NCBI GenBank assembly: GCA_030019215.1
Contig: JASEEZ010000015.1
Coordinates: 1-50,407 of the forward strand
Reading direction: 5' to 3'
DNA length: 50,407 nt
Source: Actinomycetota bacterium
Lineage (GTDB): Bacteria > Actinomycetota > Aquicultoria > Subteraquimicrobiales > UBA9087
In this document: positions 1 to 50,407 of the stretch, piece by piece
Layout of the letters: each line of letters starts with the position of its first letter
Numbering within the stretch: the first letter of the stretch is position 1
The notes under the pieces: generated by a model
Told to the model about the DNA's origin: nothing
What the model saw: the letters and a program-made list of their open reading frames with translations, nothing else
The model's database searches: none
Translations under genes and position numbers: made by a program

Positions 1-1
1 G

Positions 2-457
2 CCAGTCTTTATCCCGATTGGTGAGCCCTGGAGGAATCCAGAGATAGAGAAGTTTCAGGATACTTTCGATAAGAAGTTCTTCAGAACCCAAGAGTTTCCA
101 AGCTTTTTAGAACTTTGCCAGGAGGCAAGAGCCTTTGAGGACTTCCACAACCAATACCACCGCTATAGCTGTCTTGGTGGAAGAACACCTGTGGAAGTTG
201 AGAACAATCTTTCATTTAAGCCGCACCTTCCTCCAGCTTCCTTTAAAGTGCCAAGGCAAAGATCAGACAAAGGCAAAATTCACCTTGTGCGCCTTATCCG
301 AAGCGATTGTACCCTTGATGTCTTCTCTGAAAGATTTAAGGTTCCTGCCGAGTTTACCTACCAATATGTAACCGCAACCATCTATGTCAAAGAGCAAAAG
401 CTAGAAGTCGTTCACAATGGAGAAGTGGTATGCATATTCGATTACCTCATTCCATAA
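2..457 (+). CDS. Transposase, integrase (rve/DDE) type, 3' part only
   Basis: This is the C-terminal 151 codons of a DDE integrase-core transposase; its start lies before the window. The reading frame is open from base 2 to the TAA at 455-457. The segment PWRNPEIEKFQ near the beginning resembles the last catalytic-glutamate helix of IS3/IS481-type integrases (the Glu is probably in EIEKF, codon about 47-49). It is followed by FHNQYHRYSCLGGRTPVEV, the usual 'HRPHSALGGRTPAE' type motif, and a beta-rich tail of the kind often found in IS481-like enzymes. The Asp residues of the triad are outside the window, so I cannot tell whether the element is intact. The minus-strand housekeeping block begins right after it. 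The family is well supported; the exact IS family is an inference. Confidence 0.8.
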   Translation, partial: PVFIPIGEPWRNPEIEKFQDTFDKKFFRTQEFPSFLELCQEARAFEDFHNQYHRYSCLGGRTPVEVENNLSFKPHLPPASFKVPRQRSDKGKIHLVRLIRSDCTLDVFSERFKVPAEFTYQYVTATIYVKEQKLEVVHNGEVVCIFDYLIP

Positions 458-461
458 GTGC

Positions 462-550
462 ACGATCTTCTGCTACAAAAACTTTAAGATGCGTAAACGA
501 TGTGCTGCTACAACTTAGCGTTAAAAAACTGTTAACGATGTAATGCTATT
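462..550. repeat. Iterated motif next to the transposase (possible IS end)
   Basis: Three related motifs of the form ACGATNNNNTGCTA start at 462, 497 and 535, the first two continuing TGCTACAA. They lie just downstream of the transposase stop. Iterated motifs of this kind are common as transposase-binding sites at element ends. The matching left end is outside the window, so this stays an inference. Confidence 0.4.
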
Positions 551-720
551 TGAGACCTATCCCTTAAAGCCCTTCTTACGTGAAAATCGATGAGTCTATC
601 TACAAGCTCCTTATCTCCCCTCCTAGCCTCTGGGGATTTGCAGTTTTCCATTTTCCTCCCCAGGAGACACCCGGTTTCAAATGTCGCCAAGTACTTGCAG
701 TGCTTACATATCTCCTTCAT
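532..720 (-). CDS. Small cysteine-containing protein of unknown function
   Basis: A 62-residue reading frame 15 bases downstream of dprA in the same direction. Upstream of its ATG is a purine-rich stretch (GGGGGGTTGGG) that could serve as ribosome-binding site. The protein starts MKEICKHCKYLATFETGCL and has cysteines at positions 5, 8, 18 and 27, a spacing compatible with a small zinc or iron-sulfur site; the second half is highly basic (many Arg). Codon use resembles the neighbouring genes. I do not recognise a family. Its 3' end reaches the iterated motif of the neighbouring transposon end, so its last residues may have been altered by an insertion. It could also be a chance frame, but the cysteine pattern and the tight coupling to dprA favour a real gene. 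Confidence 0.5.
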   Translation of the reverse strand: MKEICKHCKYLATFETGCLLGRKMENCKSPEARRGDKELVDRLIDFHVRRALRDRSQIALHR

Positions 721-735
721 CCCAACCCCCCAATT

Positions 736-1818
736 TCAGATTCTCAAATATCTTTTGCCGAAATCCTGCTTCACAAAACCCTTTATTTCGAGAACGGAGA
801 GCAGACTAGCAACCTGGGAAGCAGACAACCCAACTTCGCTCGCGATAGCATCGATATGCCTTGGCTGCCAATCAAGAACGGTCAAGATGGCCTTTTCCTG
901 AGCGGATAACAATTCCTCTTTGCCCGAAGCTTCCCTTTTGGTCGATTTCAAGTTCAAGTTGAGAGCATCGATTACATCATCCACGCTTTCCACCAGACAA
1001 GCCCCCTGCCTTAAAAGTGCGTGGGTCCCCTTGCTCAAACTGCTCTTCACATTTCCAGGGACGGCCATAACTTCTCTACCCTGCTCAAGAGCAAAATCAG
1101 CTGTGATGAGAGCACCACTTCTCTGTGGCGCCTCGACCACTATAACACCCAACGAAAGACCACTGATGATCCTATTCCGAGCCGGGAAATGCTGAGGAAA
1201 AGCCCGCATACCCAGGGGTTGTTCCGAGATCAAACTGCCCTTCTCGGTAATCTCCAAATAGAGTTTCTTATTCTCTGGAGGATAGACAATATCTAAACCA
1301 CAACCGAGGACCCCCACTGTGCCACCCTCCTCTTTTAGGGCCCCGCGATGGGCGGCACTGTCAATGCCTCTTGCCACACCGCTAACCACGGTAATTCCGC
1401 AACGAGAGAGCTCCTGGGCCAATTCGCTGGCCAGCGTCCGCCCAAAAGAGCTGGCTTTTCGGGAACCAACTATCGCTACAGCCATCTCATAGCTCTTGAT
1501 CAAATCCCCTTTGACGAATAAAACGGGTGGTGGGCTGTGGATTTCTTTCAATAGTCGCGGATAGGAGAGGTCAAAGACGGTCAACAGCTCCACCCCTGCC
1601 CTCTTGACTTTATCAAGCTCCCGATCGAGACAAAGCGCGTTCCTTTGCAGAACGACTCTTTCGGCCACATCCACCGAGAGTCCGAGTTCTCTCTTCAGCT
1701 CCTCAATGCTTGCCTTCCAAATGTTTTCCGGCAGGCCAAAGCATTCAAGTGCCCTGTTGAGGCGGTTATTCAGCTCCGGTATCAGCTTTAGGCCAAGCCA
1801 ATATATATCTTCCAACAA
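736..1818 (-). CDS. dprA: DNA processing protein DprA
   Basis: DprA loads RecA on incoming single-stranded DNA during natural transformation. The 360-residue protein has the expected layout: an N-terminal helical (SAM/HhH-like) part to about residue 80, a Rossmann-like core with VAIVGSRKASSFGR (about 115-128), SGVARGIDSAAHRGAL, GLDIVYPPENKKLY, FPARNRIISGLS and SGALITADFALEQGREV, and a C-terminal winged-helix domain (about 295-360). The frame starts with tandem TTG codons 5-8 bases after GAGGAGGG, so a TTG start is likely. It sits downstream of comM in transcription direction, separated only by a small plus-strand gene; the comM-dprA pairing is common in Gram-positive bacteria. Both genes are usually linked to competence, but no DNA-uptake pilus gene is seen in this window. 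Confidence 0.95.
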   Translation of the reverse strand: MLEDIYWLGLKLIPELNNRLNRALECFGLPENIWKASIEELKRELGLSVDVAERVVLQRNALCLDRELDKVKRAGVELLTVFDLSYPRLLKEIHSPPPVLFVKGDLIKSYEMAVAIVGSRKASSFGRTLASELAQELSRCGITVVSGVARGIDSAAHRGALKEEGGTVGVLGCGLDIVYPPENKKLYLEITEKGSLISEQPLGMRAFPQHFPARNRIISGLSLGVIVVEAPQRSGALITADFALEQGREVMAVPGNVKSSLSKGTHALLRQGACLVESVDDVIDALNLNLKSTKREASGKEELLSAQEKAILTVLDWQPRHIDAIASEVGLSASQVASLLSVLEIKGFVKQDFGKRYLRI

Positions 1819-1889
1819 ATTTCCCTCCTCAAGAAGGAAGCCCCGTCATTGTGTCGAATATTCGAAGAAATATCCAGGAGGTGATTGAG

Positions 1890-2258
1890 ATGAGCAAATT
1901 GGGGGCGTTGAAGATTACCCTCATAATCCACGGTATCCTTTCTTTCGTGGCCGGCTTGCCCATGTTCATTTTCCCAAAAACGTGGTCGCTGATACTAGAA
2001 TGGCAACCGCTGAACGAACCAATGGTAATGACGCTCGGTGCGGTCGCTGTAGCCATAGGTATAAGCTCATTCATCACCCAAATGGATCCTAAGGCACACA
2101 TTGGGATATGTGAAATGGAAATAGCTCTCAACATCTTCCTGGCCATGAGCTTCCTCTACAACGTGGTGCGCGGATTAATGCCCCCAATTAGCTGGTTGTT
2201 CTTTGCCACCTTTGCCCTGTTCGGCCTGGCTTTTGCACTCCTATATCCGGGGAAGTAG
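1890..2258 (+). CDS. Small four-helix membrane protein, unknown function
   Basis: This plus-strand gene interrupts the minus-strand block between dprA and comM. I chose the ATG at 1890 because a very strong ribosome-binding site (AGGAGGTGATTGAG) directly precedes it; the frame is open further upstream but without a comparable signal. The 122-residue product starts MSKLGALKITLIIHGILSF and has about four hydrophobic segments (residues roughly 6-25, 43-62, 75-92, 98-118) with short polar links, including a QMDPKAHIGICEME stretch after helix 2. It looks like an integral membrane protein of unknown role. It ends 8 bases before the stop codon of comM, so the two genes converge, while it diverges from dprA (72 bases between starts). 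I do not recognise the family. Confidence 0.75.
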   Translation: MSKLGALKITLIIHGILSFVAGLPMFIFPKTWSLILEWQPLNEPMVMTLGAVAVAIGISSFITQMDPKAHIGICEMEIALNIFLAMSFLYNVVRGLMPPISWLFFATFALFGLAFALLYPGK

Positions 2259-2266
2259 GCAGCACC

Positions 2267-3841
2267 TTACACAAAACTTTGTCTGTCCAAACTCCTGTAT
2301 TGAATCGCCTCGGCAATGTGTTCGAGCTCAATCTTCTCATCGCCCGCCAAATCAGCGATGGTCCTGGCCACTTTTAAAACTCTATCATAAGCCCTTGCGC
2401 TTAAACCGAGTTTCTCGATGGCATTTTCGAGGAAGCGGAAGGCCGAATCAGAGAGTTCACAAAATTTTTTTAAGTGTCTGGATCTCATCTGGGCGTTACA
2501 GGAAATACCACGACGAAGTTGTTTGCTTTTGCCTCTTGTCTGCAAACAAGCAAACCTTTCCCGCTGACGTTCCCTGGCTTGCTGAACCCTCTTCCTTATG
2601 ATGTTGGAGGCCTCTCCAGAAGCAGAGCGTGTCAGCTCGTCTTTAGTCAAGCGAGGGATATCTATGTGGATGTCTATTCTGTCCAAAAGTGGACCGGAAA
2701 TCCTCCCTCGATATTGTTGAACCTTATTGGGCGTACAGATGCATTCTTTGACCGAATCGCCCAAATAGCCGCAGGGGCACGAATTCATGGCCGCCACCAG
2801 AGTAAATTGAGCCGGGTAAGTCAGTGAAGTCAGGGCGCGAGAGATAGTGACATGACCATCCTCTAGGGGTTGGCGAAGGACCTGGAGAGCATTCTTTTGG
2901 AATTCTGAAAATTCGTCCAAGAAAAGCACGCCGTTGTGAGCGAGGGATATCTCCCCGGGGCGAGGATACTGTCCCCCTCCAACCAATCCGGCATTAGAGA
3001 TGGTATGATGAGGTGCCCTAAACGGCCTGGTGGAAATAAGAGAAGTGTCGGGTGGGAGCATCCCGGCCACGCTGTATACTTTAGTGACCTCAATCGCTTC
3101 CCCTATACTCATGGCGGGCAATATGGTGGGCATTCTTCTCGCCAGCATGGTTTTGCCAGAGCCAGGGGGTCCAATCATCAGGACATTGTGTCCACCGGCG
3201 GCTGCGATTTCAAGAGCTCTCTTGGCATGATCTTGACCTTTGACTTCAGAGAAATCCACCTCATACTCAAGGAGAGCAGAGGAGGAAGCGAAATCTTTCC
3301 GGGATTTCTCGGTAAGGGGTGAGATGGTCTTGGTCCCATTCAAGAAGTCGACCACCTCTCTTAGCGTGGTTACGGGGATAACCTCAAAGCCCTCCACCAG
3401 AGCGGCCTCTGCAGCATTTTCCACTGGCAAAATAACTCCCCTTTTGCCTCCCTCTTTGGCACAAAAAGCCATGAGCAAAGCCCCACTAACCCTTCTAACC
3501 TCACCTGTCAAGGAGAGCTCGCCGAAGATGGAGTAGTGATTCACCTCGATTGAAGAGATCTGTTTGGTGGCAACGAGCACACCAACAGCGATGGGTAGAT
3601 CAAAGGCAGGACCCTCCTTGCGAACATCGGCGGGGGCTAAATTGACGGTGATTCTCCTTAAGGGGAACTCATACTCCGAATTGGAAATCCCGGCGCGGAC
3701 TCTTTCCTTGGATTCTTGGATGGCAGTGTCGGGAAGCCCCACGATATTAAACGAGGGTAGACCGGGGGAGATATCGACCTCTACCTTCACCTTGAGGGCA
3801 TCCATGCCCAGTACTGAACCACTTTCAATCCTTGCCAGCAA
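2267..3841 (-). CDS. comM: YifB/ComM family Mg-chelatase-like AAA+ ATPase
   Basis: ComM-type AAA+ helicases promote branch migration during natural transformation; in non-competent bacteria the role is unclear. The 524-residue protein has the N-terminal ChlI/Lon-like domain (GMDALKVKVEVDISPGLPSF, residues about 12-31, then GLPDTAIQESKERVRAGI), a Walker A GPPGSGKTMLARR at about 225, the ISNAGLVGGGQYPRPGEIS segment, Walker B GVLFLDEFSEF, a zinc-like NSCPCGYLGDSVKECICTP segment and the C-terminal helical domain. The usual family length is about 500. The start is TTG, 8 bases after AAAAGGAG. It lies downstream of yraN and upstream of dprA, a common trio. Confidence 0.95.
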   Translation of the reverse strand: MLARIESGSVLGMDALKVKVEVDISPGLPSFNIVGLPDTAIQESKERVRAGISNSEYEFPLRRITVNLAPADVRKEGPAFDLPIAVGVLVATKQISSIEVNHYSIFGELSLTGEVRRVSGALLMAFCAKEGGKRGVILPVENAAEAALVEGFEVIPVTTLREVVDFLNGTKTISPLTEKSRKDFASSSALLEYEVDFSEVKGQDHAKRALEIAAAGGHNVLMIGPPGSGKTMLARRMPTILPAMSIGEAIEVTKVYSVAGMLPPDTSLISTRPFRAPHHTISNAGLVGGGQYPRPGEISLAHNGVLFLDEFSEFQKNALQVLRQPLEDGHVTISRALTSLTYPAQFTLVAAMNSCPCGYLGDSVKECICTPNKVQQYRGRISGPLLDRIDIHIDIPRLTKDELTRSASGEASNIIRKRVQQARERQRERFACLQTRGKSKQLRRGISCNAQMRSRHLKKFCELSDSAFRFLENAIEKLGLSARAYDRVLKVARTIADLAGDEKIELEHIAEAIQYRSLDRQSFV

Positions 3842-3989
3842 CCGTGATCTCCTTTTGGTGCCACTGCAGCGAGTGAGCTTCTAACCTTGCTGCAAACCCT
3901 GACATTTACCTTCCACACCACTTCGACGACTTAACAAAAAACTCCTTCTGCAATTTATCCTTGTTGGGCGAGTCAGGACCAAGTGGGGA

Positions 3990-4331
3990 CTAAAATGCGT
4001 TCTCAATGTGAAGAATCTTCGGCTTCTCGTCAGCAAGGAGTATGGAGAGAACATCGAATCTAAAATTGGAGGCATCATTGGGATGGGACACGAGATAGAA
4101 CTGGGCCAATCTTCTCAATCGATTCTGCTTGCCTAAGGTAACAGCCTCAAATGGCTCGCCAAACTCCCTGTTCAAGCGGGTTTTTACCTCGCAGAAGATC
4201 AGGGTATCACCCCTTCGAGCGATGATATCAATTTCCCCTAGCCGACATCGATAGTTTCTATCGATGACCCTATACCCTTTTTTCCGAAGATAGGAACAGG
4301 CCAGACCTTCCCCCGAATCACCTAGGGACAT
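3990..4331 (-). CDS. UPF0102 (YraN) family nuclease-fold protein
   Basis: A 113-residue YraN/UPF0102 protein, a family with a restriction-endonuclease-like fold that is often found near rnhB and comM. Seen motifs: GEGLACSYLRKKGYRVIDRNYR near the N-terminus, LGEIDIIARRGDTLIFCEVK (the Asp and the ExK that resemble a nuclease active site) and then FGEPFEAV. Length is typical (about 120). AAAGGAG precedes the ATG by four bases. Between this gene and rnhB sits a 97-bp MITE-like element, so the original spacing has been changed by an insertion. The biochemical role of the family is not established. Confidence 0.9.
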   Translation of the reverse strand: MSLGDSGEGLACSYLRKKGYRVIDRNYRCRLGEIDIIARRGDTLIFCEVKTRLNREFGEPFEAVTLGKQNRLRRLAQFYLVSHPNDASNFRFDVLSILLADEKPKILHIENAF

Positions 4332-4345
4332 GGGGCTCCTTTCGC

Positions 4346-4442
4346 CTAGTACCGTTACAACTTAATTAGCCTAATTGGTCTTACTCCGTTAGAAAAGTGA
4401 CCTTCTAACAAGGTTAGCTGAAAATAGTTGTAACGGCACTAG
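4346..4442. mobile_element. MITE-like element, copy A (97 bp)
   Basis: The ends are inverted: CTAGTACCGTTACAACT at 4346-4362 and AGTTGTAACGGCACTAG at 4426-4442, with one mismatch. The outer CTAG is present at both ends and fits a 4-bp target duplication. The interior has no coding capacity. It fills the gap between rnhB and yraN, and its end forms the TAG stop codon of rnhB. Related copies are at 37984, 40529 and 44949. Confidence 0.75.
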
Positions 4443-5131
4443 TTTTTCTTTCTTGTTCTCTCCACCACAGGGGCGAAGCATCTTCTATGAATTGGACACG
4501 GTCCATATTTCCTCAAGGCCTTGAGATGCTCTTGGGTTCCATAGCCCTTGTGCCGATCAAATCCATAATTCGGGTACTTCTCGTGCCAATCTCTCATTAG
4601 TCGGTCTCTCGTGACCTTGCTCACGATTGAGGCCGCCGCTATCGTGGCGCTCACTACATCCCCCTTTATTAACGCCAGGTGAGGTAAGTCAAGCTTGGGC
4701 AAGGGAAAGCCATCGGACAAAACATAATCCGGTCGCACAGGGAGTTGCTGGACGGCCTGTTCCAAAGCTTGGAGATTGGCCTTTTGAAGACCCAGGGAAT
4801 CGACTACCGCGGACTCTAATATCACCACGCTCCAGCCAGTAGCCAGAACGGTCACCAACTCATAAAGTTTCTCCCTAAGAAGTGGTGAGACTCTCTTGCA
4901 TTCCCTCAAGTTGGGAACGTAGACGCCCTTTGACGGTAAGATGACCGCTGCTGCCACTAAGGGACCGGCCAGAGCGCCTCTTCCAGATTCATCAACACCA
5001 GCAATAAGGAAAAATCCCTGTCTCCGAAGCTTGTTCTCAAAGGAGTTCATGCTCAAGAAATCCTCCACCATCTTTGGGGGAGGATCCGCAGATTGATCTT
5101 TTAACTCCAATGGAGCAGTCCTGTTCTCCAT
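4439..5131 (-). CDS. rnhB: Ribonuclease HII
   Basis: RNase HII cleaves the RNA strand of RNA/DNA hybrids and removes misincorporated ribonucleotides. The catalytic motif AGVDESGRGALAGPLVAAAV is at about residues 44-63 (Asp and Glu of the DEDD set), followed by SDGFPLP and IKGDVVSATIAAASIVSKVTRDR with the remaining acidic residues. The YPNYGFDRHKGYGTQEHLKAL and GPCPIHRRCF motifs are typical of the C-terminus. The start is uncertain: the first ATG (5131) has no clear ribosome-binding site, while an ATG at 5050 (MNSFENKL) has GGAGG 11 bases upstream and would give about 203 residues. The TAG stop codon lies in the end of the MITE-like element. It is 14 bases downstream of lepB. Confidence 0.93.
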   Translation of the reverse strand: MENRTAPLELKDQSADPPPKMVEDFLSMNSFENKLRRQGFFLIAGVDESGRGALAGPLVAAAVILPSKGVYVPNLRECKRVSPLLREKLYELVTVLATGWSVVILESAVVDSLGLQKANLQALEQAVQQLPVRPDYVLSDGFPLPKLDLPHLALIKGDVVSATIAAASIVSKVTRDRLMRDWHEKYPNYGFDRHKGYGTQEHLKALRKYGPCPIHRRCFAPVVERTRKKN

Positions 5132-5145
5132 GGCTTGTAGGTGAA

Positions 5146-5694
5146 TCAGCGAAGCAACTCAATCCGATTTGGGGGCCAATAAATCATAAAGGCCTTACCG
5201 ATTACGCTTTTCCTTGGAAGCGGGCCAAAAAAGCGGCTATCGTAACTGTTTGGTCTATTGTCACCCATCAGAAAGACATGATCTGAAGGGACCTTCACGG
5301 GGCCATAGTTGCTGAGATCACCCTGCTTCACATAGGGCTCGATGAGTTCCTTGCCATCGATGAAAACTCGGCCGCTCTTTATCTCAATGGTCTCTCCCTT
5401 CGTCGCGATGACCCGCTTGATAAAATCTTTGGAAGAATCGAAGGGGGAAATAAAGACCACAGTGTCCCCAGGCCTTGGGTCTTGAAAACGGTAGATAAAT
5501 TTGTTGACGAATATACGATCGCCCGTGTAGAGAGTGGGTTCCATGGATGGGGAGGGAATCCAGAACATCTGGACGATGAAGGTCTTGAGAAGCCAGGCCA
5601 GGATGAAGGCAGCAATGATTAAAAGGGGTATATCTCTCAAAAATGCCAGAAGAGAGCCGGTCAATTCCTCACGCTGTTTGCCTTGCCCCTCCAC
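5146..5694 (-). CDS. lepB: Signal peptidase I
   Basis: Type I signal peptidase cleaves signal peptides of exported proteins at the outer face of the membrane. The frame is open much further upstream, but that part overlaps rplS; I chose the GTG at 5694, preceded by GGCGGAG at six bases, which gives 182 residues, the usual Gram-positive size. One N-terminal membrane segment (about residues 20-38, IPLLIIAAFILAWLLKTF) is followed by the catalytic Ser in IPSPSMEPTLYTGDRIFVNKF and by the catalytic Lys region DFIKRVIATKGETI, then DHVFLMGDNRPNSYDSRFFG. It lies in the rplS-lepB-rnhB order seen in many Gram-positive genomes. Confidence 0.95.
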   Translation of the reverse strand: MEGQGKQREELTGSLLAFLRDIPLLIIAAFILAWLLKTFIVQMFWIPSPSMEPTLYTGDRIFVNKFIYRFQDPRPGDTVVFISPFDSSKDFIKRVIATKGETIEIKSGRVFIDGKELIEPYVKQGDLSNYGPVKVPSDHVFLMGDNRPNSYDSRFFGPLPRKSVIGKAFMIYWPPNRIELLR

Positions 5695-5743
5695 TATTTT
5701 CTCCGCCCTACCTTCTCTTTTTCTCGACGAACAAATACCAATC

Positions 5744-6100
5744 TTACTTGGTGCGTTCGGTACGCTTTTCTTTGACGTGTGCCTTTTTCCCAACCTTCTC
5801 CCGCAGATAATAAAGCTTTGACCGGCACACCTTGCCCTTTCTCTTAACGTCGATCTTGACAATCTGCGGGGAATGCAAAGGGAAAGTCTTCTCCACACCC
5901 ACGCCGAAAGAGATCTTCCTGGTGGTAAAAATCTCCCTTGCCCCACTTCCTCCCCGCTTTAACACGATTCCCTGAAACACTTGCACCCTTTCTCTACCGG
6001 CTTCCACCACTTTGAAGTGAACGCGCACGGTATCACCAACATGAAACTCGGGCAGATCATCGCGTATCTGCTGTTTTCCCACGATATCCACACTATGCAT
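5744..6100 (-). CDS. rplS: 50S ribosomal protein L19
   Basis: L19 sits at the interface of the two ribosomal subunits. The 118-residue protein matches the family over its length: [54 protein letters not shown] and [17 protein letters not shown], with a lysine-rich tail. A GGGGG-containing site precedes the ATG. An extended -10 sequence about 30 bases upstream suggests that it can start its own transcript, leading lepB, rnhB and yraN, in addition to readthrough from trmD. Confidence 0.97.
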
Positions 6101-6131
6101 AAGGCTCCCCCCTAACTAAAAACAAAAAAGA

Positions 6132-6137
6132 ATTATA
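6132..6137 (-). promoter_or_regulatory. Extended -10 promoter element before rplS
   Basis: On the minus strand the sequence reads ATGCTATAAT, an extended -10 (TGN-TATAAT), between trmD and rplS. No good -35 is seen, which is normal for extended -10 promoters. The expected transcript start is about 10 bases before the rplS leader. The same TGCTATAAT occurs before DUF1858 and before the TPP riboswitch. Confidence 0.5.
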
Positions 6138-6164
6138 GCATACACCTCTGGCAGGAGAAAGCAT

Positions 6165-6911
6165 TTACTGGTGTCTCTTCAATTCCTTGAGTGCCTTCTT
6201 TTCCTTCTCGCTCAAGGCCGTCTCCTGAAGAAGATCAGGACGTTTTAAAAGGGTTCTCTCCAGGGAAGCTCGCCTCCGCCACTTCGCAATCTCGGCATGA
6301 TTCCCGCCTAAAAGGACCTTCGGAACCGACCAGCCCCGGTATCTAGTGGGGCGAGTATACTGCGGGTACTCCAGCAAACCCCGCGTGAAGGTTTCCTCCG
6401 CCAAGGACTCTTCCGCACCCAGTACCCCGTGGATCAGACGCGTTACGGCATCAACGAGAACCATGGCGGGTAGCTCCCCACCGCTGAGAACGTAATCACC
6501 CACAGATATCTCATCGGTCGCCAGATGCTCTCGAACTCTCTCATCAACCCCCTCGTACCTCCCACATAGGAGAATTAAATGCTTCTCTTGCGAAAACTCC
6601 TCCACCAATCTTTGATTCAGAGTATGGCCTTGGGGAGTAAACAGGATCACCCGCGCAATCTTTCTGACCTCCTCGAAGCCACGCCCAGCAACTTTCTCCA
6701 CCGCCTCAAAGAAGGGCTCGGGTTTCATCACCATCCCCGCTCCACCGCCATAGGGAAGATCGTCGACCTGGCGATGTTTATTGTGGGTAAAATCTCTCAA
6801 ATCGTGAACGCCTATTTCAACCAGGCCCTTTTCCTGAGCAACTCTTATCATTCCCTCCGCAAAAGGACTTGCAAACATCTTGGGGAAAATTGTAATTATG
6901 TCAATCTTCAT
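6165..6911 (-). CDS. trmD: tRNA (guanine-N1-)-methyltransferase TrmD
   Basis: TrmD methylates G37 of tRNAs that read CNN/UGG codons and prevents frameshifting. I chose the ATG at 6911 ([13 protein letters not shown]), which has GGAAG eight bases before it; the GTG at 6920 lies too close to that site. The deep-knot SPOUT core is evident: [37 protein letters not shown] and [19 protein letters not shown], followed by the C-terminal helical domain with PQYTRP and [20 protein letters not shown]. Length (248) is typical. It follows rimM by 22 bases in the classical rpsP-rimM-trmD-rplS order. Confidence 0.97.
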
Positions 6912-6933
6912 GACAGTCACTTCCAGTATTTAA

Positions 6934-7455
6934 TCACTCCAGCAATCCTGGAATGACCTCAATCACCATCCTACCAGCTTTAAGATCGATCTCCTCGACC
7001 ACTTCCTTGATGGCTGGGATCAATATCTCCTTGCCTCTCCCCGGGGGCTTAACCACGTAGACATCGTTGGCTCCAGTCCTTAAGATCTCAACTACTCTCC
7101 CCAGCGATCTTCCTTCCGTGGTGACAACCTCCAATCCAACTATTTGGTGAAACCAATAAGAGTTCTTCGGCAAAGGTTCTGCCTCTTCGATGGGGATCTC
7201 AAGCAGGTGGCCCCTTAGCTTCTCAGCCTCACCGCGGTCATTTATCTCCTTAAACTTGAGGTTTATCTTATCGCCGTGGGATTTGGCGCCTTCTATGGTT
7301 AGCCGTCGTACGTGAAGAAGAGGTGGGCAAAGAACAAAAGTAGTCCCTGGTTTAAACCGGGCGGGAAAGTCCGTAAGGCTACTGACCCGAACCTCACCCC
7401 ACATACCGTGCGGACAAAGGATTTTAGCCACCGTCAAGCGTTTTGGTTCTCTCAT
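6934..7455 (-). CDS. rimM: Ribosome maturation factor RimM
   Basis: RimM helps assemble the 30S head around S19. The 173-residue protein has the N-terminal barrel beginning LTVAKILCPHGMWGEVRVSSLTD with the family's G-x-x-G-E-V pattern, and the C-terminal PRC barrel (YWFHQIVGLEVVTTEGRSLG, NDVYVVKPPGRGKEILIPAI). It sits between the KH-domain gene and trmD, as in most Gram-positive genomes. Confidence 0.95.
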   Translation of the reverse strand: MREPKRLTVAKILCPHGMWGEVRVSSLTDFPARFKPGTTFVLCPPLLHVRRLTIEGAKSHGDKINLKFKEINDRGEAEKLRGHLLEIPIEEAEPLPKNSYWFHQIVGLEVVTTEGRSLGRVVEILRTGANDVYVVKPPGRGKEILIPAIKEVVEEIDLKAGRMVIEVIPGLLE

Positions 7456-7501
7456 CTGCCTTTTTATTGGATCAGCCGTTAATCAAAGAGAAGAGGGATT
7501 C

Positions 7502-7732
7502 TCAATCCATTATTTCAACAAGGGCGCTCTTGCCCTCCTTGGCAGCGGCAGCCTTTACAACCGTCCTCAACGCTCTAGCAATCCTTCCCTCTTTCCCAAT
7601 AACCTTTCCTATGTCGTCGGGAGCCACGTAGAGCTGTAAGATCACCGATTTTTCTCCCTCTACGATATCCACTTTTACCTCTTCCGGCTTGTCCACCAGA
7701 GCTCGAGCAAGAACTTCCAACAACTCCTTCAC
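7502..7732 (-). CDS. khpA: KH-domain RNA-binding protein KhpA (YlqC family)
   Basis: Small single-KH protein that in Gram-positive bacteria pairs with KhpB and binds many RNAs. The 76 residues include the GxxG loop in DDIGKVIGKEGRIARALR (about residues 39-56), the core of a type II KH fold. The start is GTG, with GGGGGTG upstream. Its place between rpsP and rimM is the conserved one. Only one KH domain is present; the KhpB partner is not in the window. Confidence 0.93.
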   Translation of the reverse strand: MKELLEVLARALVDKPEEVKVDIVEGEKSVILQLYVAPDDIGKVIGKEGRIARALRTVVKAAAAKEGKSALVEIMD

Positions 7733-7749
7733 AATTTCACCCCCGCAGG

Positions 7750-8037
7750 TTACTTTCCCTTTTTCTCCTTGCTTCTCTTCTTCTCCTGAGGTTCCTCACG
7801 GACATTAGCAATCTTCAGTAGTTTTTCCACCGCTTCCGAAGGCTGTGCACCTTGAGACAGCCACTTTAGGGCTTTTTCCTTGTCTATCTCCACGGATGAG
7901 GGTTCGGTTCTAGGATCGTATTGACCGATTACCTCTATGAACCTTCCATCCCTGGGCATTCGGGAATCCGTCACTACTACCCTGTAAGAGGGCTTCTTCT
8001 TCGCACCGACCCTACTCAGCCTTATCCTAACCGCCAA
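7750..8037 (-). CDS. rpsP: 30S ribosomal protein S16
   Basis: S16 is an early-assembly small-subunit protein. The 95-residue product begins [20 protein letters not shown] and contains the characteristic [19 protein letters not shown]. The start is TTG, preceded by AAAGGAGGTGAAAGC, a nearly perfect ribosome-binding site. The tail is lysine/glutamate rich ([11 protein letters not shown]), a little longer than in E. coli. It is the first gene of the rpsP-khpA-rimM-trmD series after ffh. Confidence 0.97.
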
Positions 8038-8084
8038 GCTTTCACCTCCTTTCAGTAGACTCGCGAATCATATCATCTCGCTCT

Positions 8085-9419
8085 TTAGACAATGAAGGGG
8101 AACGGCCTTCTGCCCGGTTTCGGACGACTCAACTTCCCAAGTTGCTTCATCAGCTTCCTCGCCTGCTCAAACTGTTTCAGCAATTGATTTACCTCATGAG
8201 AGGTCGTCCCGCTCCCCCGGGCAATCCTTGAGCGACGACCACCATTAATTATGGTGGGGTCTCTTCTTTCCTCGGGTGTCATCGATTGGATGATCACCTC
8301 AAGACGCCCCAATTGCCCCTCATCAACCTGCAATTTTCCAACATTGGGCAGTCCCGGTATTCGAGGGAGCATTTCCATGATTTGAGAAGCGGGCCCCACT
8401 CGCCTGAATTGCCTCAACTGCTCCAGAAAATCCTCCAAATCGAAACTATCCTTTCTGATCTTCTCCTCCAGCGCCTGAGCTTTATCTGCCTCGATAGCCG
8501 TCTTCGCTTTCTCGATTAAGGTAAGAGCATCACCCATACCCAATATCCTGGAGGACATCCTATCGGGATGGAAGGGCTGAAGGTCATCGAGCTTCTCCCC
8601 TACGCTGGCGAGCTTTATCGGTCTACCGGTGACCGCCTTGATGGATAATGCGGCTCCCCCTCTGGCATCCCCATCGAGCTTGGTTAAGATCACTCCATCG
8701 AAATCCACTCGCTCCTTGAAAACGAGAGCCACATTGACCGCATCCTGCCCCGTCATCGCATCCACCACAAGAAGAACCTGGTGAGGGCGAACCTCCCTTT
8801 TCACCTCTTCAAGCTCGTTCATCATCTTCTCATCTATATGCAAGCGCCCAGCGGTATCGACCACGACCACATCGCAATTTTTGGGGACGGCTTCTCTGAT
8901 TCCCTGTTTGGCCAGAGCAAGCACGGACTTCCCCACCTTGGAGAAAACGGGTACGCCTATCTCCTCGCCTAAAATCTTTAACTGTTCAATGGCCGCCGGT
9001 CTGTAGATGTCCGCCGCCACCAGAAAAGGTCTCTTGCCTTGGTTCTTGAGATAGTGGGCCAATTTGGCGGTGGCGGTAGTCTTTCCAGAACCCTGAAGCC
9101 CAACTAGCATGATGATGGTGGGGGGCTTGGAGGCAAAAGCAAGTTTGCTTTGGCCGCTCCCCATGAGAGCCGCAAGCTCTTCATGAACGATCTTGATCAC
9201 TTGTTGACCTGGTGTAAGGCTTTTGAGGACCTCCTCTCCGACGGCCCTCTCCTTCACCTCAGCGATGAAGTCTTTTACCACCTTAAAATTGACATCCGCC
9301 TCTAAGAGAGCCAAGCGAACTTCCCGCAGAGCTTCCCCTACATCCTGCTCACTTAACCGCCCCCTGCCTCTCAGTTTAGTAAAGACATTTTGTAATCTCG
9401 TGGCGAGATTATCAAACAT
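8085..9419 (-). CDS. ffh: Signal recognition particle protein Ffh
   Basis: Ffh is the GTPase subunit of SRP, which brings nascent membrane proteins to FtsY. The N domain (residues 1-90) is followed by the G domain with G1 GLQGSGKTTATAKLA, DTAGRLHIDEKMMNELEE, TKLDGDARGGAALS and GEKLDDLQPFHPDRMSSRILG. The methionine-rich M domain (about 310-440) contains the RNA-binding helix-loop-helix RRSRIARGSGTTSHEVN. Length 444 is typical. GAGGGAAT precedes the ATG. A consensus-like promoter lies 40-70 bases upstream. The SRP RNA gene is not in this window as far as I can see. Confidence 0.97.
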   Translation of the reverse strand: MFDNLATRLQNVFTKLRGRGRLSEQDVGEALREVRLALLEADVNFKVVKDFIAEVKERAVGEEVLKSLTPGQQVIKIVHEELAALMGSGQSKLAFASKPPTIIMLVGLQGSGKTTATAKLAHYLKNQGKRPFLVAADIYRPAAIEQLKILGEEIGVPVFSKVGKSVLALAKQGIREAVPKNCDVVVVDTAGRLHIDEKMMNELEEVKREVRPHQVLLVVDAMTGQDAVNVALVFKERVDFDGVILTKLDGDARGGAALSIKAVTGRPIKLASVGEKLDDLQPFHPDRMSSRILGMGDALTLIEKAKTAIEADKAQALEEKIRKDSFDLEDFLEQLRQFRRVGPASQIMEMLPRIPGLPNVGKLQVDEGQLGRLEVIIQSMTPEERRDPTIINGGRRSRIARGSGTTSHEVNQLLKQFEQARKLMKQLGKLSRPKPGRRPFPFIV

Positions 9420-9457
9420 AGATTCCCTCGATTTCTCCCAGTCCGTTGACCATCAGC

Positions 9458-9486
9458 ATATTACAGAAGGCCACGTGTGGTGTCAA
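9458..9486 (-). promoter_or_regulatory. Sigma-70-type promoter before ffh
   Basis: On the minus strand TTGACA (9486-9481) and TAATAT (9463-9458) are separated by 17 bases, an almost consensus vegetative promoter. It lies between ftsY and ffh and would make ffh and the downstream rpsP group independent of the smc-ftsY transcript. Confidence 0.75.
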
Positions 9487-9526
9487 TCCTTCTGGGATTT
9501 TCGCTGCGGACTTAGCTCCCATCCAC

Positions 9527-10441
9527 TCAAGAAAGCAAAGCCTCGACGAAAGCTCGGGCATCAAACTCCTGCAAATCATCGAGTTTTTCCCCTACCCCAA
9601 TCAAGATGACAGGGATTTTCAGCTCATCCTCGATGGCGGCGATGATGCCCCCCTTGGCTGTCCCATCGAGCTTGGTCAAAACAACCCCATCCACCTCCAG
9701 GGCCTTACCGAATAATCTAGCCTGAGAGAGACCATTCTGCCCAGTCGTGGCATCGATCACCAAAAGAGTTTTAATTTCAGCCTCCGGCGCCTCTCGCATG
9801 ACTACTCTCTTGATCTTCTGAAGCTCCTCCATGAGATGAATATAGGTGTGGAGGCGTCCAGCGGTATCGATTAGGAGGACGTCAACGTCCCTGGCTTGAG
9901 CGGCGTGGATGGCATCGTAGACCACCGCCGCTGGGTCGGATCCTCTTCGGTGCTTGATCGTCGCAGCCCCCACCCTCTTCCCCCATATCTCCAACTGCTC
10001 GATGGCAGCGGCCCTATAAGTATCGGCGGCCGCTAGAAGGACATTCTTGCCTTCAATTTTCGCCCGATGAGCTATCTTGGCAATGGTGGTGGTCTTCCCG
10101 GTTCCGTTGACCCCCAGCATCAGAAATATGCCCAACTTACCTTCGGAAAAGAGGGGCTGTTTCTCGGTAGTGAGAATATCGACCAATTTCTCCTTGAGCC
10201 TGGGGAGAAGTTGGGCAGATTCTCGTATCTTTTGGGCCCTCGCCTCCTCGCGAAGCTTATCGAGAAGTTCCTGGGTCACCTGGATACCCACATCCGCCTC
10301 GATTAGAGCTTCTTCCAAGCCCTCCCAAAACCCTTCATCCAACACGGGGAAATGAGCAAGGAGAGGGGAAAGGTGACTCGACAAGCGCTCGCGACTCTTC
10401 TTTAGGCTTCCCTTGAGCTTCCCAAACCAACCTTTCCGCAC
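9527..10441 (-). CDS. ftsY: SRP receptor FtsY
   Basis: FtsY is the membrane-associated GTPase receptor of SRP. The 304-residue protein has a short N-terminal basic region (no long acidic A domain, as is usual in Gram-positives), the NG domain with G1 GVNGTGKTTTIAKIAHRAK, the DTYRAAAIEQLEIW box, DTAGRLHTYIHLMEELQKI, TKLDGTAKGG and the C-terminal GVGEKLDDLQEFDARAFVEALL. The GTG start overlaps the TAG stop of smc by one base (TAGTG), showing translational coupling. Confidence 0.97.
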   Translation of the reverse strand: MRKGWFGKLKGSLKKSRERLSSHLSPLLAHFPVLDEGFWEGLEEALIEADVGIQVTQELLDKLREEARAQKIRESAQLLPRLKEKLVDILTTEKQPLFSEGKLGIFLMLGVNGTGKTTTIAKIAHRAKIEGKNVLLAAADTYRAAAIEQLEIWGKRVGAATIKHRRGSDPAAVVYDAIHAAQARDVDVLLIDTAGRLHTYIHLMEELQKIKRVVMREAPEAEIKTLLVIDATTGQNGLSQARLFGKALEVDGVVLTKLDGTAKGGIIAAIEDELKIPVILIGVGEKLDDLQEFDARAFVEALLS

Positions 10442-13400
10442 TAAACCGCCCTCTGGTACTCAGTGAGTTTCTGGGAAAAGAGCTTGGATACCCCATCCAC
10501 CTGCATGCTGACCCCATAGAGAACATCAGCCATCTCAATGGTCCGCCTCTGATGAGAGATGATCAAAAATTGAGTGCCATCCCTCAACTTGTGCAGAAGG
10601 TCGATAAACCGCTGCAAATTTACATCATCCAGAGCCGCTTCAACTTCATCGAGTATGTAAAAGGGACTTGGGCGGGTATGATAGATGGCGAAAAGAAATG
10701 CCAGAGCAACCAGGGCGGTTTCCCCTCCCGAGAGAAGGGACAACCTCTGTAGTTTCTTTCCGCTGGGCTGAGCTTCGATTTCAATGCCCGATTCCAAAGG
10801 ATTGTCAGAGTCGCTTAAAATAAGGTTCGCTTGTCCACCCGGAAATAGATAGGAGAAGACGGATTGGAAATGCTGGTTGACCTCCTCAAAAACTAGAAGG
10901 AACCTGTCTTTGATCTTTTTATCTATGGCAACGATGACCTTCTTCAAAACCTTTTTGCTCTCTTGCAGATCATCAAGCTGACCTTCCAAAAAGCACTGTC
11001 TCTTTTCCAGCTCAGAATATTCATCAACGGCGATGGGGTTTATCGGCCCCAGGCTGACGATTTTGGATCGGAGCCTCTTTGCCTTCGCCTCACACCCCTC
11101 CCGCGAAAGATCCCCAGGATAGTTTTGTAGGGCTCTCTCCAAAGGCACATCGTATTCTTCAACTATTTTTTCCACCGCACCCGTAACCTTGAGTTCAAGT
11201 TGAGCCTTGTCCAATCCAATGGCGTGCAGTTCCTCCTGCTCACCCTCCCACTGTCTGGTCAGCGAACGGATCTCATCCTGAGCCTTTTTAAGCGAATCTC
11301 TGACCCCCTTAAAAAATGTTTCCTCGCCAGCAGCCAGATTCTGGAGCTTGATCGCCCACCACTCCACCCTCTCCAGAAGCTGAGCAAAGAGGGCATGAAC
11401 GGGTTGGATGCGCGCCCTTAGGCACTCCAGAGCAACAGCAATCTCGTGTTCCGAATTCAGTAGTCGCTTTATCTCTGCCAGCTCCCCCCGAACTACCATC
11501 GTTTGTTTCTTCTTATGGATTTCCCTTTCGTTCAAGGATGCCAACTTAATCTGGCATTCGGCAACCTCTTTGCCAACGAGAGCTGCTTCTTTAAAATCGA
11601 TCTCGCGTTTCTTGACCGCTTTTCCAATCTCCTCCTTCAGGCGATTGAGTTCCTCAATGGCTTCTGTGATCTCCCGCTGCGTATCCCCCATCGCCTTTTT
11701 ATCTTCAATCACCTTCCCGTTTAAATTTGCGATCTTCTCTTCTATAAGTCTTCTCTTGGTCTCGGTGTCGGCAAAATCGATCTTCAACCTGGCATTCTCG
11801 GCATTTAAATCTCTTTCTTCTGCTCTCCTCCTTTGAAGTTCGTCGAAAATCTCCTTCTCTGATTTCAAGAGCTCAGCAAGCTCCCCCTCCAGGTCTTTTC
11901 TCTCCTTCGTCAGTTTTTGAAGGGAGCTCTGCAGCATCTTCTCTTGTTTCTTGAGCATCTCCAATTCTCTCCTAGACGCCAATTCGCTAAAAGACTCCTC
12001 CCCTTCGCACCCGATACCAAGCTTTTTGCCCGTGAACACCTCTCCACTTAACGTCACCAGAGTACAGTTGGCTGATTCCTTGATGAGAAGGCCGTTCGAA
12101 ATCCCGGAATCCTCGACTATGTAAACTCCATTCAAAAGATACTCGATGACATCTTTAATACGGCGATCGCACTTGATCGCACTCGATGCCTTGATGAGGG
12201 AAGAAATATTCGGAGGAGTGGGCGCAACTATCTCCTTACTACCCTCTATGGGGAAGAAAAAGACCCAACCAACTTCCTCCTTTTTGGCCGCAGCAAGGGC
12301 TCGCTCGGCATTCTTGAGTGTTCTGGTGATTACACAAAACATGCTTGGACCAAGCGCCGCCTCGATGGCCTTCTCATATTTCTCCGGAACCTCTATGAGC
12401 TCGGCGACAGCTCCCACCACCCCTGGGGGTCTATTCTCGCTATTTAAAAGCCAGGCCACTCCCCTGGGAAATCCGGCAAGACTCTTCTTAGAGCTTTCCA
12501 GGACCCTTATCCGGGCACTGCACTCCGCAACCTGCCCCCCAATTTTACGCTCCCTTCTCTGAGCCGATTCTATCGCCTTAGAACGATCGTCCAACTTCTT
12601 TCGCGTCTGTTCAAGAGAGGTTTCTTCCTTTTTCAGCTCCTTCAATAACCCGGCTAACCTTTGTTCGTTTTCTCGAAGCGACCTTTCTACCTCTTTCAAT
12701 TTGGTTGTAAGAGCTTTTTCCTGCTCCTCCAGAAAAGCAATCTGATTTTCGGCGCTCACCACGGCGGATTTCAGGGTGCTCAAATTACCCTGGTTGAAAG
12801 CAAGCGACTCCTGTAGGGCTTGAGCCTTCCCCTCCAGAACCTCTAGCCCCTCATCGGCAGCTTTTCTCTTCTTCCCGGCAACCTCAGCTCGGCGACGAGC
12901 GTCAGTAAGTTCGGAGTAGAGGGCCTTCAACTGAGCATCCGCTACATCCCCCTCGTTCTTGAGTTCGGCCAGCTCCTCTTCCTTCCTTCGTTTGCCGGCT
13001 TCCAACTGGTGGGTCTTCTGACGAATCTCGCTGAGACGCTCGATCAGGTTTTTCCCTTTTTCCTCCAGGAGAAGGAGCCCGCTGTTAAACCGCTCCTGAA
13101 TACCCTGAAGGCGGCGGCGTTGTTCCCCCAGATCTCCTGCATAAAGTCCCCTCTCCTCCAACTGCACCTGGAAACCCTCGACCTCCTGCTCCTTCCTCAT
13201 GAGTTTCCGCTTCAACTCACCGATCCGAGATTCAAGTTCCGCTTCCTTGTCTTCCAGCGAGTTCCACTGGGCCTGCAGTTCTCTTAACTCCCTGACCGCC
13301 AGGTCTATTTCGAGTTCCCTGAGTTGGCTCTTGCAATCATTGAAAATCTTGGTGCGATCGGTCTGTTTTTTCAATGGGCGAAGCTGTCGATTAACCTCCC

Positions 13401-13986
13401 CCAGAACATCCCTTACTCGTATCAGGCACTGCTCCATGGAAATCAGCTTCCTTAGAGCCCTTTCCTTCCGTTTTTTGTGCTTGAGTACGCCCGCCGCTTC
13501 CTCGATGAGCAATCTCCTCTCCTCCGGCTTACTGGCCAGAATCTCCTCCAGCCTGCCTTGGCCAATGATGGAGTACCTTTCTCTCCCGAGACCGGAATCG
13601 GAGAGCAAATCTTGAATATCCAGGAGTCGACAGGGAGAGCTATTTATGAAGTATTCGTTCTCTCCAGAGCGAAACATCCTTCTGGCGATGGTGACCTCGG
13701 AGAACTCTATGGGTAGGGAGCCATCGGAGTTGTCCAGACACAAAGAAACCTCGGCGACTCCCAAGGGAGATCTCTCCGAGCTTCCCGCGAAAATAACATC
13801 CTCCATGGACGAACCCCGGAGCGAACGAGGGCTTTGCTCGCCTAAAACCCAGAGGACAGCATCGGTTATATTGCTCTTTCCGCTACCGTTGGGTCCCACG
13901 ATGATGGTCACACCGGGCTCAAATTTTAAGATGGCCTTGTCGGCAAAGGATTTAAAACCCCGCAGGGCTAGAGTTTTAAGATGCAA
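10441..13986 (-). CDS. smc: Chromosome partition protein SMC
   Basis: SMC is the ATPase of the bacterial condensin that organises and segregates chromosomes. The 1181 residues show the full family layout: N-terminal ATPase half with Walker A GPNGSGKSNITDAVLWVLGE (about 32-51), a long coiled coil, a central hinge (about 510-640, FPRGVAWLLNSENRPPGVVG), the returning coiled coil, and the C-terminal ATPase half with signature LSLLSGGETALVALAFLFAI and Walker B PFYILDEVEAALDD, then ISHQRRTIEMAD. The start is TTG (MHLKTLALRGFKSFADK) after GAGGTGAACGAAC. ScpA/ScpB are not in the window. It lies between rnc and ftsY as in many Actinomycetota and Bacillota. Confidence 0.97.
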   Translation of the reverse strand: MHLKTLALRGFKSFADKAILKFEPGVTIIVGPNGSGKSNITDAVLWVLGEQSPRSLRGSSMEDVIFAGSSERSPLGVAEVSLCLDNSDGSLPIEFSEVTIARRMFRSGENEYFINSSPCRLLDIQDLLSDSGLGRERYSIIGQGRLEEILASKPEERRLLIEEAAGVLKHKKRKERALRKLISMEQCLIRVRDVLGEVNRQLRPLKKQTDRTKIFNDCKSQLRELEIDLAVRELRELQAQWNSLEDKEAELESRIGELKRKLMRKEQEVEGFQVQLEERGLYAGDLGEQRRRLQGIQERFNSGLLLLEEKGKNLIERLSEIRQKTHQLEAGKRRKEEELAELKNEGDVADAQLKALYSELTDARRRAEVAGKKRKAADEGLEVLEGKAQALQESLAFNQGNLSTLKSAVVSAENQIAFLEEQEKALTTKLKEVERSLRENEQRLAGLLKELKKEETSLEQTRKKLDDRSKAIESAQRRERKIGGQVAECSARIRVLESSKKSLAGFPRGVAWLLNSENRPPGVVGAVAELIEVPEKYEKAIEAALGPSMFCVITRTLKNAERALAAAKKEEVGWVFFFPIEGSKEIVAPTPPNISSLIKASSAIKCDRRIKDVIEYLLNGVYIVEDSGISNGLLIKESANCTLVTLSGEVFTGKKLGIGCEGEESFSELASRRELEMLKKQEKMLQSSLQKLTKERKDLEGELAELLKSEKEIFDELQRRRAEERDLNAENARLKIDFADTETKRRLIEEKIANLNGKVIEDKKAMGDTQREITEAIEELNRLKEEIGKAVKKREIDFKEAALVGKEVAECQIKLASLNEREIHKKKQTMVVRGELAEIKRLLNSEHEIAVALECLRARIQPVHALFAQLLERVEWWAIKLQNLAAGEETFFKGVRDSLKKAQDEIRSLTRQWEGEQEELHAIGLDKAQLELKVTGAVEKIVEEYDVPLERALQNYPGDLSREGCEAKAKRLRSKIVSLGPINPIAVDEYSELEKRQCFLEGQLDDLQESKKVLKKVIVAIDKKIKDRFLLVFEEVNQHFQSVFSYLFPGGQANLILSDSDNPLESGIEIEAQPSGKKLQRLSLLSGGETALVALAFLFAIYHTRPSPFYILDEVEAALDDVNLQRFIDLLHKLRDGTQFLIISHQRRTIEMADVLYGVSMQVDGVSKLFSQKLTEYQRAV

Positions 13987-14038
13987 AGTTCGTTCACCTC
14001 GATTCCCACACCAACGGATATTCTACCACAGAGGAGTA

Positions 14039-14743
14039 TCAACTAAATTTTTGCCTGAGAGCCTCCAGGGCCTCCTTGGCAGCCGCTCGTTCGGCCTTCT
14101 TCTTGCTCCTTCCCATGCCTTGACCAAGAATCTCGCCACCGATACTGACCTGGGCATAAAATGTCCTCTCATGAACTGGTCCTTCTTCTTGAACGATCTC
14201 ATAGACGGGCATGACACCAATTTTGTCCATGGCATACTCTTGAAGAATGGTTTTGAAGTCAGCCAGCTCTCTTCGAGTGACCTGTTGAAAAATCACATCC
14301 CGAAATTCCCTCAAGATGAAACCACGCGCCTCCTCGATGCCCAGATCTAAATAGATGGCCCCCAAAACCGCCTCAAAACAGTCGGCCAAAATGGATGCTT
14401 TCTCCCTTCCTCCTGTCAGCTCCGCTCCTCTGCCCATGAAAATGCACCGACCCAAATCCATTCTTCGAGCCAGATTCGCCAGAGTATCCATATTGACAAG
14501 GTTGGCCCTAAGTTCTGCCAACCTTCCCTCGTCGAACTTGGGAAAGCGACGAAATATAAAATCAGTGATGACAAAATTGAGTACGGAATCCCCCAGAAAT
14601 TCGAGCTTTTCGTTTGTCTCCACGACTGCCTTCGCTTCGAAAGCAAAGGAGCGGTGAGTCAAAGCTCCTTTAAGGAGATCTTTATCCTTGAAGGAAAAAC
14701 CCAGACGCCTCTCGGCTTCGTCGATCCGATCTTGAGGAAGCAT
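14039..14743 (-). CDS. rnc: Ribonuclease III
   Basis: RNase III cuts double-stranded RNA, including rRNA precursors. The 234-residue protein has the signature [18 protein letters not shown] at about residue 43, the second acidic site in [20 protein letters not shown], and a C-terminal double-stranded-RNA-binding domain ([20 protein letters not shown] to the end, with [19 protein letters not shown]). GGGGGGAAT precedes the ATG by a few bases. It is nine bases downstream of fabF, the conserved link between the fab operon and smc. Confidence 0.97.
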
Positions 14744-14752
14744 ATTCCCCCC

Positions 14753-15991
14753 TCAAGTCAGCTTTCTTATCAGGAGAGTGGCGTTATGTCCCCCGAACCC
14801 AAAGGAATTAGACAAGGCCACGGAGACCTCCCTCTTGATGGCAACATTGGGGATATAGTTCAAATCACAGAGGGGATCGGGATATTCCAGGTTGATCGTT
14901 GGGGGGATAATGCCTGTTTGGATGGCCATGGCACAGGCGATCAGCTCGATTGCACCCGTAGCCCCGAGGAGGTGACCTGTCATGGACTTGGTCGAACTTA
15001 TTGCCAGCTCGTATGCGTGTTTCCCAAAAACTTTTTTGATCGCCGCCGTCTCAAACTCATCGTTGTAAGGGGTTGAGGTCCCATGAGCATTGATGTAATC
15101 GACGGCGGTTGCAGGAAGCCCGGCTTCATCCAGCGCCATCTGCACTGCTCTAGCCGCCCCTTCACCATCAGGAGCTGGCGCAGTTATGTGATGTGCGTCT
15201 CCCGTGGCCCCATAACCAATGATCTCGGCATAGACATGAGCATCCCGTGCGAGAGCATTCTCCAGGGTCTCCAAAACGACGATGCCAGCCCCCTCAGCGA
15301 TGACGAAACCATCCCGCTTGGCATCGAAGGGTCTACTGGCCTTCGTCGGTTCATCGTTCCGGGTGGAGAGAGCCCTGGCAGCGCAGAAACCCGCCACGCC
15401 TAGGGGAGTTATGGCTGCTTCCGTTCCCCCGGTGAGACAGATGTCCGCCGCTCCCCTCTTGATGGTCTCATAAGCCTCACCGATGGCATGGGTGCTCGAG
15501 GCACAGGCAGTAACGGTGCAAAGATTCGGTCCCCGCGCTCCGGTAAAGATGGAAACATACCCAGCAGCCAAATCGGAGATCATCATGGGCACAAGGAAGG
15601 GGCTAACCCTGCGCGGCCCCTTCTCGAGAAGGACCTTGTGTTGCTCCTCAAGGGTCTTCAGACCACCAATGCCCACTCCCACAATCACGCCCACCCTCTC
15701 AGCCATCGATGGCTCGATCCCAAGGGCGGCATCTTCCAAAGCAAGTTTGGTGGCGGCCACCGCAAAATGACAGAAGCGATCCATCCTCTTAATCTCTCGG
15801 GGTTCAATGAAGTCCGCCGGATCAAAGTCGCATACCTCCCCGGCGATGCGGCTGGGGAATTCACTTGCATCAAAGGAGGATATCTCCGTTATACCGGATC
15901 TTCCCTCGATCAAGGATCGCCAGAAAGCCTCCTTACCGATTCCCACAGGAGCGATGGGCCCCAAGCCCGTGATCACAACCCTTCGCTGCAT
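14753..15991 (-). CDS. fabF: 3-oxoacyl-ACP synthase II FabF
   Basis: FabF condenses malonyl-ACP with growing acyl-ACP. The 412-residue protein has VITGLGPIAPVGIGKEAFW at the N-terminus, the active-site Cys in TVTACASSTHAIGEAYE (about 164), the two His residues in NAHGTSTPYNDEFE and STKSMTGHLLGATGAIE, and the C-terminal SNSFGFGGHNATLLI. Its ATG lies inside the end of the preceding fabK-like gene (19-base overlap), so the two are probably translationally coupled. Confidence 0.97.
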   Translation of the reverse strand: MQRRVVITGLGPIAPVGIGKEAFWRSLIEGRSGITEISSFDASEFPSRIAGEVCDFDPADFIEPREIKRMDRFCHFAVAATKLALEDAALGIEPSMAERVGVIVGVGIGGLKTLEEQHKVLLEKGPRRVSPFLVPMMISDLAAGYVSIFTGARGPNLCTVTACASSTHAIGEAYETIKRGAADICLTGGTEAAITPLGVAGFCAARALSTRNDEPTKASRPFDAKRDGFVIAEGAGIVVLETLENALARDAHVYAEIIGYGATGDAHHITAPAPDGEGAARAVQMALDEAGLPATAVDYINAHGTSTPYNDEFETAAIKKVFGKHAYELAISSTKSMTGHLLGATGAIELIACAMAIQTGIIPPTINLEYPDPLCDLNYIPNVAIKREVSVALSNSFGFGGHNATLLIRKLT

Positions 15992-16971
15992 GCCGTCTTC
16001 ACCCCCAGCGTGGCTTCCTTTATTTCCCTAAGAAGGTTTCCGATTATCTCCTTAACCGAAAGAATCTCTCCTATCTCCGTCACTCGCTCTCCGATGGTAA
16101 AAAGTCCCTTTTGCGTGTCTCCCTGCTGCGCCTTCTCCAGAGCGTCAATAATACAATAATTCTTTTTGCAATCTTTCAGGCACTTTCTGCACCTAACAAG
16201 AATATCCCGACCAGGTTTGGGAACATTGCCCTCCATCAAAGCCTTCACAAAGGGGCTGAAAATTGCCCTGAAAGGCATGCCGACTGGACTCTCGATGATT
16301 TTTACATCATCTGGCTTTTTGGCTCTCAAACACATTTCTTTCCAGGCAGGAGCGGCGCTACATTCACGACTGAGAGCAAAACGGGTTCCCATCTGAACCC
16401 CACTAGCACCCATGGTCAGAACTTTGACGATGTCCGACCCTTTCAAAATACCGCCGGCAGCGATCACCGGGATCTTCACCGATTGAATGATCTCGGGAAG
16501 AATGGCCAAGAGAGGTTTATCTGTGCCCAGATGCCCACCGGCCTCCTCGCCCTCCACTACCACACCAGCAGCTCCAAATCGCTCGGCCAGCCGAGCCACC
16601 CGCGGGGAAGAAATGATGGGCAGGAAGGGAATATCGGCCTCTCGACACCACTTAAAAACATCCCTCGAAAAACCGGCTCCGGATATGACGACATCGACCT
16701 TCTCCTGGATAGCTGCTTTGACAAGATCAGCGAACTCTCTGACCGCCACCATCACGTTAACTCCGATGGTGCCATTGGTGAGCTTCCTGGCTTCGCGGAT
16801 GTGCTCAACCAACTCAGGAGGGTGCATCCCCGAGGCCCCGATGACCCCAATCCCTCCCTCATCGGCCACGGCGGCAGCTAGCGGAGCCAAGGATATCCTG
16901 ACAGCCATTCCCCCCTGCACTAATGGCAGAGAAACCTGTACATTCCCAATCTTTAAGCTTGGCAATTTCAT
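15973..16971 (-). CDS. fabK: FabK-type enoyl-ACP reductase / nitronate monooxygenase family flavoprotein
   Basis: FMN-dependent TIM-barrel protein of the NMO/FabK family. In this position, between acpP and fabF and with no FabI in the operon, the likely job is the last reduction of the elongation cycle. Seen motifs: PLVQGGMAVRISLAPLAAAV at the start, VEGEEAGGHLGTDKP with the family's His, IPVIAAGGILKGSDIVKVL and GASGVQMGTRFALSRE (FMN phosphate binding). A C-terminal cysteine cluster, CRKCLKDCKKNYC at about residues 278-290, is absent from classical streptococcal FabK; similar tails occur, as I recall, in clostridial-type members. The 332-residue length is slightly long because of this tail. 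Nitronate monooxygenase activity is the alternative reading, so the symbol is given by context. Confidence 0.8.
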   Translation of the reverse strand: MKLPSLKIGNVQVSLPLVQGGMAVRISLAPLAAAVADEGGIGVIGASGMHPPELVEHIREARKLTNGTIGVNVMVAVREFADLVKAAIQEKVDVVISGAGFSRDVFKWCREADIPFLPIISSPRVARLAERFGAAGVVVEGEEAGGHLGTDKPLLAILPEIIQSVKIPVIAAGGILKGSDIVKVLTMGASGVQMGTRFALSRECSAAPAWKEMCLRAKKPDDVKIIESPVGMPFRAIFSPFVKALMEGNVPKPGRDILVRCRKCLKDCKKNYCIIDALEKAQQGDTQKGLFTIGERVTEIGEILSVKEIIGNLLREIKEATLGVKTACSEGL

Positions 16972-17014
16972 TCAATTCTCATTCTATCTTAAAATTACTC
17001 GGCTATTCTCGTTT

Positions 17015-17254
17015 TCAGCTCAGATGGCTCTCGATGTATCCCACGGCTTCTCCAACGGTGCCTATCTTCTCGGCCTCCTCGTCGGATATCTCCAAGCCAA
17101 ACTCTTCCTCAAGAGCCATAACCAGCTCGACGATGTCCAGGGAGTCGGCGCCGAGATCGTCCACAAAAGAAGTGCTCGGGGAGATCTCGCCTTCATCGAC
17201 CCCAAGCTGTTCAGCAATGATTCCCTTCACTTTTTCGAAGACTTCACTCGCCAT
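17015..17254 (-). CDS. acpP: Acyl carrier protein
   Basis: ACP carries the growing acyl chain on phosphopantetheine. The 79-residue acidic protein has the attachment Ser in [20 protein letters not shown] (about residue 38). AGGAGGAGAAAAT directly precedes the ATG. It sits 50 bases after fabG and before the fabK-like gene. Confidence 0.97.
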
Positions 17255-17304
17255 ATTTTCTCCTCCTTCTAATGTTTTTATCTACCGGTGGAAGCGGCGA
17301 AAAC

Positions 17305-18051
17305 CTACGCAATCATCCCACCGTCCACTTTGATAACTTCTCCGGTGATGTAGCTGGATTCCTCAGAAGCCAGAAAGGCCACGAGATTAGCCACATCCTC
17401 TGGGCTACCGAGTCTTGTCAGAGGAATTTGCTTGATCAACCTCTCTCTGACCTCTTCAGAAAGTCTCCTGGTCATATCCGTCTCTATGAATCCAGGGGCA
17501 ATGGCATTAGCTCTGATTCCCCTAGAAGCCAACTCACGGGCGATCGTCTTGGTCAAACCAATGATCCCTGCCTTTGAAGCCGAATAGTTGGCCTGTCCCG
17601 CATTGCCGGCGATCCCAATGATGGAGGCGATGTTCACTATCGCACCCTGCCGTTGTTTAATCATATATTTTGTTGCCGCCTGAACGCAATTGAAAGTCCC
17701 CTTGAGATTGACATTTAAAACGGCATCCCACTCCTCCTCCTTCATTCTGAGGATGAGGTTGTCGCGAGTTATGCCGGCATTGTTCACCAAGATATCGATT
17801 TTTCCGAACTTCTCCACGGTCTCGTCCATCAGCTTCCTCGCTTCAGCAACATTGGCAATGTTTGCCTTGACGAATATGGCTTTTCGCCCCATCCCCTTTA
17901 TCTCCTTGACGAGGCCCAAAGCCATCTCCTCACTACTCACGGCATTCACGACCACATCAGCGCCCAGTTGGGCAAGCTTTAAGCAGATCGCCCGCCCGAT
18001 TCCCCGGGCGCTTCCGGTCACTACCGCGACTTTACCTTCTAGACCAGCCAA
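17305..18051 (-). CDS. fabG: 3-oxoacyl-ACP reductase FabG
   Basis: FabG reduces 3-ketoacyl-ACP with NADPH. The frame is open upstream, but I chose the TTG at 18051: AGGAGG lies eight bases before it and the resulting 248-residue protein starts MAGLEGKVAVVTGSARGIGR, the normal FabG length. The SDR motifs are present: TGSARGIG, NNAGITRDNL, the catalytic Ser in INIASIIG-like VNIASIIGIAGNAGQANYSA with Tyr and Lys in NYSASKAG, and the C-terminal YITGEVIKVDGGM. The start lies inside the end of fabD, a 20-base overlap that suggests coupling. Confidence 0.95.
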   Translation of the reverse strand: MAGLEGKVAVVTGSARGIGRAICLKLAQLGADVVVNAVSSEEMALGLVKEIKGMGRKAIFVKANIANVAEARKLMDETVEKFGKIDILVNNAGITRDNLILRMKEEEWDAVLNVNLKGTFNCVQAATKYMIKQRQGAIVNIASIIGIAGNAGQANYSASKAGIIGLTKTIARELASRGIRANAIAPGFIETDMTRRLSEEVRERLIKQIPLTRLGSPEDVANLVAFLASEESSYITGEVIKVDGGMIA

Positions 18052-18997
18052 CTTCCAAACCTCCTTTCTGTAACTCTTCCAAAGTCCGGCGAAACGAGGC
18101 CACATCCTCAACATTCAACAACTTGCCTTCGGAGGCGATTCGCTTGATCAAACCGGACAAAACCCTTCCGGGGCCAACCTCCACGAAAATTTTCACCCGC
18201 TCCAGCATTCTCTCAATGGATTGCTGCCACAAAACCGAGCCAGTGATCTGCTTTTCCAAAGCACACTTTATCTCATCGGCGGCGGTCGAGGGCCTCGCTG
18301 TGTAGTTAGAGATCACCGGAAAATTAGCCCGCCGAAAACTTGCTCCCTCCAGATATTTCCGAAACTCTCTTTCCGCCGATTCCATGAGCGGAGAATGGAA
18401 TCCCCCGCTCACCGGCAGTTCGACAACCCTTTTCGCTCCCACCTTTTCAAAAAGCTTAGATGATTTATCTATTGTCTTCAATTCCCCGGAGATAACCACC
18501 TGCCCCGGACAGTTATAGTTGGCTATGGCGATGACCCCATCGCTCTTCAGAGATTCGACTACCTTGACCACGCGTTCAACTTCGAGTCCAAGAACGGCTA
18601 TCATCTTCCCTGGATTCTCCTCGGCTGCTTTCTGCATCAACTCGGCCCGCCTCTTCACCAACCTCAGCGCCTCACCAAATTCTAACACACCGGCAGCGGC
18701 CAGAGCAGTATACTCCCCCAGACTATGGCCAGCCACAACTTGGGGGAACAAACCCTGCTCGGCCAGGAGACTCCAGCATACATAATCAATCACAAATATG
18801 GCAGGTTGGGCATGGATAGTCCGAGATAGTTCCTCGATTGGTCCCTGGAAGCAAAGAGGGGAAATCTCCTCACCCAAAATCTCATCCGCTAAAAGAAAAA
18901 GCTTTTTGGCCTCCGGATGTGTTCTCGCCAGCTCCAATCCCATGCCCACATACTGAGAACCCTGCCCCGGAAAGACAACAGCGATAGCCTCTACCAC
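18032..18997 (-). CDS. fabD: Malonyl-CoA:ACP transacylase FabD
   Basis: FabD loads malonyl groups on ACP. The 321-residue protein has VVFPGQGSQYVGMG at the N-terminus, the nucleophile Ser in VVAGHSLGEYTALAAAG (about 90), the Arg in VKRRAELMQKA, and the catalytic His in LPVSGGFHSPLME. The GTG start comes after a GGGGGGATA site that overlaps the end of etfA. The gene order etfA-fabD-fabG-acpP is tight. Confidence 0.96.
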   Translation of the reverse strand: MVEAIAVVFPGQGSQYVGMGLELARTHPEAKKLFLLADEILGEEISPLCFQGPIEELSRTIHAQPAIFVIDYVCWSLLAEQGLFPQVVAGHSLGEYTALAAAGVLEFGEALRLVKRRAELMQKAAEENPGKMIAVLGLEVERVVKVVESLKSDGVIAIANYNCPGQVVISGELKTIDKSSKLFEKVGAKRVVELPVSGGFHSPLMESAEREFRKYLEGASFRRANFPVISNYTARPSTAADEIKCALEKQITGSVLWQQSIERMLERVKIFVEVGPGRVLSGLIKRIASEGKLLNVEDVASFRRTLEELQKGGLEVGWSRR

Positions 18998-18998
18998 A

Positions 18999-20192
18999 CT
19001 ATCCCCCCAGCATTTCCTTAAACTTGGCCGTTAGGGCGGGAATGACTTCAAAAAGGTCCCCCACGATGCCGTAGGTCGCCACCTGAAAGATGGGAGCCTC
19101 TGGGTCCTTGTTGACGGCTACGATCACATCGGATGTCTGCATCCCGGCCAGGTGCTGGATGGCCCCCGATATCCCACAGGCAATGTAAAGCTTTGGGCAA
19201 ACCGTTTTCCCCGTTTGCCCAACTTGATGAGAATAGGGTATCCAACCAGCATCAACGGTGGCCCTAGACGCCCCGACAGCCGCCTCCAAAACATCGGCCA
19301 GTTCCTCTACCAACTTAAAATTCTCCGGTCCTCCGAGGCCCCTTCCCCCAGAAACGATGATGTCCGCTTCCTCCAGTTTGACCTTCTCCGTTAAATCCTC
19401 CACGAAATCCAGAACTCTGGTGCGAGAGGAAAGGTCCTCGGGCTTCATTTTCTTCTCAATAATTTCTCCACGCTTTTTTTCATTCCTCGATGCTCTCTTC
19501 ATCACCCTGGGGCGGACCGTGGCTATTTGAGGTCTCCTGTTCGGACAAATGATAGTGGCCATGATATTTCCCCCAAAGGCAGGGCGCGTTTGTAAAAGGA
19601 GCTTTTTCTCGGTATCTATCTCCAAGGCGGTGCAATCTGCGGTGAGTCCCGTCTCCAGCATGGCCGCAACCTTTGGAGCCAAGGATCGACCGATGGCGGT
19701 GGCCCCCATCAGAAGAATCGAGGGCTTGTGCTCCCGAACCATATCCACGATCACCCTGGAATAGGCATCGTCCAGATAACTTTCAAGAAACTTGCTTTCC
19801 ACTAAGTAGACTTCATCGGCGCCGTGTGTGATCAGATCTGATGCCTTCTCCTTTACGTTCTCGCCCAAGAGAGCGGCTGAAAGCCTTGTCTCCAGAGCAT
19901 CGGCGAGCTTCCTGCCTTCCCCTAGCAGTTCATAAACAACGGGAGCTATCCTTCCCCATCGCTGCTCGGCAAAGACCCAGACACCGGAATAATCGGCGAT
20001 ATCCGCGGCTTTAGCCTCCTCTTTCTCGATGACAATGGCTTCGAGCTTACAAGCCTCGACACAGAAACCACAAAGAGTACAGGAGCTTCCGATGACCGCC
20101 TTTTTTTCAGAAATGCTAATTGCATTGTAAGGACAACTCTTGAGACAAAGCTTGCAACCTGTACACTTGTCCAAAATAACCTTGATGCCCAC
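18999..20192 (-). CDS. etfA: Electron transfer flavoprotein alpha subunit with N-terminal ferredoxin domain
   Basis: EtfA, the FAD-binding subunit that passes electrons to or from acyl-CoA dehydrogenases. The 397-residue protein begins with a two-cluster ferredoxin domain (CTGCKLCLKSCP at about 10-21 and CTLCGFCVEACK at about 37-48), then the EtfA domain I, and the C-terminal FAD domain with SGGRGLGGPENF, DAGWIPYSHQVGQTGK and VAVNKDPEAPIFQVATYGIV. Ferredoxin-fused EtfA proteins are known from anaerobes in which Etf/acyl-CoA dehydrogenase complexes work with ferredoxin, including electron bifurcation; whether this one bifurcates is an inference. The start is GTG with AGGAGG upstream. It is placed next to etfB and fabD. 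Confidence 0.95.
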   Translation of the reverse strand: MGIKVILDKCTGCKLCLKSCPYNAISISEKKAVIGSSCTLCGFCVEACKLEAIVIEKEEAKAADIADYSGVWVFAEQRWGRIAPVVYELLGEGRKLADALETRLSAALLGENVKEKASDLITHGADEVYLVESKFLESYLDDAYSRVIVDMVREHKPSILLMGATAIGRSLAPKVAAMLETGLTADCTALEIDTEKKLLLQTRPAFGGNIMATIICPNRRPQIATVRPRVMKRASRNEKKRGEIIEKKMKPEDLSSRTRVLDFVEDLTEKVKLEEADIIVSGGRGLGGPENFKLVEELADVLEAAVGASRATVDAGWIPYSHQVGQTGKTVCPKLYIACGISGAIQHLAGMQTSDVIVAVNKDPEAPIFQVATYGIVGDLFEVIPALTAKFKEMLGG

Positions 20193-20256
20193 CTATAGTC
20201 CTCCTCGGCCACCCCAGCTATGCCCCACCGTCAGCAGAGCAAGTAGGACGTGCCAC

Positions 20257-21042
20257 CTACACTATTTTTGCTTCCCTTAACTTCTTCACGAGTTGGTCGA
20301 CCTGACTTGAAACATCCCCCTGTAAAATTTCGCTCTTGCGACTCCGTTCCGGAGCAAATATTCGCACCACCTGCGTGGGTGAACCCGCCAGGCCCACTTT
20401 GCTTGTATCCACCCCCAAATCGCTCGCCGTCCAAATGGTGATCTCAGCGCTCTTGGCCTTCATCATTCCCCTCAGGGAAGGTAGGCGGGGTTCATTGATC
20501 TCCTTGACCACCGTGATAAGACCAGGTAAAGGCATCTCGACTACCTCGTACCCATCCTCGATCATCCGCTCCACCTTAATGTGGCCATCATTCACTTCCT
20601 CTACTTTCTTAACGTAAGTAACAAAAGGGGTCCCCAATCGCTCAGCTAACTCGGGGCCAACCTGGCCCGTATCTCCATCCATCGTCTGCTTGCCGCAGAT
20701 GATGAGATCGTAGGAGCCAATCTTCTCGATCGCTCTAAATAGAGCATAAGAAGTCGCCAGGGTATCGGCTCCGGCAAAAGCACGGTCGCTCAAGAGAACT
20801 CCCTCATCAATACCCATGGCAATGGCTTCCCTCAATGCCTTCTCGGCCTGGGGTGGCCCCATGGTTATCGTCGTGACCTTGCCACCCCAACGCTCCTTCA
20901 TTCTCAGCCCTTCCTCCAAAGCATAAGTATCAAAGGGATTAATGATGCTCTCTACCCCCTCACGGATAAGGGTGTTGGTGGCCGGATCGATCTTCACCTC
21001 CGTTGTCCCCGGTACCTGCTTGATACAGACGATGATCTCCAC
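20257..21042 (-). CDS. etfB: Electron transfer flavoprotein beta subunit
   Basis: EtfB pairs with EtfA. The 261-residue protein has the expected ICIKQVPGTTEVKIDPATNT start, NPFDTYALEEGLRMKERWGG, GADTLATSYALF, IICGKQTMDGDTGQVGPELA and the ETF-beta signature region VERMIEDGYEVVEMPLPGLI. The start is GTG with GAGAGGAG upstream. In bifurcating Etfs EtfB carries a second FAD; the sequence cannot settle by eye whether that is so here. It lies between the acyl-CoA dehydrogenase and etfA. Confidence 0.95.
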   Translation of the reverse strand: MEIIVCIKQVPGTTEVKIDPATNTLIREGVESIINPFDTYALEEGLRMKERWGGKVTTITMGPPQAEKALREAIAMGIDEGVLLSDRAFAGADTLATSYALFRAIEKIGSYDLIICGKQTMDGDTGQVGPELAERLGTPFVTYVKKVEEVNDGHIKVERMIEDGYEVVEMPLPGLITVVKEINEPRLPSLRGMMKAKSAEITIWTASDLGVDTSKVGLAGSPTQVVRIFAPERSRKSEILQGDVSSQVDQLVKKLREAKIV

Positions 21043-21084
21043 TCTTGCTCCTCTCCACCGCTTTTTAATCCACCATGGAAGCTA

Positions 21085-22239
21085 CTATCTCGCCATGCTC
21101 TCCTTTATGAGCTGGAGAGCAATGACATTTCGCTGAATTTGATTCGTTCCCTCGTATATTTGGATGATCTTGGCATCGCGCATCATCTTTTCCACTGGAT
21201 ATTCACGCATATAGCCGTAACCGCCGAATATCTGGACGGCATCCGTGGTTACCTTCATAGCCATATCGGAGGCAAAAAGCTTAGACATTGCCGAGACCTT
21301 TGAGATATTCTTGGCCCCGCTATCGATGGTTTTGGCCGCAGCGTACACCAACGCCCGAGCAGCCTCAATCTGAGTAACCATGTCAGCGAGCATGTGCTGG
21401 ATTGCCTGAAAAGAGGAGATCGTTTGACCGAACTGCTTCCGTTGCCGAGAATATTCTAAGGTGGCCTCGAGGGCACCTTGAGCGAGACCAACTGCCTGCG
21501 CACTAATGCCGGGCCGAGTTATGTCAAGGGTCCTCATGGCAACGATGAACCCAATACCTTCCTTGCCTATAAGATTCTCTTTGGGGATGCGGCAATCCTC
21601 AAAAACGAGCTCCCTTGTGGCCGAACACCTTATACCCATCTTCTTTTCCTTTTTGCCAAAAGAAAAGCCAGGCGTGTCCTTCTCCACGATGAAGGCACTG
21701 GCTCCTCGACTCCCCTTGCTTTTATCGGTCAAGGCGATGATGGTATAGACCTCCGCCTCTCCGCCATTGGTGATCCACTGCTTCGTTCCATTGAGGACAT
21801 AATGATCGCCATCCTTTACGGCGGTGGTCTGAATGCCGGCGGCATCACTGCCGGCATTGGCCTCGGTTAGACCAAAGGCGGCCAGTCTTTTGCCCCTGGC
21901 GATATCGGGAAGGTATTTCTTCTTCTGTTCCTCCGTTCCATGCAAAAGTATGGGGTATGTCCCCAGAGCAGTGGCGGCAAAGGTAACCGATACCCCACAA
22001 CATCCCCGGCTGAGCTCCTCCATGACCAAGCAGTTCTCAAGACAACCCATGCCAAAGCCACCATACTCTTCGGGAATATAAAGACCGAACAGATCAGAGT
22101 CGGCCAGAACTTTCATTATCTCCCAGGGGAATTTTTCCTCCTCGTCCAACTCGGCTCTGGTAGGAATGATTTTCTCCTCCGTGATCTTTCCCACCAAGTC
22201 TTTTATCATCTTCTGTTCATCGGTCAAAAAGTATTCCAT
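21085..22239 (-). CDS. Acyl-CoA dehydrogenase
   Basis: Flavin-dependent acyl-CoA dehydrogenase (short/butyryl-CoA type by general look). I chose the ATG at 22239 (MEYFLTDEQKMIKDLVGK), preceded by AAAGGAG, rather than the longer frame. Signature motifs: FGLTEANAGSDAAGIQTTA, WITNGGEAEVYTI, the flavin-binding RKQFGQTISSFQAIQHMLAD, and the catalytic Glu in IIQIYEGTNQIQRN close to the C-terminus. It lies between fabH and etfB inside the fatty-acid synthesis operon. With the Etf pair it would form a complete acyl-CoA/enoyl-CoA redox module; whether it works in degradation, in reduction of enoyl-CoA, or in membrane lipid adjustment cannot be read from sequence. Confidence 0.93.
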   Translation of the reverse strand: MEYFLTDEQKMIKDLVGKITEEKIIPTRAELDEEEKFPWEIMKVLADSDLFGLYIPEEYGGFGMGCLENCLVMEELSRGCCGVSVTFAATALGTYPILLHGTEEQKKKYLPDIARGKRLAAFGLTEANAGSDAAGIQTTAVKDGDHYVLNGTKQWITNGGEAEVYTIIALTDKSKGSRGASAFIVEKDTPGFSFGKKEKKMGIRCSATRELVFEDCRIPKENLIGKEGIGFIVAMRTLDITRPGISAQAVGLAQGALEATLEYSRQRKQFGQTISSFQAIQHMLADMVTQIEAARALVYAAAKTIDSGAKNISKVSAMSKLFASDMAMKVTTDAVQIFGGYGYMREYPVEKMMRDAKIIQIYEGTNQIQRNVIALQLIKESMAR

Positions 22240-22271
22240 ACGACCAACTCCTTTCAGTCCTCTCCACACCC

Positions 22272-23312
22272 CTAAGTGGGCTTATCCCGACGGGAAGACA
22301 GAGACCGGCTCCACCTCACCACATTCGCCCCCCAAGTCAGTCCCCCTCCAAATCCAACGAAAAGGAGAACGTCGCCCTTTTTAAGCTTACCCATCTGCCA
22401 CAATTCGTCTAGGGCAAGGGGGATGGAAGCCGTCGAGGTGTTACCGTATTTTGAGATATTGCTTACAACCTTTTGGGGACTAATCTTCAGCCGTTGAGCT
22501 GCTGCATCGATGATTCTCTGGTTGGCTTGGTGGGGGATGAGATAGTTCACATCGGCAACGGTGAGCCCGCACTTGTGAAGCGCCCGTTTTGCCACTTTTG
22601 GAAGGGCCCTCACGGCGAATTTAAAAACTTCATTCCCATTCATTTGGATGGAATGAAGACGATTGGCCACGGAGTTCTCATCCCCGGGTATCATTGCTCC
22701 ACCCGCGGGGATCTTCAAAAGATCCGCCCCAGAACCATCAGCGGCCAGATGACTGGATAAAACACCATATCCCTTCTCCACCGGCTGGAGCACGACCGCT
22801 CCTGCACCATCACCAAAGAGAACGCAGGTGTTCCTATCCGACCAGTCGACGAATCGGGAAAGAGCCTCAGCTCCAATGAGGAGAACCGTCTTATAATCTC
22901 CCGTAGCCACATATGGCGCGGCCACCGAGAGTCCATAGCTAAAACCAGCGCAGGCAGCCAAAAGATCAAAGGCTGGACAATCCTTGATGCCCATCTTACG
23001 CTGGGCAAGACAGGCTGTGGAGGGAAAAATCATATCCGGAGAGGCGGTGGCCACAATGATCAGATCGACCTCTTCGGGTTCCAAGCCCGCATCGGCAAGA
23101 GCTTTCAAACCCGCCTGTGCAGCCAAATCGGAGGTGGACATGCTATCATCGATGATTCGCCTCTCGATTATTCCCGTGCGGGTACGAATCCAGTCATCGC
23201 TGGTATCAACCATCTTTTCTAAATCATGATTGTCCAGTGTCTTTTCGGGAACACAGGAGCCTACTCCCACGATCCCTGCGGGGATTAACTCGCTTATGGT
23301 TCTTCCCTCCAT
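22272..23312 (-). CDS. fabH: 3-oxoacyl-ACP synthase III FabH
   Basis: FabH starts fatty-acid synthesis by condensing acyl-CoA with malonyl-ACP. The 346-residue protein has VGVGSCVPEKTLDN, DDWIRTRTGIIERR, the active-site Cys in DLLAACAGFSYGL (about 120), the His in LIPHQANQRIIDA and the Asn in SKYGNTSTASIPLAL. The tail after FGGGLTWGANVVRW is extended by about 12 basic residues. It follows plsX by six bases. Confidence 0.96.
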   Translation of the reverse strand: MEGRTISELIPAGIVGVGSCVPEKTLDNHDLEKMVDTSDDWIRTRTGIIERRIIDDSMSTSDLAAQAGLKALADAGLEPEEVDLIIVATASPDMIFPSTACLAQRKMGIKDCPAFDLLAACAGFSYGLSVAAPYVATGDYKTVLLIGAEALSRFVDWSDRNTCVLFGDGAGAVVLQPVEKGYGVLSSHLAADGSGADLLKIPAGGAMIPGDENSVANRLHSIQMNGNEVFKFAVRALPKVAKRALHKCGLTVADVNYLIPHQANQRIIDAAAQRLKISPQKVVSNISKYGNTSTASIPLALDELWQMGKLKKGDVLLFVGFGGGLTWGANVVRWSRSLSSRRDKPT

Positions 23313-23318
23313 GAAAAG

Positions 23319-24314
23319 TTATTCTTCAGCAACCAGGCTGTCTCCTATCTCCTTGACGACTCCTTTAGAGACAGTCTGGATGGCCAACTTTATGGCGTTC
23401 TTGATCGCCCTAGCTTTGGAACCGCCGTGGGCGATGATGCAGACCCCATCTACCCCCAAAAGCTGAGCGCCGCCGTACTCTTCATAATCCAGCTTCCGCT
23501 TCAGTTCCCTCAAGCCCGGCGCTAGCAACAATCCGCCCAATCTGGATCCGACGGATCCACTGATAACCTGCTTCACCTCAGAGAAAATCACTCCCGCCAA
23601 ACCCTCCATCAGCTTCAAGACCACGTTGCCCGTAAACCCATCGCAGATCACGACATCAGTCTTGCCCAACGAGATATCTTTGCCCTCCACATTGCCGACG
23701 AAATTTAGCCCGGATTTTTCCAATAATCCATGGGCTACCTGAACAAGCTCATTCCCTTTGCTTTTCTCCTCCCCGATACTCAAAAGCCCCACTGAGGGAT
23801 TGACCACGCCCACGATTTTGGCCGCATAAACGCAGCCCATATGAGCAAACTCGAGGAGATTCTCCGCTTTACAATCAGCGGTTGCACCAACATCCAACAG
23901 AACAACTGGCCTGACCGGCGTGGGAACAACGACTGCAATTGCCGGCCTTGAGATTCCCTTGATGCGCCCGTAAGTGAGAAGCGCCGCACTGACCACCGCT
24001 CCCGTGTTACCAGCGGAAACGAAAGCATTCGCCCTCTCTTCCTTGACCAGCCTCGCGCCTACCACTATCGAGGAATTGCTCTTTGACCTAATCGACCAGG
24101 CAGCCTGCTCGCCCATCTCAATGACATCAGAGGCCGTCTCGATAGAGATATTTTTACTGGGAAGGGAGCTCGCCAGCTCATCCCGAACAACCCTTGGTGG
24201 ACCCACAAGGATGAATTGAACATCCGAGTGCTCCTGAGCTACAAAGACCGTCCCCTTGATGATCTCACGGGGAGCATAATCCCCCCCCATAGCATCGACC
24301 GCGATCGTTATCAA
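23319..24314 (-). CDS. plsX: Phosphate acyltransferase PlsX
   Basis: PlsX makes acyl-phosphate from acyl-ACP for phospholipid synthesis with PlsY. The 331-residue protein has the typical ITIAVDAMGGDYAPREIIKG start, SNSSIVVGARLVKEERANAF, SAGNTGAVVSAALLTYGRIK, LLDVGATADCKAENLLEFA, VICDGFTGNVVLKLMEGLA and EYGGAQLLGVDGVCIIAHG. The start is TTG. The order rpmF-plsX-fabH is very common in Gram-positives. Confidence 0.96.
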   Translation of the reverse strand: MITIAVDAMGGDYAPREIIKGTVFVAQEHSDVQFILVGPPRVVRDELASSLPSKNISIETASDVIEMGEQAAWSIRSKSNSSIVVGARLVKEERANAFVSAGNTGAVVSAALLTYGRIKGISRPAIAVVVPTPVRPVVLLDVGATADCKAENLLEFAHMGCVYAAKIVGVVNPSVGLLSIGEEKSKGNELVQVAHGLLEKSGLNFVGNVEGKDISLGKTDVVICDGFTGNVVLKLMEGLAGVIFSEVKQVISGSVGSRLGGLLLAPGLRELKRKLDYEEYGGAQLLGVDGVCIIAHGGSKARAIKNAIKLAIQTVSKGVVKEIGDSLVAEE

Positions 24315-24331
24315 TTTCAGTTAATCTCCCG

Positions 24332-24508
24332 TCATTCTACCTCGATTACCTGCTCGCCGGCATAGTAGCCGCAATGCGGACAGACTCGATGAGGCAATTT
24401 TGGCCTATGGCACCGAGGACACTCAGATAAAGTCGGTTCCGTCGCCTTCCAATTGGCGCGTCTCTTGTCCCGCCGAGATTTGGACGTTTTCCTCTTCGGT
24501 ACAGCCAT
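24332..24508 (-). CDS. rpmF: 50S ribosomal protein L32
   Basis: A 58-residue L32 found by direct translation of the gap between plsX and DUF177. It starts [20 protein letters not shown] and has two zinc-ribbon pairs, CPRC and CPHC, with cysteines at 30, 33, 43 and 46. AAAGGAGATTAG precedes the ATG. The stop is TGA. L32 versions with four cysteines bind zinc. Confidence 0.96.
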
Positions 24509-24553
24509 CTAATCTCCTTTCAATCTCAAAGGTAAAATAGCTCACAAACCAAC

Positions 24554-25066
24554 TCACTTCTTCTTTAATTTCTTGAGAATCGCTAATCTGGGGTCGATTC
24601 TTTCTTCCCTACAACCACAATCTCCCTCGTTTAAATTCTTCCCACACCTGGGACAGAGACCTTTGCAGTCCTCCCTGCAAAGGGGTTTTAGGGGAAGAGC
24701 GAGCAAAAAAGCCTGCTCGGCCAGAGGACCCAGATCAATCTCACCACCGATTATCTCAAAGGCCTCCTCCGGAGATTCTCCAGGTCCTACAGGCTTCCGA
24801 AAAACTTCCCTGACCCCAGCCTTAAGAAGGAGGATTAGCTTGCTCAAACAGCGACTACACTCGATCATTACTTTGCCCACAATGGTTCCCTCTGCCATCA
24901 GCTCCGAATTCACCCTCCTGATGACGAGGTTAAATTCCACGGGGCCTTTGAACTCTAGCTTTTCTCCCCTTTCCCCAAGAGGAGAAAACTCTCTTTTCTC
25001 TCTAAACTCAGTTTCAGCACTGATTCCTTTTAAAAGATCGGATACGTCAAGTGCAATCCGGTTCAC
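24554..25066 (-). CDS. DUF177 (YceD family) protein
   Basis: YceD/DUF177 proteins are encoded before rpmF in most bacteria and have been linked to 23S rRNA maturation; the mechanism is not settled. The 170-residue product has the core IECSRCLSKLILLLKAGVRE with its CxxC, and ends with a cysteine-rich stretch (CREDCKGLCPRCGKNLNEGD then CGC), where six or more cysteines could bind zinc. The start is GTG after a GGGGG site. It is the first gene of the rpmF-plsX-fab operon; a terminator lies immediately upstream. Confidence 0.92.
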   Translation of the reverse strand: MNRIALDVSDLLKGISAETEFREKREFSPLGERGEKLEFKGPVEFNLVIRRVNSELMAEGTIVGKVMIECSRCLSKLILLLKAGVREVFRKPVGPGESPEEAFEIIGGEIDLGPLAEQAFLLALPLKPLCREDCKGLCPRCGKNLNEGDCGCREERIDPRLAILKKLKKK

Positions 25067-25090
25067 CTTTACAACCCCCGATAAAAACCG

Positions 25091-25129
25091 AAAAAAGTTC
25101 TTGTGATGCCTTTAGCCTCACAAGAACTT
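25091..25129 (-). terminator. Rho-independent terminator
   Basis: Perfect 12-bp inverted repeat AAGTTCTTGTGA / TCACAAGAACTT (25095-25106 and 25118-25129) with an 11-base loop, followed on the minus strand by TTTTTT. It ends the coaD/SepIVA-like transcript before DUF177. Confidence 0.85.
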
Positions 25130-25165
25130 CAGAAATAATGCTCCGGTAGGCCAAGAGGGTAAGAT

Positions 25166-25624
25166 CTAACCTTTGGATTCAATCTTTCCCTGGAGTCTAT
25201 CTCTTCCCCTCTGAACAGCGGTGAGAAGTTTGCCCAGGTTTACCTCTAAGTTGGCCAACATCTCATCGGCATAATCCTCCGCCCCCAGACGGATTTCTCT
25301 CTCCCGCGCCCTTGCAGCATCCAGGATCTCCGCCGCCTGCTGCTCTGCCAATTTTACAATCTCCGTTTCAGCAGCCAGAGCATTGGCCTTCTCTTTGGCC
25401 TCGTCGAGAGCACGTTTTGCCTCCTTTTTTGCCTCCTCCAGCATCTCTTGTCTTTCCTTCACAATCCATCTTGCCTGCTTCAGCTCGTCGGGCAAGGTAG
25501 CTCTTATCTCATCGATGATCTCATAAATTTTTCGCTCATTAACCACGACGGATGAGGTCAGGGGAACTCTCCTGGTAGTGGCAATGACATCCTCCAACTT
25601 GTCGATCAAAACCATGATATCCAT
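25166..25624 (-). CDS. SepIVA/DivIVA-like coiled-coil protein
   Basis: Mostly helical 152-residue protein. I chose the ATG at 25624 (MDIMVLIDKLEDVI), which has GAAGGGGG upstream; the longer frame would overlap coaD. After a short head with VPLTSSVVVNERKIYEIIDE it becomes a long charged coiled coil rich in Glu, Lys and Ala (residues about 45-130). The head resembles that of DivIVA-like septation proteins; in mycobacteria the essential septation protein SepIVA is encoded in the same general neighbourhood (near the DUF177 and rnc genes). An alternative label, V-type/F-type ATPase subunit-like, comes from the coiled coil alone and is less likely in this setting. The gene is followed by a strong terminator. 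Confidence 0.7.
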   Translation of the reverse strand: MDIMVLIDKLEDVIATTRRVPLTSSVVVNERKIYEIIDEIRATLPDELKQARWIVKERQEMLEEAKKEAKRALDEAKEKANALAAETEIVKLAEQQAAEILDAARAREREIRLGAEDYADEMLANLEVNLGKLLTAVQRGRDRLQGKIESKG

Positions 25625-25643
25625 TAAATTAACCCCCTTCTCA

Positions 25644-26123
25644 TCACCGAGAAAACGATTTTTGAAGACCCTCTTCAACTTCGGGTGGAACAAGCCCCTC
25701 GAGGCAACCTCCATATTCCGCTATTTCCTTGACAGCACTAGAACTAAGGTAGACGTATTCGGGACTCGCCATCATGAACATCGTCTCAATCGATGGATCG
25801 AGTTTCCTGTTGAGCTGAGCCATTTGAAATTCATGCTCAAAATCGGAAACGGCCCGCAATCCTTTGATGATGGAATGTGCATCATGCCTTCGAGCGAACT
25901 CCACCAATAGGCAGTTGAACGACTCGATTCTGACGTTCTTCAGATGCGCCAAGGCATTCCCAGCGAACCTGATTCTATCCTTCAAAGAGAAAAGTGGGCT
26001 TTTTCTGATATTTTCAGCCACCCCAACGACCACCTCGTCATAGAGCTGAGCAGCTCTCTCGATGATATCCAGGTGACCGTTAGTGATGGGATCAAAGCTC
26101 CCGGGATAAACAGCTATTCGCAC
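25644..26123 (-). CDS. coaD: Phosphopantetheine adenylyltransferase CoaD
   Basis: CoaD makes dephospho-CoA from phosphopantetheine and ATP. The protein starts RIAVYPGSFDPITNGHLDII with the nucleotidyltransferase (T/H)xGH motif, and contains FNCLLVEFARRHDAHSIIKG, LRAVSDFEHEFQMAQLNRKL and the ISSSAVKEIA-type YLSSSAVKEIAEYGG. I favour the GTG at 26123, which has GGGGGT upstream and gives the normal family N-terminus; an ATG at 26141 would add six residues. Either start lies close to or inside the end of rsmD, so the two are probably coupled. Confidence 0.95.
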   Translation of the reverse strand: MRIAVYPGSFDPITNGHLDIIERAAQLYDEVVVGVAENIRKSPLFSLKDRIRFAGNALAHLKNVRIESFNCLLVEFARRHDAHSIIKGLRAVSDFEHEFQMAQLNRKLDPSIETMFMMASPEYVYLSSSAVKEIAEYGGCLEGLVPPEVEEGLQKSFSR

Positions 26124-26692
26124 CTGACCCCCAAACCCCATGAAGCCTTGCCATAAAAACTCAAAGCAGTATCGCCATACCTTTTGAAAAGGAAGCGCTG
26201 CAAACCACCAAAAATATCGGGCATGCTCCGCCTCGAGGAGTGCTCCAAAATGGCCACACCTTGAGCATCCAACGAATCCTGGAAGCTCTTAAAAACCTCC
26301 CTCAATTCAGTTACGCTAATTTTATAGGGAGGGTCAAGAAAAATCAAATCAAAAACATCCTCTCTTTCCCGAAGCCACCCCAGGGCAATTCCGACCTTAA
26401 CCCGAGAAACCTCCGCTTTCTCGCGAAGGTCAGCCCTCCCAAGATTCTCCTCGATAGCCTGTATGGAAGCCCTATCATCGTCAATGAACACGGCAAGACT
26501 GGCTCCTCTGCTGAGAGCCTCGATGCCCAAGCTTCCCGATCCGGCATAAAGATCAAGCACCCTGGCCTCCTCAACCCTCCCTCCCAAGATGCTGAAGAGA
26601 GCTTCCCTCACCCTATCCGCTGTGGGGCGAATTCCTCGACCCTTGGGAACCACAAGTTTCCTGCCTTTGGCGATGCCCGCAATGATTCTCAT
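26114..26692 (-). CDS. rsmD: 16S rRNA (guanine(966)-N(2))-methyltransferase RsmD
   Basis: RsmD methylates G966 of 16S rRNA. The 192 residues contain MRIIAGIAKGRKLVVPKG, RPTADRVREALFSIL, the SAM-binding VLDLYAGSGSLGIEALSRGA and the catalytic DLIFLDPPYKI (DPPY). It overlaps the following coaD start by about ten bases, the conserved rsmD-coaD pair. No strong ribosome-binding site is seen; the upstream DNA is a degenerate repeat region. Confidence 0.95.
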   Translation of the reverse strand: MRIIAGIAKGRKLVVPKGRGIRPTADRVREALFSILGGRVEEARVLDLYAGSGSLGIEALSRGASLAVFIDDDRASIQAIEENLGRADLREKAEVSRVKVGIALGWLREREDVFDLIFLDPPYKISVTELREVFKSFQDSLDAQGVAILEHSSRRSMPDIFGGLQRFLFKRYGDTALSFYGKASWGLGVRCE

Positions 26693-26734
26693 CCAAATCA
26701 GTCCACAGTCGATCGTCGTCAGTCGGGAGTAAAA

Positions 26735-26955
26735 CCTCTAAAACCAAAATCCTAATCTCTAAATCCCAATTATAAAATTAGTTGACAGTTGACAGTTCAC
26801 CGTTGACAGATTCCGCCAGCTTAGAGCGTAGAGCTCGGAGCTTAGAGAAAATTCTTCGTTCCTCGTCCTTCGCCTCTGGTCTCTGGCCTCTGGTTCCTGG
26901 TTCCTCGTCCTTCGTCCTTCGTCCCTTGACTCTTGACTCCTGACTGTTTTTCATC
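26735..26955. repeat. 7-bp periodic degenerate tandem repeat
   Basis: The gap between rsmD and recG is made of short degenerate tandem runs that all keep one 7-base phase: AATCCTA/ATCTCTA-type units, then GTTGACA units, then GCTTAGA/GCGTAGA/GCTCGGA, then TCCTCGT/CCTTCGT/TCTGGCC units and finally ACTCTTG/ACTCCTG. The phase is unbroken for about 220 bases although the unit changes. There is no coding capacity. It resembles the heptanucleotide repeats described in some cyanobacteria, although the sequences differ. Confidence 0.75.
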
Positions 26956-26983
26956 CCTGGCCCTGGCAGCTAGTAGCTGATCA

Positions 26984-29242
26984 TTAGCTATGAAAGAGCC
27001 AATCAAGATTGGCTGCGAACTTTCTTTGTACTTCCATTAGAAGTAGTCGGTGCTCAGGAAAGTTTAGACTGGGATCACGCTCCACGATATCGAAAGCCTC
27101 TTTCCTAGCTTCTAAAAGAACATCCACGTCCCGCACGACTTTAGCCAGCTTTAAATCGGGTAAGCCCGATTGACGCATCCCAAAGACCTGGCCCTCTCCT
27201 CGAATCTCCAAGTCAGCCTCGGCTAGTTGAAAGCCATCCTTGATCCTCCTTATGGCCTCCATGCGCGCTCTCCCTTCCTCAGTAGCGGGATCGGCGAAAA
27301 GAATGCAGTAAGATTTGTGCTGCCCCCTGCCAATTCTTCCCCTTAGTTGGTGAAGCTGGGCCAGACCAAATCTCTCAGCATCTTCCACCAGCATAACCGA
27401 GGCATTGGGCACATCTATACCCACCTCAACGACGGTGGTGGAGATCAAAATATCCAGAGAGCCCTTGCGGAAGCGCTGCATGACCTCCTCTTTTTCGGCC
27501 GGCCTGAGTTTGCCATGGATGAAACCTACTCTGAGATCGGGAAAAATCTCATTTTGAAGGCGCGCCGCCTCCTCCATAACCGCCCTAGTCTGAATCTTGT
27601 CAGACTCCTCTATGAGAGGACAGACGATGTAAGCCTGCCTGCCCTGTTCGATCTCGCTCCTTATCTTTTCATAGGCCCACCGGCGGTGATCCTTGTCGCA
27701 GACGAAGGTCTTGACGTGCTCCGTCAAACTTCTCCCGCCGGGTAACTCCCGAATAATGGAGACATCCAAATCACCATAAAGGGTCAAAGAGAGGGTCCTG
27801 GGAATAGGAGTGGCGGTCATGACGAGGACATCCGGTTGCTGTCCCGATGTCCATCGGGATGATATCGGGGAGTACCCCTTTTCCTTGAGATTCACCCTCT
27901 GTCTAACACCAAATCTGTGCTGTTCATCGATCACGACCACACCGAGCTTTTTGAACCCGACCTCATCTTGTATCAAGGCATGCGTTCCCACGATGATATC
28001 CACATTACCATCCTTGATATCCCTCTGAATCTCCCCTTTTTCGCTAGCCGTCAGACCACCGGTGAGCAGAGCGAAATTTACATCCAGACCCTGCAAGAAA
28101 GTTTCCATCTTCAAAAAGTGTTGCTCGGCTAAAATCTCGGTGGGAGCCATAACTGCCCCTTGATATCCACCTTGGACGCCGATGAGTAGAGCAACTAATG
28201 CAACGACTGTTTTCCCCGACCCCACCTCGCCCTGCAACAAGCGATTCATGGGGTGAGGAGCCTCCATGTCCCTCCGTATCTCAGCAATCACCCTCCTTTG
28301 GTCGGAGGTCAGCTCGAAGGGTAATAAACAGCAGAAGCGCTCCATGAGATCCCCCGACCCCCGATGTCTGATACCGCGTGTATCCAGCCCCAAGCGCCTC
28401 TTACGAATTGCCAGCCCCAGTTGCATCAAGAACAGCTCCTCGAAAAGAAATCTCTTCCTGGCCCTTTTACATGACACCTCGCTACTAGGGAAGTGAATCT
28501 CCCTAAAAGAAAGAGCGCGGGGGGGGAAATCACGCTTGGTCCTCAGATGAGCAGGTAGAGGATCGGGTAAATCGGCGCAAGAATCCACCAAATCCTTGAT
28601 GATCCTTCTCAGCCTAGCCGAAGAGAGCTTCTGGGTGGCCGGATGGAGGGGAACAATGCGGCTGGTATGAACGGTATCCCTTCCCAGATCCGTCTTCTCA
28701 TCTATCACTTCAAAGAGAGGATTCTCCATCTGGAGTCTGCTATATCGAAAAAAAACTTTCCCGCTGAAAGCAGCGGTTGTCCCCTCCCCAAGCCTGTCGG
28801 CGATGAAATCTTGATTGAACCAAACCCCGTAAAGGTAGCCCGTCCCGTCATAGATCCCGATATTCAATACGCGGATGCCCTTGCGACTTCTAAACCTTTT
28901 GATCTGCCGGACCACCCCCACCACCGTGACCTCTTCTCCCTCTCGAAGCTGGGAAATCTTTCTTATCCTCCCCAGATCTAGGTAGCGGTGGGGGAAATGG
29001 TAGAGCAAATCCTCAACTGTCTCTATGTCCAAGCGCTTAAGATGCCTGGCCGTGGTGGAACCAACATGCTTGAGGGATTGAACTGGGGAGTCCAAGAAAG
29101 ACTGACAATCCGCCCGCCCGCGCTTCGGGAAATTAACTCTACCTCCTGCTAGGGAGGAATAATTCAAAGGGCTAAAATCACCTGGTCGCCCGAAGAGTCC
29201 GTCCTTCCGCGAGCCACATCTGCTGGTGGACATGAACGTCAC
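26984..29242 (-). CDS. recG: ATP-dependent DNA helicase RecG
   Basis: RecG remodels stalled replication forks and Holliday junctions. The 752-residue protein has a non-conserved N-terminus of about 50 residues, then the wedge/OB domain (SLKHVGSTTARHLKRL, YHFPHRYLDL, GEEVTVVGVV), the helicase core with Walker A LLQGEVGSGKTVVALVALL, the DEQH box VVIDEQHRFGVRQR, MTATPIPRTLSLTLYGDLD, STTVVEVGIDVPNASVMLVE and HQLRGRIGRGQHKSYC. The GTG start has GAGGAA upstream; an ATG three codons later is possible. Between FGVRQRVNLKEKG and PDVLVMTATP there is an insert of about 13 residues (YSPISSRWTSGQQ) encoded by a palindromic DNA element that also occurs in the TPP riboswitch. Confidence 0.96.
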   Translation of the reverse strand: MTFMSTSRCGSRKDGLFGRPGDFSPLNYSSLAGGRVNFPKRGRADCQSFLDSPVQSLKHVGSTTARHLKRLDIETVEDLLYHFPHRYLDLGRIRKISQLREGEEVTVVGVVRQIKRFRSRKGIRVLNIGIYDGTGYLYGVWFNQDFIADRLGEGTTAAFSGKVFFRYSRLQMENPLFEVIDEKTDLGRDTVHTSRIVPLHPATQKLSSARLRRIIKDLVDSCADLPDPLPAHLRTKRDFPPRALSFREIHFPSSEVSCKRARKRFLFEELFLMQLGLAIRKRRLGLDTRGIRHRGSGDLMERFCCLLPFELTSDQRRVIAEIRRDMEAPHPMNRLLQGEVGSGKTVVALVALLIGVQGGYQGAVMAPTEILAEQHFLKMETFLQGLDVNFALLTGGLTASEKGEIQRDIKDGNVDIIVGTHALIQDEVGFKKLGVVVIDEQHRFGVRQRVNLKEKGYSPISSRWTSGQQPDVLVMTATPIPRTLSLTLYGDLDVSIIRELPGGRSLTEHVKTFVCDKDHRRWAYEKIRSEIEQGRQAYIVCPLIEESDKIQTRAVMEEAARLQNEIFPDLRVGFIHGKLRPAEKEEVMQRFRKGSLDILISTTVVEVGIDVPNASVMLVEDAERFGLAQLHQLRGRIGRGQHKSYCILFADPATEEGRARMEAIRRIKDGFQLAEADLEIRGEGQVFGMRQSGLPDLKLAKVVRDVDVLLEARKEAFDIVERDPSLNFPEHRLLLMEVQRKFAANLDWLFHS
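27840..27872. repeat. Palindromic element inside recG
   Basis: CCCGATGTCCATCGGG at 27843-27858 is a near-perfect palindrome (seven-base arms around TC), followed by a further GATATCGGGG. It lies in frame in recG and encodes the ISSRWTS insert. The identical 16 bases, in the same orientation, are at 38950-38965. Confidence 0.7.
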
Positions 29243-29245
29243 CCG

Positions 29246-30091
29246 CTATTCCTCATAGAACATCATGGCAAAGGAGTCAGGGCCAGTATAGGTTCCGATG
29301 ACCGCTCCGACCTCCGACTCAATGAGGACACCGGGCTTGACACCGGCTTCTTCAACCATTTCCTTCAAGCGAACGATCGCAGCCGGACAGTCCGCGTGAG
29401 CCAATCCCAAATGCAGAAACCCACCACTGCCGATATTTTGCTTTAAGAAGGCCACCATCTCCTCGTAGACTCTCTTGGTGCCCTTAATTTTCTTATACGG
29501 GATAACGATCCCATCCTGCAGTGTTAAGAGCGGCTTAATATTCAATAACGAACCCACCAGGGCCTGAGCCTTGCCGATCCTTCCCCCCATCTCCAGATAC
29601 TTGAGGGTGCCCACAGTGAACAGTATCTTGATCCTCCCCGAGATATCCCAAGCTAGATCGGCAATCTCCTTTCCATCAGCCCCTGCATCCCTGGCTTTAA
29701 CGAGTGTGTCCAGCACCATACCGGTTCCTAAGGAGGCCAGCTTAGTATCGACTATTGTAACGGGAACATCCACCTCTTGACTGGCTATTTCAGCTGACTG
29801 TACCGTCCCGCTCAACTTAGAGGATAAGTGAACGGAGACGATGTGCTCATACTGGGAAGCCAGTTTACGATAAATTTCAGCAAAGTCAGCCACCGATGGT
29901 TGGGAGGTCTTTGGGAGGATGGAAAAGCTCCGCAACCTTTGATAAAACCGGGAGGGAGGCATTTCAATCCAATCTTTATGGCTCTCCTCCCCGAATCTGA
30001 CCACCAGCGGAACCATAAAAACCTCGTGCTCCTCGTAGTAGGAAAGAGGCAAATCCGCCGTACTATCCGTAACTATGGCCGCCTTTTTCAC
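29246..30091 (-). CDS. DegV family protein, probable fatty acid-binding FakB
   Basis: DegV proteins bind a fatty acid and present it to the kinase FakA, which allows exogenous or recycled fatty acids to enter phospholipid synthesis. The 281 residues contain KAAIVTDSTADLPLSYY at the N-terminus, SQPSVADFAEIY, HLSSKLSGTVQSAEIAS, IVDTKLASLGTGMVLDTLV and YLEMGGRIGKAQALVGSLLN, the family's acyl-binding motifs. The start is GTG with GGGGG upstream. The immediately preceding gene is a FakA-type kinase, which strongly supports the pair. Confidence 0.93.
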   Translation of the reverse strand: MKKAAIVTDSTADLPLSYYEEHEVFMVPLVVRFGEESHKDWIEMPPSRFYQRLRSFSILPKTSQPSVADFAEIYRKLASQYEHIVSVHLSSKLSGTVQSAEIASQEVDVPVTIVDTKLASLGTGMVLDTLVKARDAGADGKEIADLAWDISGRIKILFTVGTLKYLEMGGRIGKAQALVGSLLNIKPLLTLQDGIVIPYKKIKGTKRVYEEMVAFLKQNIGSGGFLHLGLAHADCPAAIVRLKEMVEEAGVKPGVLIESEVGAVIGTYTGPDSFAMMFYEE

Positions 30092-30111
30092 AGAATCCCC
30101 CTTTCAGCTCC

Positions 30112-31710
30112 TCACTCCACCCCAACGATCAGGTGATAGAGTGGCTGTCCGCCCTCGTGTAGCTCGATCTCCATATCGTGGTGGGTCTCGGAGATAATCT
30201 CGCGCAACTCATCGGCTTCCTCTTTGGAAACATCGGATCCCACAAGAAGTGTTATGACCTCGTCGTCCTCTTCAAGCATCATGTCCACCAGCCGAGAGGT
30301 CACTTCCAAAAAGGATTCACCAAACGTCTTGAGTTCATGATCAAAAAAGCCCATAAAATTACCCTTTTTGATCCTCCCGATCTTACTCTTGGAACTCCTA
30401 ATGGCCCTGGTGATCTCCCCGGTCTTTACATTGGAAAAATTTTTCTCCATCAGCTGGGCATTCTCCTCCAGGGAGACGCTGGGATCGAAGGCTAGCAGCG
30501 CTGAGAAGGCTTCCGGAATAGATTTGGTGGGAACCACGACCAACTTCTTGTTGGTTAACTTCCCGGCCTGATGAGCAGTCAGGATAACATTCTTATTGTT
30601 GGGCAAAACCATTACCCGACTGGAGGGAAGCTCTTCGATTGCTTTGGTCAGCTCGGCTGCGCTGGGATTCATGCTTTGCCCGCCATCAACGATCTTATGC
30701 ACTCCCAGGCTGCTTAATATCTGCTTGATCCCACCCCCACTGGCCACCGCTACAAGACCGATCTCCTCCTCCTTGAGCTTAGGACGAGCGATTGTTCTCG
30801 CTCTTTCCTCGGCCTGCTCGACCATATTATTTATCTGAATCTGCGACACGGAACCGAGCTTAGTGGCCCTCTCGAGAACTTTGCCAGGATGATTGGTATG
30901 GATATGAATGCGGATTAGCTCTGGCGTGCCCACCACCATGATAGAATCACCCAGGGGATCTAATTTTTTCTCCATCCTCTTGAGATCAATGCCCTCACTC
31001 TTCAGAAGGAATTCGGTACAGTACGTGTACTCTAGAGAAACTTCCTCCTCTACAGAGAGAGGTTGCAAGTATGGGGAAATCTCTACCTCGGCAACCCTCT
31101 CCCCCCGAAGGGCCGCCAGAATTCCTTCTCCCAGAACAACCAGCCCATAACCACCAGCATCGACTACTCCAGCTTCTTTGAGAACAGGCAAAAGATCCGG
31201 CGTTCGAGCAAGGGAGCGCCGGGCCTCTTGTAAAACGAGTTCAAGCAATACATCGATCTCAGCATTCTTCTTCAAATTTCCGGCCGCCGCGGCGGCATCC
31301 TTGATGACGGTAAGCATGGTGCCCTCAACGGGTTTGCTTATCGCCCGATAAGCCACCTTGGCGCTGTTCTGCAAAGCTTCTACAATCAGGGAAGAGGAAA
31401 GCTCACCAGAGGACTCGATAACCTCGCAGAATCCTCTGAGGATTTGAGAAAGAATCACCCCCGAATTTCCTCTGGCTCCCGACAATGAACCGTAGGTCAC
31501 AGCATGAGTCAGAGCTTCCATGGTTTTAGTGGGGCACTTGGAGATCTCCTCCCAAACCATCTGCATGGTGAAGACCATATTTGTGCCGGTGTCTCCATCG
31601 GGAACGGGGAAAACATTCAACCTATCTATCTCCTCCCGATGCATCTTGAGGGCGGCTAAACTAGCTTCGGCAAGACGGGGGATGTCCTCTGCGGTAATCG
31701 TCCGGGTCAT
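30112..31710 (-). CDS. DAK1/DegV-associated kinase, FakA-like (YloV)
   Basis: FakA-like fatty acid kinase: it phosphorylates FakB-bound fatty acid to acyl-phosphate, the same intermediate that PlsX makes. The 532-residue protein has an N-terminal DhaL domain (NVFPVPDGDTGTNMVFTM with the Mg-binding Asp residues, SLSGARGNSGVILSQILRGF, TMLTVIKDAAAAAG, VDAGGYGLVVLGEGIL) and a C-terminal DegV-like half (residues about 240-530, VVASGGGIKQILSSLG, VLPNNKNVILTAHQA). GGAGGAG lies upstream of the ATG at a somewhat long distance. It follows the Asp23 gene and precedes degV and recG, an order typical of Gram-positives. Confidence 0.93.
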   Translation of the reverse strand: MTRTITAEDIPRLAEASLAALKMHREEIDRLNVFPVPDGDTGTNMVFTMQMVWEEISKCPTKTMEALTHAVTYGSLSGARGNSGVILSQILRGFCEVIESSGELSSSLIVEALQNSAKVAYRAISKPVEGTMLTVIKDAAAAAGNLKKNAEIDVLLELVLQEARRSLARTPDLLPVLKEAGVVDAGGYGLVVLGEGILAALRGERVAEVEISPYLQPLSVEEEVSLEYTYCTEFLLKSEGIDLKRMEKKLDPLGDSIMVVGTPELIRIHIHTNHPGKVLERATKLGSVSQIQINNMVEQAEERARTIARPKLKEEEIGLVAVASGGGIKQILSSLGVHKIVDGGQSMNPSAAELTKAIEELPSSRVMVLPNNKNVILTAHQAGKLTNKKLVVVPTKSIPEAFSALLAFDPSVSLEENAQLMEKNFSNVKTGEITRAIRSSKSKIGRIKKGNFMGFFDHELKTFGESFLEVTSRLVDMMLEEDDEVITLLVGSDVSKEEADELREIISETHHDMEIELHEGGQPLYHLIVGVE

Positions 31711-31734
31711 CAGCGAAATTTTTCTCCTCCGGTT

Positions 31735-32100
31735 TTACTTCCCCTTCTCCCTCTTATCCCTAACTCCCTGGACATGAACTTCAACATTTGCAACCTTTAC
31801 CCCGGCGAACTTTTCCAGAGTATATTTAACCTGATTCACCAGGTTGTGGGCCACCTCGGAGAGATTAACGCCGTACTCGATTATCACATAATGATCTACC
31901 TTTATCTCACCATTAGTCGGTGTAATCCTAATGCCCCTCTTCAACCTATCCCGGGTGAGCAGTTGCGCAACACCGGCTTTAAGGCCCGGACTGGCCATTC
32001 CGACCACCCCATAACACTCAAGGGTGGCAAAACCCGCCATATCGGCCAGTACATCGTTGGAGATGTGAATTTGACCCAGACTCAGTTTCTCTTTACTCAT
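31735..32100 (-). CDS. Asp23/Gls24 family envelope-associated protein
   Basis: Asp23/Gls24 proteins associate with the cell envelope and respond to alkaline stress in Gram-positives; the short YloU-type members sit before fakA. The 121-residue product has the core ISNDVLADMAGFATLECYGV, VGMASPG and DHYVIIEYGVNLSEVAHNLV followed by VEVHVQGVR. I use the ATG at 32100. It overlaps the end of the DUF1858 gene by eight bases. Confidence 0.92.
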   Translation of the reverse strand: MSKEKLSLGQIHISNDVLADMAGFATLECYGVVGMASPGLKAGVAQLLTRDRLKRGIRITPTNGEIKVDHYVIIEYGVNLSEVAHNLVNQVKYTLEKFAGVKVANVEVHVQGVRDKREKGK

Positions 32101-32296
32101 CAATGGATTCCAGCTCGTTCAAATCTTTAACAATCTCATCCGGATCAATCCCATGCGCCTTGGCACCCATCTCAATGCTTTCCGCAGTGGCCGCGAAACA
32201 GGCGATGCAACCCATGCCATGTTTGATGAAGATATCTCTCGCCTTCGGATGCTTTTGCAAGGCTTCCAATATGCCCATTTCCTTGGTAAACCGCAT
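32093..32296 (-). CDS. DUF1858 domain protein
   Basis: Small DUF1858 protein. I chose the ATG at 32296 (MRFTKEMGILEALQKHPKAR), with AAAGGGG before it; the upstream open frame crosses the promoter. The 67 residues hold the family's two-cysteine motif in HGMGCIACFAATAESIEMGA (CxxC), which is often annotated as a hybrid-cluster-associated redox disulfide domain. It is the first gene of the Asp23-fakA-degV-recG operon. Its substrate or partner is unknown. Confidence 0.88.
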   Translation of the reverse strand: MRFTKEMGILEALQKHPKARDIFIKHGMGCIACFAATAESIEMGAKAHGIDPDEIVKDLNELESIDE

Positions 32297-32333
32297 TTCA
32301 CCTACCCCTTTCAGATATCCAAATGATTGGTTA

Positions 32334-32339
32334 ATTATA
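32334..32339 (-). promoter_or_regulatory. Extended -10 promoter before DUF1858
   Basis: Minus-strand ATGCTATAAT, an extended -10, about 38 bases before the DUF1858 ATG. No convincing -35 is visible. It would drive the DUF1858-to-coaD operon. Confidence 0.5.
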
Positions 32340-32446
32340 GCATATACCAGAGGAGGTAAAATCAAAATACCCATCCTTGTCAAAACAACCGGCGGGTGCT
32401 AGAATTACTTTTCGTTGCCAGACGTAATCTTGAGGAGAGTGTGCAG

Positions 32447-32638
32447 GTGGCCAAGAGGTGTGAGATTTGCGGGAAGAGTCCCTCCTACGGAAAAAATGTG
32501 AGCCATTCACACAGGAAGACCCCCCGCCGATGGAACGTGAACATACAAAAAGTGCAAGTGATCATCAATGGCTCGCCAAAGAACATCAATGTCTGCACAA
32601 GGTGTCTCAAGTCAAACAAGATAACCCGAGCTCTCTAG
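32447..32638 (+). CDS. rpmB: 50S ribosomal protein L28
   Basis: A 63-residue L28 on the plus strand, divergent from the DUF1858 operon. I chose the GTG at 32447, with GAGGAG nine bases upstream, giving MAKRCEICGKSPSYGKNVSH; the longer frame would add a non-conserved leader. Four cysteines (CEIC and CTRC) form the zinc-binding type. The motif SHSHRKTPRRWNVNIQKV is typical. Its last 27 bases overlap the 3' end of the HD-GYP gene on the other strand. Confidence 0.95.
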   Translation: MAKRCEICGKSPSYGKNVSHSHRKTPRRWNVNIQKVQVIINGSPKNINVCTRCLKSNKITRAL

Positions 32639-34012
32639 GGAGATCTCGCTCAGAAAATACGGGTCGGGGGCGAAACCGCAACCAAAAGAGGTCGGCTTAC
32701 TCCCCTCCCCACCGTTAAACCCCCTCTCGACGATCTTGCAAAAAACATCCACAATTTGTGGGTCGAACTGCGTTCCCGAACTCCTCCTCGACTCCGCCAG
32801 TGCCTCATCGGGTGTCAAGGCTTTTCTATACGGGCGTTCCGAGGTCATTGCCTCAAAAGCGTCGGCGACCGCCAGTATTCGAGCCCCCAAAGGTATTCTC
32901 TCCCCCTCTAAACCGTCCAGGTAGCCATCTCCATCATAGCGCTCATGGTGGTGAAGGATGGAGGGCAGAATATCTTTAAATAGGGGGACATGCTTGACTA
33001 TCTGGGTAGCCACCAGGGGATGGGTCTTGACCAACTCATACTCCTCTCTGGTCAACCGCGTGACCTTATTGAGGATGCCCTCTCCTACCCCTATTTTCCC
33101 AATGTCGTGAAGAAGAGCGGCGGCCTGGACATTCTGTACTTCTTCCTCCCCCAGTCTCATGGCCTCGGCTATGGCCACTGCATATGTAGCCACCCGTTCT
33201 GAGTGACCATGCGTATAAGGATCCTTGGCCTCAATGGCCGCCGCAAAAGCCCTAATGGTGTCAAAGTAAAGCCGTTCCATCTCGCCAAATAGGCGAGCAT
33301 TCTCAATGACAATGGCGGCCTGACTCGCTAGAGTGCCAAGAAGTTGTAGATCCTCTGGGGTAAACTCACCCGGGCAAGTGGTCCCCATATTTAAGACGCC
33401 GATCACTTTCCCTTTGATCTTCAAAGGAACACACAGGGCCGAACAAAGCCCCTCCCTCTTTACCGTAGCCTTGAATCGTTTGTCCTCGGAAACATCATTT
33501 ATGAGCAGGGGCTCTTCTTCCTTCGCCACCCATCCGGCAATCCCCTCACCCAGCTTCAGGCACGTTTCCCTGATAATTTTTTCGTCCAGACCCTGGGCGA
33601 CTTTTATGGTCAGCTCCCCCGATTCCTCATCAAGGAGCATCACCGAACCCATATCGGCTCCCAGTGTTTTAAGTACGCTGGTTAAGAGCAATTCGAGGCA
33701 GGACCGAAGATCCAACTTCGAACTCAAGAGCTTGCCCATCTCAAAAAGCAGACTGCTCTCCGTAACCGCTTTCCCCGTCTCTTCGCGCAGCTTAACGAGC
33801 TCTCTCTTTCGCCGCTTCTCCGCCGAGACCAGGCCACTAAAAGAAAGTGCAATCAAAAAAGCAAGGAAAAAGGAAAGGAGAACAAGATGGGTGCCGCTCC
33901 CACGAAGAATGGTGGTAAAGCAGAGGACGATCGCAAAAATCATTGAAGCAAAGACCATCACCAGAACGCGATTGCCCCTTATGTTCCTCACGAAGTCTCT
34001 TAGGATTTCCAT
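32612..34012 (-). CDS. Membrane-bound GAF/HD-GYP domain regulator
   Basis: Probable cyclic-di-GMP phosphodiesterase or related signalling protein. I favour the ATG at 34012 (MEILRDFVRN) with GAGGGG just upstream; a GTG at 34072 is the longer option. Two membrane helices (about residues 15-34 and 42-62) are followed by a GAF domain (about 95-245) and an HD-GYP domain with HDIGKIGVGEGILNK (about 302) and HHHERYDGDGYLDGLEGERI (about 354). The usual GYP is GYL here. The SGTQFDPQIV motif is conserved. The input ligand of the GAF domain is unknown. The gene stands alone between rpmB (converging, overlapping 27 bases) and thiD, with its own AT-rich promoter region. Confidence 0.9.
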   Translation of the reverse strand: MEILRDFVRNIRGNRVLVMVFASMIFAIVLCFTTILRGSGTHLVLLSFFLAFLIALSFSGLVSAEKRRKRELVKLREETGKAVTESSLLFEMGKLLSSKLDLRSCLELLLTSVLKTLGADMGSVMLLDEESGELTIKVAQGLDEKIIRETCLKLGEGIAGWVAKEEEPLLINDVSEDKRFKATVKREGLCSALCVPLKIKGKVIGVLNMGTTCPGEFTPEDLQLLGTLASQAAIVIENARLFGEMERLYFDTIRAFAAAIEAKDPYTHGHSERVATYAVAIAEAMRLGEEEVQNVQAAALLHDIGKIGVGEGILNKVTRLTREEYELVKTHPLVATQIVKHVPLFKDILPSILHHHERYDGDGYLDGLEGERIPLGARILAVADAFEAMTSERPYRKALTPDEALAESRRSSGTQFDPQIVDVFCKIVERGFNGGEGSKPTSFGCGFAPDPYFLSEISLESSGYLV

Positions 34013-34093
34013 TCGCCCCTCTAAATCGTAAAAATCTCTCCCTCTACGTTTATCGGCAAAACTCGACACCACTTTAGAGTTATTATCAAATTT

Positions 34094-34121
34094 GTTATAA
34101 ATTATTTTATCAACTTTGTAA
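34094..34121 (-). promoter_or_regulatory. Possible promoter before the HD-GYP gene
   Basis: In a very AT-rich gap the minus strand reads TTACAA, 16 bases, TATAAC. The gap between thiD and this gene is only about 125 bases and also holds two short inverted repeats just after thiD (GTGACA/TGTCAC and ACTGAG/CTCAGT). Confidence 0.4.
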
Positions 34122-34197
34122 TTTTAGCTTTTATATGCTCTATGCCGGCCAATAAGGAGGGAAAACTGAGGGGAAAACGCTCAGTGACAGGGTAATG

Positions 34198-34995
34198 TCA
34201 CTCGTAGGGATCAACAGAAGAGGGGATGGTTTGCGATCTTCCTCCACCCAAAGGGTAGGCCCGCTCGATCTTTTCAACCACATATTTCCTGGCAAGCTCA
34301 ACGGCTTTACAAATGCTCTTTCCATGTGCCAGATGAGCTGCTATCGCTGAGGAAAGAAGGCAGCCTGTCCCACGAACATTTCCACTCAATTTGTTGATAG
34401 AAAACTCAAAGAAAGACTCGCCATCAAAAAAGACATCGATACACTTATCGCCCCCAAGGTGTCCCCCTTTCACCAGGACATTCTGAGGACCAAGCGCTTT
34501 AATCCCCTTCGCTGCCCGCTTCATATCGGCGACGCCACCGATAGAAAATCCAGCTAACGCCGAGGCCTCCAAGATATTCGGAGTAACGACGGTCGCCAGG
34601 GGAAGGAGCAAGTTCTTAAAGACAGGAATAGCTGATGTTTCCAGCAGCGGAATTCCATCTGTGGATTCAAAAACGGGATCGACCACCACATTTGAGGATC
34701 CCGTTTCTCCTAAAAGCTCAGCGACGACCGCAACATTTTCCCGCGCTCCCAGCATACCAACCTTCACCGCATCAACTTCACAATCGGCAAAAACAGCCTT
34801 CATTTGCTCTTTAACCACCTTGGAGGGGACTGGCTGAACGATTCTCACGCCCAAGCTATTCTGAGCGGTAACCGCGGTGACCACGGTAAAAGGGAAAGTA
34901 CTCAGCTCAACAAGGGTAAAGATATCGACTTGGAGACCAGCCCCGGAACTGCTATCCGAGCCGGCTATCGCCATTACTTTCCTTATTCCCTTCAT
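34198..34995 (-). CDS. thiD: Hydroxymethylpyrimidine/phosphomethylpyrimidine kinase ThiD
   Basis: ThiD phosphorylates HMP twice to HMP-PP. The 265-residue ribokinase-fold protein has VMAIAGSDSSSGAGLQVDIF, VTAVTAQNSLGV, VVDPVFESTDG, TPNILEASALAG, VLVKGGHLGGD and the C-terminal anion hole in NVRGTGCLLSSAIAAHLAHG. It is the last gene of the thiamine operon; its ATG overlaps the thiL stop by four bases. Confidence 0.95.
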   Translation of the reverse strand: MKGIRKVMAIAGSDSSSGAGLQVDIFTLVELSTFPFTVVTAVTAQNSLGVRIVQPVPSKVVKEQMKAVFADCEVDAVKVGMLGARENVAVVAELLGETGSSNVVVDPVFESTDGIPLLETSAIPVFKNLLLPLATVVTPNILEASALAGFSIGGVADMKRAAKGIKALGPQNVLVKGGHLGGDKCIDVFFDGESFFEFSINKLSGNVRGTGCLLSSAIAAHLAHGKSICKAVELARKYVVEKIERAYPLGGGRSQTIPSSVDPYE

Positions 34996-36020
34996 CCTTC
35001 CCTCTCGCTCTTTGCCATTTTGAAGTGATCATAGCCCGCCCCAAGAGGGGATATTGTTCCCTCCCGACCCACCAAAACGATTCCTTCCTCCTCGCGAACG
35101 ATGTCTCCCACCAGGGTCACTGCGGTCTTCGTCTCCCGAAAAACTCGCCCGGCCATATCTCTGGACCGGTGAGCCGGGACGGTAAAGACAAGCTCGTAAT
35201 CCTCGCCTCCGTAGAGAGCGAGATCTTCCAGTCTCATACCGGCAGCCTTCGCGACCTCCTTCACCCCTAAAGCTATAGGGATATCTTCCAGATACAACCT
35301 GGCCCCTACTCCGCTCTCCTGGCATATGTGAGTTACCTCGCTGGCAAGCCCATCACTGATATCCTCCATGGCGTGAATGCCATGCATGGCTGCCGCCCTA
35401 GCCTCCTTAACCCGAGCCAGGGGCATTAGATGAGCTCTTTTTAATTTCTCCTTGCGTTTCGGAACCGCCTTCTCAAGCTCAGTGTGTAAAAGAAGTTGAA
35501 GTCCGGCCGCCGAAGCCCCAAGACAGCCGGTGACGAGAATTTTGTCTCCGACGTGGGCGGTGGCCCGGCGGCAGAGCATCTCTATCTCCACCTCACCCAA
35601 TATGAAAACACTCAAGGTGAGACGGGTTGCCCGAGTAATATCCCCACCGATGATCGACAGTCCGTATTCTCCCGCCGCCTCCATCATCCCCAAATAGAGC
35701 TGTTCCACAAAATTCATGCTCGTTTCCGACCTCAAGCCCAAGGAAACCAAAGCAAAGTGGGGAAATCCACCCATGGCCGCGACGTCGCTCACGTTTACCA
35801 CAATGGATTTATAACCCAGCTGAAAGGGAGTTATCAGTGGGAACTTGAAGTGAACGCCCTCGACCAACATATCGGTGGTCAGAACATCAAAGTGCCCCAT
35901 GATGGGAATGGTGACCGCCGCATCATCTCCAATCGCCACCACAACCCGGTCATCATGGGTGGTAACAAGCTTCCTAATCCTCTCTATAAGCTCCGCTTCT
36001 CCGATATCCTTGATGCGCAT
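34992..36020 (-). CDS. thiL: Thiamine-monophosphate kinase ThiL
   Basis: ThiL phosphorylates thiamine monophosphate to TPP. The 342-residue protein has the PurM-like motifs VVAIGDDAAVT, TTDMLVEGVHF, KSIVVNVSDVAAMGGFPHFA, IIGGDITRATRLTLSVFILG, AMEDISDGLASEVTHICQES and YGGEDYELVFTVP. It lies nine bases downstream of thiC and overlaps thiD. Confidence 0.95.
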   Translation of the reverse strand: MRIKDIGEAELIERIRKLVTTHDDRVVVAIGDDAAVTIPIMGHFDVLTTDMLVEGVHFKFPLITPFQLGYKSIVVNVSDVAAMGGFPHFALVSLGLRSETSMNFVEQLYLGMMEAAGEYGLSIIGGDITRATRLTLSVFILGEVEIEMLCRRATAHVGDKILVTGCLGASAAGLQLLLHTELEKAVPKRKEKLKRAHLMPLARVKEARAAAMHGIHAMEDISDGLASEVTHICQESGVGARLYLEDIPIALGVKEVAKAAGMRLEDLALYGGEDYELVFTVPAHRSRDMAGRVFRETKTAVTLVGDIVREEEGIVLVGREGTISPLGAGYDHFKMAKSEREG

Positions 36021-36028
36021 GCCTCATC

Positions 36029-37330
36029 CTAACATTTTTCTCCCCGATCGGATCCCAGAAACTCCCCGACCAGTTTCATTGCGCAGAATTCCCCGCACAT
36101 CGTACAGGTTTCCTCATTCGGTACTTTCCTCTCCTCATAGGCTCTCCTCGCCTTCTCTGGGTCGATGGCCAACTCGATCTCCTTCTGCCAGTCGAGAGCC
36201 TTTCTGGCCCTGGCCATCTCCAGATCCCAGTCCTTAGCCCCAGGGACACCCTTAGCTATGTCGGCAGCGTGTGCGGCAATCCTGGAGGCGATGACTCCTT
36301 CCCTGACATCCCCTACCGTCGGAAGGCCAAGATGTTCGCGGGGGGTCACATAGCAGAGGAAGTCCGCACCAGCCCAAGCAGCCAGAGCTCCACCGATGGC
36401 GGAGCTTATGTGATCATAATCAGGCGCCACATCAGTGACGAGGGGACCCAGAACATAGAAGGGCGCCCCCTTGCAAATGCTCTTTGCCATCCTCATATTT
36501 GCCTCGATGTGGTCCAGGGGTAAATGACCGGGCCCCTCCACCATAACCTGAACCTGGGCCTCCCTGGCTCTCTCGACCAACCGCCCAAGGGTTACCAACT
36601 CTTGAATCTGTGCCCCATCGGAGGCATCGGCGAGACAACCGGGACGCATGCCATCCCCCAAGCTCAGAGTGAGATCGTAACGTCTGGCAATTTCAAGAAG
36701 CCTATCGAACTGTTTATAAAGGGGATTTTCTTTTTCATTATGGATCATCCAGCCGACCACAAAGGCACCTCCACGGCTAACAACATCCATGACTCGCTTC
36801 TGTCGCACGAGGGCATTGAGCGCTTCCCGGGTGATTCCACAATGAACAGTCGCAAAATCAACTCCATCTTTGGCGTGCTCCTCGATGACCCCAAATAGAT
36901 GATCCACAGTCATTTCAACGATGCTACCGTATTTTTCCAAGGCATCGACCGCCGCCTGATAGATGGGGACGGTACCAACCGGAAGCGAGGCGTGGGACAA
37001 GATCTCCCGCCTTATCTCTCGCAGGTCTCCTCCCGTGCTCAAATCCATCACAGCATCAGCACCGGTTGCAACGGCCACCTTCAACTTTTCGAGCTCCTCC
37101 TTCAGAAAGGGATAGTCCTCCGAGGTTCCGATATTGGCATTCACCTTGGTGCGCAAGCCCTCACCGATACCAATGGATCGAACCATCGTCCGATTCACGT
37201 TTCGGGGAACGACAACCCTGCCCTCGATAACACTTCGACAGAGCCGATCAAGAGCAACCCCTTCCTCCGAAGCCAACTCCTCAACAGACTTTGGAACATC
37301 CCCCGCCTTTATTCTCTCAATTAAGGTCAT
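36029..37330 (-). CDS. thiC: Phosphomethylpyrimidine synthase ThiC
   Basis: ThiC is the radical SAM enzyme that turns AIR into HMP-P. The 433-residue protein is the shorter type without the extra N-terminal domain. Motifs: NANIGTSEDYPFLKEELEK, GADAVMDLSTGGDLREIRRE, FATVHCGITREALNAL, LSLGDGMRPGCLADASDGAQ, MVEGPGHLPLDHIEANM and YDHISSAIGGALAAWAGADF. The cluster motif near the C-terminus reads CTMCGEFC, spacing CX2CX3C, one residue shorter than the CX2CX4C of the long bacterial form. It overlaps thiE by four bases with GAAGGAGA as ribosome-binding site. Confidence 0.96.
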   Translation of the reverse strand: MTLIERIKAGDVPKSVEELASEEGVALDRLCRSVIEGRVVVPRNVNRTMVRSIGIGEGLRTKVNANIGTSEDYPFLKEELEKLKVAVATGADAVMDLSTGGDLREIRREILSHASLPVGTVPIYQAAVDALEKYGSIVEMTVDHLFGVIEEHAKDGVDFATVHCGITREALNALVRQKRVMDVVSRGGAFVVGWMIHNEKENPLYKQFDRLLEIARRYDLTLSLGDGMRPGCLADASDGAQIQELVTLGRLVERAREAQVQVMVEGPGHLPLDHIEANMRMAKSICKGAPFYVLGPLVTDVAPDYDHISSAIGGALAAWAGADFLCYVTPREHLGLPTVGDVREGVIASRIAAHAADIAKGVPGAKDWDLEMARARKALDWQKEIELAIDPEKARRAYEERKVPNEETCTMCGEFCAMKLVGEFLGSDRGEKC

Positions 37331-37974
37331 TCTCCTTCGCCTACCTTGTTTTTTTTCGCCCTTATGATCTTCCCCAACAAATCCTCACTCGCCCTTCTCA
37401 TCTCCGGAGCAAAAGCCACAGCTGAAATCACTGCCACGCCATCTGCCCCGGCCTCGATTATGGCCTCCACGTTATCGAGCGACACTCCACCAATGGCAAC
37501 TATGGGAATATCGATGGTTTTCTTAATGTCGCTCAAAGTTTTAAGCCCAGTGGGCTCCCCCGCATCGCCCTTGGAGGAAGTCGCAAAGATCGGGCCGACG
37601 CCGAGATAATCGGCACCGCCTCTCGCCGCCTGAACTGCCTCCTCCAGATTTCGAGCCGAGACCCCGATTATCCTCTCCGATCCCAAAATGCGCCGTGCCA
37701 TCTCTAGGGACATATCATCTTGACCGATGTGCACTCCCAATGCACCCACCGCCAGAGCAATATCGAGTCTATCGTTAATTATCAAAGGAATTTCTCTATC
37801 GGCTAACAGTTCATGAAGGGCCATTGCCATCTCCAGAACCTCACGCGTGCTCTTCCCCTTCTCCCGAAACTGGATGATGGTGGCACCTCCCTTCACCGCC
37901 TCCCTGGCTACATCCAGATGGGTTCGGCCCAGTTTTGGAACGTCCGCCGTTATCACATATAAACTGTAATCCAA
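37327..37974 (-). CDS. thiE: Thiamine-phosphate synthase ThiE
   Basis: ThiE joins HMP-PP and thiazole phosphate. The 215-residue TIM barrel has GATIIQFREKGKSTREVLE, PLIINDRLDIALAVGALGVH, IGQDDMSLEMARRILG, GVSARNLEEAVQAARGGADY, GVGPIFATSSKGDAGEP and IPIVAIGGVSLDNVEAIIEAG, all family signatures. The start is TTG. The gap to thiM upstream holds a short MITE copy. Confidence 0.96.
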   Translation of the reverse strand: MDYSLYVITADVPKLGRTHLDVAREAVKGGATIIQFREKGKSTREVLEMAMALHELLADREIPLIINDRLDIALAVGALGVHIGQDDMSLEMARRILGSERIIGVSARNLEEAVQAARGGADYLGVGPIFATSSKGDAGEPTGLKTLSDIKKTIDIPIVAIGGVSLDNVEAIIEAGADGVAVISAVAFAPEMRRASEDLLGKIIRAKKNKVGEGE

Positions 37975-37983
37975 ACCAACCCC

Positions 37984-38017
37984 CTAGTGCCGTTACAACT
38001 ATTTCCTATGGTACTAG
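37984..38017. mobile_element. MITE-like element, copy B (34 bp, internally deleted)
   Basis: Begins CTAGTGCCGTTACAACT (37984-38000), continues ATTTCCTAT and ends GGTACTAG (38010-38017). One end is complete and only about four bases of the other end remain inside the CTAG duplication. The final CTAG supplies the TAG stop codon of thiM. Confidence 0.65.
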
Positions 38018-38826
38018 GCCATTTGAACCCTGCACCCGCTCAAGATATCCTGGGAACTAAGGTGGGCCAGGGAATTATACAGAGCGACGTGAAAGGTCCC
38101 GGGAAGACCACCCGACTCGCGAGCGGCAATCTCCCCAGCAAGGCCGAAAGCCACCAGTCCACCCACGGTGGCCAAAAAACGATCCTTTTGAACAGCCGCA
38201 AAGGCCCCAATAAGGGTAGTGGCCATACAGCCCGTGCCCGTGACCGTGCTCAACATCGGATCACCGTTGCCAACCAGCGCCACCCTTCTCCCATCGCTCA
38301 CCAAATCCTCCTTGCCGGTCACAGCCACCACGCAATCTCGTTTAAAGGCAAACTCCTTGACTATTTCGAGCATGTTGTCCAAACCACCAACGGATTCAAC
38401 CCCCTTTATTTGCCCACCGTAACCCGCCAGGATTGATATCTCGGCTGAATTTCCCCTGATCACATCGATCTTTAAAGACTTGATTAGGTAGCGGGCGCTC
38501 TCGGTACGCAAGGAGGTAGCCCCCACACCCACCGGGTCCAGGATGATGGGAATATTGAGCTCATTGGCCACTCTACCCGCCAGGGTCATGGATTCGATCA
38601 ACTCGGGCGTGAGAGTTCCAATATTGAGAATTAGGGCCCCCGCTGCCCGAACCATCTCCTCGACTTCCTCCTTGGCGTGAGCCATAACTGGAAGAGCACC
38701 GATACAGAGTGTGACGTTGGCGGTCTCATTCATCACCACAAAATTGGTGATGTGATGAAGAAGCGGCTTTAGCCTGCGTACCCCATCCAAGTCTTGGACA
38801 ATCAGCTGAGCGATGTCTTTCTTCAC
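38014..38826 (-). CDS. thiM: Hydroxyethylthiazole kinase ThiM
   Basis: ThiM phosphorylates hydroxyethylthiazole, a salvage step. The 270-residue protein has PLLHHITNFVVMNETANVTL, GALPVMAHAKEEVEEMV, PIILDPVGVGATSLRT, VIRGNSAEISILAGYGGQIK, GVESVGGL and VTGTGCMATTLIGAFAAV (with the catalytic Cys). The start is GTG after GAGGAGGTAAACGAC. It is the first gene after the TPP riboswitch. The salvage thiM first, and no thiG/thiH/thiS here, suggests that thiazole is obtained by uptake or from genes elsewhere. Confidence 0.95.
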   Translation of the reverse strand: MKKDIAQLIVQDLDGVRRLKPLLHHITNFVVMNETANVTLCIGALPVMAHAKEEVEEMVRAAGALILNIGTLTPELIESMTLAGRVANELNIPIILDPVGVGATSLRTESARYLIKSLKIDVIRGNSAEISILAGYGGQIKGVESVGGLDNMLEIVKEFAFKRDCVVAVTGKEDLVSDGRRVALVGNGDPMLSTVTGTGCMATTLIGAFAAVQKDRFLATVGGLVAFGLAGEIAARESGGLPGTFHVALYNSLAHLSSQDILSGCRVQMA

Positions 38827-38852
38827 GTCGTTTACCTCCTCAAGTTATTATC

Positions 38853-38887
38853 AAAAAACCGCCCTGCCAAACGGCGGGACGGTTTTT
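38853..38887 (-). terminator. Intrinsic terminator of the TPP riboswitch leader
   Basis: The minus strand folds as AAAAACCGTCCCGCC, a GTTT loop, and GGCAGGGCGGTTTTTT, a stable stem followed by a U-run, between the aptamer and the thiM ribosome-binding site. A competing hairpin (ATCTGC/GCAGAT, 38894-38916) touches the last strand of aptamer stem P1. The arrangement fits control by transcription termination. Confidence 0.8.
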
Positions 38888-38915
38888 CACAAGTTAATCT
38901 GCAAGCAAGCAGATA

Positions 38916-39044
38916 ATCTCATTATCCCTTCGCTGGCATTACCCAGCCCCCCGATGTCCATCGGGGGGGCCTCAACGGCTCAGGTTCAAACGGTCGACCA
39001 TACAGTCCTCTCAGCCTTGCCATCGGCGAGGCTCCCGTTGAGAT
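38916..39044 (-). promoter_or_regulatory. TPP riboswitch (THI element)
   Basis: The minus strand carries the core of the TPP aptamer: GGGAGCC, GGCTGAGAGG (CTGAGA at 39014-39009), TTGAACCTGA (38980-38987) and CTGGGTAATGCCAGCGAAGG (38931-38948 region), closed by P1 ATCTCA/TGAGAT (39044-39039 and 38921-38916). It lies upstream of thiM. Unusually, about 30 bases including a 10-bp-arm palindrome (38947-38968) stand between GAACCTGA and CTGGGTAATG, where most TPP aptamers have one or two bases. Confidence 0.93.
38947..38968. repeat. Palindromic element inside the TPP riboswitch
   Basis: CCCCCCGATG and CATCGGGGGG flank a central TC. Its core CCCGATGTCCATCGGG (38950-38965) is identical, in the same orientation, to the element in recG at 27843. 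It sits in the junction before aptamer helix P4/P5. Confidence 0.7.
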
Positions 39045-39060
39045 ATTCAATTTTAAAAGT

Positions 39061-39066
39061 ATTATA
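39061..39066 (-). promoter_or_regulatory. Extended -10 promoter of the thi operon
   Basis: Minus-strand CTGCTATAAT (extended -10) about 17 bases before the first base of aptamer stem P1. No clear -35. It would start the riboswitch leader at about 39054. Confidence 0.55.
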
Positions 39067-39144
39067 GCAGAACATAGAGCTACAATAAAATCAATCAACA
39101 AAGGAGTCCGTCCACAATTGCTAGAAAGTAATGATGATGTCTAG

Positions 39145-39154
39145 ATATAATGAA
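39145..39154 (+). promoter_or_regulatory. -10-like element before the hydrolase gene
   Basis: TAGATATAAT ends only a few bases before the ATG at 39160. There is no clear ribosome-binding site, so the hydrolase may be read from a leaderless or nearly leaderless mRNA. Confidence 0.35.
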
Positions 39155-39159
39155 ATGAA

Positions 39160-40140
39160 ATGCTAAAAAGACTCATCTTACCCTTCAAGAAATCCCTGAA
39201 AATAGTGCTGGTCACAGTGACGGTTGCGGTGCTTCTAGTGCTGGTGGGAGCCACCACTTACAGCTATCTAATCTTTCCGAACTACATCGGCAAAACACCC
39301 CCGCCACCTCCCTCAATCCCGACAGGAACCAGCGTCGAAGTCGCTGGAAGAAAGATTCACTACATCAAGGAGGGTGAAGGGAAGCCCCTCATCCTAATCC
39401 ACGGCTTCGGTGGCTCTACCTTTAGCTGGCGTCACAACATCAATCCCCTATCGAAGACTTTCACCGTCTACACGCTTGATCTTCCCGGATTTGGTCTCTC
39501 GGAGAAGTCAACTACGTTCAGATACTCGACCCTAGCCCACGCGGAACTGGTAAAAAATTTCATGAAAGCGCTGAGAATCGATAAGGCGACCCTAGTCGGG
39601 CATTCCATGGGGGGCGAAGTGGCCATAATCGTTGCTCTTCAATACCCAGAAAAGGTGGAAAAGCTGATTCTCATAGACAGCCCGATCGAACAGAGCTACC
39701 CACACCCCTTAATGAGACTGCTAGCCAGCCCTCCATTGGGCAAAGTGCTCGTAAGAAGCATCCTCTTCAACGCAAAATCAGTTGAATTCGCCCTCAAGAG
39801 GTCCTATTACGACAACAAACTCGTCACCAAAGAGGTTATCACGGGCTACTTTTACCCCATGAGGACCAAGGGAGCCGATGAAGCCTTTCTGGCCATGAGC
39901 AGAAGTTACATCATCACCGAAGTAAAAGACGGCCTCCAATACCTTTACCTCCCCGCCCTCATAATATGGGGAGAGAAAGACAGACTGGTTCTGGTGGACC
40001 GGGGACACTTCCTGCACGGGCAGATCAGAAAATCCAAACTCATTATCATCCCCGAATGTGGTCACTCGCCAATGGAGGAGAAACCGGCGAGGATTAATGA
40101 CTTAATCGAACGATTCGCCACAGGAAAAACACTTGAATAA
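39160..40140 (+). CDS. Membrane-anchored alpha/beta hydrolase
   Basis: The 326-residue protein has an uncleaved-looking N-terminal membrane anchor (about residues 14-37, IVLVTVTVAVLLVLVGATTY) and an alpha/beta hydrolase domain placed outside the cytoplasm. Catalytic pieces: oxyanion HGFGGSTFSW, nucleophile in LVGHSMGGEVAIIVAL, acid Asp in IIWGEKDRLVLV and His in IPECGHSPMEEKP. Substrate is unknown; esterase/lipase or haloperoxidase-like are possible. It is the first gene on the plus strand after the divergent thi operon and converges with the cupin gene (16 bases between stops). Confidence 0.88.
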   Translation: MLKRLILPFKKSLKIVLVTVTVAVLLVLVGATTYSYLIFPNYIGKTPPPPPSIPTGTSVEVAGRKIHYIKEGEGKPLILIHGFGGSTFSWRHNINPLSKTFTVYTLDLPGFGLSEKSTTFRYSTLAHAELVKNFMKALRIDKATLVGHSMGGEVAIIVALQYPEKVEKLILIDSPIEQSYPHPLMRLLASPPLGKVLVRSILFNAKSVEFALKRSYYDNKLVTKEVITGYFYPMRTKGADEAFLAMSRSYIITEVKDGLQYLYLPALIIWGEKDRLVLVDRGHFLHGQIRKSKLIIIPECGHSPMEEKPARINDLIERFATGKTLE

Positions 40141-40156
40141 AGTTTTTCTTAATTTC

Positions 40157-40495
40157 CTATTTGATGGGCACGAGACAGATAAATTGCAAACACCCCGCCG
40201 ATGGCGGGGTGTTTGCAATCTGATGCTCCTCGTTAGCGGGGACAAAAATGACATCACCGACGCTTAAAGGGATCTCGCCATCTTTTCCCACCGCCGCTCC
40301 CTTGCCCTCGAGAATGAAGATCTCATGTTCCCAATCGTGGGCGTGATAGGGGGTTGCGCATCCGGCCTCGACCTCAAATACCCGCATCGCAAAATTGGGA
40401 GCCCCGTCCCCTTCACCTATCACCCAGCGCACGGTGACCCCCGGCGTGCCCTCGACGGGCTCGCTTTTGACCTCTCGATAGTTACAAATCTTCAT
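40157..40495 (-). CDS. Cupin domain protein
   Basis: Single-domain cupin of 112 residues. I chose the ATG at 40495 (MKICNYREVKSEPVEG), with GGAGGGGGG upstream. Metal-binding cupin motif 1 is [20 protein letters not shown] (two His, one Glu) and motif 2 is VGDVIFVPANEEHQIANTP. The role (dioxygenase, isomerase or sensor) cannot be told. The last part of the gene (40183-40219) contains a perfect 17-bp inverted repeat with a three-base loop, encoding IANTPPSAGCLQ; homologues usually have a NTGDEPLRF-type sequence here, so this end looks locally remodelled. Confidence 0.87.
   Translation of the reverse strand: MKICNYREVKSEPVEGTPGVTVRWVIGEGDGAPNFAMRVFEVEAGCATPYHAHDWEHEIFILEGKGAAVGKDGEIPLSVGDVIFVPANEEHQIANTPPSAGCLQFICLVPIK
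40183..40219. repeat. Perfect 17-bp hairpin at the cupin gene end
   Basis: ATTGCAAACACCCCGCC and GGCGGGGTGTTTGCAAT with GAT as loop. It lies inside the cupin coding region near its stop and between two converging genes. No U-run follows on either strand, so a normal intrinsic terminator is unlikely. Confidence 0.8.
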
Positions 40496-40528
40496 CGTCG
40501 TCCCCCCTCCACAGACCACCCAATAATT

Positions 40529-40560
40529 CTAGTGCCGTTACAACTTTAAAATAGAACATT
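40529..40560. mobile_element. MITE-like element, copy C (one end only)
   Basis: CTAGTGCCGTTACAACT at 40529-40545, then TTAAAATAGAACATT, which matches the inner side of one end of copy D (CTAAGATAGAACATT). No second end is found nearby. It lies just upstream of the cupin gene. Confidence 0.6.
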
Positions 40561-40588
40561 TTGTCGATTAAAAGAAGTGATATACACT

Positions 40589-40632
40589 TTTGAAGAAGAA
40601 TTTGATACCCTTTGAAAAGAAATTTGGTACCC
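40589..40632 (+). repeat. Two 22-bp imperfect direct repeats before the CvpA gene
   Basis: Units at 40589-40610 and 40611-40632, 18 of 22 bases identical (TTTGAAGAAGAATTTGATAC and TTTGAAAAGAAATTTGGTAC, each followed by CC). Placed about 50-95 bases before the ATG of the next gene; may be a regulator-binding site or a slippage product. Confidence 0.45.
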
Positions 40633-40683
40633 TAACGGGTATTCGCAACTCCTTCAAGATCAGACAAGGATGGGTTTAAGGAG

Positions 40684-41556
40684 ATGAACTGGGTAGATCC
40701 GATAATTATCCTTTTGGTCCTTTTGGCCACCCTGAATGGAACGGCGATTGGACTTGTCGGTGGAATCTTCGAAATTTTAAGCCTAGTTGCCGGACTGATC
40801 GTGGCCTCAAAATACTACTCCCCCTGGGGAAACTTACTGGCCAACCTACTTCCCATCCCGAAAGACATCGCCAACATCCTCGGTTTCGGTCTCCTGTTTC
40901 TCTTAATCCGTGAGTTGATCTTGAGCTTCGGTGGCCTGATTAAACTGCCCACCCGGAATCGGCTGGTGAGGTTGGTCAACGGCGTCGGTGGGGGCCTGGT
41001 GGGTCTCTTCGCGGGAGTAGTCGTCACCGGTCTGATCTTGGTGCTCCTGACCGCCTTTCCTCTAAACGCTGGCCTCACAGCTCAGATCAGACAATCCCAT
41101 CTGGGCCCAAAATTGATCGACGCTATGACGGAACTCTACGTTAAAACCGAGGCGGCTCTGCCCCTAGAGGTTCCCAAACTCGCCTTCTACCCCGAAAAGC
41201 TGGCAACAAAGGGCGATTTACGGGCGATAGATTTTAGCACCCTGGATGGAGCAACCTGCATCGCCTGTGAAGGAAAGGTCAAATTCCTCGGGTACTTCAG
41301 AAATAAGTACGGTTCTGCCTCACCCAAGTTCGTCTGCACCAAATGTGGTCGAGTAAGCGATGGCTGCCAAACCTTTGAGGGTCACCATCTGATGTATGGG
41401 CAGTGCCCCGCAGTCCTCGGACGCCAGGGCTACAGATTTGATTGTGGAGTATGGACGAATGGAAATTTTGCAAAACCAGTGGGCACATGCCCGGTGTGTG
41501 GGGAAAGGGCTCTCGAGGTCATACCGATGGAAGTAGCTATTCTAGGGGTAAATTAA
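40684..41556 (+). CDS. CvpA-like membrane protein with cysteine-rich C-terminal domain
   Basis: The 290-residue protein joins two parts. Residues 1-125 form about four membrane helices of the CvpA/colicin V production type (MNWVDPIIILLVLLATLNGT, GLVGGIFEILSLVAGLIVAS, VNGVGGGLVGLFAGVVV). Residues about 185-275 are a soluble domain with nine cysteines: CIAC (192/195), CTKC (218/221), C228, C241, C254 and CPVC (269/272), with HH at 234-235. This looks like two or more zinc ribbons or a metal centre. I do not know this fusion from described families. TTAAGGAG directly precedes the ATG. Its TAA stop overlaps the TAA of the converging M23 gene (shared TTAA). Confidence 0.8.
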   Translation: MNWVDPIIILLVLLATLNGTAIGLVGGIFEILSLVAGLIVASKYYSPWGNLLANLLPIPKDIANILGFGLLFLLIRELILSFGGLIKLPTRNRLVRLVNGVGGGLVGLFAGVVVTGLILVLLTAFPLNAGLTAQIRQSHLGPKLIDAMTELYVKTEAALPLEVPKLAFYPEKLATKGDLRAIDFSTLDGATCIACEGKVKFLGYFRNKYGSASPKFVCTKCGRVSDGCQTFEGHHLMYGQCPAVLGRQGYRFDCGVWTNGNFAKPVGTCPVCGERALEVIPMEVAILGVN

Positions 41557-42620
41557 CGGGCGGCCTGCAGGATGGGATAAGGATTGACTGCACTTCCACC
41601 GTTAGGATGAACCTCAAAGTGAAGATGACAAGATCCCCCGCGAGCGTTGCCCGTATTGCCAACGTAGCCAATGACATCTCCCTTGTTTACACGGCCTCCG
41701 GTCACGGCATAACCAGAAAGATGCATGTAGGCATACTTGTGCCCATCATCCCCATAGAGATAGATCGTCTTTCCTCCAAGACGGCTGTAACTGGTTCCGA
41801 TGGTACCGCTCATACAAGCAATACAGGGGGTGCCCCTCAAAGCGAATACGTCACAACCCTGGTGGCGCCGCCCTCCACTGCGGGGAGCCAACCAACTGTT
41901 GGTGAAAGCATTGGGTCCCAAAACGGGAAAGGCAAAACCCGCTATACTGTAACGGGCAGAGGAATAGGAGACACTCTTCCGCCTCGCCCTGCGCTCCATC
42001 TCGATCAGCTGACCCTCTTTTGTGGAGAGCAATGATTTCAGCTGGCGCAACTTTTTATCGAGATCATCCCGCTTGGACTTGAGCACATTTAGCTGAGCTT
42101 TCTCTCTTTCGCGCTGTTGAGCTAGTTCCTCTCTTCTCCGCTCAACCTCGGCTTTTATCTCCCTTACTTTCTCAAGAGTCTCGGCATCCTCCTCGCTTAT
42201 CCTCTTCAGTAGATCGAGGCGGGTCATGAACCCTCTAAAATTCTCGGCGCCAAAAAGGACTTCAATAAAATCGATGTCCCCATTCCGATAGATGACATTG
42301 ACCCGGTCATTGAGGATCTTTTGAGCGATCTGCAGCTCCTGCTCTACCTCATCCAAACGTGCTTGGGTGGATCGCATTTCGCCCTCGACCTTGACCAGGT
42401 TCACCCAGGCAGTATTGTACCCTTGAGCAAGCTGGATGAGATTCTTATCTAAATCGCTGATTTGGCGCCGGATGCTGGTTATCTCCCCTTTCTTTTTCGA
42501 GACGGAAGATGCACCAGCTAAAGAGGGAAAAATGAGAGAAAACACTAGGAGGGTCGCCGTTATTAACACCCATATCTTCTTCTTTGGAAGAAGTACATTC
42601 CCAAAACCCTGAATTTTCAC
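41553..42620 (-). CDS. Secreted coiled-coil M23 family peptidase
   Basis: Envelope endopeptidase of the M23 (LytM/lysostaphin) family, which cuts peptidoglycan cross-bridges. An N-terminal hydrophobic signal (IWVLITATLLVFSLIFPSLA) is followed by a long coiled coil (about residues 45-200 of the frame) of the PcsB/EnvC type, and the M23 domain with HQGCDVFALRGTPCIACMSG (His and Asp), YAYMHLSGYAVTGGRVNKGD, VIGYVGNTGNARGG and the HLHFEVHPNGG metal motif. All metal ligands are present, so it should be active. The start is unclear: GTG at 42620 has GGAGG very close; a TTG at 42656 lacks a site. Confidence 0.9.
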   Translation of the reverse strand: MKIQGFGNVLLPKKKIWVLITATLLVFSLIFPSLAGASSVSKKKGEITSIRRQISDLDKNLIQLAQGYNTAWVNLVKVEGEMRSTQARLDEVEQELQIAQKILNDRVNVIYRNGDIDFIEVLFGAENFRGFMTRLDLLKRISEEDAETLEKVREIKAEVERRREELAQQREREKAQLNVLKSKRDDLDKKLRQLKSLLSTKEGQLIEMERRARRKSVSYSSARYSIAGFAFPVLGPNAFTNSWLAPRSGGRRHQGCDVFALRGTPCIACMSGTIGTSYSRLGGKTIYLYGDDGHKYAYMHLSGYAVTGGRVNKGDVIGYVGNTGNARGGSCHLHFEVHPNGGSAVNPYPILQAAR

Positions 42621-42690
42621 CGCCTCCAGAGAAGCTAAATCAAATTCTTGCGACAAAGAGACCGCTCACATACTTATATTTAATAACATA

Positions 42691-42716
42691 AAAAAAAATC
42701 GGGGGCAAACCGAAAT
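42691..42716 (-). terminator. Possible terminator after the unknown gene
   Basis: The minus strand reads TCGG, a seven-base loop, CCGA and eight T. The stem is short, so efficiency is doubtful. It lies between the unknown gene at 42803 and the M23 gene. Confidence 0.35.
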
Positions 42717-42802
42717 CACCAATAAAACTCCTGCTCAGAGTAGTACGCATCAACTAAACGGCAGGTCAAGATGAAATTTTTTCAGCAAGCTCAAACTACA
42801 AA

Positions 42803-43264
42803 CTATATATCTCCCCTCTCAACATCCTCCAGAAAAACCCTTAAAATCTTGAGGATGTTCTCTATCGCCTTCTTTACATCCCCCGCATCCTCATGCCCGT
42901 TCCGAATCTTCTTGAATTTTTCGTCCAGGTTCGGGGAAAACTTTCCCCCCACCACAGGCGGGGCCTCCCCATAGAACACTCTGGAATCGGGGTGAAGATT
43001 CAGAGTAATTCCCCAGGTACTAACATGCCCCCACATCACGGGCATAGCGAGTCTTCCCATGCTCTCTGCAAATCCCCCCAGGGCCTCCTCTCTGTTTTTG
43101 CAGGGAGGAAGTGAACTGCTCTTCCCGGTCATCTTGTTTGTAACCACCATTCGCCACTCTCGAGATTCCCCCTCGGCTTTCTCCTCCAGAGGACAAACAT
43201 CAAGAGAAACCAGGAAACATCTGTCAGAGTCGAGAACCAACTCCGCTTCCACCAGAGAACTCAT
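42803..43264 (-). CDS. Protein of unknown function
   Basis: A 153-residue soluble protein starting MSSLVEAELVLDSDRCFLVS, with a very good ribosome-binding site (AAGGAGGAGATGAG). I recognise no domain. Visible points: a beta-rich first half with VVTNKMTGKSSSLPPC, a central MPVMWGHVSTWGITLNLHPD stretch, and a helical C-terminal end with many Lys and Glu. No signal peptide or membrane segment. It lies 17 bases downstream of the DJ-1 lipoprotein gene and upstream of the M23 gene, so it is probably cotranscribed with the first. Confidence 0.75.
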   Translation of the reverse strand: MSSLVEAELVLDSDRCFLVSLDVCPLEEKAEGESREWRMVVTNKMTGKSSSLPPCKNREEALGGFAESMGRLAMPVMWGHVSTWGITLNLHPDSRVFYGEAPPVVGGKFSPNLDEKFKKIRNGHEDAGDVKKAIENILKILRVFLEDVERGDI

Positions 43265-43281
43265 CTCATCTCCTCCTTCAC

Positions 43282-43947
43282 CTATTGCTGTTCACCGAGG
43301 GCTTGGACTATGGTCTGCGCAAAGGACACGGCCGCCTTGGGATCAGAAGCCGTTACTATATTGCCATCCCTCACCACGGGGGCATCAACATACTGAGCCC
43401 CCTTTTCAGTGATCTCCTGAATCCTGGACGACCAAACAGTCGCCTGCTTCCCCTCCAAGACCCCGGCATTGGCCAGAGTTACGGGAGCAATGCAAATGGC
43501 CGCCAGAACCTTATCGGAGTTCACCGCCCGCTGGGCGATGAAATGAGCGTTCTCATCATGCCAATACTCCACTGATCCCACGCCCCCCACAAAAATGATG
43601 GCATCGTAGTCCACCACATTGGCCTGTTCGAGAAGAAGATCCGGTTTAACCTCCAAACCCAGTGATCCTTTGGCCGGCTCAAGAGAGGATGAGGCCACTG
43701 TGACCTGCATTCCCTGTCCCTCAAAGATCCCGCGGGGCTCGGAGTACTCCTCGTCGCGGAAATCCTCATGAGCGATCACCATCAAAACCCGCTTGGGCGC
43801 GGGAGCGGCTGGGGTAGAGGCCGGTACGGTCTCCTCAACCACCTTCTCCTCGGGAACAGGCGCTACCTTCTTCTCTTTTTTCTGGCCCGCCTGGCACCCC
43901 GCGATGACCAAAACCACCGCAAATAAAATCAAGATCAACCGTTTCAT
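43282..43947 (-). CDS. DJ-1/PfpI family lipoprotein
   Basis: The 221-residue protein starts MKRLILILFAVVLVIAGCQA, a lipoprotein signal with the lipobox VIAGC; I chose this ATG at 43947 because of GAGGAGGGC upstream. After a Lys/Pro/Glu/Ala linker (about residues 21-52) comes a DJ-1/PfpI glutamine-amidotransferase-like domain: VLMVIAHEDFRDEEYSEP (conserved Glu), IIFVGGVGSVEYW and the nucleophile elbow LAAICIAPVTLANAGVL with Cys. It would sit on the outer face of the membrane. Deglycase, chaperone or protease functions have been proposed for the family; none can be chosen here. It follows the IMPase-like gene in the same direction. Confidence 0.88.
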   Translation of the reverse strand: MKRLILILFAVVLVIAGCQAGQKKEKKVAPVPEEKVVEETVPASTPAAPAPKRVLMVIAHEDFRDEEYSEPRGIFEGQGMQVTVASSSLEPAKGSLGLEVKPDLLLEQANVVDYDAIIFVGGVGSVEYWHDENAHFIAQRAVNSDKVLAAICIAPVTLANAGVLEGKQATVWSSRIQEITEKGAQYVDAPVVRDGNIVTASDPKAAVSFAQTIVQALGEQQ

Positions 43948-43980
43948 CGATGTTGCCCTCCTCAAATCCCAGTCGGTGGA

Positions 43981-44931
43981 TCAAGGTTTTTTGATGCCCC
44001 TGAGTCTCTCGATTCCGACATCGATCAGATGAAGAATTTTCTCATGCAAGCCGGGATTGACCGCCCCGACCACGGAAAATTGAAACTCCGGTCCCGATCC
44101 CAGAAGAGGATAGTCACCGATGGACCCACCACAGCCATCGGTCACCACGCAACCGAGCTCCTGAACGATGAGAACTGCCGCGGCCACATCGTAGGGGTTG
44201 TTGTTCAAAACGGTTCCCCGGCCAACCCGCTTGAACTCCTCTTCCACCCAGGGAACCTCATCGATCATGCGCTTTCCAATATCAATATAGGCATCCATCT
44301 GACCCATGATGAGGCGGGTCATGGAAAAAGTGGCGCTACCAACATCGAAAACTCCGCCATCGACCGAGGAGATGTCGATGAGCTCACCTAAAACCGCAAC
44401 CAATGCCTGGGCCGGTCTGCCCCTAAACCCAATGCACCAGAAGAGGGTACTTAAGTCCGTGTTACTGCTCAGGATCGGTTTTATCTCTTGCCCGTCTCTT
44501 TCAATTCTTACGCCCTTCCCCTTCTCGACCAAGAAGATGGTGTCGTTTTTAATCTCCTGGATACAGCCGAGAAAGACGTCCTTCATTCGAGGTTGCTCAC
44601 CATATCTTGCGGCTGCCACCGAGACGCAGCAGGACTCGAGACCAGCCGCCGCGGGACGAGTGCCATCGATAGGGTCGATGACCAGCACAAACTGGGGCTC
44701 TCCAAAAACCACAAGGCCCTTATCCTCAGAGTAGTAGGCGATGTCACCTTGAGCTTTCAGGAAAGATTCCACCACTTCCTCAGCCAGCTCATCGATGACA
44801 AAGGTAGTATCCCCACCAACGGCCTTCCCCAGGGCCCGACGAGAGGCAATCTTGCCCAGATGAGGCTTGACCGTCTTCTGTATGGTCATTGTGAGGTCGT
44901 AGACTATCTCCTTGATGTCTCCTCTGCCCAT
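43981..44931 (-). CDS. Inositol monophosphatase/FBPase superfamily protein
   Basis: The 316-residue protein belongs to the Mg-dependent IMPase/FBPase superfamily. The metal motif is FVLVIDPIDGTRPAAAGLES, and upstream YYSEDKG gives the conserved Glu. The usual C-terminal WDxAAG is replaced by NPYDVAAAVLIVQELG, so the Asp is kept. VDGGVFDVGSATFSMTRLIM in the middle is unlike SuhB. Substrate could be an inositol or sugar phosphate, or PAP. AAGAAGGATTGATGT precedes the ATG. It stands between the GerMN gene (with a MITE in the gap) and the DJ-1 gene. Confidence 0.85.
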   Translation of the reverse strand: MGRGDIKEIVYDLTMTIQKTVKPHLGKIASRRALGKAVGGDTTFVIDELAEEVVESFLKAQGDIAYYSEDKGLVVFGEPQFVLVIDPIDGTRPAAAGLESCCVSVAAARYGEQPRMKDVFLGCIQEIKNDTIFLVEKGKGVRIERDGQEIKPILSSNTDLSTLFWCIGFRGRPAQALVAVLGELIDISSVDGGVFDVGSATFSMTRLIMGQMDAYIDIGKRMIDEVPWVEEEFKRVGRGTVLNNNPYDVAAAVLIVQELGCVVTDGCGGSIGDYPLLGSGPEFQFSVVGAVNPGLHEKILHLIDVGIERLRGIKKP

Positions 44932-44948
44932 ACATCAATCCTTCTTTA

Positions 44949-45018
44949 CCAGTGCCGTTACAACTATTTCTTATATTGCTTGTTTCAATGTTCTATCTTA
45001 GGGTTGTAACGGTACCAG
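44949..45018. mobile_element. MITE-like element, copy D (70 bp)
   Basis: CCAG then TGCCGTTACAAC at one end and GTTGTAACGGTA then CCAG at the other. The CCAG is a direct repeat, not an inverted one, and so is good evidence for a 4-bp target-site duplication. The end encodes the last six residues (LVPLQP) and the TAA stop of the GerMN gene. Confidence 0.8.
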
Positions 45019-45642
45019 CTCATCATTTCGAGAGAAAGGCTGTTCAAAAAGACCAATATGCCCCCACCAGTCCTCGATTCGCCTTCCATCAATCTCGCCT
45101 TCACTTCTTCCTTCCACCAAAAATTGGACCCTCTTAATGGTAGGAAACTGGGTGAGGGTATTGACGATGGAATATATTCCTAGCACCTCTCCCTGGGCTC
45201 CCACGTTGACCTGCAATATCTCCCGACTGAAGTCCACGGTGGCCAGACCATCTCCGACTCTAACTCCCAGTATCTTAGTCTCTTTGGGGATGATAGGTTT
45301 CAGGCTAGCATCCAGAGGCTCTCCTTTGATGAGTTCCTCAAGGGCCGTCTTGGCAACAGCGGGAGTCTTGGGCACGACGTGCTCTTCCTCAACGAGATAG
45401 GCTTCCGTCTCGGTCCACTTGGGAAAGTAAACGAAGATGCTCATCGTCTCGACAGCCGGTTCCTCTTCAACCTGCGCGGTTTCTTCCTCAACCGGTGGGA
45501 CCTTTTCCTTTTCAGGCGGCTCCTCAGTGATCCTGGGTTCCCCAAAACGTTGAAGGCTGAGACGATAGTAGTAAAAGCCACCCAGACCCAGAAGAACCAG
45601 GACCAAAAAAATCAAGACACCCACAGCGATCTTTAGCTTCAT
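44998..45642 (-). CDS. Membrane-anchored GerMN domain protein
   Basis: GerMN domains are found in sporulation protein GerM and in many Gram-positive envelope proteins. I chose the ATG at 45642 (MKLKIAVGVLIFLVLVLLGL), with GGAGGGCGAG upstream. One membrane anchor (residues about 4-24) is followed by a Glu/Pro-rich linker and the domain: VYFPKWTETEAYLVEEEHVV, ALEELIKGEPLD, LGVRVGDGLATVDFSREIL, GEVLGIYSIVNTLTQFPTIK and VQFLVEGRS. The C-terminal end LVPLQP comes from a MITE insertion, so the original end has been replaced. No sporulation genes are in this window, so a germination role is not implied. Confidence 0.88.
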   Translation of the reverse strand: MKLKIAVGVLIFLVLVLLGLGGFYYYRLSLQRFGEPRITEEPPEKEKVPPVEEETAQVEEEPAVETMSIFVYFPKWTETEAYLVEEEHVVPKTPAVAKTALEELIKGEPLDASLKPIIPKETKILGVRVGDGLATVDFSREILQVNVGAQGEVLGIYSIVNTLTQFPTIKRVQFLVEGRSEGEIDGRRIEDWWGHIGLFEQPFSRNDELVPLQP

Positions 45643-45962
45643 CGACTCGCCCTCCAACCCACTGGCTCATCACCAATACATCGCTAATAATAACACAATT
45701 CCGAGTGAACTACCCACGCTTCGCAGGCCGTCTCTGCCAGCAGGCAGGGCTCGTAGGCGATTTGGTCAGTGAATCAGTTAAAGCCTTTACTATATATACT
45801 ATAATTAGACAGGGAGGAAAAGAGAGAGAAATACTTCAAGCTGCTTCAGGCTACTTGAAGAAGGAAAAATAAAGCCCTGGAAAAAAGAGGGATCGGGTTA
45901 AGCAGGTCTTTCGATGAATTTCTAGAAACTAAAAATGGCCTAAGCGGAGGTGAAAAAGTTCG
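45643..45962 (+). promoter_or_regulatory. Intergenic region with promoter for the ABC exporter
   Basis: Non-coding 320 bases between divergent genes. A -10 TATAAT at 45800-45805 with TTAAAG 16 bases upstream gives a likely plus-strand promoter. A small inverted repeat CTGCCAGCAGGCAG is at 45734-45747, and CTTCAAG/CTTGAAG flanks 45837-45863 in the leader. GGAGGTG precedes the ATG of the next gene at about 12 bases. Confidence 0.5.
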
Positions 45963-46715
45963 ATGGTAAAGCCTTTGTCCAAAACCGGGATAACTACAGA
46001 CAACATCGTTGTGCTTGAAGGTGCCTGCAAAAACTACCAGATGGGAGAGATTTTAATTAAAGCCCTTTGTGATGTTGACCTTGAGGTTAAACGGGGCGAA
46101 TTCTTGGTTGTCCTTGGGCCAAGCGGTTCAGGTAAAACTACCCTTTTAAACCTACTGGGGGGAATAGATACCCCAACCAGTGGGCGCATCATCATTGAGG
46201 GAGTCGATATTTCCCGCTTCAGCCAAAAGCGGCTAACCCTGCTTCGGCGAGAAAAAATTGGCTTTATCTTCCAGTTTTTCAACCTTATCCCAACCTTAAC
46301 TGCCAGAGAAAACGTTGAATTTGCTATAGAGCTAGCCTCAAGGGATAGAAGCCCTCCCGAAACAGATGCTATTGCACTACTAAAAATGGTGGGGCTGGAA
46401 GAAAGATCCGACCACTTTCCCTACCAGCTTTCTGGAGGAGAGCAGCAAAGAGTAGCTATAGCTCGCGCTTTAGCTAAAGATCCCGTTTTAATCTTGGGCG
46501 ATGAGCCTACTGGCACTCTAGATTTTAAAACAGGAAAGCTTGTCTACAAAGCAATGAAAGAGCTCAATGAAATCGAAGGAAAAACGTTTGTCATTGTTAC
46601 TCACAATGCCATCATTGGTCAGGTTGCCGACCGAGTTATACATCTCCACGACGGTCAAATTGCTAGGCAAGAAATCATAGAGAACCCCATCAGTCCTGAA
46701 GAAATAATCTGGTGA
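45963..46715 (+). CDS. ABC transporter ATP-binding protein, MacB/LolD type
   Basis: The 250-residue ATPase has Walker [21 protein letters not shown] (about 53), the Q-loop [20 protein letters not shown], signature [19 protein letters not shown], Walker [18 protein letters not shown] and the switch His in [11 protein letters not shown]. The GIDTPTSG sequence is typical of the MacB/LolD/FtsE family, which works with FtsX-like permeases. The next gene encodes such a permease eight bases later. Likely function: mechanotransmission or export of a lipid, peptide or lipoprotein. Confidence 0.95.
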
Positions 46716-46722
46716 GTCGGTT

Positions 46723-48186
46723 ATGAAAAAACTGATTCTCAAAAACTGGCGGGATATAAAAGCCCGAAAGGCTCAATTTGGCGCTCTCATCATTCTTGTT
46801 GCCCTCGGTATATCAAGCTATGTGTCTTTTGTCTCCGCATACCTCAACTTATCCGCCTCTACCGAATACGCCTACGAAAAGCTAAAATTTGCCCACTTCT
46901 CCACCAAAGTTATCAGTGCTCCCAAAAGGGTGGTCGATAAAATTCAAGCCATTCCTGGGGTCGAAGCCGTAGAGGGTCGCTTAATCATCGATACCGGTCT
47001 TTATATAAGTGACGGGGAGCAAGTAAAAGCAAGAGTTATAAGCATTCCGCCAGACCAACACCCGGAAGTAAACGATCTTCTGATCGAAGGGGGTAGCTAC
47101 TTAAAAGGTAAAGCCAAAGATGTATGTCTGCTCGAAAAACACTATGCGGATGAGAGAGAAATAGAACTAGGCGATACACTCAAGCCCTTAGTCGATGGCG
47201 AAAAGAAAGAAGTCATCGTAGAAGGTATCGTCGTAAACCCAGAATATTTTAACGCCGTTATCCGTAAAGCAGAAATTCCTTCGCCCGGGGAACTCGCCAT
47301 TATCTTTATGACCCAATCTGAAGTGGAGAGAATGTTCCAAAAATCCCCTTCATACAATGACATCTCAGTCCTCCTCGACAAGGGTGCAAACCGTGAAGAG
47401 GTCATCGAAAAAGTAGAGGACATCTTAGACCCTTACCTGGTAATTGAAACGGTGAAGCGAGAGGACCAACCTAGCAACTTTTCCATTCAGGAAGAGATAA
47501 AGCAAAACCAGAGTATGGCGTATACAATGCCTTTCGTCATTCTCTTCGTCGCCTCCATATCGCTTTTTATCGCTCTTTCACGAGTGGTTCAATCCCAAAG
47601 GGGTGAAATTGGCCTAGCCAAAGCTTTGGGTTACCGAAACTGGCAGGTTCTCCTTCACTACCTCCTTTTTTCACTATTTATTGCTTTTTGGGGCTCTGTT
47701 ATAGGTTTTGCTCTGGGCACTTATTTTGCAAAGGAAATAGTTGAACTATACACCGATATAATGGGAATTCCGTTTCTAAAACATCAACTCCACCTGGAGT
47801 TAATCATCGGGGCAACTTCGATGAGTGCAATAGCGTGCATACTCGCTGGCATTTTGCCGGCTTACGCTTCAGCTAGAATGCGCCCTGCCACAGCGATGCG
47901 GGCTGACCCAAACATAGCTCTCGCTAAAGGACGAGTGCCACTTATCGAAAGAGCCGTAACTAAGATTCTGCCCATTTCGCTTACCTTCAGGATACCAATA
48001 CGAAACGTCTTTAGGGCCAGAAGACGCAGCTTCTACACGGTTGTCGGAATTGCCTTCGCATTGCTCTTAACCACATCTACCTGGGCAATGCTCGACTCCA
48101 CCAATTATTTACTTGATAGCATGTTTTATGAAGTCGAAAACTGGGACATGGTGGCGGGATTTAGCCAAAATTTCTCCCACCGCTGA
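46723..48186 (+). CDS. FtsX-like ABC permease, N-terminal part before an in-frame TGA
   Basis: First 487 codons of a MacB-type permease: one membrane helix (LIILVALGISSYVSFVSAYL), a large outside domain (VISAPKRVVDKIQAIPGVEA onward), then three helices (about residues 270-390, with IALSRVVQSQRGEIGLAKAL and ILPAYASARMRPATAMRADP), and the start of a second permease half (RIPIRNVFRARRRSFYTVVG). It ends at TGA 48184-48186 after NFSHR, in the middle of the second outside domain. Three sense codons later the same frame goes on as the next entry. A complete protein would need the stop to be read or to be a mutation or error. Confidence 0.85.
   Translation: MKKLILKNWRDIKARKAQFGALIILVALGISSYVSFVSAYLNLSASTEYAYEKLKFAHFSTKVISAPKRVVDKIQAIPGVEAVEGRLIIDTGLYISDGEQVKARVISIPPDQHPEVNDLLIEGGSYLKGKAKDVCLLEKHYADEREIELGDTLKPLVDGEKKEVIVEGIVVNPEYFNAVIRKAEIPSPGELAIIFMTQSEVERMFQKSPSYNDISVLLDKGANREEVIEKVEDILDPYLVIETVKREDQPSNFSIQEEIKQNQSMAYTMPFVILFVASISLFIALSRVVQSQRGEIGLAKALGYRNWQVLLHYLLFSLFIAFWGSVIGFALGTYFAKEIVELYTDIMGIPFLKHQLHLELIIGATSMSAIACILAGILPAYASARMRPATAMRADPNIALAKGRVPLIERAVTKILPISLTFRIPIRNVFRARRRSFYTVVGIAFALLLTTSTWAMLDSTNYLLDSMFYEVENWDMVAGFSQNFSHR
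48184..48186 (+). other. In-frame TGA within the permease gene
   Basis: Codon context CAC CGC TGA GTT ATT. The frame is open for 487 codons before and 304 after. A CGA to TGA change is the simplest cause. TGA is a normal stop elsewhere in the window (lepB, rpmF), so a changed genetic code is not supported. Confidence 0.8.
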
Positions 48187-48195
48187 GTTATTCAA

Positions 48196-49101
48196 GTGAA
48201 AAGCTGGAAAGGGGTGAAAAAAGTCCAACCCGCCCTTGCCATACCAGCCGAGCTCAAAGCAAATGGCAAAAAACACGAGACAGCCATCACAGCAATAGAG
48301 CCGGGGGCAACTTTCCACGGTTTTGACATATCCGAAGGCCCCGAAGCTAAAACTGCCTTGGAAAGAGGAGGGATTATCCTTCCTCCTGCTATAGCCGATA
48401 AACTGGAATTAGAGGTGAACGACAGTCTCAAAATAGAAACACCTTATATCAAAGACCGCGAGCTAATCTTTAGGTTCTTTGCGATTAGCGAAGAAATGCT
48501 AGGAGCCCCGGTCTTTATTGGCGTGGAGCAAGGCCAAAAACTTATGAGGGCACCCTCTGCTACCTATAACATCTTGTACCTCGATGTTGATCCGCAAGAA
48601 GCCCAAGAAATCAAGAAAAAACTGTATGAGCTTCCCGGAGCCACCTCAGTTATGATCAAGCAGAAACTCATTTCTCAATTGGAAGAAATGATGGAGTTTG
48701 CCGATGTCTTTTACGGCATAATGCTTGCCTTCGCATTCGCCGTGGCCTTTGTGGTCGTCTACACCACATTTACCGCGAATGTTCTAGAACGGCTGCGGGA
48801 AATCGCCACTATGCGCACGATAGGCGAGGACCACTGGCACTTAGCCCTCATCATCACCTTGGAAAATCTGCTTTTGGCCCTGGTTGGTATCCCGATTGGC
48901 CTTTGGTTAGGTATACAGACCACAAGCGCCTTGTTTGAGGCAATGTCGACCGAGGTGTATACGCTCAAAGGTGTTATGTACACCCAAAGTTATTTCTGGG
49001 TTGTGGGGAGCGTTCTTATCGTGTTGCTTCTTTCAGAAATTCCGCCCGTTAGAAGAATCTTCCGCCTCGACTTAGCCCAAGCAACCAAGATTATCGAGTA
49101 A
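48196..49101 (+). CDS. FtsX-like ABC permease, C-terminal part after the TGA
   Basis: 301 codons in the same frame as the previous entry. It begins VKSWKGVKKVQPALAIPAEL, the continuation of the second MacB-like outside domain, and ends in three membrane helices (IMLAFAFAVAFVVVYTTFTA, ALIITLENLLLALVGIPIGL, SYFWVVGSVLIVLLLSEIPP) and the family end FRLDLAQATKIIE. The first possible start is GTG at 48196 without a ribosome-binding site, so independent translation is unlikely. Both parts add up to a standard 790-residue eight-helix permease. I read it as one gene with an internal stop. Confidence 0.8.
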   Translation: MKSWKGVKKVQPALAIPAELKANGKKHETAITAIEPGATFHGFDISEGPEAKTALERGGIILPPAIADKLELEVNDSLKIETPYIKDRELIFRFFAISEEMLGAPVFIGVEQGQKLMRAPSATYNILYLDVDPQEAQEIKKKLYELPGATSVMIKQKLISQLEEMMEFADVFYGIMLAFAFAVAFVVVYTTFTANVLERLREIATMRTIGEDHWHLALIITLENLLLALVGIPIGLWLGIQTTSALFEAMSTEVYTLKGVMYTQSYFWVVGSVLIVLLLSEIPPVRRIFRLDLAQATKIIE

Positions 49102-49127
49102 TGTCTAATTAAGGGGCATCGTCAAAG

Positions 49128-49889
49128 GTGAAGGCCGCGTACCCTCGCTATCTTACTCCTGGATTTAAGCCCTTTGATCCTCTCAAGCTCTGCGCTGAGA
49201 CGGCGAAGATCGTCTGTAGGAACAACGGTCGTAAATACACCGGCTTTTATTGCACCGGTGTCTACGGAGGAATTTCTACCGGTTACACGGTTGGTTGCCT
49301 CTTAAGATGCGTCTTCTGCTGGGTGAATTGGTCACGAGATTTTCCCGAAAAATTGGGGGGATTTTTCTCTGCCGAACAAGTTTTCGAAAAACTGGTCGGG
49401 AATGCTAAAAGGGGGAAAGTATCTAAATTGCGGATATCTGGAGGGGAACCAACTCTGGGCAAACATCATCTTTTAAGCCTTCTCGATTTGGTGAGCACCA
49501 CCGACTTTCTGTTTATCTTGGAGACAAATGGTCTTATTTTGGGTCAAGATAAAGATTTTGTTGAGAATTTAAGGAAGTATAAGAATATTCACGTGCGGGT
49601 TTCTCTTAAAGCGGGTACACCGGAAGGTTTCCAAGCTAGAACGGGAGCCATGGGAAAGTTCTATAAGCTCCCCTACCAGGCGATATCTAATCTTAGGCAA
49701 GCTCGGATTCCCTTTCATGTAGCCAGCATGAGCGACCCGCGTCTCATGCCCAAAACTGAGAGAGAGGCCATGCTCAGAAAACTAGCTGAAGTTGGCTACG
49801 AAGGCTATCTGGAGGAAGAAATCTGTGATCCGTATCAGACCACCATAGTTCGGCTAGAAAAAGCAGGTTCCGACATCTATAAAAAGTGA
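49128..49889 (+). CDS. Radical SAM protein of unknown substrate
   Basis: The 253-residue protein has the radical SAM cluster motif CLLRCVFC (CX3CX2C) at about residues 57-64, followed by the WVNWSRDFPEKLGGFFSAEQ segment, the SAM-binding RISGGEPTL (GGE) and LETNGLIL. The N-terminal part KYTGFYCTGVYGGISTGYTV is a distinct feature and carries an extra Cys. The protein lacks a SPASM-type C-terminal cysteine domain. The start is GTG at 49128, with AAGGGG somewhat distant. It lies 26 bases after the permease and may belong to its operon. I see no precursor peptide gene nearby. Similar short radical SAM proteins occur in archaea and deep-branching bacteria; their reaction is not known to me. Confidence 0.88.
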   Translation: MKAAYPRYLTPGFKPFDPLKLCAETAKIVCRNNGRKYTGFYCTGVYGGISTGYTVGCLLRCVFCWVNWSRDFPEKLGGFFSAEQVFEKLVGNAKRGKVSKLRISGGEPTLGKHHLLSLLDLVSTTDFLFILETNGLILGQDKDFVENLRKYKNIHVRVSLKAGTPEGFQARTGAMGKFYKLPYQAISNLRQARIPFHVASMSDPRLMPKTEREAMLRKLAEVGYEGYLEEEICDPYQTTIVRLEKAGSDIYKK

Positions 49890-50407
49890 AAAAATGCGCG
49901 GTTCGAGATGGAAATTAGATTTAAGGATTTATCGTGGCTAGTAAACTACGGTGAGGGGGTCTGACCCTGATTTCCGACCCTAAAAATCTATAAAATCCCC
50001 CTTAAACAACCTGAGTTTTAGAAAAAGTTTAAATTAAGGGGGCAGTAGCACAAGGAGGTAGGCGCTCCAGAAACTGGATCAAAGAGCTGCTAACCAGCTA
50101 CTGTCCTGACGCCCCAAGCTTTTCCAACCTCAAACTTGGTACTTGGACCCGTGCTTACTGCCCCATCACTAATTATAACTTAAAATATCACAATTCTTCT
50201 TGAAAAAATAAAACAATCAAAAAGAGAGATAACTGTCAAAAAAAGAACCGTCCCTTTTTACAGGTTTCACTGGTCTTCCGGTTTGTAAACGATTTGCTCT
50301 ATGAGCCAGTCAAAATTCCAAATGTCAAGATTCAAGACTTGACCCCCACAGGCTCGCTGGAGAGAAAAATATCTTCTCTCGCGTTTCCTCGTGAGGTTAT
50401 GTGATAG
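49890..50407. repeat. Non-coding region with REP-like and other inverted repeats
   Basis: No gene is seen in these 518 bases. Elements: GGGTCTGACCC at 49957-49967; CCCCCTTAA/TTAAGGGGG at 49997-50005 and 50034-50042; a branched structure at 50039-50164 (separate entry); and AAAAAGAACCGTCCCTTTTT near 50240, a sequence type often scattered in genomes with REP-associated transposases. The mix suggests a landing zone for small mobile or REP-type elements. Confidence 0.6.
50039..50164. repeat. 126-bp branched inverted-repeat structure
   Basis: Outer arms GGGGCAGTAGCAC (50039-50051) and GTGCTTACTGCCCC (50151-50164) pair with one bulge. Inside, GGCG (50061-50064) pairs with CGCC (50110-50113) around two hairpins TCCAG-AAA-CTGGA and AGCTG-CTAAC-CAGCT, followed by CCAAG (50114) with CTTGG (50135). 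This could be a structured RNA or a MITE-like element. It is not a tRNA. Confidence 0.5.

Follow-up and report, generated by a model that had tools for sequence, protein, structure and literature searches.

The closest precedent for the repeats described here is MITEPsy1 of Pseudomonas syringae, a non-coding element of 100 nt that is bounded by 18-nt ends (GGAAGGTCTGAAAAAGCC) and duplicates four nucleotides, CTAG or YTAA, at its target (PMC3189936). MITEPsy1 is reported to transpose in vivo, probably by means of the ISPsy2 transposase, and is listed by its authors as 'IS5?' (PMC3189936). The stretch of DNA analysed in this study (50,407 nucleotides, hereafter the window) belongs to a 1.63-Mb genome of the Actinomycetota (G000) and contains four loci, A to D, at which an initial annotation had noticed a MITE-like repeat family. 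All four copies are present, and they almost certainly represent a single genus-specific MITE family of non-coding elements, about 46-220 bp long, which carries 12-bp terminal inverted repeats (TRCCGTTACAAC), inserts into YTAR (mostly CTAG) with a duplication of 4 bp and would be moved in trans by a DDE-type transposase. The copies, their target duplications and the genes whose stop codons they touch are arranged as follows.

4346-4349, no strand: left target duplication of copy A, CTAG; the congener locus lacks the element and its target reads CTG
4350-4438, plus strand: copy A, an 89-bp F1 MITE (TACCGTTACAAC...GTTGTAACGGCA), absent at congener locus L178
4439-4442, no strand: right target duplication of copy A, CTAG, whose TAG serves as stop codon for RNase HII
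4439-5131, minus strand: RNase HII gene (rnhB), ending on that TAG
37984-37987, no strand: left CTAG of copy B
37988-38013, plus strand: copy B, 26 bp, internally deleted, a full F2-type end (TGCCGTTACAACTATTTCCTAT) plus GGTA
38014-38017, no strand: right CTAG of copy B, whose TAG serves as stop codon for hydroxyethylthiazole kinase
38014-38826, minus strand: hydroxyethylthiazole kinase gene, ending on that TAG
40529-40532, no strand: left CTAG of copy C
40533 to ~40584, plus strand: copy C, a truncated F2 element (short 71-bp form), its end placed by comparison with complete F2 copies
44949-44952, no strand: left target duplication of copy D, CCAG
44953-45014, minus strand: copy D, a 62-bp F2 element in inverse orientation to C, containing the TAA stop of the Germane-domain gene
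44998-45657, minus strand: upstream Germane-domain gene, with its TAA stop (44998-45000) inside copy D
45015-45018, no strand: right target duplication of copy D, CCAG

Copy B retains only GGTA, the last four bases of the end, of its right terminal repeat, which is the stub that had already been recognised at 37984. Copy C is devoid of the right 19 bp and of the right duplication; its end, initially set at 40560, had to be shifted to about 40584 after comparison with complete F2 copies. The inner sequence that C and D were said to have in common is indeed found in both, as ATAGAACATT in C and as its reverse complement in D.

Copy A is situated between the genes for RNase HII and a UPF0102 (YraN) protein, copy B between those for thiamine phosphate synthase and hydroxyethylthiazole kinase, copy C between a cupin gene and a colicin-V-production-type gene, and copy D between an inositol-monophosphatase-type gene and the Germane-domain gene. 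Some insertions have changed the ends of genes, as exemplified by rnhB at copy A. Here, the rnhB and yraN frames (window 3990-5131) are parted by the element and RNase HII is terminated by the CTAG duplication, about 9 residues shorter; in the congener, G001, the RNase HII frame continues and overlaps the start of yraN. Avoidance of CTAG was considered as the cause of intergenic insertion and dropped, the tetranucleotide being hardly depleted in the window (80 observed versus 93 expected). Its density is 1.5 per kb in coding DNA and 2.4 per kb elsewhere.

The repeat occurs far above chance in both the window and the genome. Six exact matches to TRCCGTTACAAC are found in the window, and 12 with up to two mismatches, a number reached in none of 100 shuffles (mean 2.3). 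Genome-wide, 92 exact matches compare with 2 for the reversed control pattern, and 39 exact inverted pairs spanning 46 to 325 bp can be recognised, besides decayed and nested copies. One slightly altered end is displayed by, for example, the copies at C1:56452, C5:27453, C7:40239 and C22:61028, and further copies are truncated or nested. In total, the family amounts to about 50 copies dispersed over many contigs of G000, a count of elements with at least one end preserved, of which the four window loci are a sample. Terminal inverted repeats at both ends, short length, lack of a transposase and many dispersed copies characterize these elements as MITEs.

Behind the common ends lie unrelated interiors, which define three subfamilies. 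F1, which includes copy A, measures 88-89 bp; its nine aligned exact pairs have a mean identity of 0.90. F2, comprising copies B, C and D, occurs in a short form of 62-71 bp and in longer forms of about 115-223 bp, and F3 is about 150-170 bp long (3 copies aligned, identity 0.96). Members of the family have also inserted into each other. At C48:51646-51869 an F3 copy lies within an F2 copy with CTTG on either side, whereas uninterrupted F2 copies have one CTTG, and at C33:18750 an F2 copy lacking its right part is interrupted by an F1 copy. Inside the 325-bp copy (L066/L002, C2:11408-11732) lies one more inverted repeat, TTTACATGGGTCATAA ... TTATGACCCACATGTAA, which probably represents a further small element that entered this copy. 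Truncated MITE ends at C33:84917 and C49:57361, as well as an insertion sequence end at L168, are followed by similar DNA, AACNAGTNRGGTTTAC, which in two of these three cases continues into AAAACCGTGTCGNAGTCCCGCC, a repeated element.

A true duplication of 4 bp had been proposed, and a comparison of the flanks throughout the genome suggested. For this comparison, 37 un-nested exact pairs were used and two nested chimeras left out. The flanks are consistent: identity over 4 bp is observed in 27 of the 37 pairs and over 5 bp in none. As CTAG reads identically on both strands, information comes from the matched flanks that differ from it. There are six of them (TTAG twice, CCAG twice, CTAA and CTGG), a number not attained in any of 20,000 shuffles of the right flanks, in which the maximum was five. 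The four flank columns (C69/T5, T70/C4, A64/G7, G67/A7), beyond which there is no clear preference, describe a YTAR target with a strong preference for CTAG. Unequal 4-bp flanks are seen in the remaining 10 pairs. At one of these, C49:30143, the left flank reads CTCG in G000 and the empty site in G001 reads CTAG, so that the inequality probably stems from a later mutation.

The congener G001, a UBA9087 MAG of the Actinomycetota, is the only sequenced congener; it is an incomplete draft, with flanks about 80-96% identical to those of G000. Joined flanks from G000 were searched in G001 and then aligned. Empty sites in relatives, for which the initial annotation had advised to look, are present: ten insertion sites of G000, including that of copy A, are unoccupied in G001, and at eight of them a single copy of the target is found.

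C2:11408: single TTAG in G001
C3:44950: single CTAG in G001
C8:34561: single CTAG in G001
C15:17836: single CTAG in G001
C22:88002: single CTAG in G001
C49:30143: single CTAG in G001
C44:85378: single CTAA in G001
C52:1120: single CTGG in G001

Among the four window copies, the comparison with G001 covers copy A. Since the target at the empty copy A site (L178) reads CTG instead of CTAG, this site is an imperfect proof of duplication. At C48:29668 the MITE is absent from G001 and other DNA follows. Conversely, where G001 carries the insertion L072, G000 has a single CTAG and no element, and the sites of the G001 insertions L096 and L097 are empty in G000 as well. Other insertions are shared by the two genomes, for instance the F3-in-F2 nesting at C48:51646, which corresponds to L085 in G001. 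Individual empty sites in G001 may be precise excisions; however, with insertions private to either genome, no interpretation other than transposition makes sense. The insertions private to each species thus indicate transposition in both lineages after their split. At one CTAG site (C5:6840-7008 in G000, L181 in G001) the MITE of G000 is matched in the congener by what is apparently the end of a different insertion sequence (...GATGTTATGCTATTTAACA).

Taken together, copy number, inverted pairs, duplications and empty sites bear out the view of the four loci as a MITE family; its movement, ends, target and 4-bp duplication can be read from the two genomes themselves.

Outside the genus the sequence family was found neither in a class-wide pattern search of 36 genomes, nor in 100 relatives, about 85,000 species genomes (searched with the short-element pattern) or viral contigs, and G001 is the only relative which carries it. 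A few other relatives have one exact match each, and an 18-mer matched twice in viral contigs, but these matches lack a partner end and seem fortuitous. An 81-bp stretch around an F2 copy gave no match in the plasmid collection.

An autonomous element with matching ends is expected of a MITE family, although it is often missing and does not strictly define the class; here, a full parent would read CTAG-TRCCGTTACAAC...GTTGTAACGGYA-CTAG. The initial annotation had already stated that the parent is not in the window, and no autonomous element bounded in this manner was seen in G000 or G001, both incomplete drafts in which some short contigs read as N. In profile searches, neither genome gave a match to PF13586, PF13546, PF13751 or PF13701, and G000 gave none to PF01609; the single PF01609 match, in G001, belongs to an IS1634-type fragment that lacks TRCCGTTACAAC ends. 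An IS1595-like transposase on contig C30, recognised by eye and not by model, likewise has no TRCCGTTACAAC ends in the stretch read. A collapsed multi-copy parent in G000 is unlikely: the contig ends that were read display other repeats, with no TRCCGTTACAAC at the breaks (several very short contigs reading as N). Contigs breaking at such repeats are L102, L146, L161, L162, L154 and L168; L112, L175, L176, L163, L124 and L117; L130 and L152; and L104 and L149. These multi-copy repeats end in ...GCTATTTATCA or similar, contain subterminal repeats like TAGCANNACATCGNTAAC and are followed by NYTAN (for example CCTAG, GTTAA, ACTAG). Apparently they belong to different insertion sequences whose target is similar, and they have no convincing plasmid match.

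Because no autonomous element with these ends was found in either genome, the class of the transposase is deduced indirectly. A DDE-type transposase, provided by an insertion sequence that was lost or is unsampled, would recognise the TRCCGTTACAAC ends in trans, excise the element and insert it where YTAR has been cut with a 4-bp stagger. Later internal or terminal deletion would account for shortened copies, B and C among them. The family is new, the type of element is already known, and an assignment to a superfamily is withheld.

A narrower form of this explanation, which derives the MITEs from an element of the IS5 group or the IS701 family, can be entertained tentatively and is rather unlikely. 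The CTAG/YTAR target in combination with the 4-bp duplication fits IS5 (PMC11677980), IS701 (4 bp, PMC2266710) and MITEPsy1 (PMC3189936), but the ends resemble neither those of MITEPsy1 nor the IS701 end consensus, and the transposase profiles are missing as described above. The suggestion of an IS5-group relationship in the initial annotation accordingly stands with regard to the YTAR target and falls with regard to the ends, which are unlike the GGAAGGT type, and to the lack of an IS5-type transposase in G000, so that it carries little weight. A further proposal, speculative and doubtful, regards the family as what is left of an insertion sequence group not yet described, which would have TRCCGTTACAAC ends, 4-bp YTAR targets and a transposase not of IS5, IS701, IS1182 or IS1380 type.

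IS630 duplicates 2 bp (TA), and a 2-bp duplication of this kind is excluded by the 4-bp duplications in the data. Very improbable, therefore, is an IS630/Tc1-type MITE that enters CTAG at its central TA and duplicates these two bases only, with the outer C and G belonging in part to the element and in part to the target. The deviating tetramers TTAG, CTAA, CCAG and CTGG are duplicated on both sides, the empty sites contain one copy of the same 4-mer, and the duplicated CCAG and CTGG contain no TA at all. A preference of IS630 for TA within CTAG is on record in PMC2170065 (citing Tenzen and Ohtsubo 1991), and an IS630-like transposase, identified by eye and not by model, is located beside CTAG on contig C35, but over the stretch read no TRCCGTTACAAC borders this gene. 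It is hardly credible that the copies are not transposons but conserved terminators or regulatory hairpins at the RNA level, placed where transcripts end. They do form hairpins (z about -4 to -5), and in the window they are intergenic and often at gene 3' ends, but hairpin formation is explained by the terminal inverted repeats, the window yields no Rfam match, several unrelated interiors lie behind identical ends, and the flanks are duplicated and the orthologous sites empty.

With the MITE family as the favoured explanation, a poorly known uncultured actinobacterial lineage acquires a well-documented example, in which occupied and empty alleles from two species render activity, target choice and decay directly readable. 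The element class itself is unsurprising, and the missing parent constitutes a concrete search target.

Members of the IS5 group share the 4-bp direct target repeat, e.g. CTAG or CTAA (PMC11677980), but encode a transposase, and the IS5-type profiles (PF01609, PF13586) are absent from G000. The IS701 family duplicates exactly four bp (PMC2266710), but its end consensus ---YACT-Y--YR is unmatched here and PF13546 occurs in neither genome. The MITEs of Haloquadratum walsbyi are archaeal and their ends match known transposons, in contrast to TRCCGTTACAAC, for which none is known (PMC3119063). QMITE1 and QMITE2 of Coxiella burnetii likewise reach about 50 copies per genome and possess terminal inverted and direct repeats (PMC5896051); however, they are larger (about 190-400 bp), their direct repeats vary (2-4 or 7-9 bp) and they have no CTAG target. 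MITEPsy1 differs in its 18-nt ends, which are unrelated to the 12-nt TRCCGTTACAAC, in its likely parent, which is known, and in its number of six copies in its host versus about 50 here, but corresponds to the present family in being non-coding and short, in its terminal inverted repeats and in the 4-nt CTAG/YTAA duplication.

Follow-up and report, generated by a model that had tools for sequence, protein, structure and literature searches.

What happens to a riboswitch when a long, perfectly palindromic hairpin lies in the core of its aptamer, and how did the same palindrome come to occur elsewhere in the genome? The case lies in a window of 50,407 nt (the whole stretch of DNA analysed, contig JASEEZ010000015.1) from the genome of an uncultured Actinomycetota lineage (1.63 Mb, 52 contigs) whose most similar ThiM fragment is that of Candidatus Subteraquimicrobium. 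A preliminary description had noted about 30 bases with a 10-bp-arm hairpin in the core of a TPP riboswitch; it suggested either a new extra helix next to the pyrophosphate sensor or a thi operon left constitutive or permanently off. We consider it likely that the insert is an accessory helix in J4/5 tipped by a copied, genome-specific palindrome and that the riboswitch still works.

The riboswitch and its insert

The aptamer matches the complete RF00059 model (positions 1-105) with 37.4 bits (E 6e-6). This is under the gathering score of the family (54.3 bits), and the default Rfam scan of the window reported nothing. The score is this low because of a 33-nt insert, which agrees with the length first noted; its palindrome lies where it had been placed (Table 1). 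In the covariance-model scan that had been proposed, the P4/P5 segment is elided by the alignment and treated as an unmodelled insertion, which locates the insert there; RF00059 does not align the hairpin to a normal variable stem. On the minus strand the order is GAACCUGA-GCCGUUGAGGCCCCCCCGAUGGACAUCGGGGGG-CUGGGUAAUGCCAGCGAAGGGA, where the 33 nt of the middle segment occupy the 5' strand of the P4/P5 internal loop. The palindrome has perfect 10-bp arms and takes up the 3' two thirds of the insert, the remainder being GCC-GUUGA-GGC. In the whole window no more than four perfect hairpins have arms that reach 9 bp.

Table 1. Features of the thi locus and of the palindrome copies in the window.
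Feature	Position	Strand	Evidence
TPP riboswitch aptamer, P1-P5 plus the J4/5 accessory helix	38908..39048	-	RF00059 match
P5 hairpin CUGGGUAAUGCCAG, intact	38933..38946	-	
33-nt insert between GAACCUGA (P4 5' strand) and CUGGGUAAUGCCAG (P5)	38947..38979	-	
22-bp palindrome CCCCCCGATG-TC-CATCGGGGGG	38947..38968	both	member of the 17-copy CCCGATGNNCATCGGG family
CCGUUGAG of the insert, perfect complement of the P1/P2 5' strand; candidate ligand-free pairing	38971..38978	-	
CUCAACGG, P1/P2 5' strand, partner of 38971-38978	39035..39042	-	
Extended -10 promoter candidate, TATAAT with TG one base upstream	39061..39066	-	read from sequence
Intrinsic terminator-like hairpin and U-run, between aptamer and thiM	38854..38887 (hairpin 38875-38858)	-	
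thiM (hydroxyethylthiazole kinase)	38014..38826	-	NF006830 1.7e-99
thiE	37327..37974	-	TIGR00693 5e-64
thiC	36029..37330	-	NF009895 1.1e-195
thiL	34992..36020	-	TIGR01379 9e-92
thiD	34198..34995	-	TIGR00097 3.5e-78
Palindrome core copy TCCCGATGTCCATCGGGA, in-frame in recG	27842..27859	both	

The element belongs to the TPP riboswitches (THI element): it resembles RF00059 in the match to the whole model, the core, the thi genes downstream and the terminator, and departs from a typical member by its helix-forming insert and its score under the gathering cut-off. The conserved GGGAGC, CUGAGA, GAACCUGA, GGGUAAUGCCAGCG and AGGGA are all present, and the GCG-AGGGA strand opposite the insert is unchanged, as is the remaining core. 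Downstream, thiM-thiE-thiC-thiL-thiD are all intact; no antiterminator was identified. Since no base of the core has changed and the pocket strand is undamaged, we infer that TPP binding has most likely been retained, with repression of the thi operon, probably through transcription termination. The effect of the palindrome itself would be neutral.

The optional helix described for the TPP riboswitch is P3a (PMC2258182), and the accessory helix lies at a different site. The possibility that the insert is ordinary P3a variation was rejected, as this aptamer has a distinct P3a whose length is normal. It is recognised in general terms that true members can score low when they have variable insertions in unusual places (PMC2258182). 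As in the riboswitch insertions treated by Barrick and Breaker (2007, PMC2258182), a stable stem-loop sits here in an aptamer whose core is undisturbed; unlike in those, one sequence recurs in unrelated RNAs of a single genome. In the open-access literature we found neither a TPP aptamer described with a helix in J4/5 nor a riboswitch described as capped by a palindrome.

Accessory helices at the same site in relatives

The thiM TPP riboswitches of about ten genomes of the Aquicultor family (which includes Candidatus Aquicultor) have a hairpin at the identical point of the aptamer. These hairpin-forming inserts differ widely in sequence (e.g., AUGCGAUUGCAAUCGCU, GGGCGGAUAAUCCGC, AACGGUAAAACCGUU). 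The helix is also found in one genome of another family of the class (G006) and in one genome of Coriobacteriia (L154). In these relatives the 5' strand of J4/5 measures 14-34 nt, against the few bases of ordinary relatives, in line with the earlier remark that the junction is usually short. This strand varies in length among ordinary aptamers too, whereas the GCG-AGGGA strand facing it is nearly constant. The long, low-scoring TPP matches of two other genomes (G008 and G023) were rejected by eye as accessory helices, since the additional bases come before the J4/5 strand.

An alignment of 12 accessory-helix aptamers, including the copy studied here, gave a covariation of 0.496 for the helix, against 0.239 ± 0.049 in shuffled alignments (0 of 500 reached the observed value) and 0.316 for the best slid version. 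In seven of its eight pairs both partners have changed, and the copy studied here conforms at all 48 invariant columns. A covariance model of the accessory-helix aptamers (R1) scores 110-131 bits in ten genomes of the Aquicultor family and at most 92 bits in ordinary TPP aptamers of the class. Even though it was part of the training set, our copy scores 73.1 bits, in the range of ordinary aptamers, because its insert is built differently. Outside the palindrome, the residual GCC-GUUGA-GGC has no clear homology to the Aquicultor helices except for a shared CGUUGAGGC. No further high-scoring group was found with R1 in 397 genomes of the phylum. Natural TPP aptamers thus appear to accept, on the evidence of covariation, a helix at a second place besides P3a, beside the pyrophosphate pocket, and members with such a J4/5 helix fall below the Rfam cut-off.

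The assembly of the genus mate (G001; 800 kb, 76% complete) gave a single 18-bit, chance-level match when searched for the thi riboswitch. Since the riboswitch is absent from this incomplete assembly, the nearest comparison for the exact site comes from G002-G004, which make up the one other family in the order. The thi riboswitches of these three genomes are syntenic and have an ordinary junction without helix. Their thi genes correspond to those of the window, and recG also follows in G002 and G004; the thi-recG cluster is thus syntenic in these two helix-less genomes and in a helix-bearing one (G007). By this distribution the helix was gained or lost more than once.

These comparisons alter what is peculiar about the locus. 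The earlier proposal of a new extra helix by the pyrophosphate sensor stands in that a repeat-derived helix does occupy the P4/P5 junction; it does not stand as to novelty, given the helices at this spot in the Aquicultor family, G006 and Coriobacteriia. The observation named at the outset as refuting it, a long covarying helix here in all related genomes, applies to several of them but only in part, because the syntenic riboswitches of G002-G004 have none. Judging from the sequences compared, the species-specific feature is the tip sequence and not the accessory helix itself.

A palindrome shared by structured RNAs, intergenic hairpins and protein genes

This genome has 17 copies of the palindrome CCCGATG-NN-CATCGGG (CCCGATGNNCATCGGG), where base composition predicts about 0.007, and 12 of the 17 are the identical 16-mer, loop included. 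The reversed-sequence control has no copy in the same genome. The palindrome is missing from G001, and each of 58 other relatives has one copy at most. Within the window, where 0.11 matches are expected by chance, the preliminary description had pointed to a second copy of the palindrome, and its core TCCCGATGTCCATCGGGA is indeed present inside recG. The arm CCCGATG alone is not over-represented in the window (11 observed, 15.6 expected), and an uptake-signal (DUS-like) word was rejected on these grounds. Carriage by phages was also rejected: seven exact matches to the 16-mer are scattered in viral contigs with no shared context.

Seven of the 17 copies lie in known structured RNAs: the TPP riboswitch, five T-boxes and the raiA RNA. 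The excess has a binomial p of about 3e-16 using the mapped RNAs, or 6e-10 if 1.2% of the genome is structured RNA, both rough figures because the set of RNAs was defined after the copies had been seen. Apart from three copies inside ORFs, the others are intergenic hairpins, several of them terminator-like with arms of 16-19 bp; across all copies the perfect arms span 8-19 bp. In the T-box leaders (five of the seven found in the genome) the palindrome sits in the stem III hairpin just before the antiterminator, and in the one copy examined the Rfam alignment treats it as an ordinary stem III hairpin. In the raiA RNA (L001:1462-1639, minus strand) it caps a consensus helix, and the Rfam alignment places it in an ordinary hairpin. 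This RNA has three palindromic hairpins, one CCCCCCGATGGACATCGGGGGG and two CCCCCGACGAGTCGGGGG, and one of the latter is an insertion outside the consensus helices. Transcripts use both orientations, with a GGAC loop in two T-boxes and the TPP aptamer and a GUCC loop in three T-boxes; copying at the DNA level therefore fits better than recognition of an RNA loop.

The T-box orthologs of G001 allow a direct comparison. Over about 150 nt, three of the four pairs are 88-91% identical and the fourth 79%. They have a common CCCC/GGGG stem base and a different stem III tip, as in CCCC-GCCGUAGGC-GGGG versus CCCC-GAUGGACAUC-GGGG, the other pairs being alike. Within one genome, regulatory RNAs of several classes are thus capped by a single repeat family, and it is at the tip that the T-box orthologs of the genus mate differ most strikingly. 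Another palindrome, CCTGTNTGCCGACAGG, lies inside stem III of a G001 T-box and just upstream of stem III in the orthologous T-box of our genome (L109:2604-2619, L106:5547-5562).

The three copies within ORFs are in recG, topA and an sbcD-like gene, the latter two named from the start of the protein. In recG the site is a linker that is longer or shorter depending on the relative. The topA copy is in-frame; the G001 gene, 92% identical overall, is palindrome-free and nine bases shorter there. The sbcD copy was assigned by ORF overlap only, which makes it probably in-frame, and the orthologs recovered are either short of the site or too distant.

The closest parallels are the Rickettsia palindromic elements (RPE) of 105-146 bp, which enter protein genes, tmRNA and RNase P RNA (PMC2229807). 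Like them, our family is a dispersed palindrome found between genes, within structured RNAs and, in-frame, in genes for proteins, with many near-identical copies in one genome and few elsewhere (17 versus 0-1 in 59 relatives). It differs in having a core of only 16-22 bp, with arms of 8-19 bp instead of 105-146 bp with terminal inverted repeats, and in being concentrated at the hairpin tips of a riboswitch and of T-boxes, where it takes the place of the tip that a stem already had. The double-hairpin elements and GC clusters of fungal mitochondria resemble our palindrome in being short mobile hairpins in variable regions of structured RNAs, but are mitochondrial.

Origin of the tip and fate of the riboswitch

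In the scenario that we favour, a site that already takes a helix in several relatives would have received, in this species, a copy of the palindrome as the apex of that helix. With the accessory helix, the internal loop between P4 and P5 would become a three-way junction, and the core would stay untouched. The palindrome may have spread through this one genome mainly into hairpin tips, and occasionally into tolerant protein loops. A plausible route is template switching or conversion between hairpins with a common CCCC/GGGG stem. In a tip or a variable junction a palindrome would merely lengthen a helix, so that the host RNA would survive and structured RNAs would be permissive sites. The case thus lets one ask how short palindromes spread, and whether the hairpins of structured RNAs are a safe harbour.

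Could the insert instead have changed or abolished regulation? That it destroyed the aptamer, making thi expression constitutive or permanently off, is suggested by its vicinity to the pyrophosphate-sensing loop and by the score below the gathering cut-off; with an intact core, intact thi genes and covarying helices at the same spot in relatives, we consider this very improbable, and the earlier suggestion to this effect found no support. A different proposal makes the insert an active part of the switch: without ligand, CCGUUGAG would pair with CUCAACGG and form an anti-aptamer strand that TPP must displace. The 8-bp complementarity is perfect (p 0.002 versus shuffled inserts), the alternative helix has a pair probability of 0.95-0.99, and the ligand-free minimum predicted by RNAfold is a non-aptamer fold that uses this pairing and lies 6.5 kcal/mol below the aptamer fold, a gap that shrinks to 2.3 kcal/mol with a canonical junction. 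Yet the pairing was noticed post hoc in a single sequence, energy models leave out tertiary structure and ligand, and none of the 11 accessory-helix relatives shows it; because of the latter we keep this unlikely reading as a side hypothesis. Slightly more credible, but still a long way from our preferred account, is a broader version in which the 16-22 bp palindrome spreads by replacing or entering hairpin apices as one exchangeable cap for unrelated RNAs, and in which the TPP insert also competes with P1/P2 and retunes the switch.

As to the origin of the tips, they might not have been copied at all but have converged, with selection favouring either stable RNA or a site to which a protein binds. 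The location of the copies at hairpin apices, some terminator-like, would fit this, as would a related frame, CCCGCC-NNN-GGCGGG, of which this genome contains 90 copies whose loops vary. Convergence accounts poorly for the 12 of 17 copies that are the same 16-mer including the loop, for the use of both orientations, for the copies in coding genes, and for the near absence of copies in relatives that have the same RNAs; we regard it as quite improbable. Nor do we give much credence to a spread by RAYT-type (Y1) transposases. As with REP elements, there are short palindromes and Y1 transposases in the genome, which has six PF01797 matches, but none of the three Y1_Tnp loci checked out of these six (L290, L294, L296) is flanked by the palindrome, unlike in REP/RAYT systems, and the palindrome-free G002 and G004 of the same order have three PF01797 matches each.

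The CCCGCC-NNN-GGCGGG frame also has 49 copies in G001 and none in G002-G004, and from these counts the genus seems to harbour several such hairpin families. One of the 90 copies forms the tip of a perfect hairpin with 17-bp arms, ATTGCAAACACCCCGCCGATGGCGGGGTGTTTGCAAT, at 40183-40219 of the window, near the 3' end of a plus-strand ORF (39160-40140). In two class mates, G010 (L223) and G017 (L225), TCCCGATGTCCATCGGGA tips other hairpin repeats, GTCATCGCGGAGGAG... and GATTGCTTC...GAAGCAATGACG. The window further contains a low-complexity, pyrimidine-rich CCTCTGG/TCCTTCG array just downstream of recG (26852-26947) and a dispersed repeat, AGTGCCGTTACAACT-A/T, present in both orientations (4346-4363, 4422-4442, 37984-38001, 40529-40546, and 44949-44966), one pair of which forms a 21-nt perfect inverted match across 33.5 kb.
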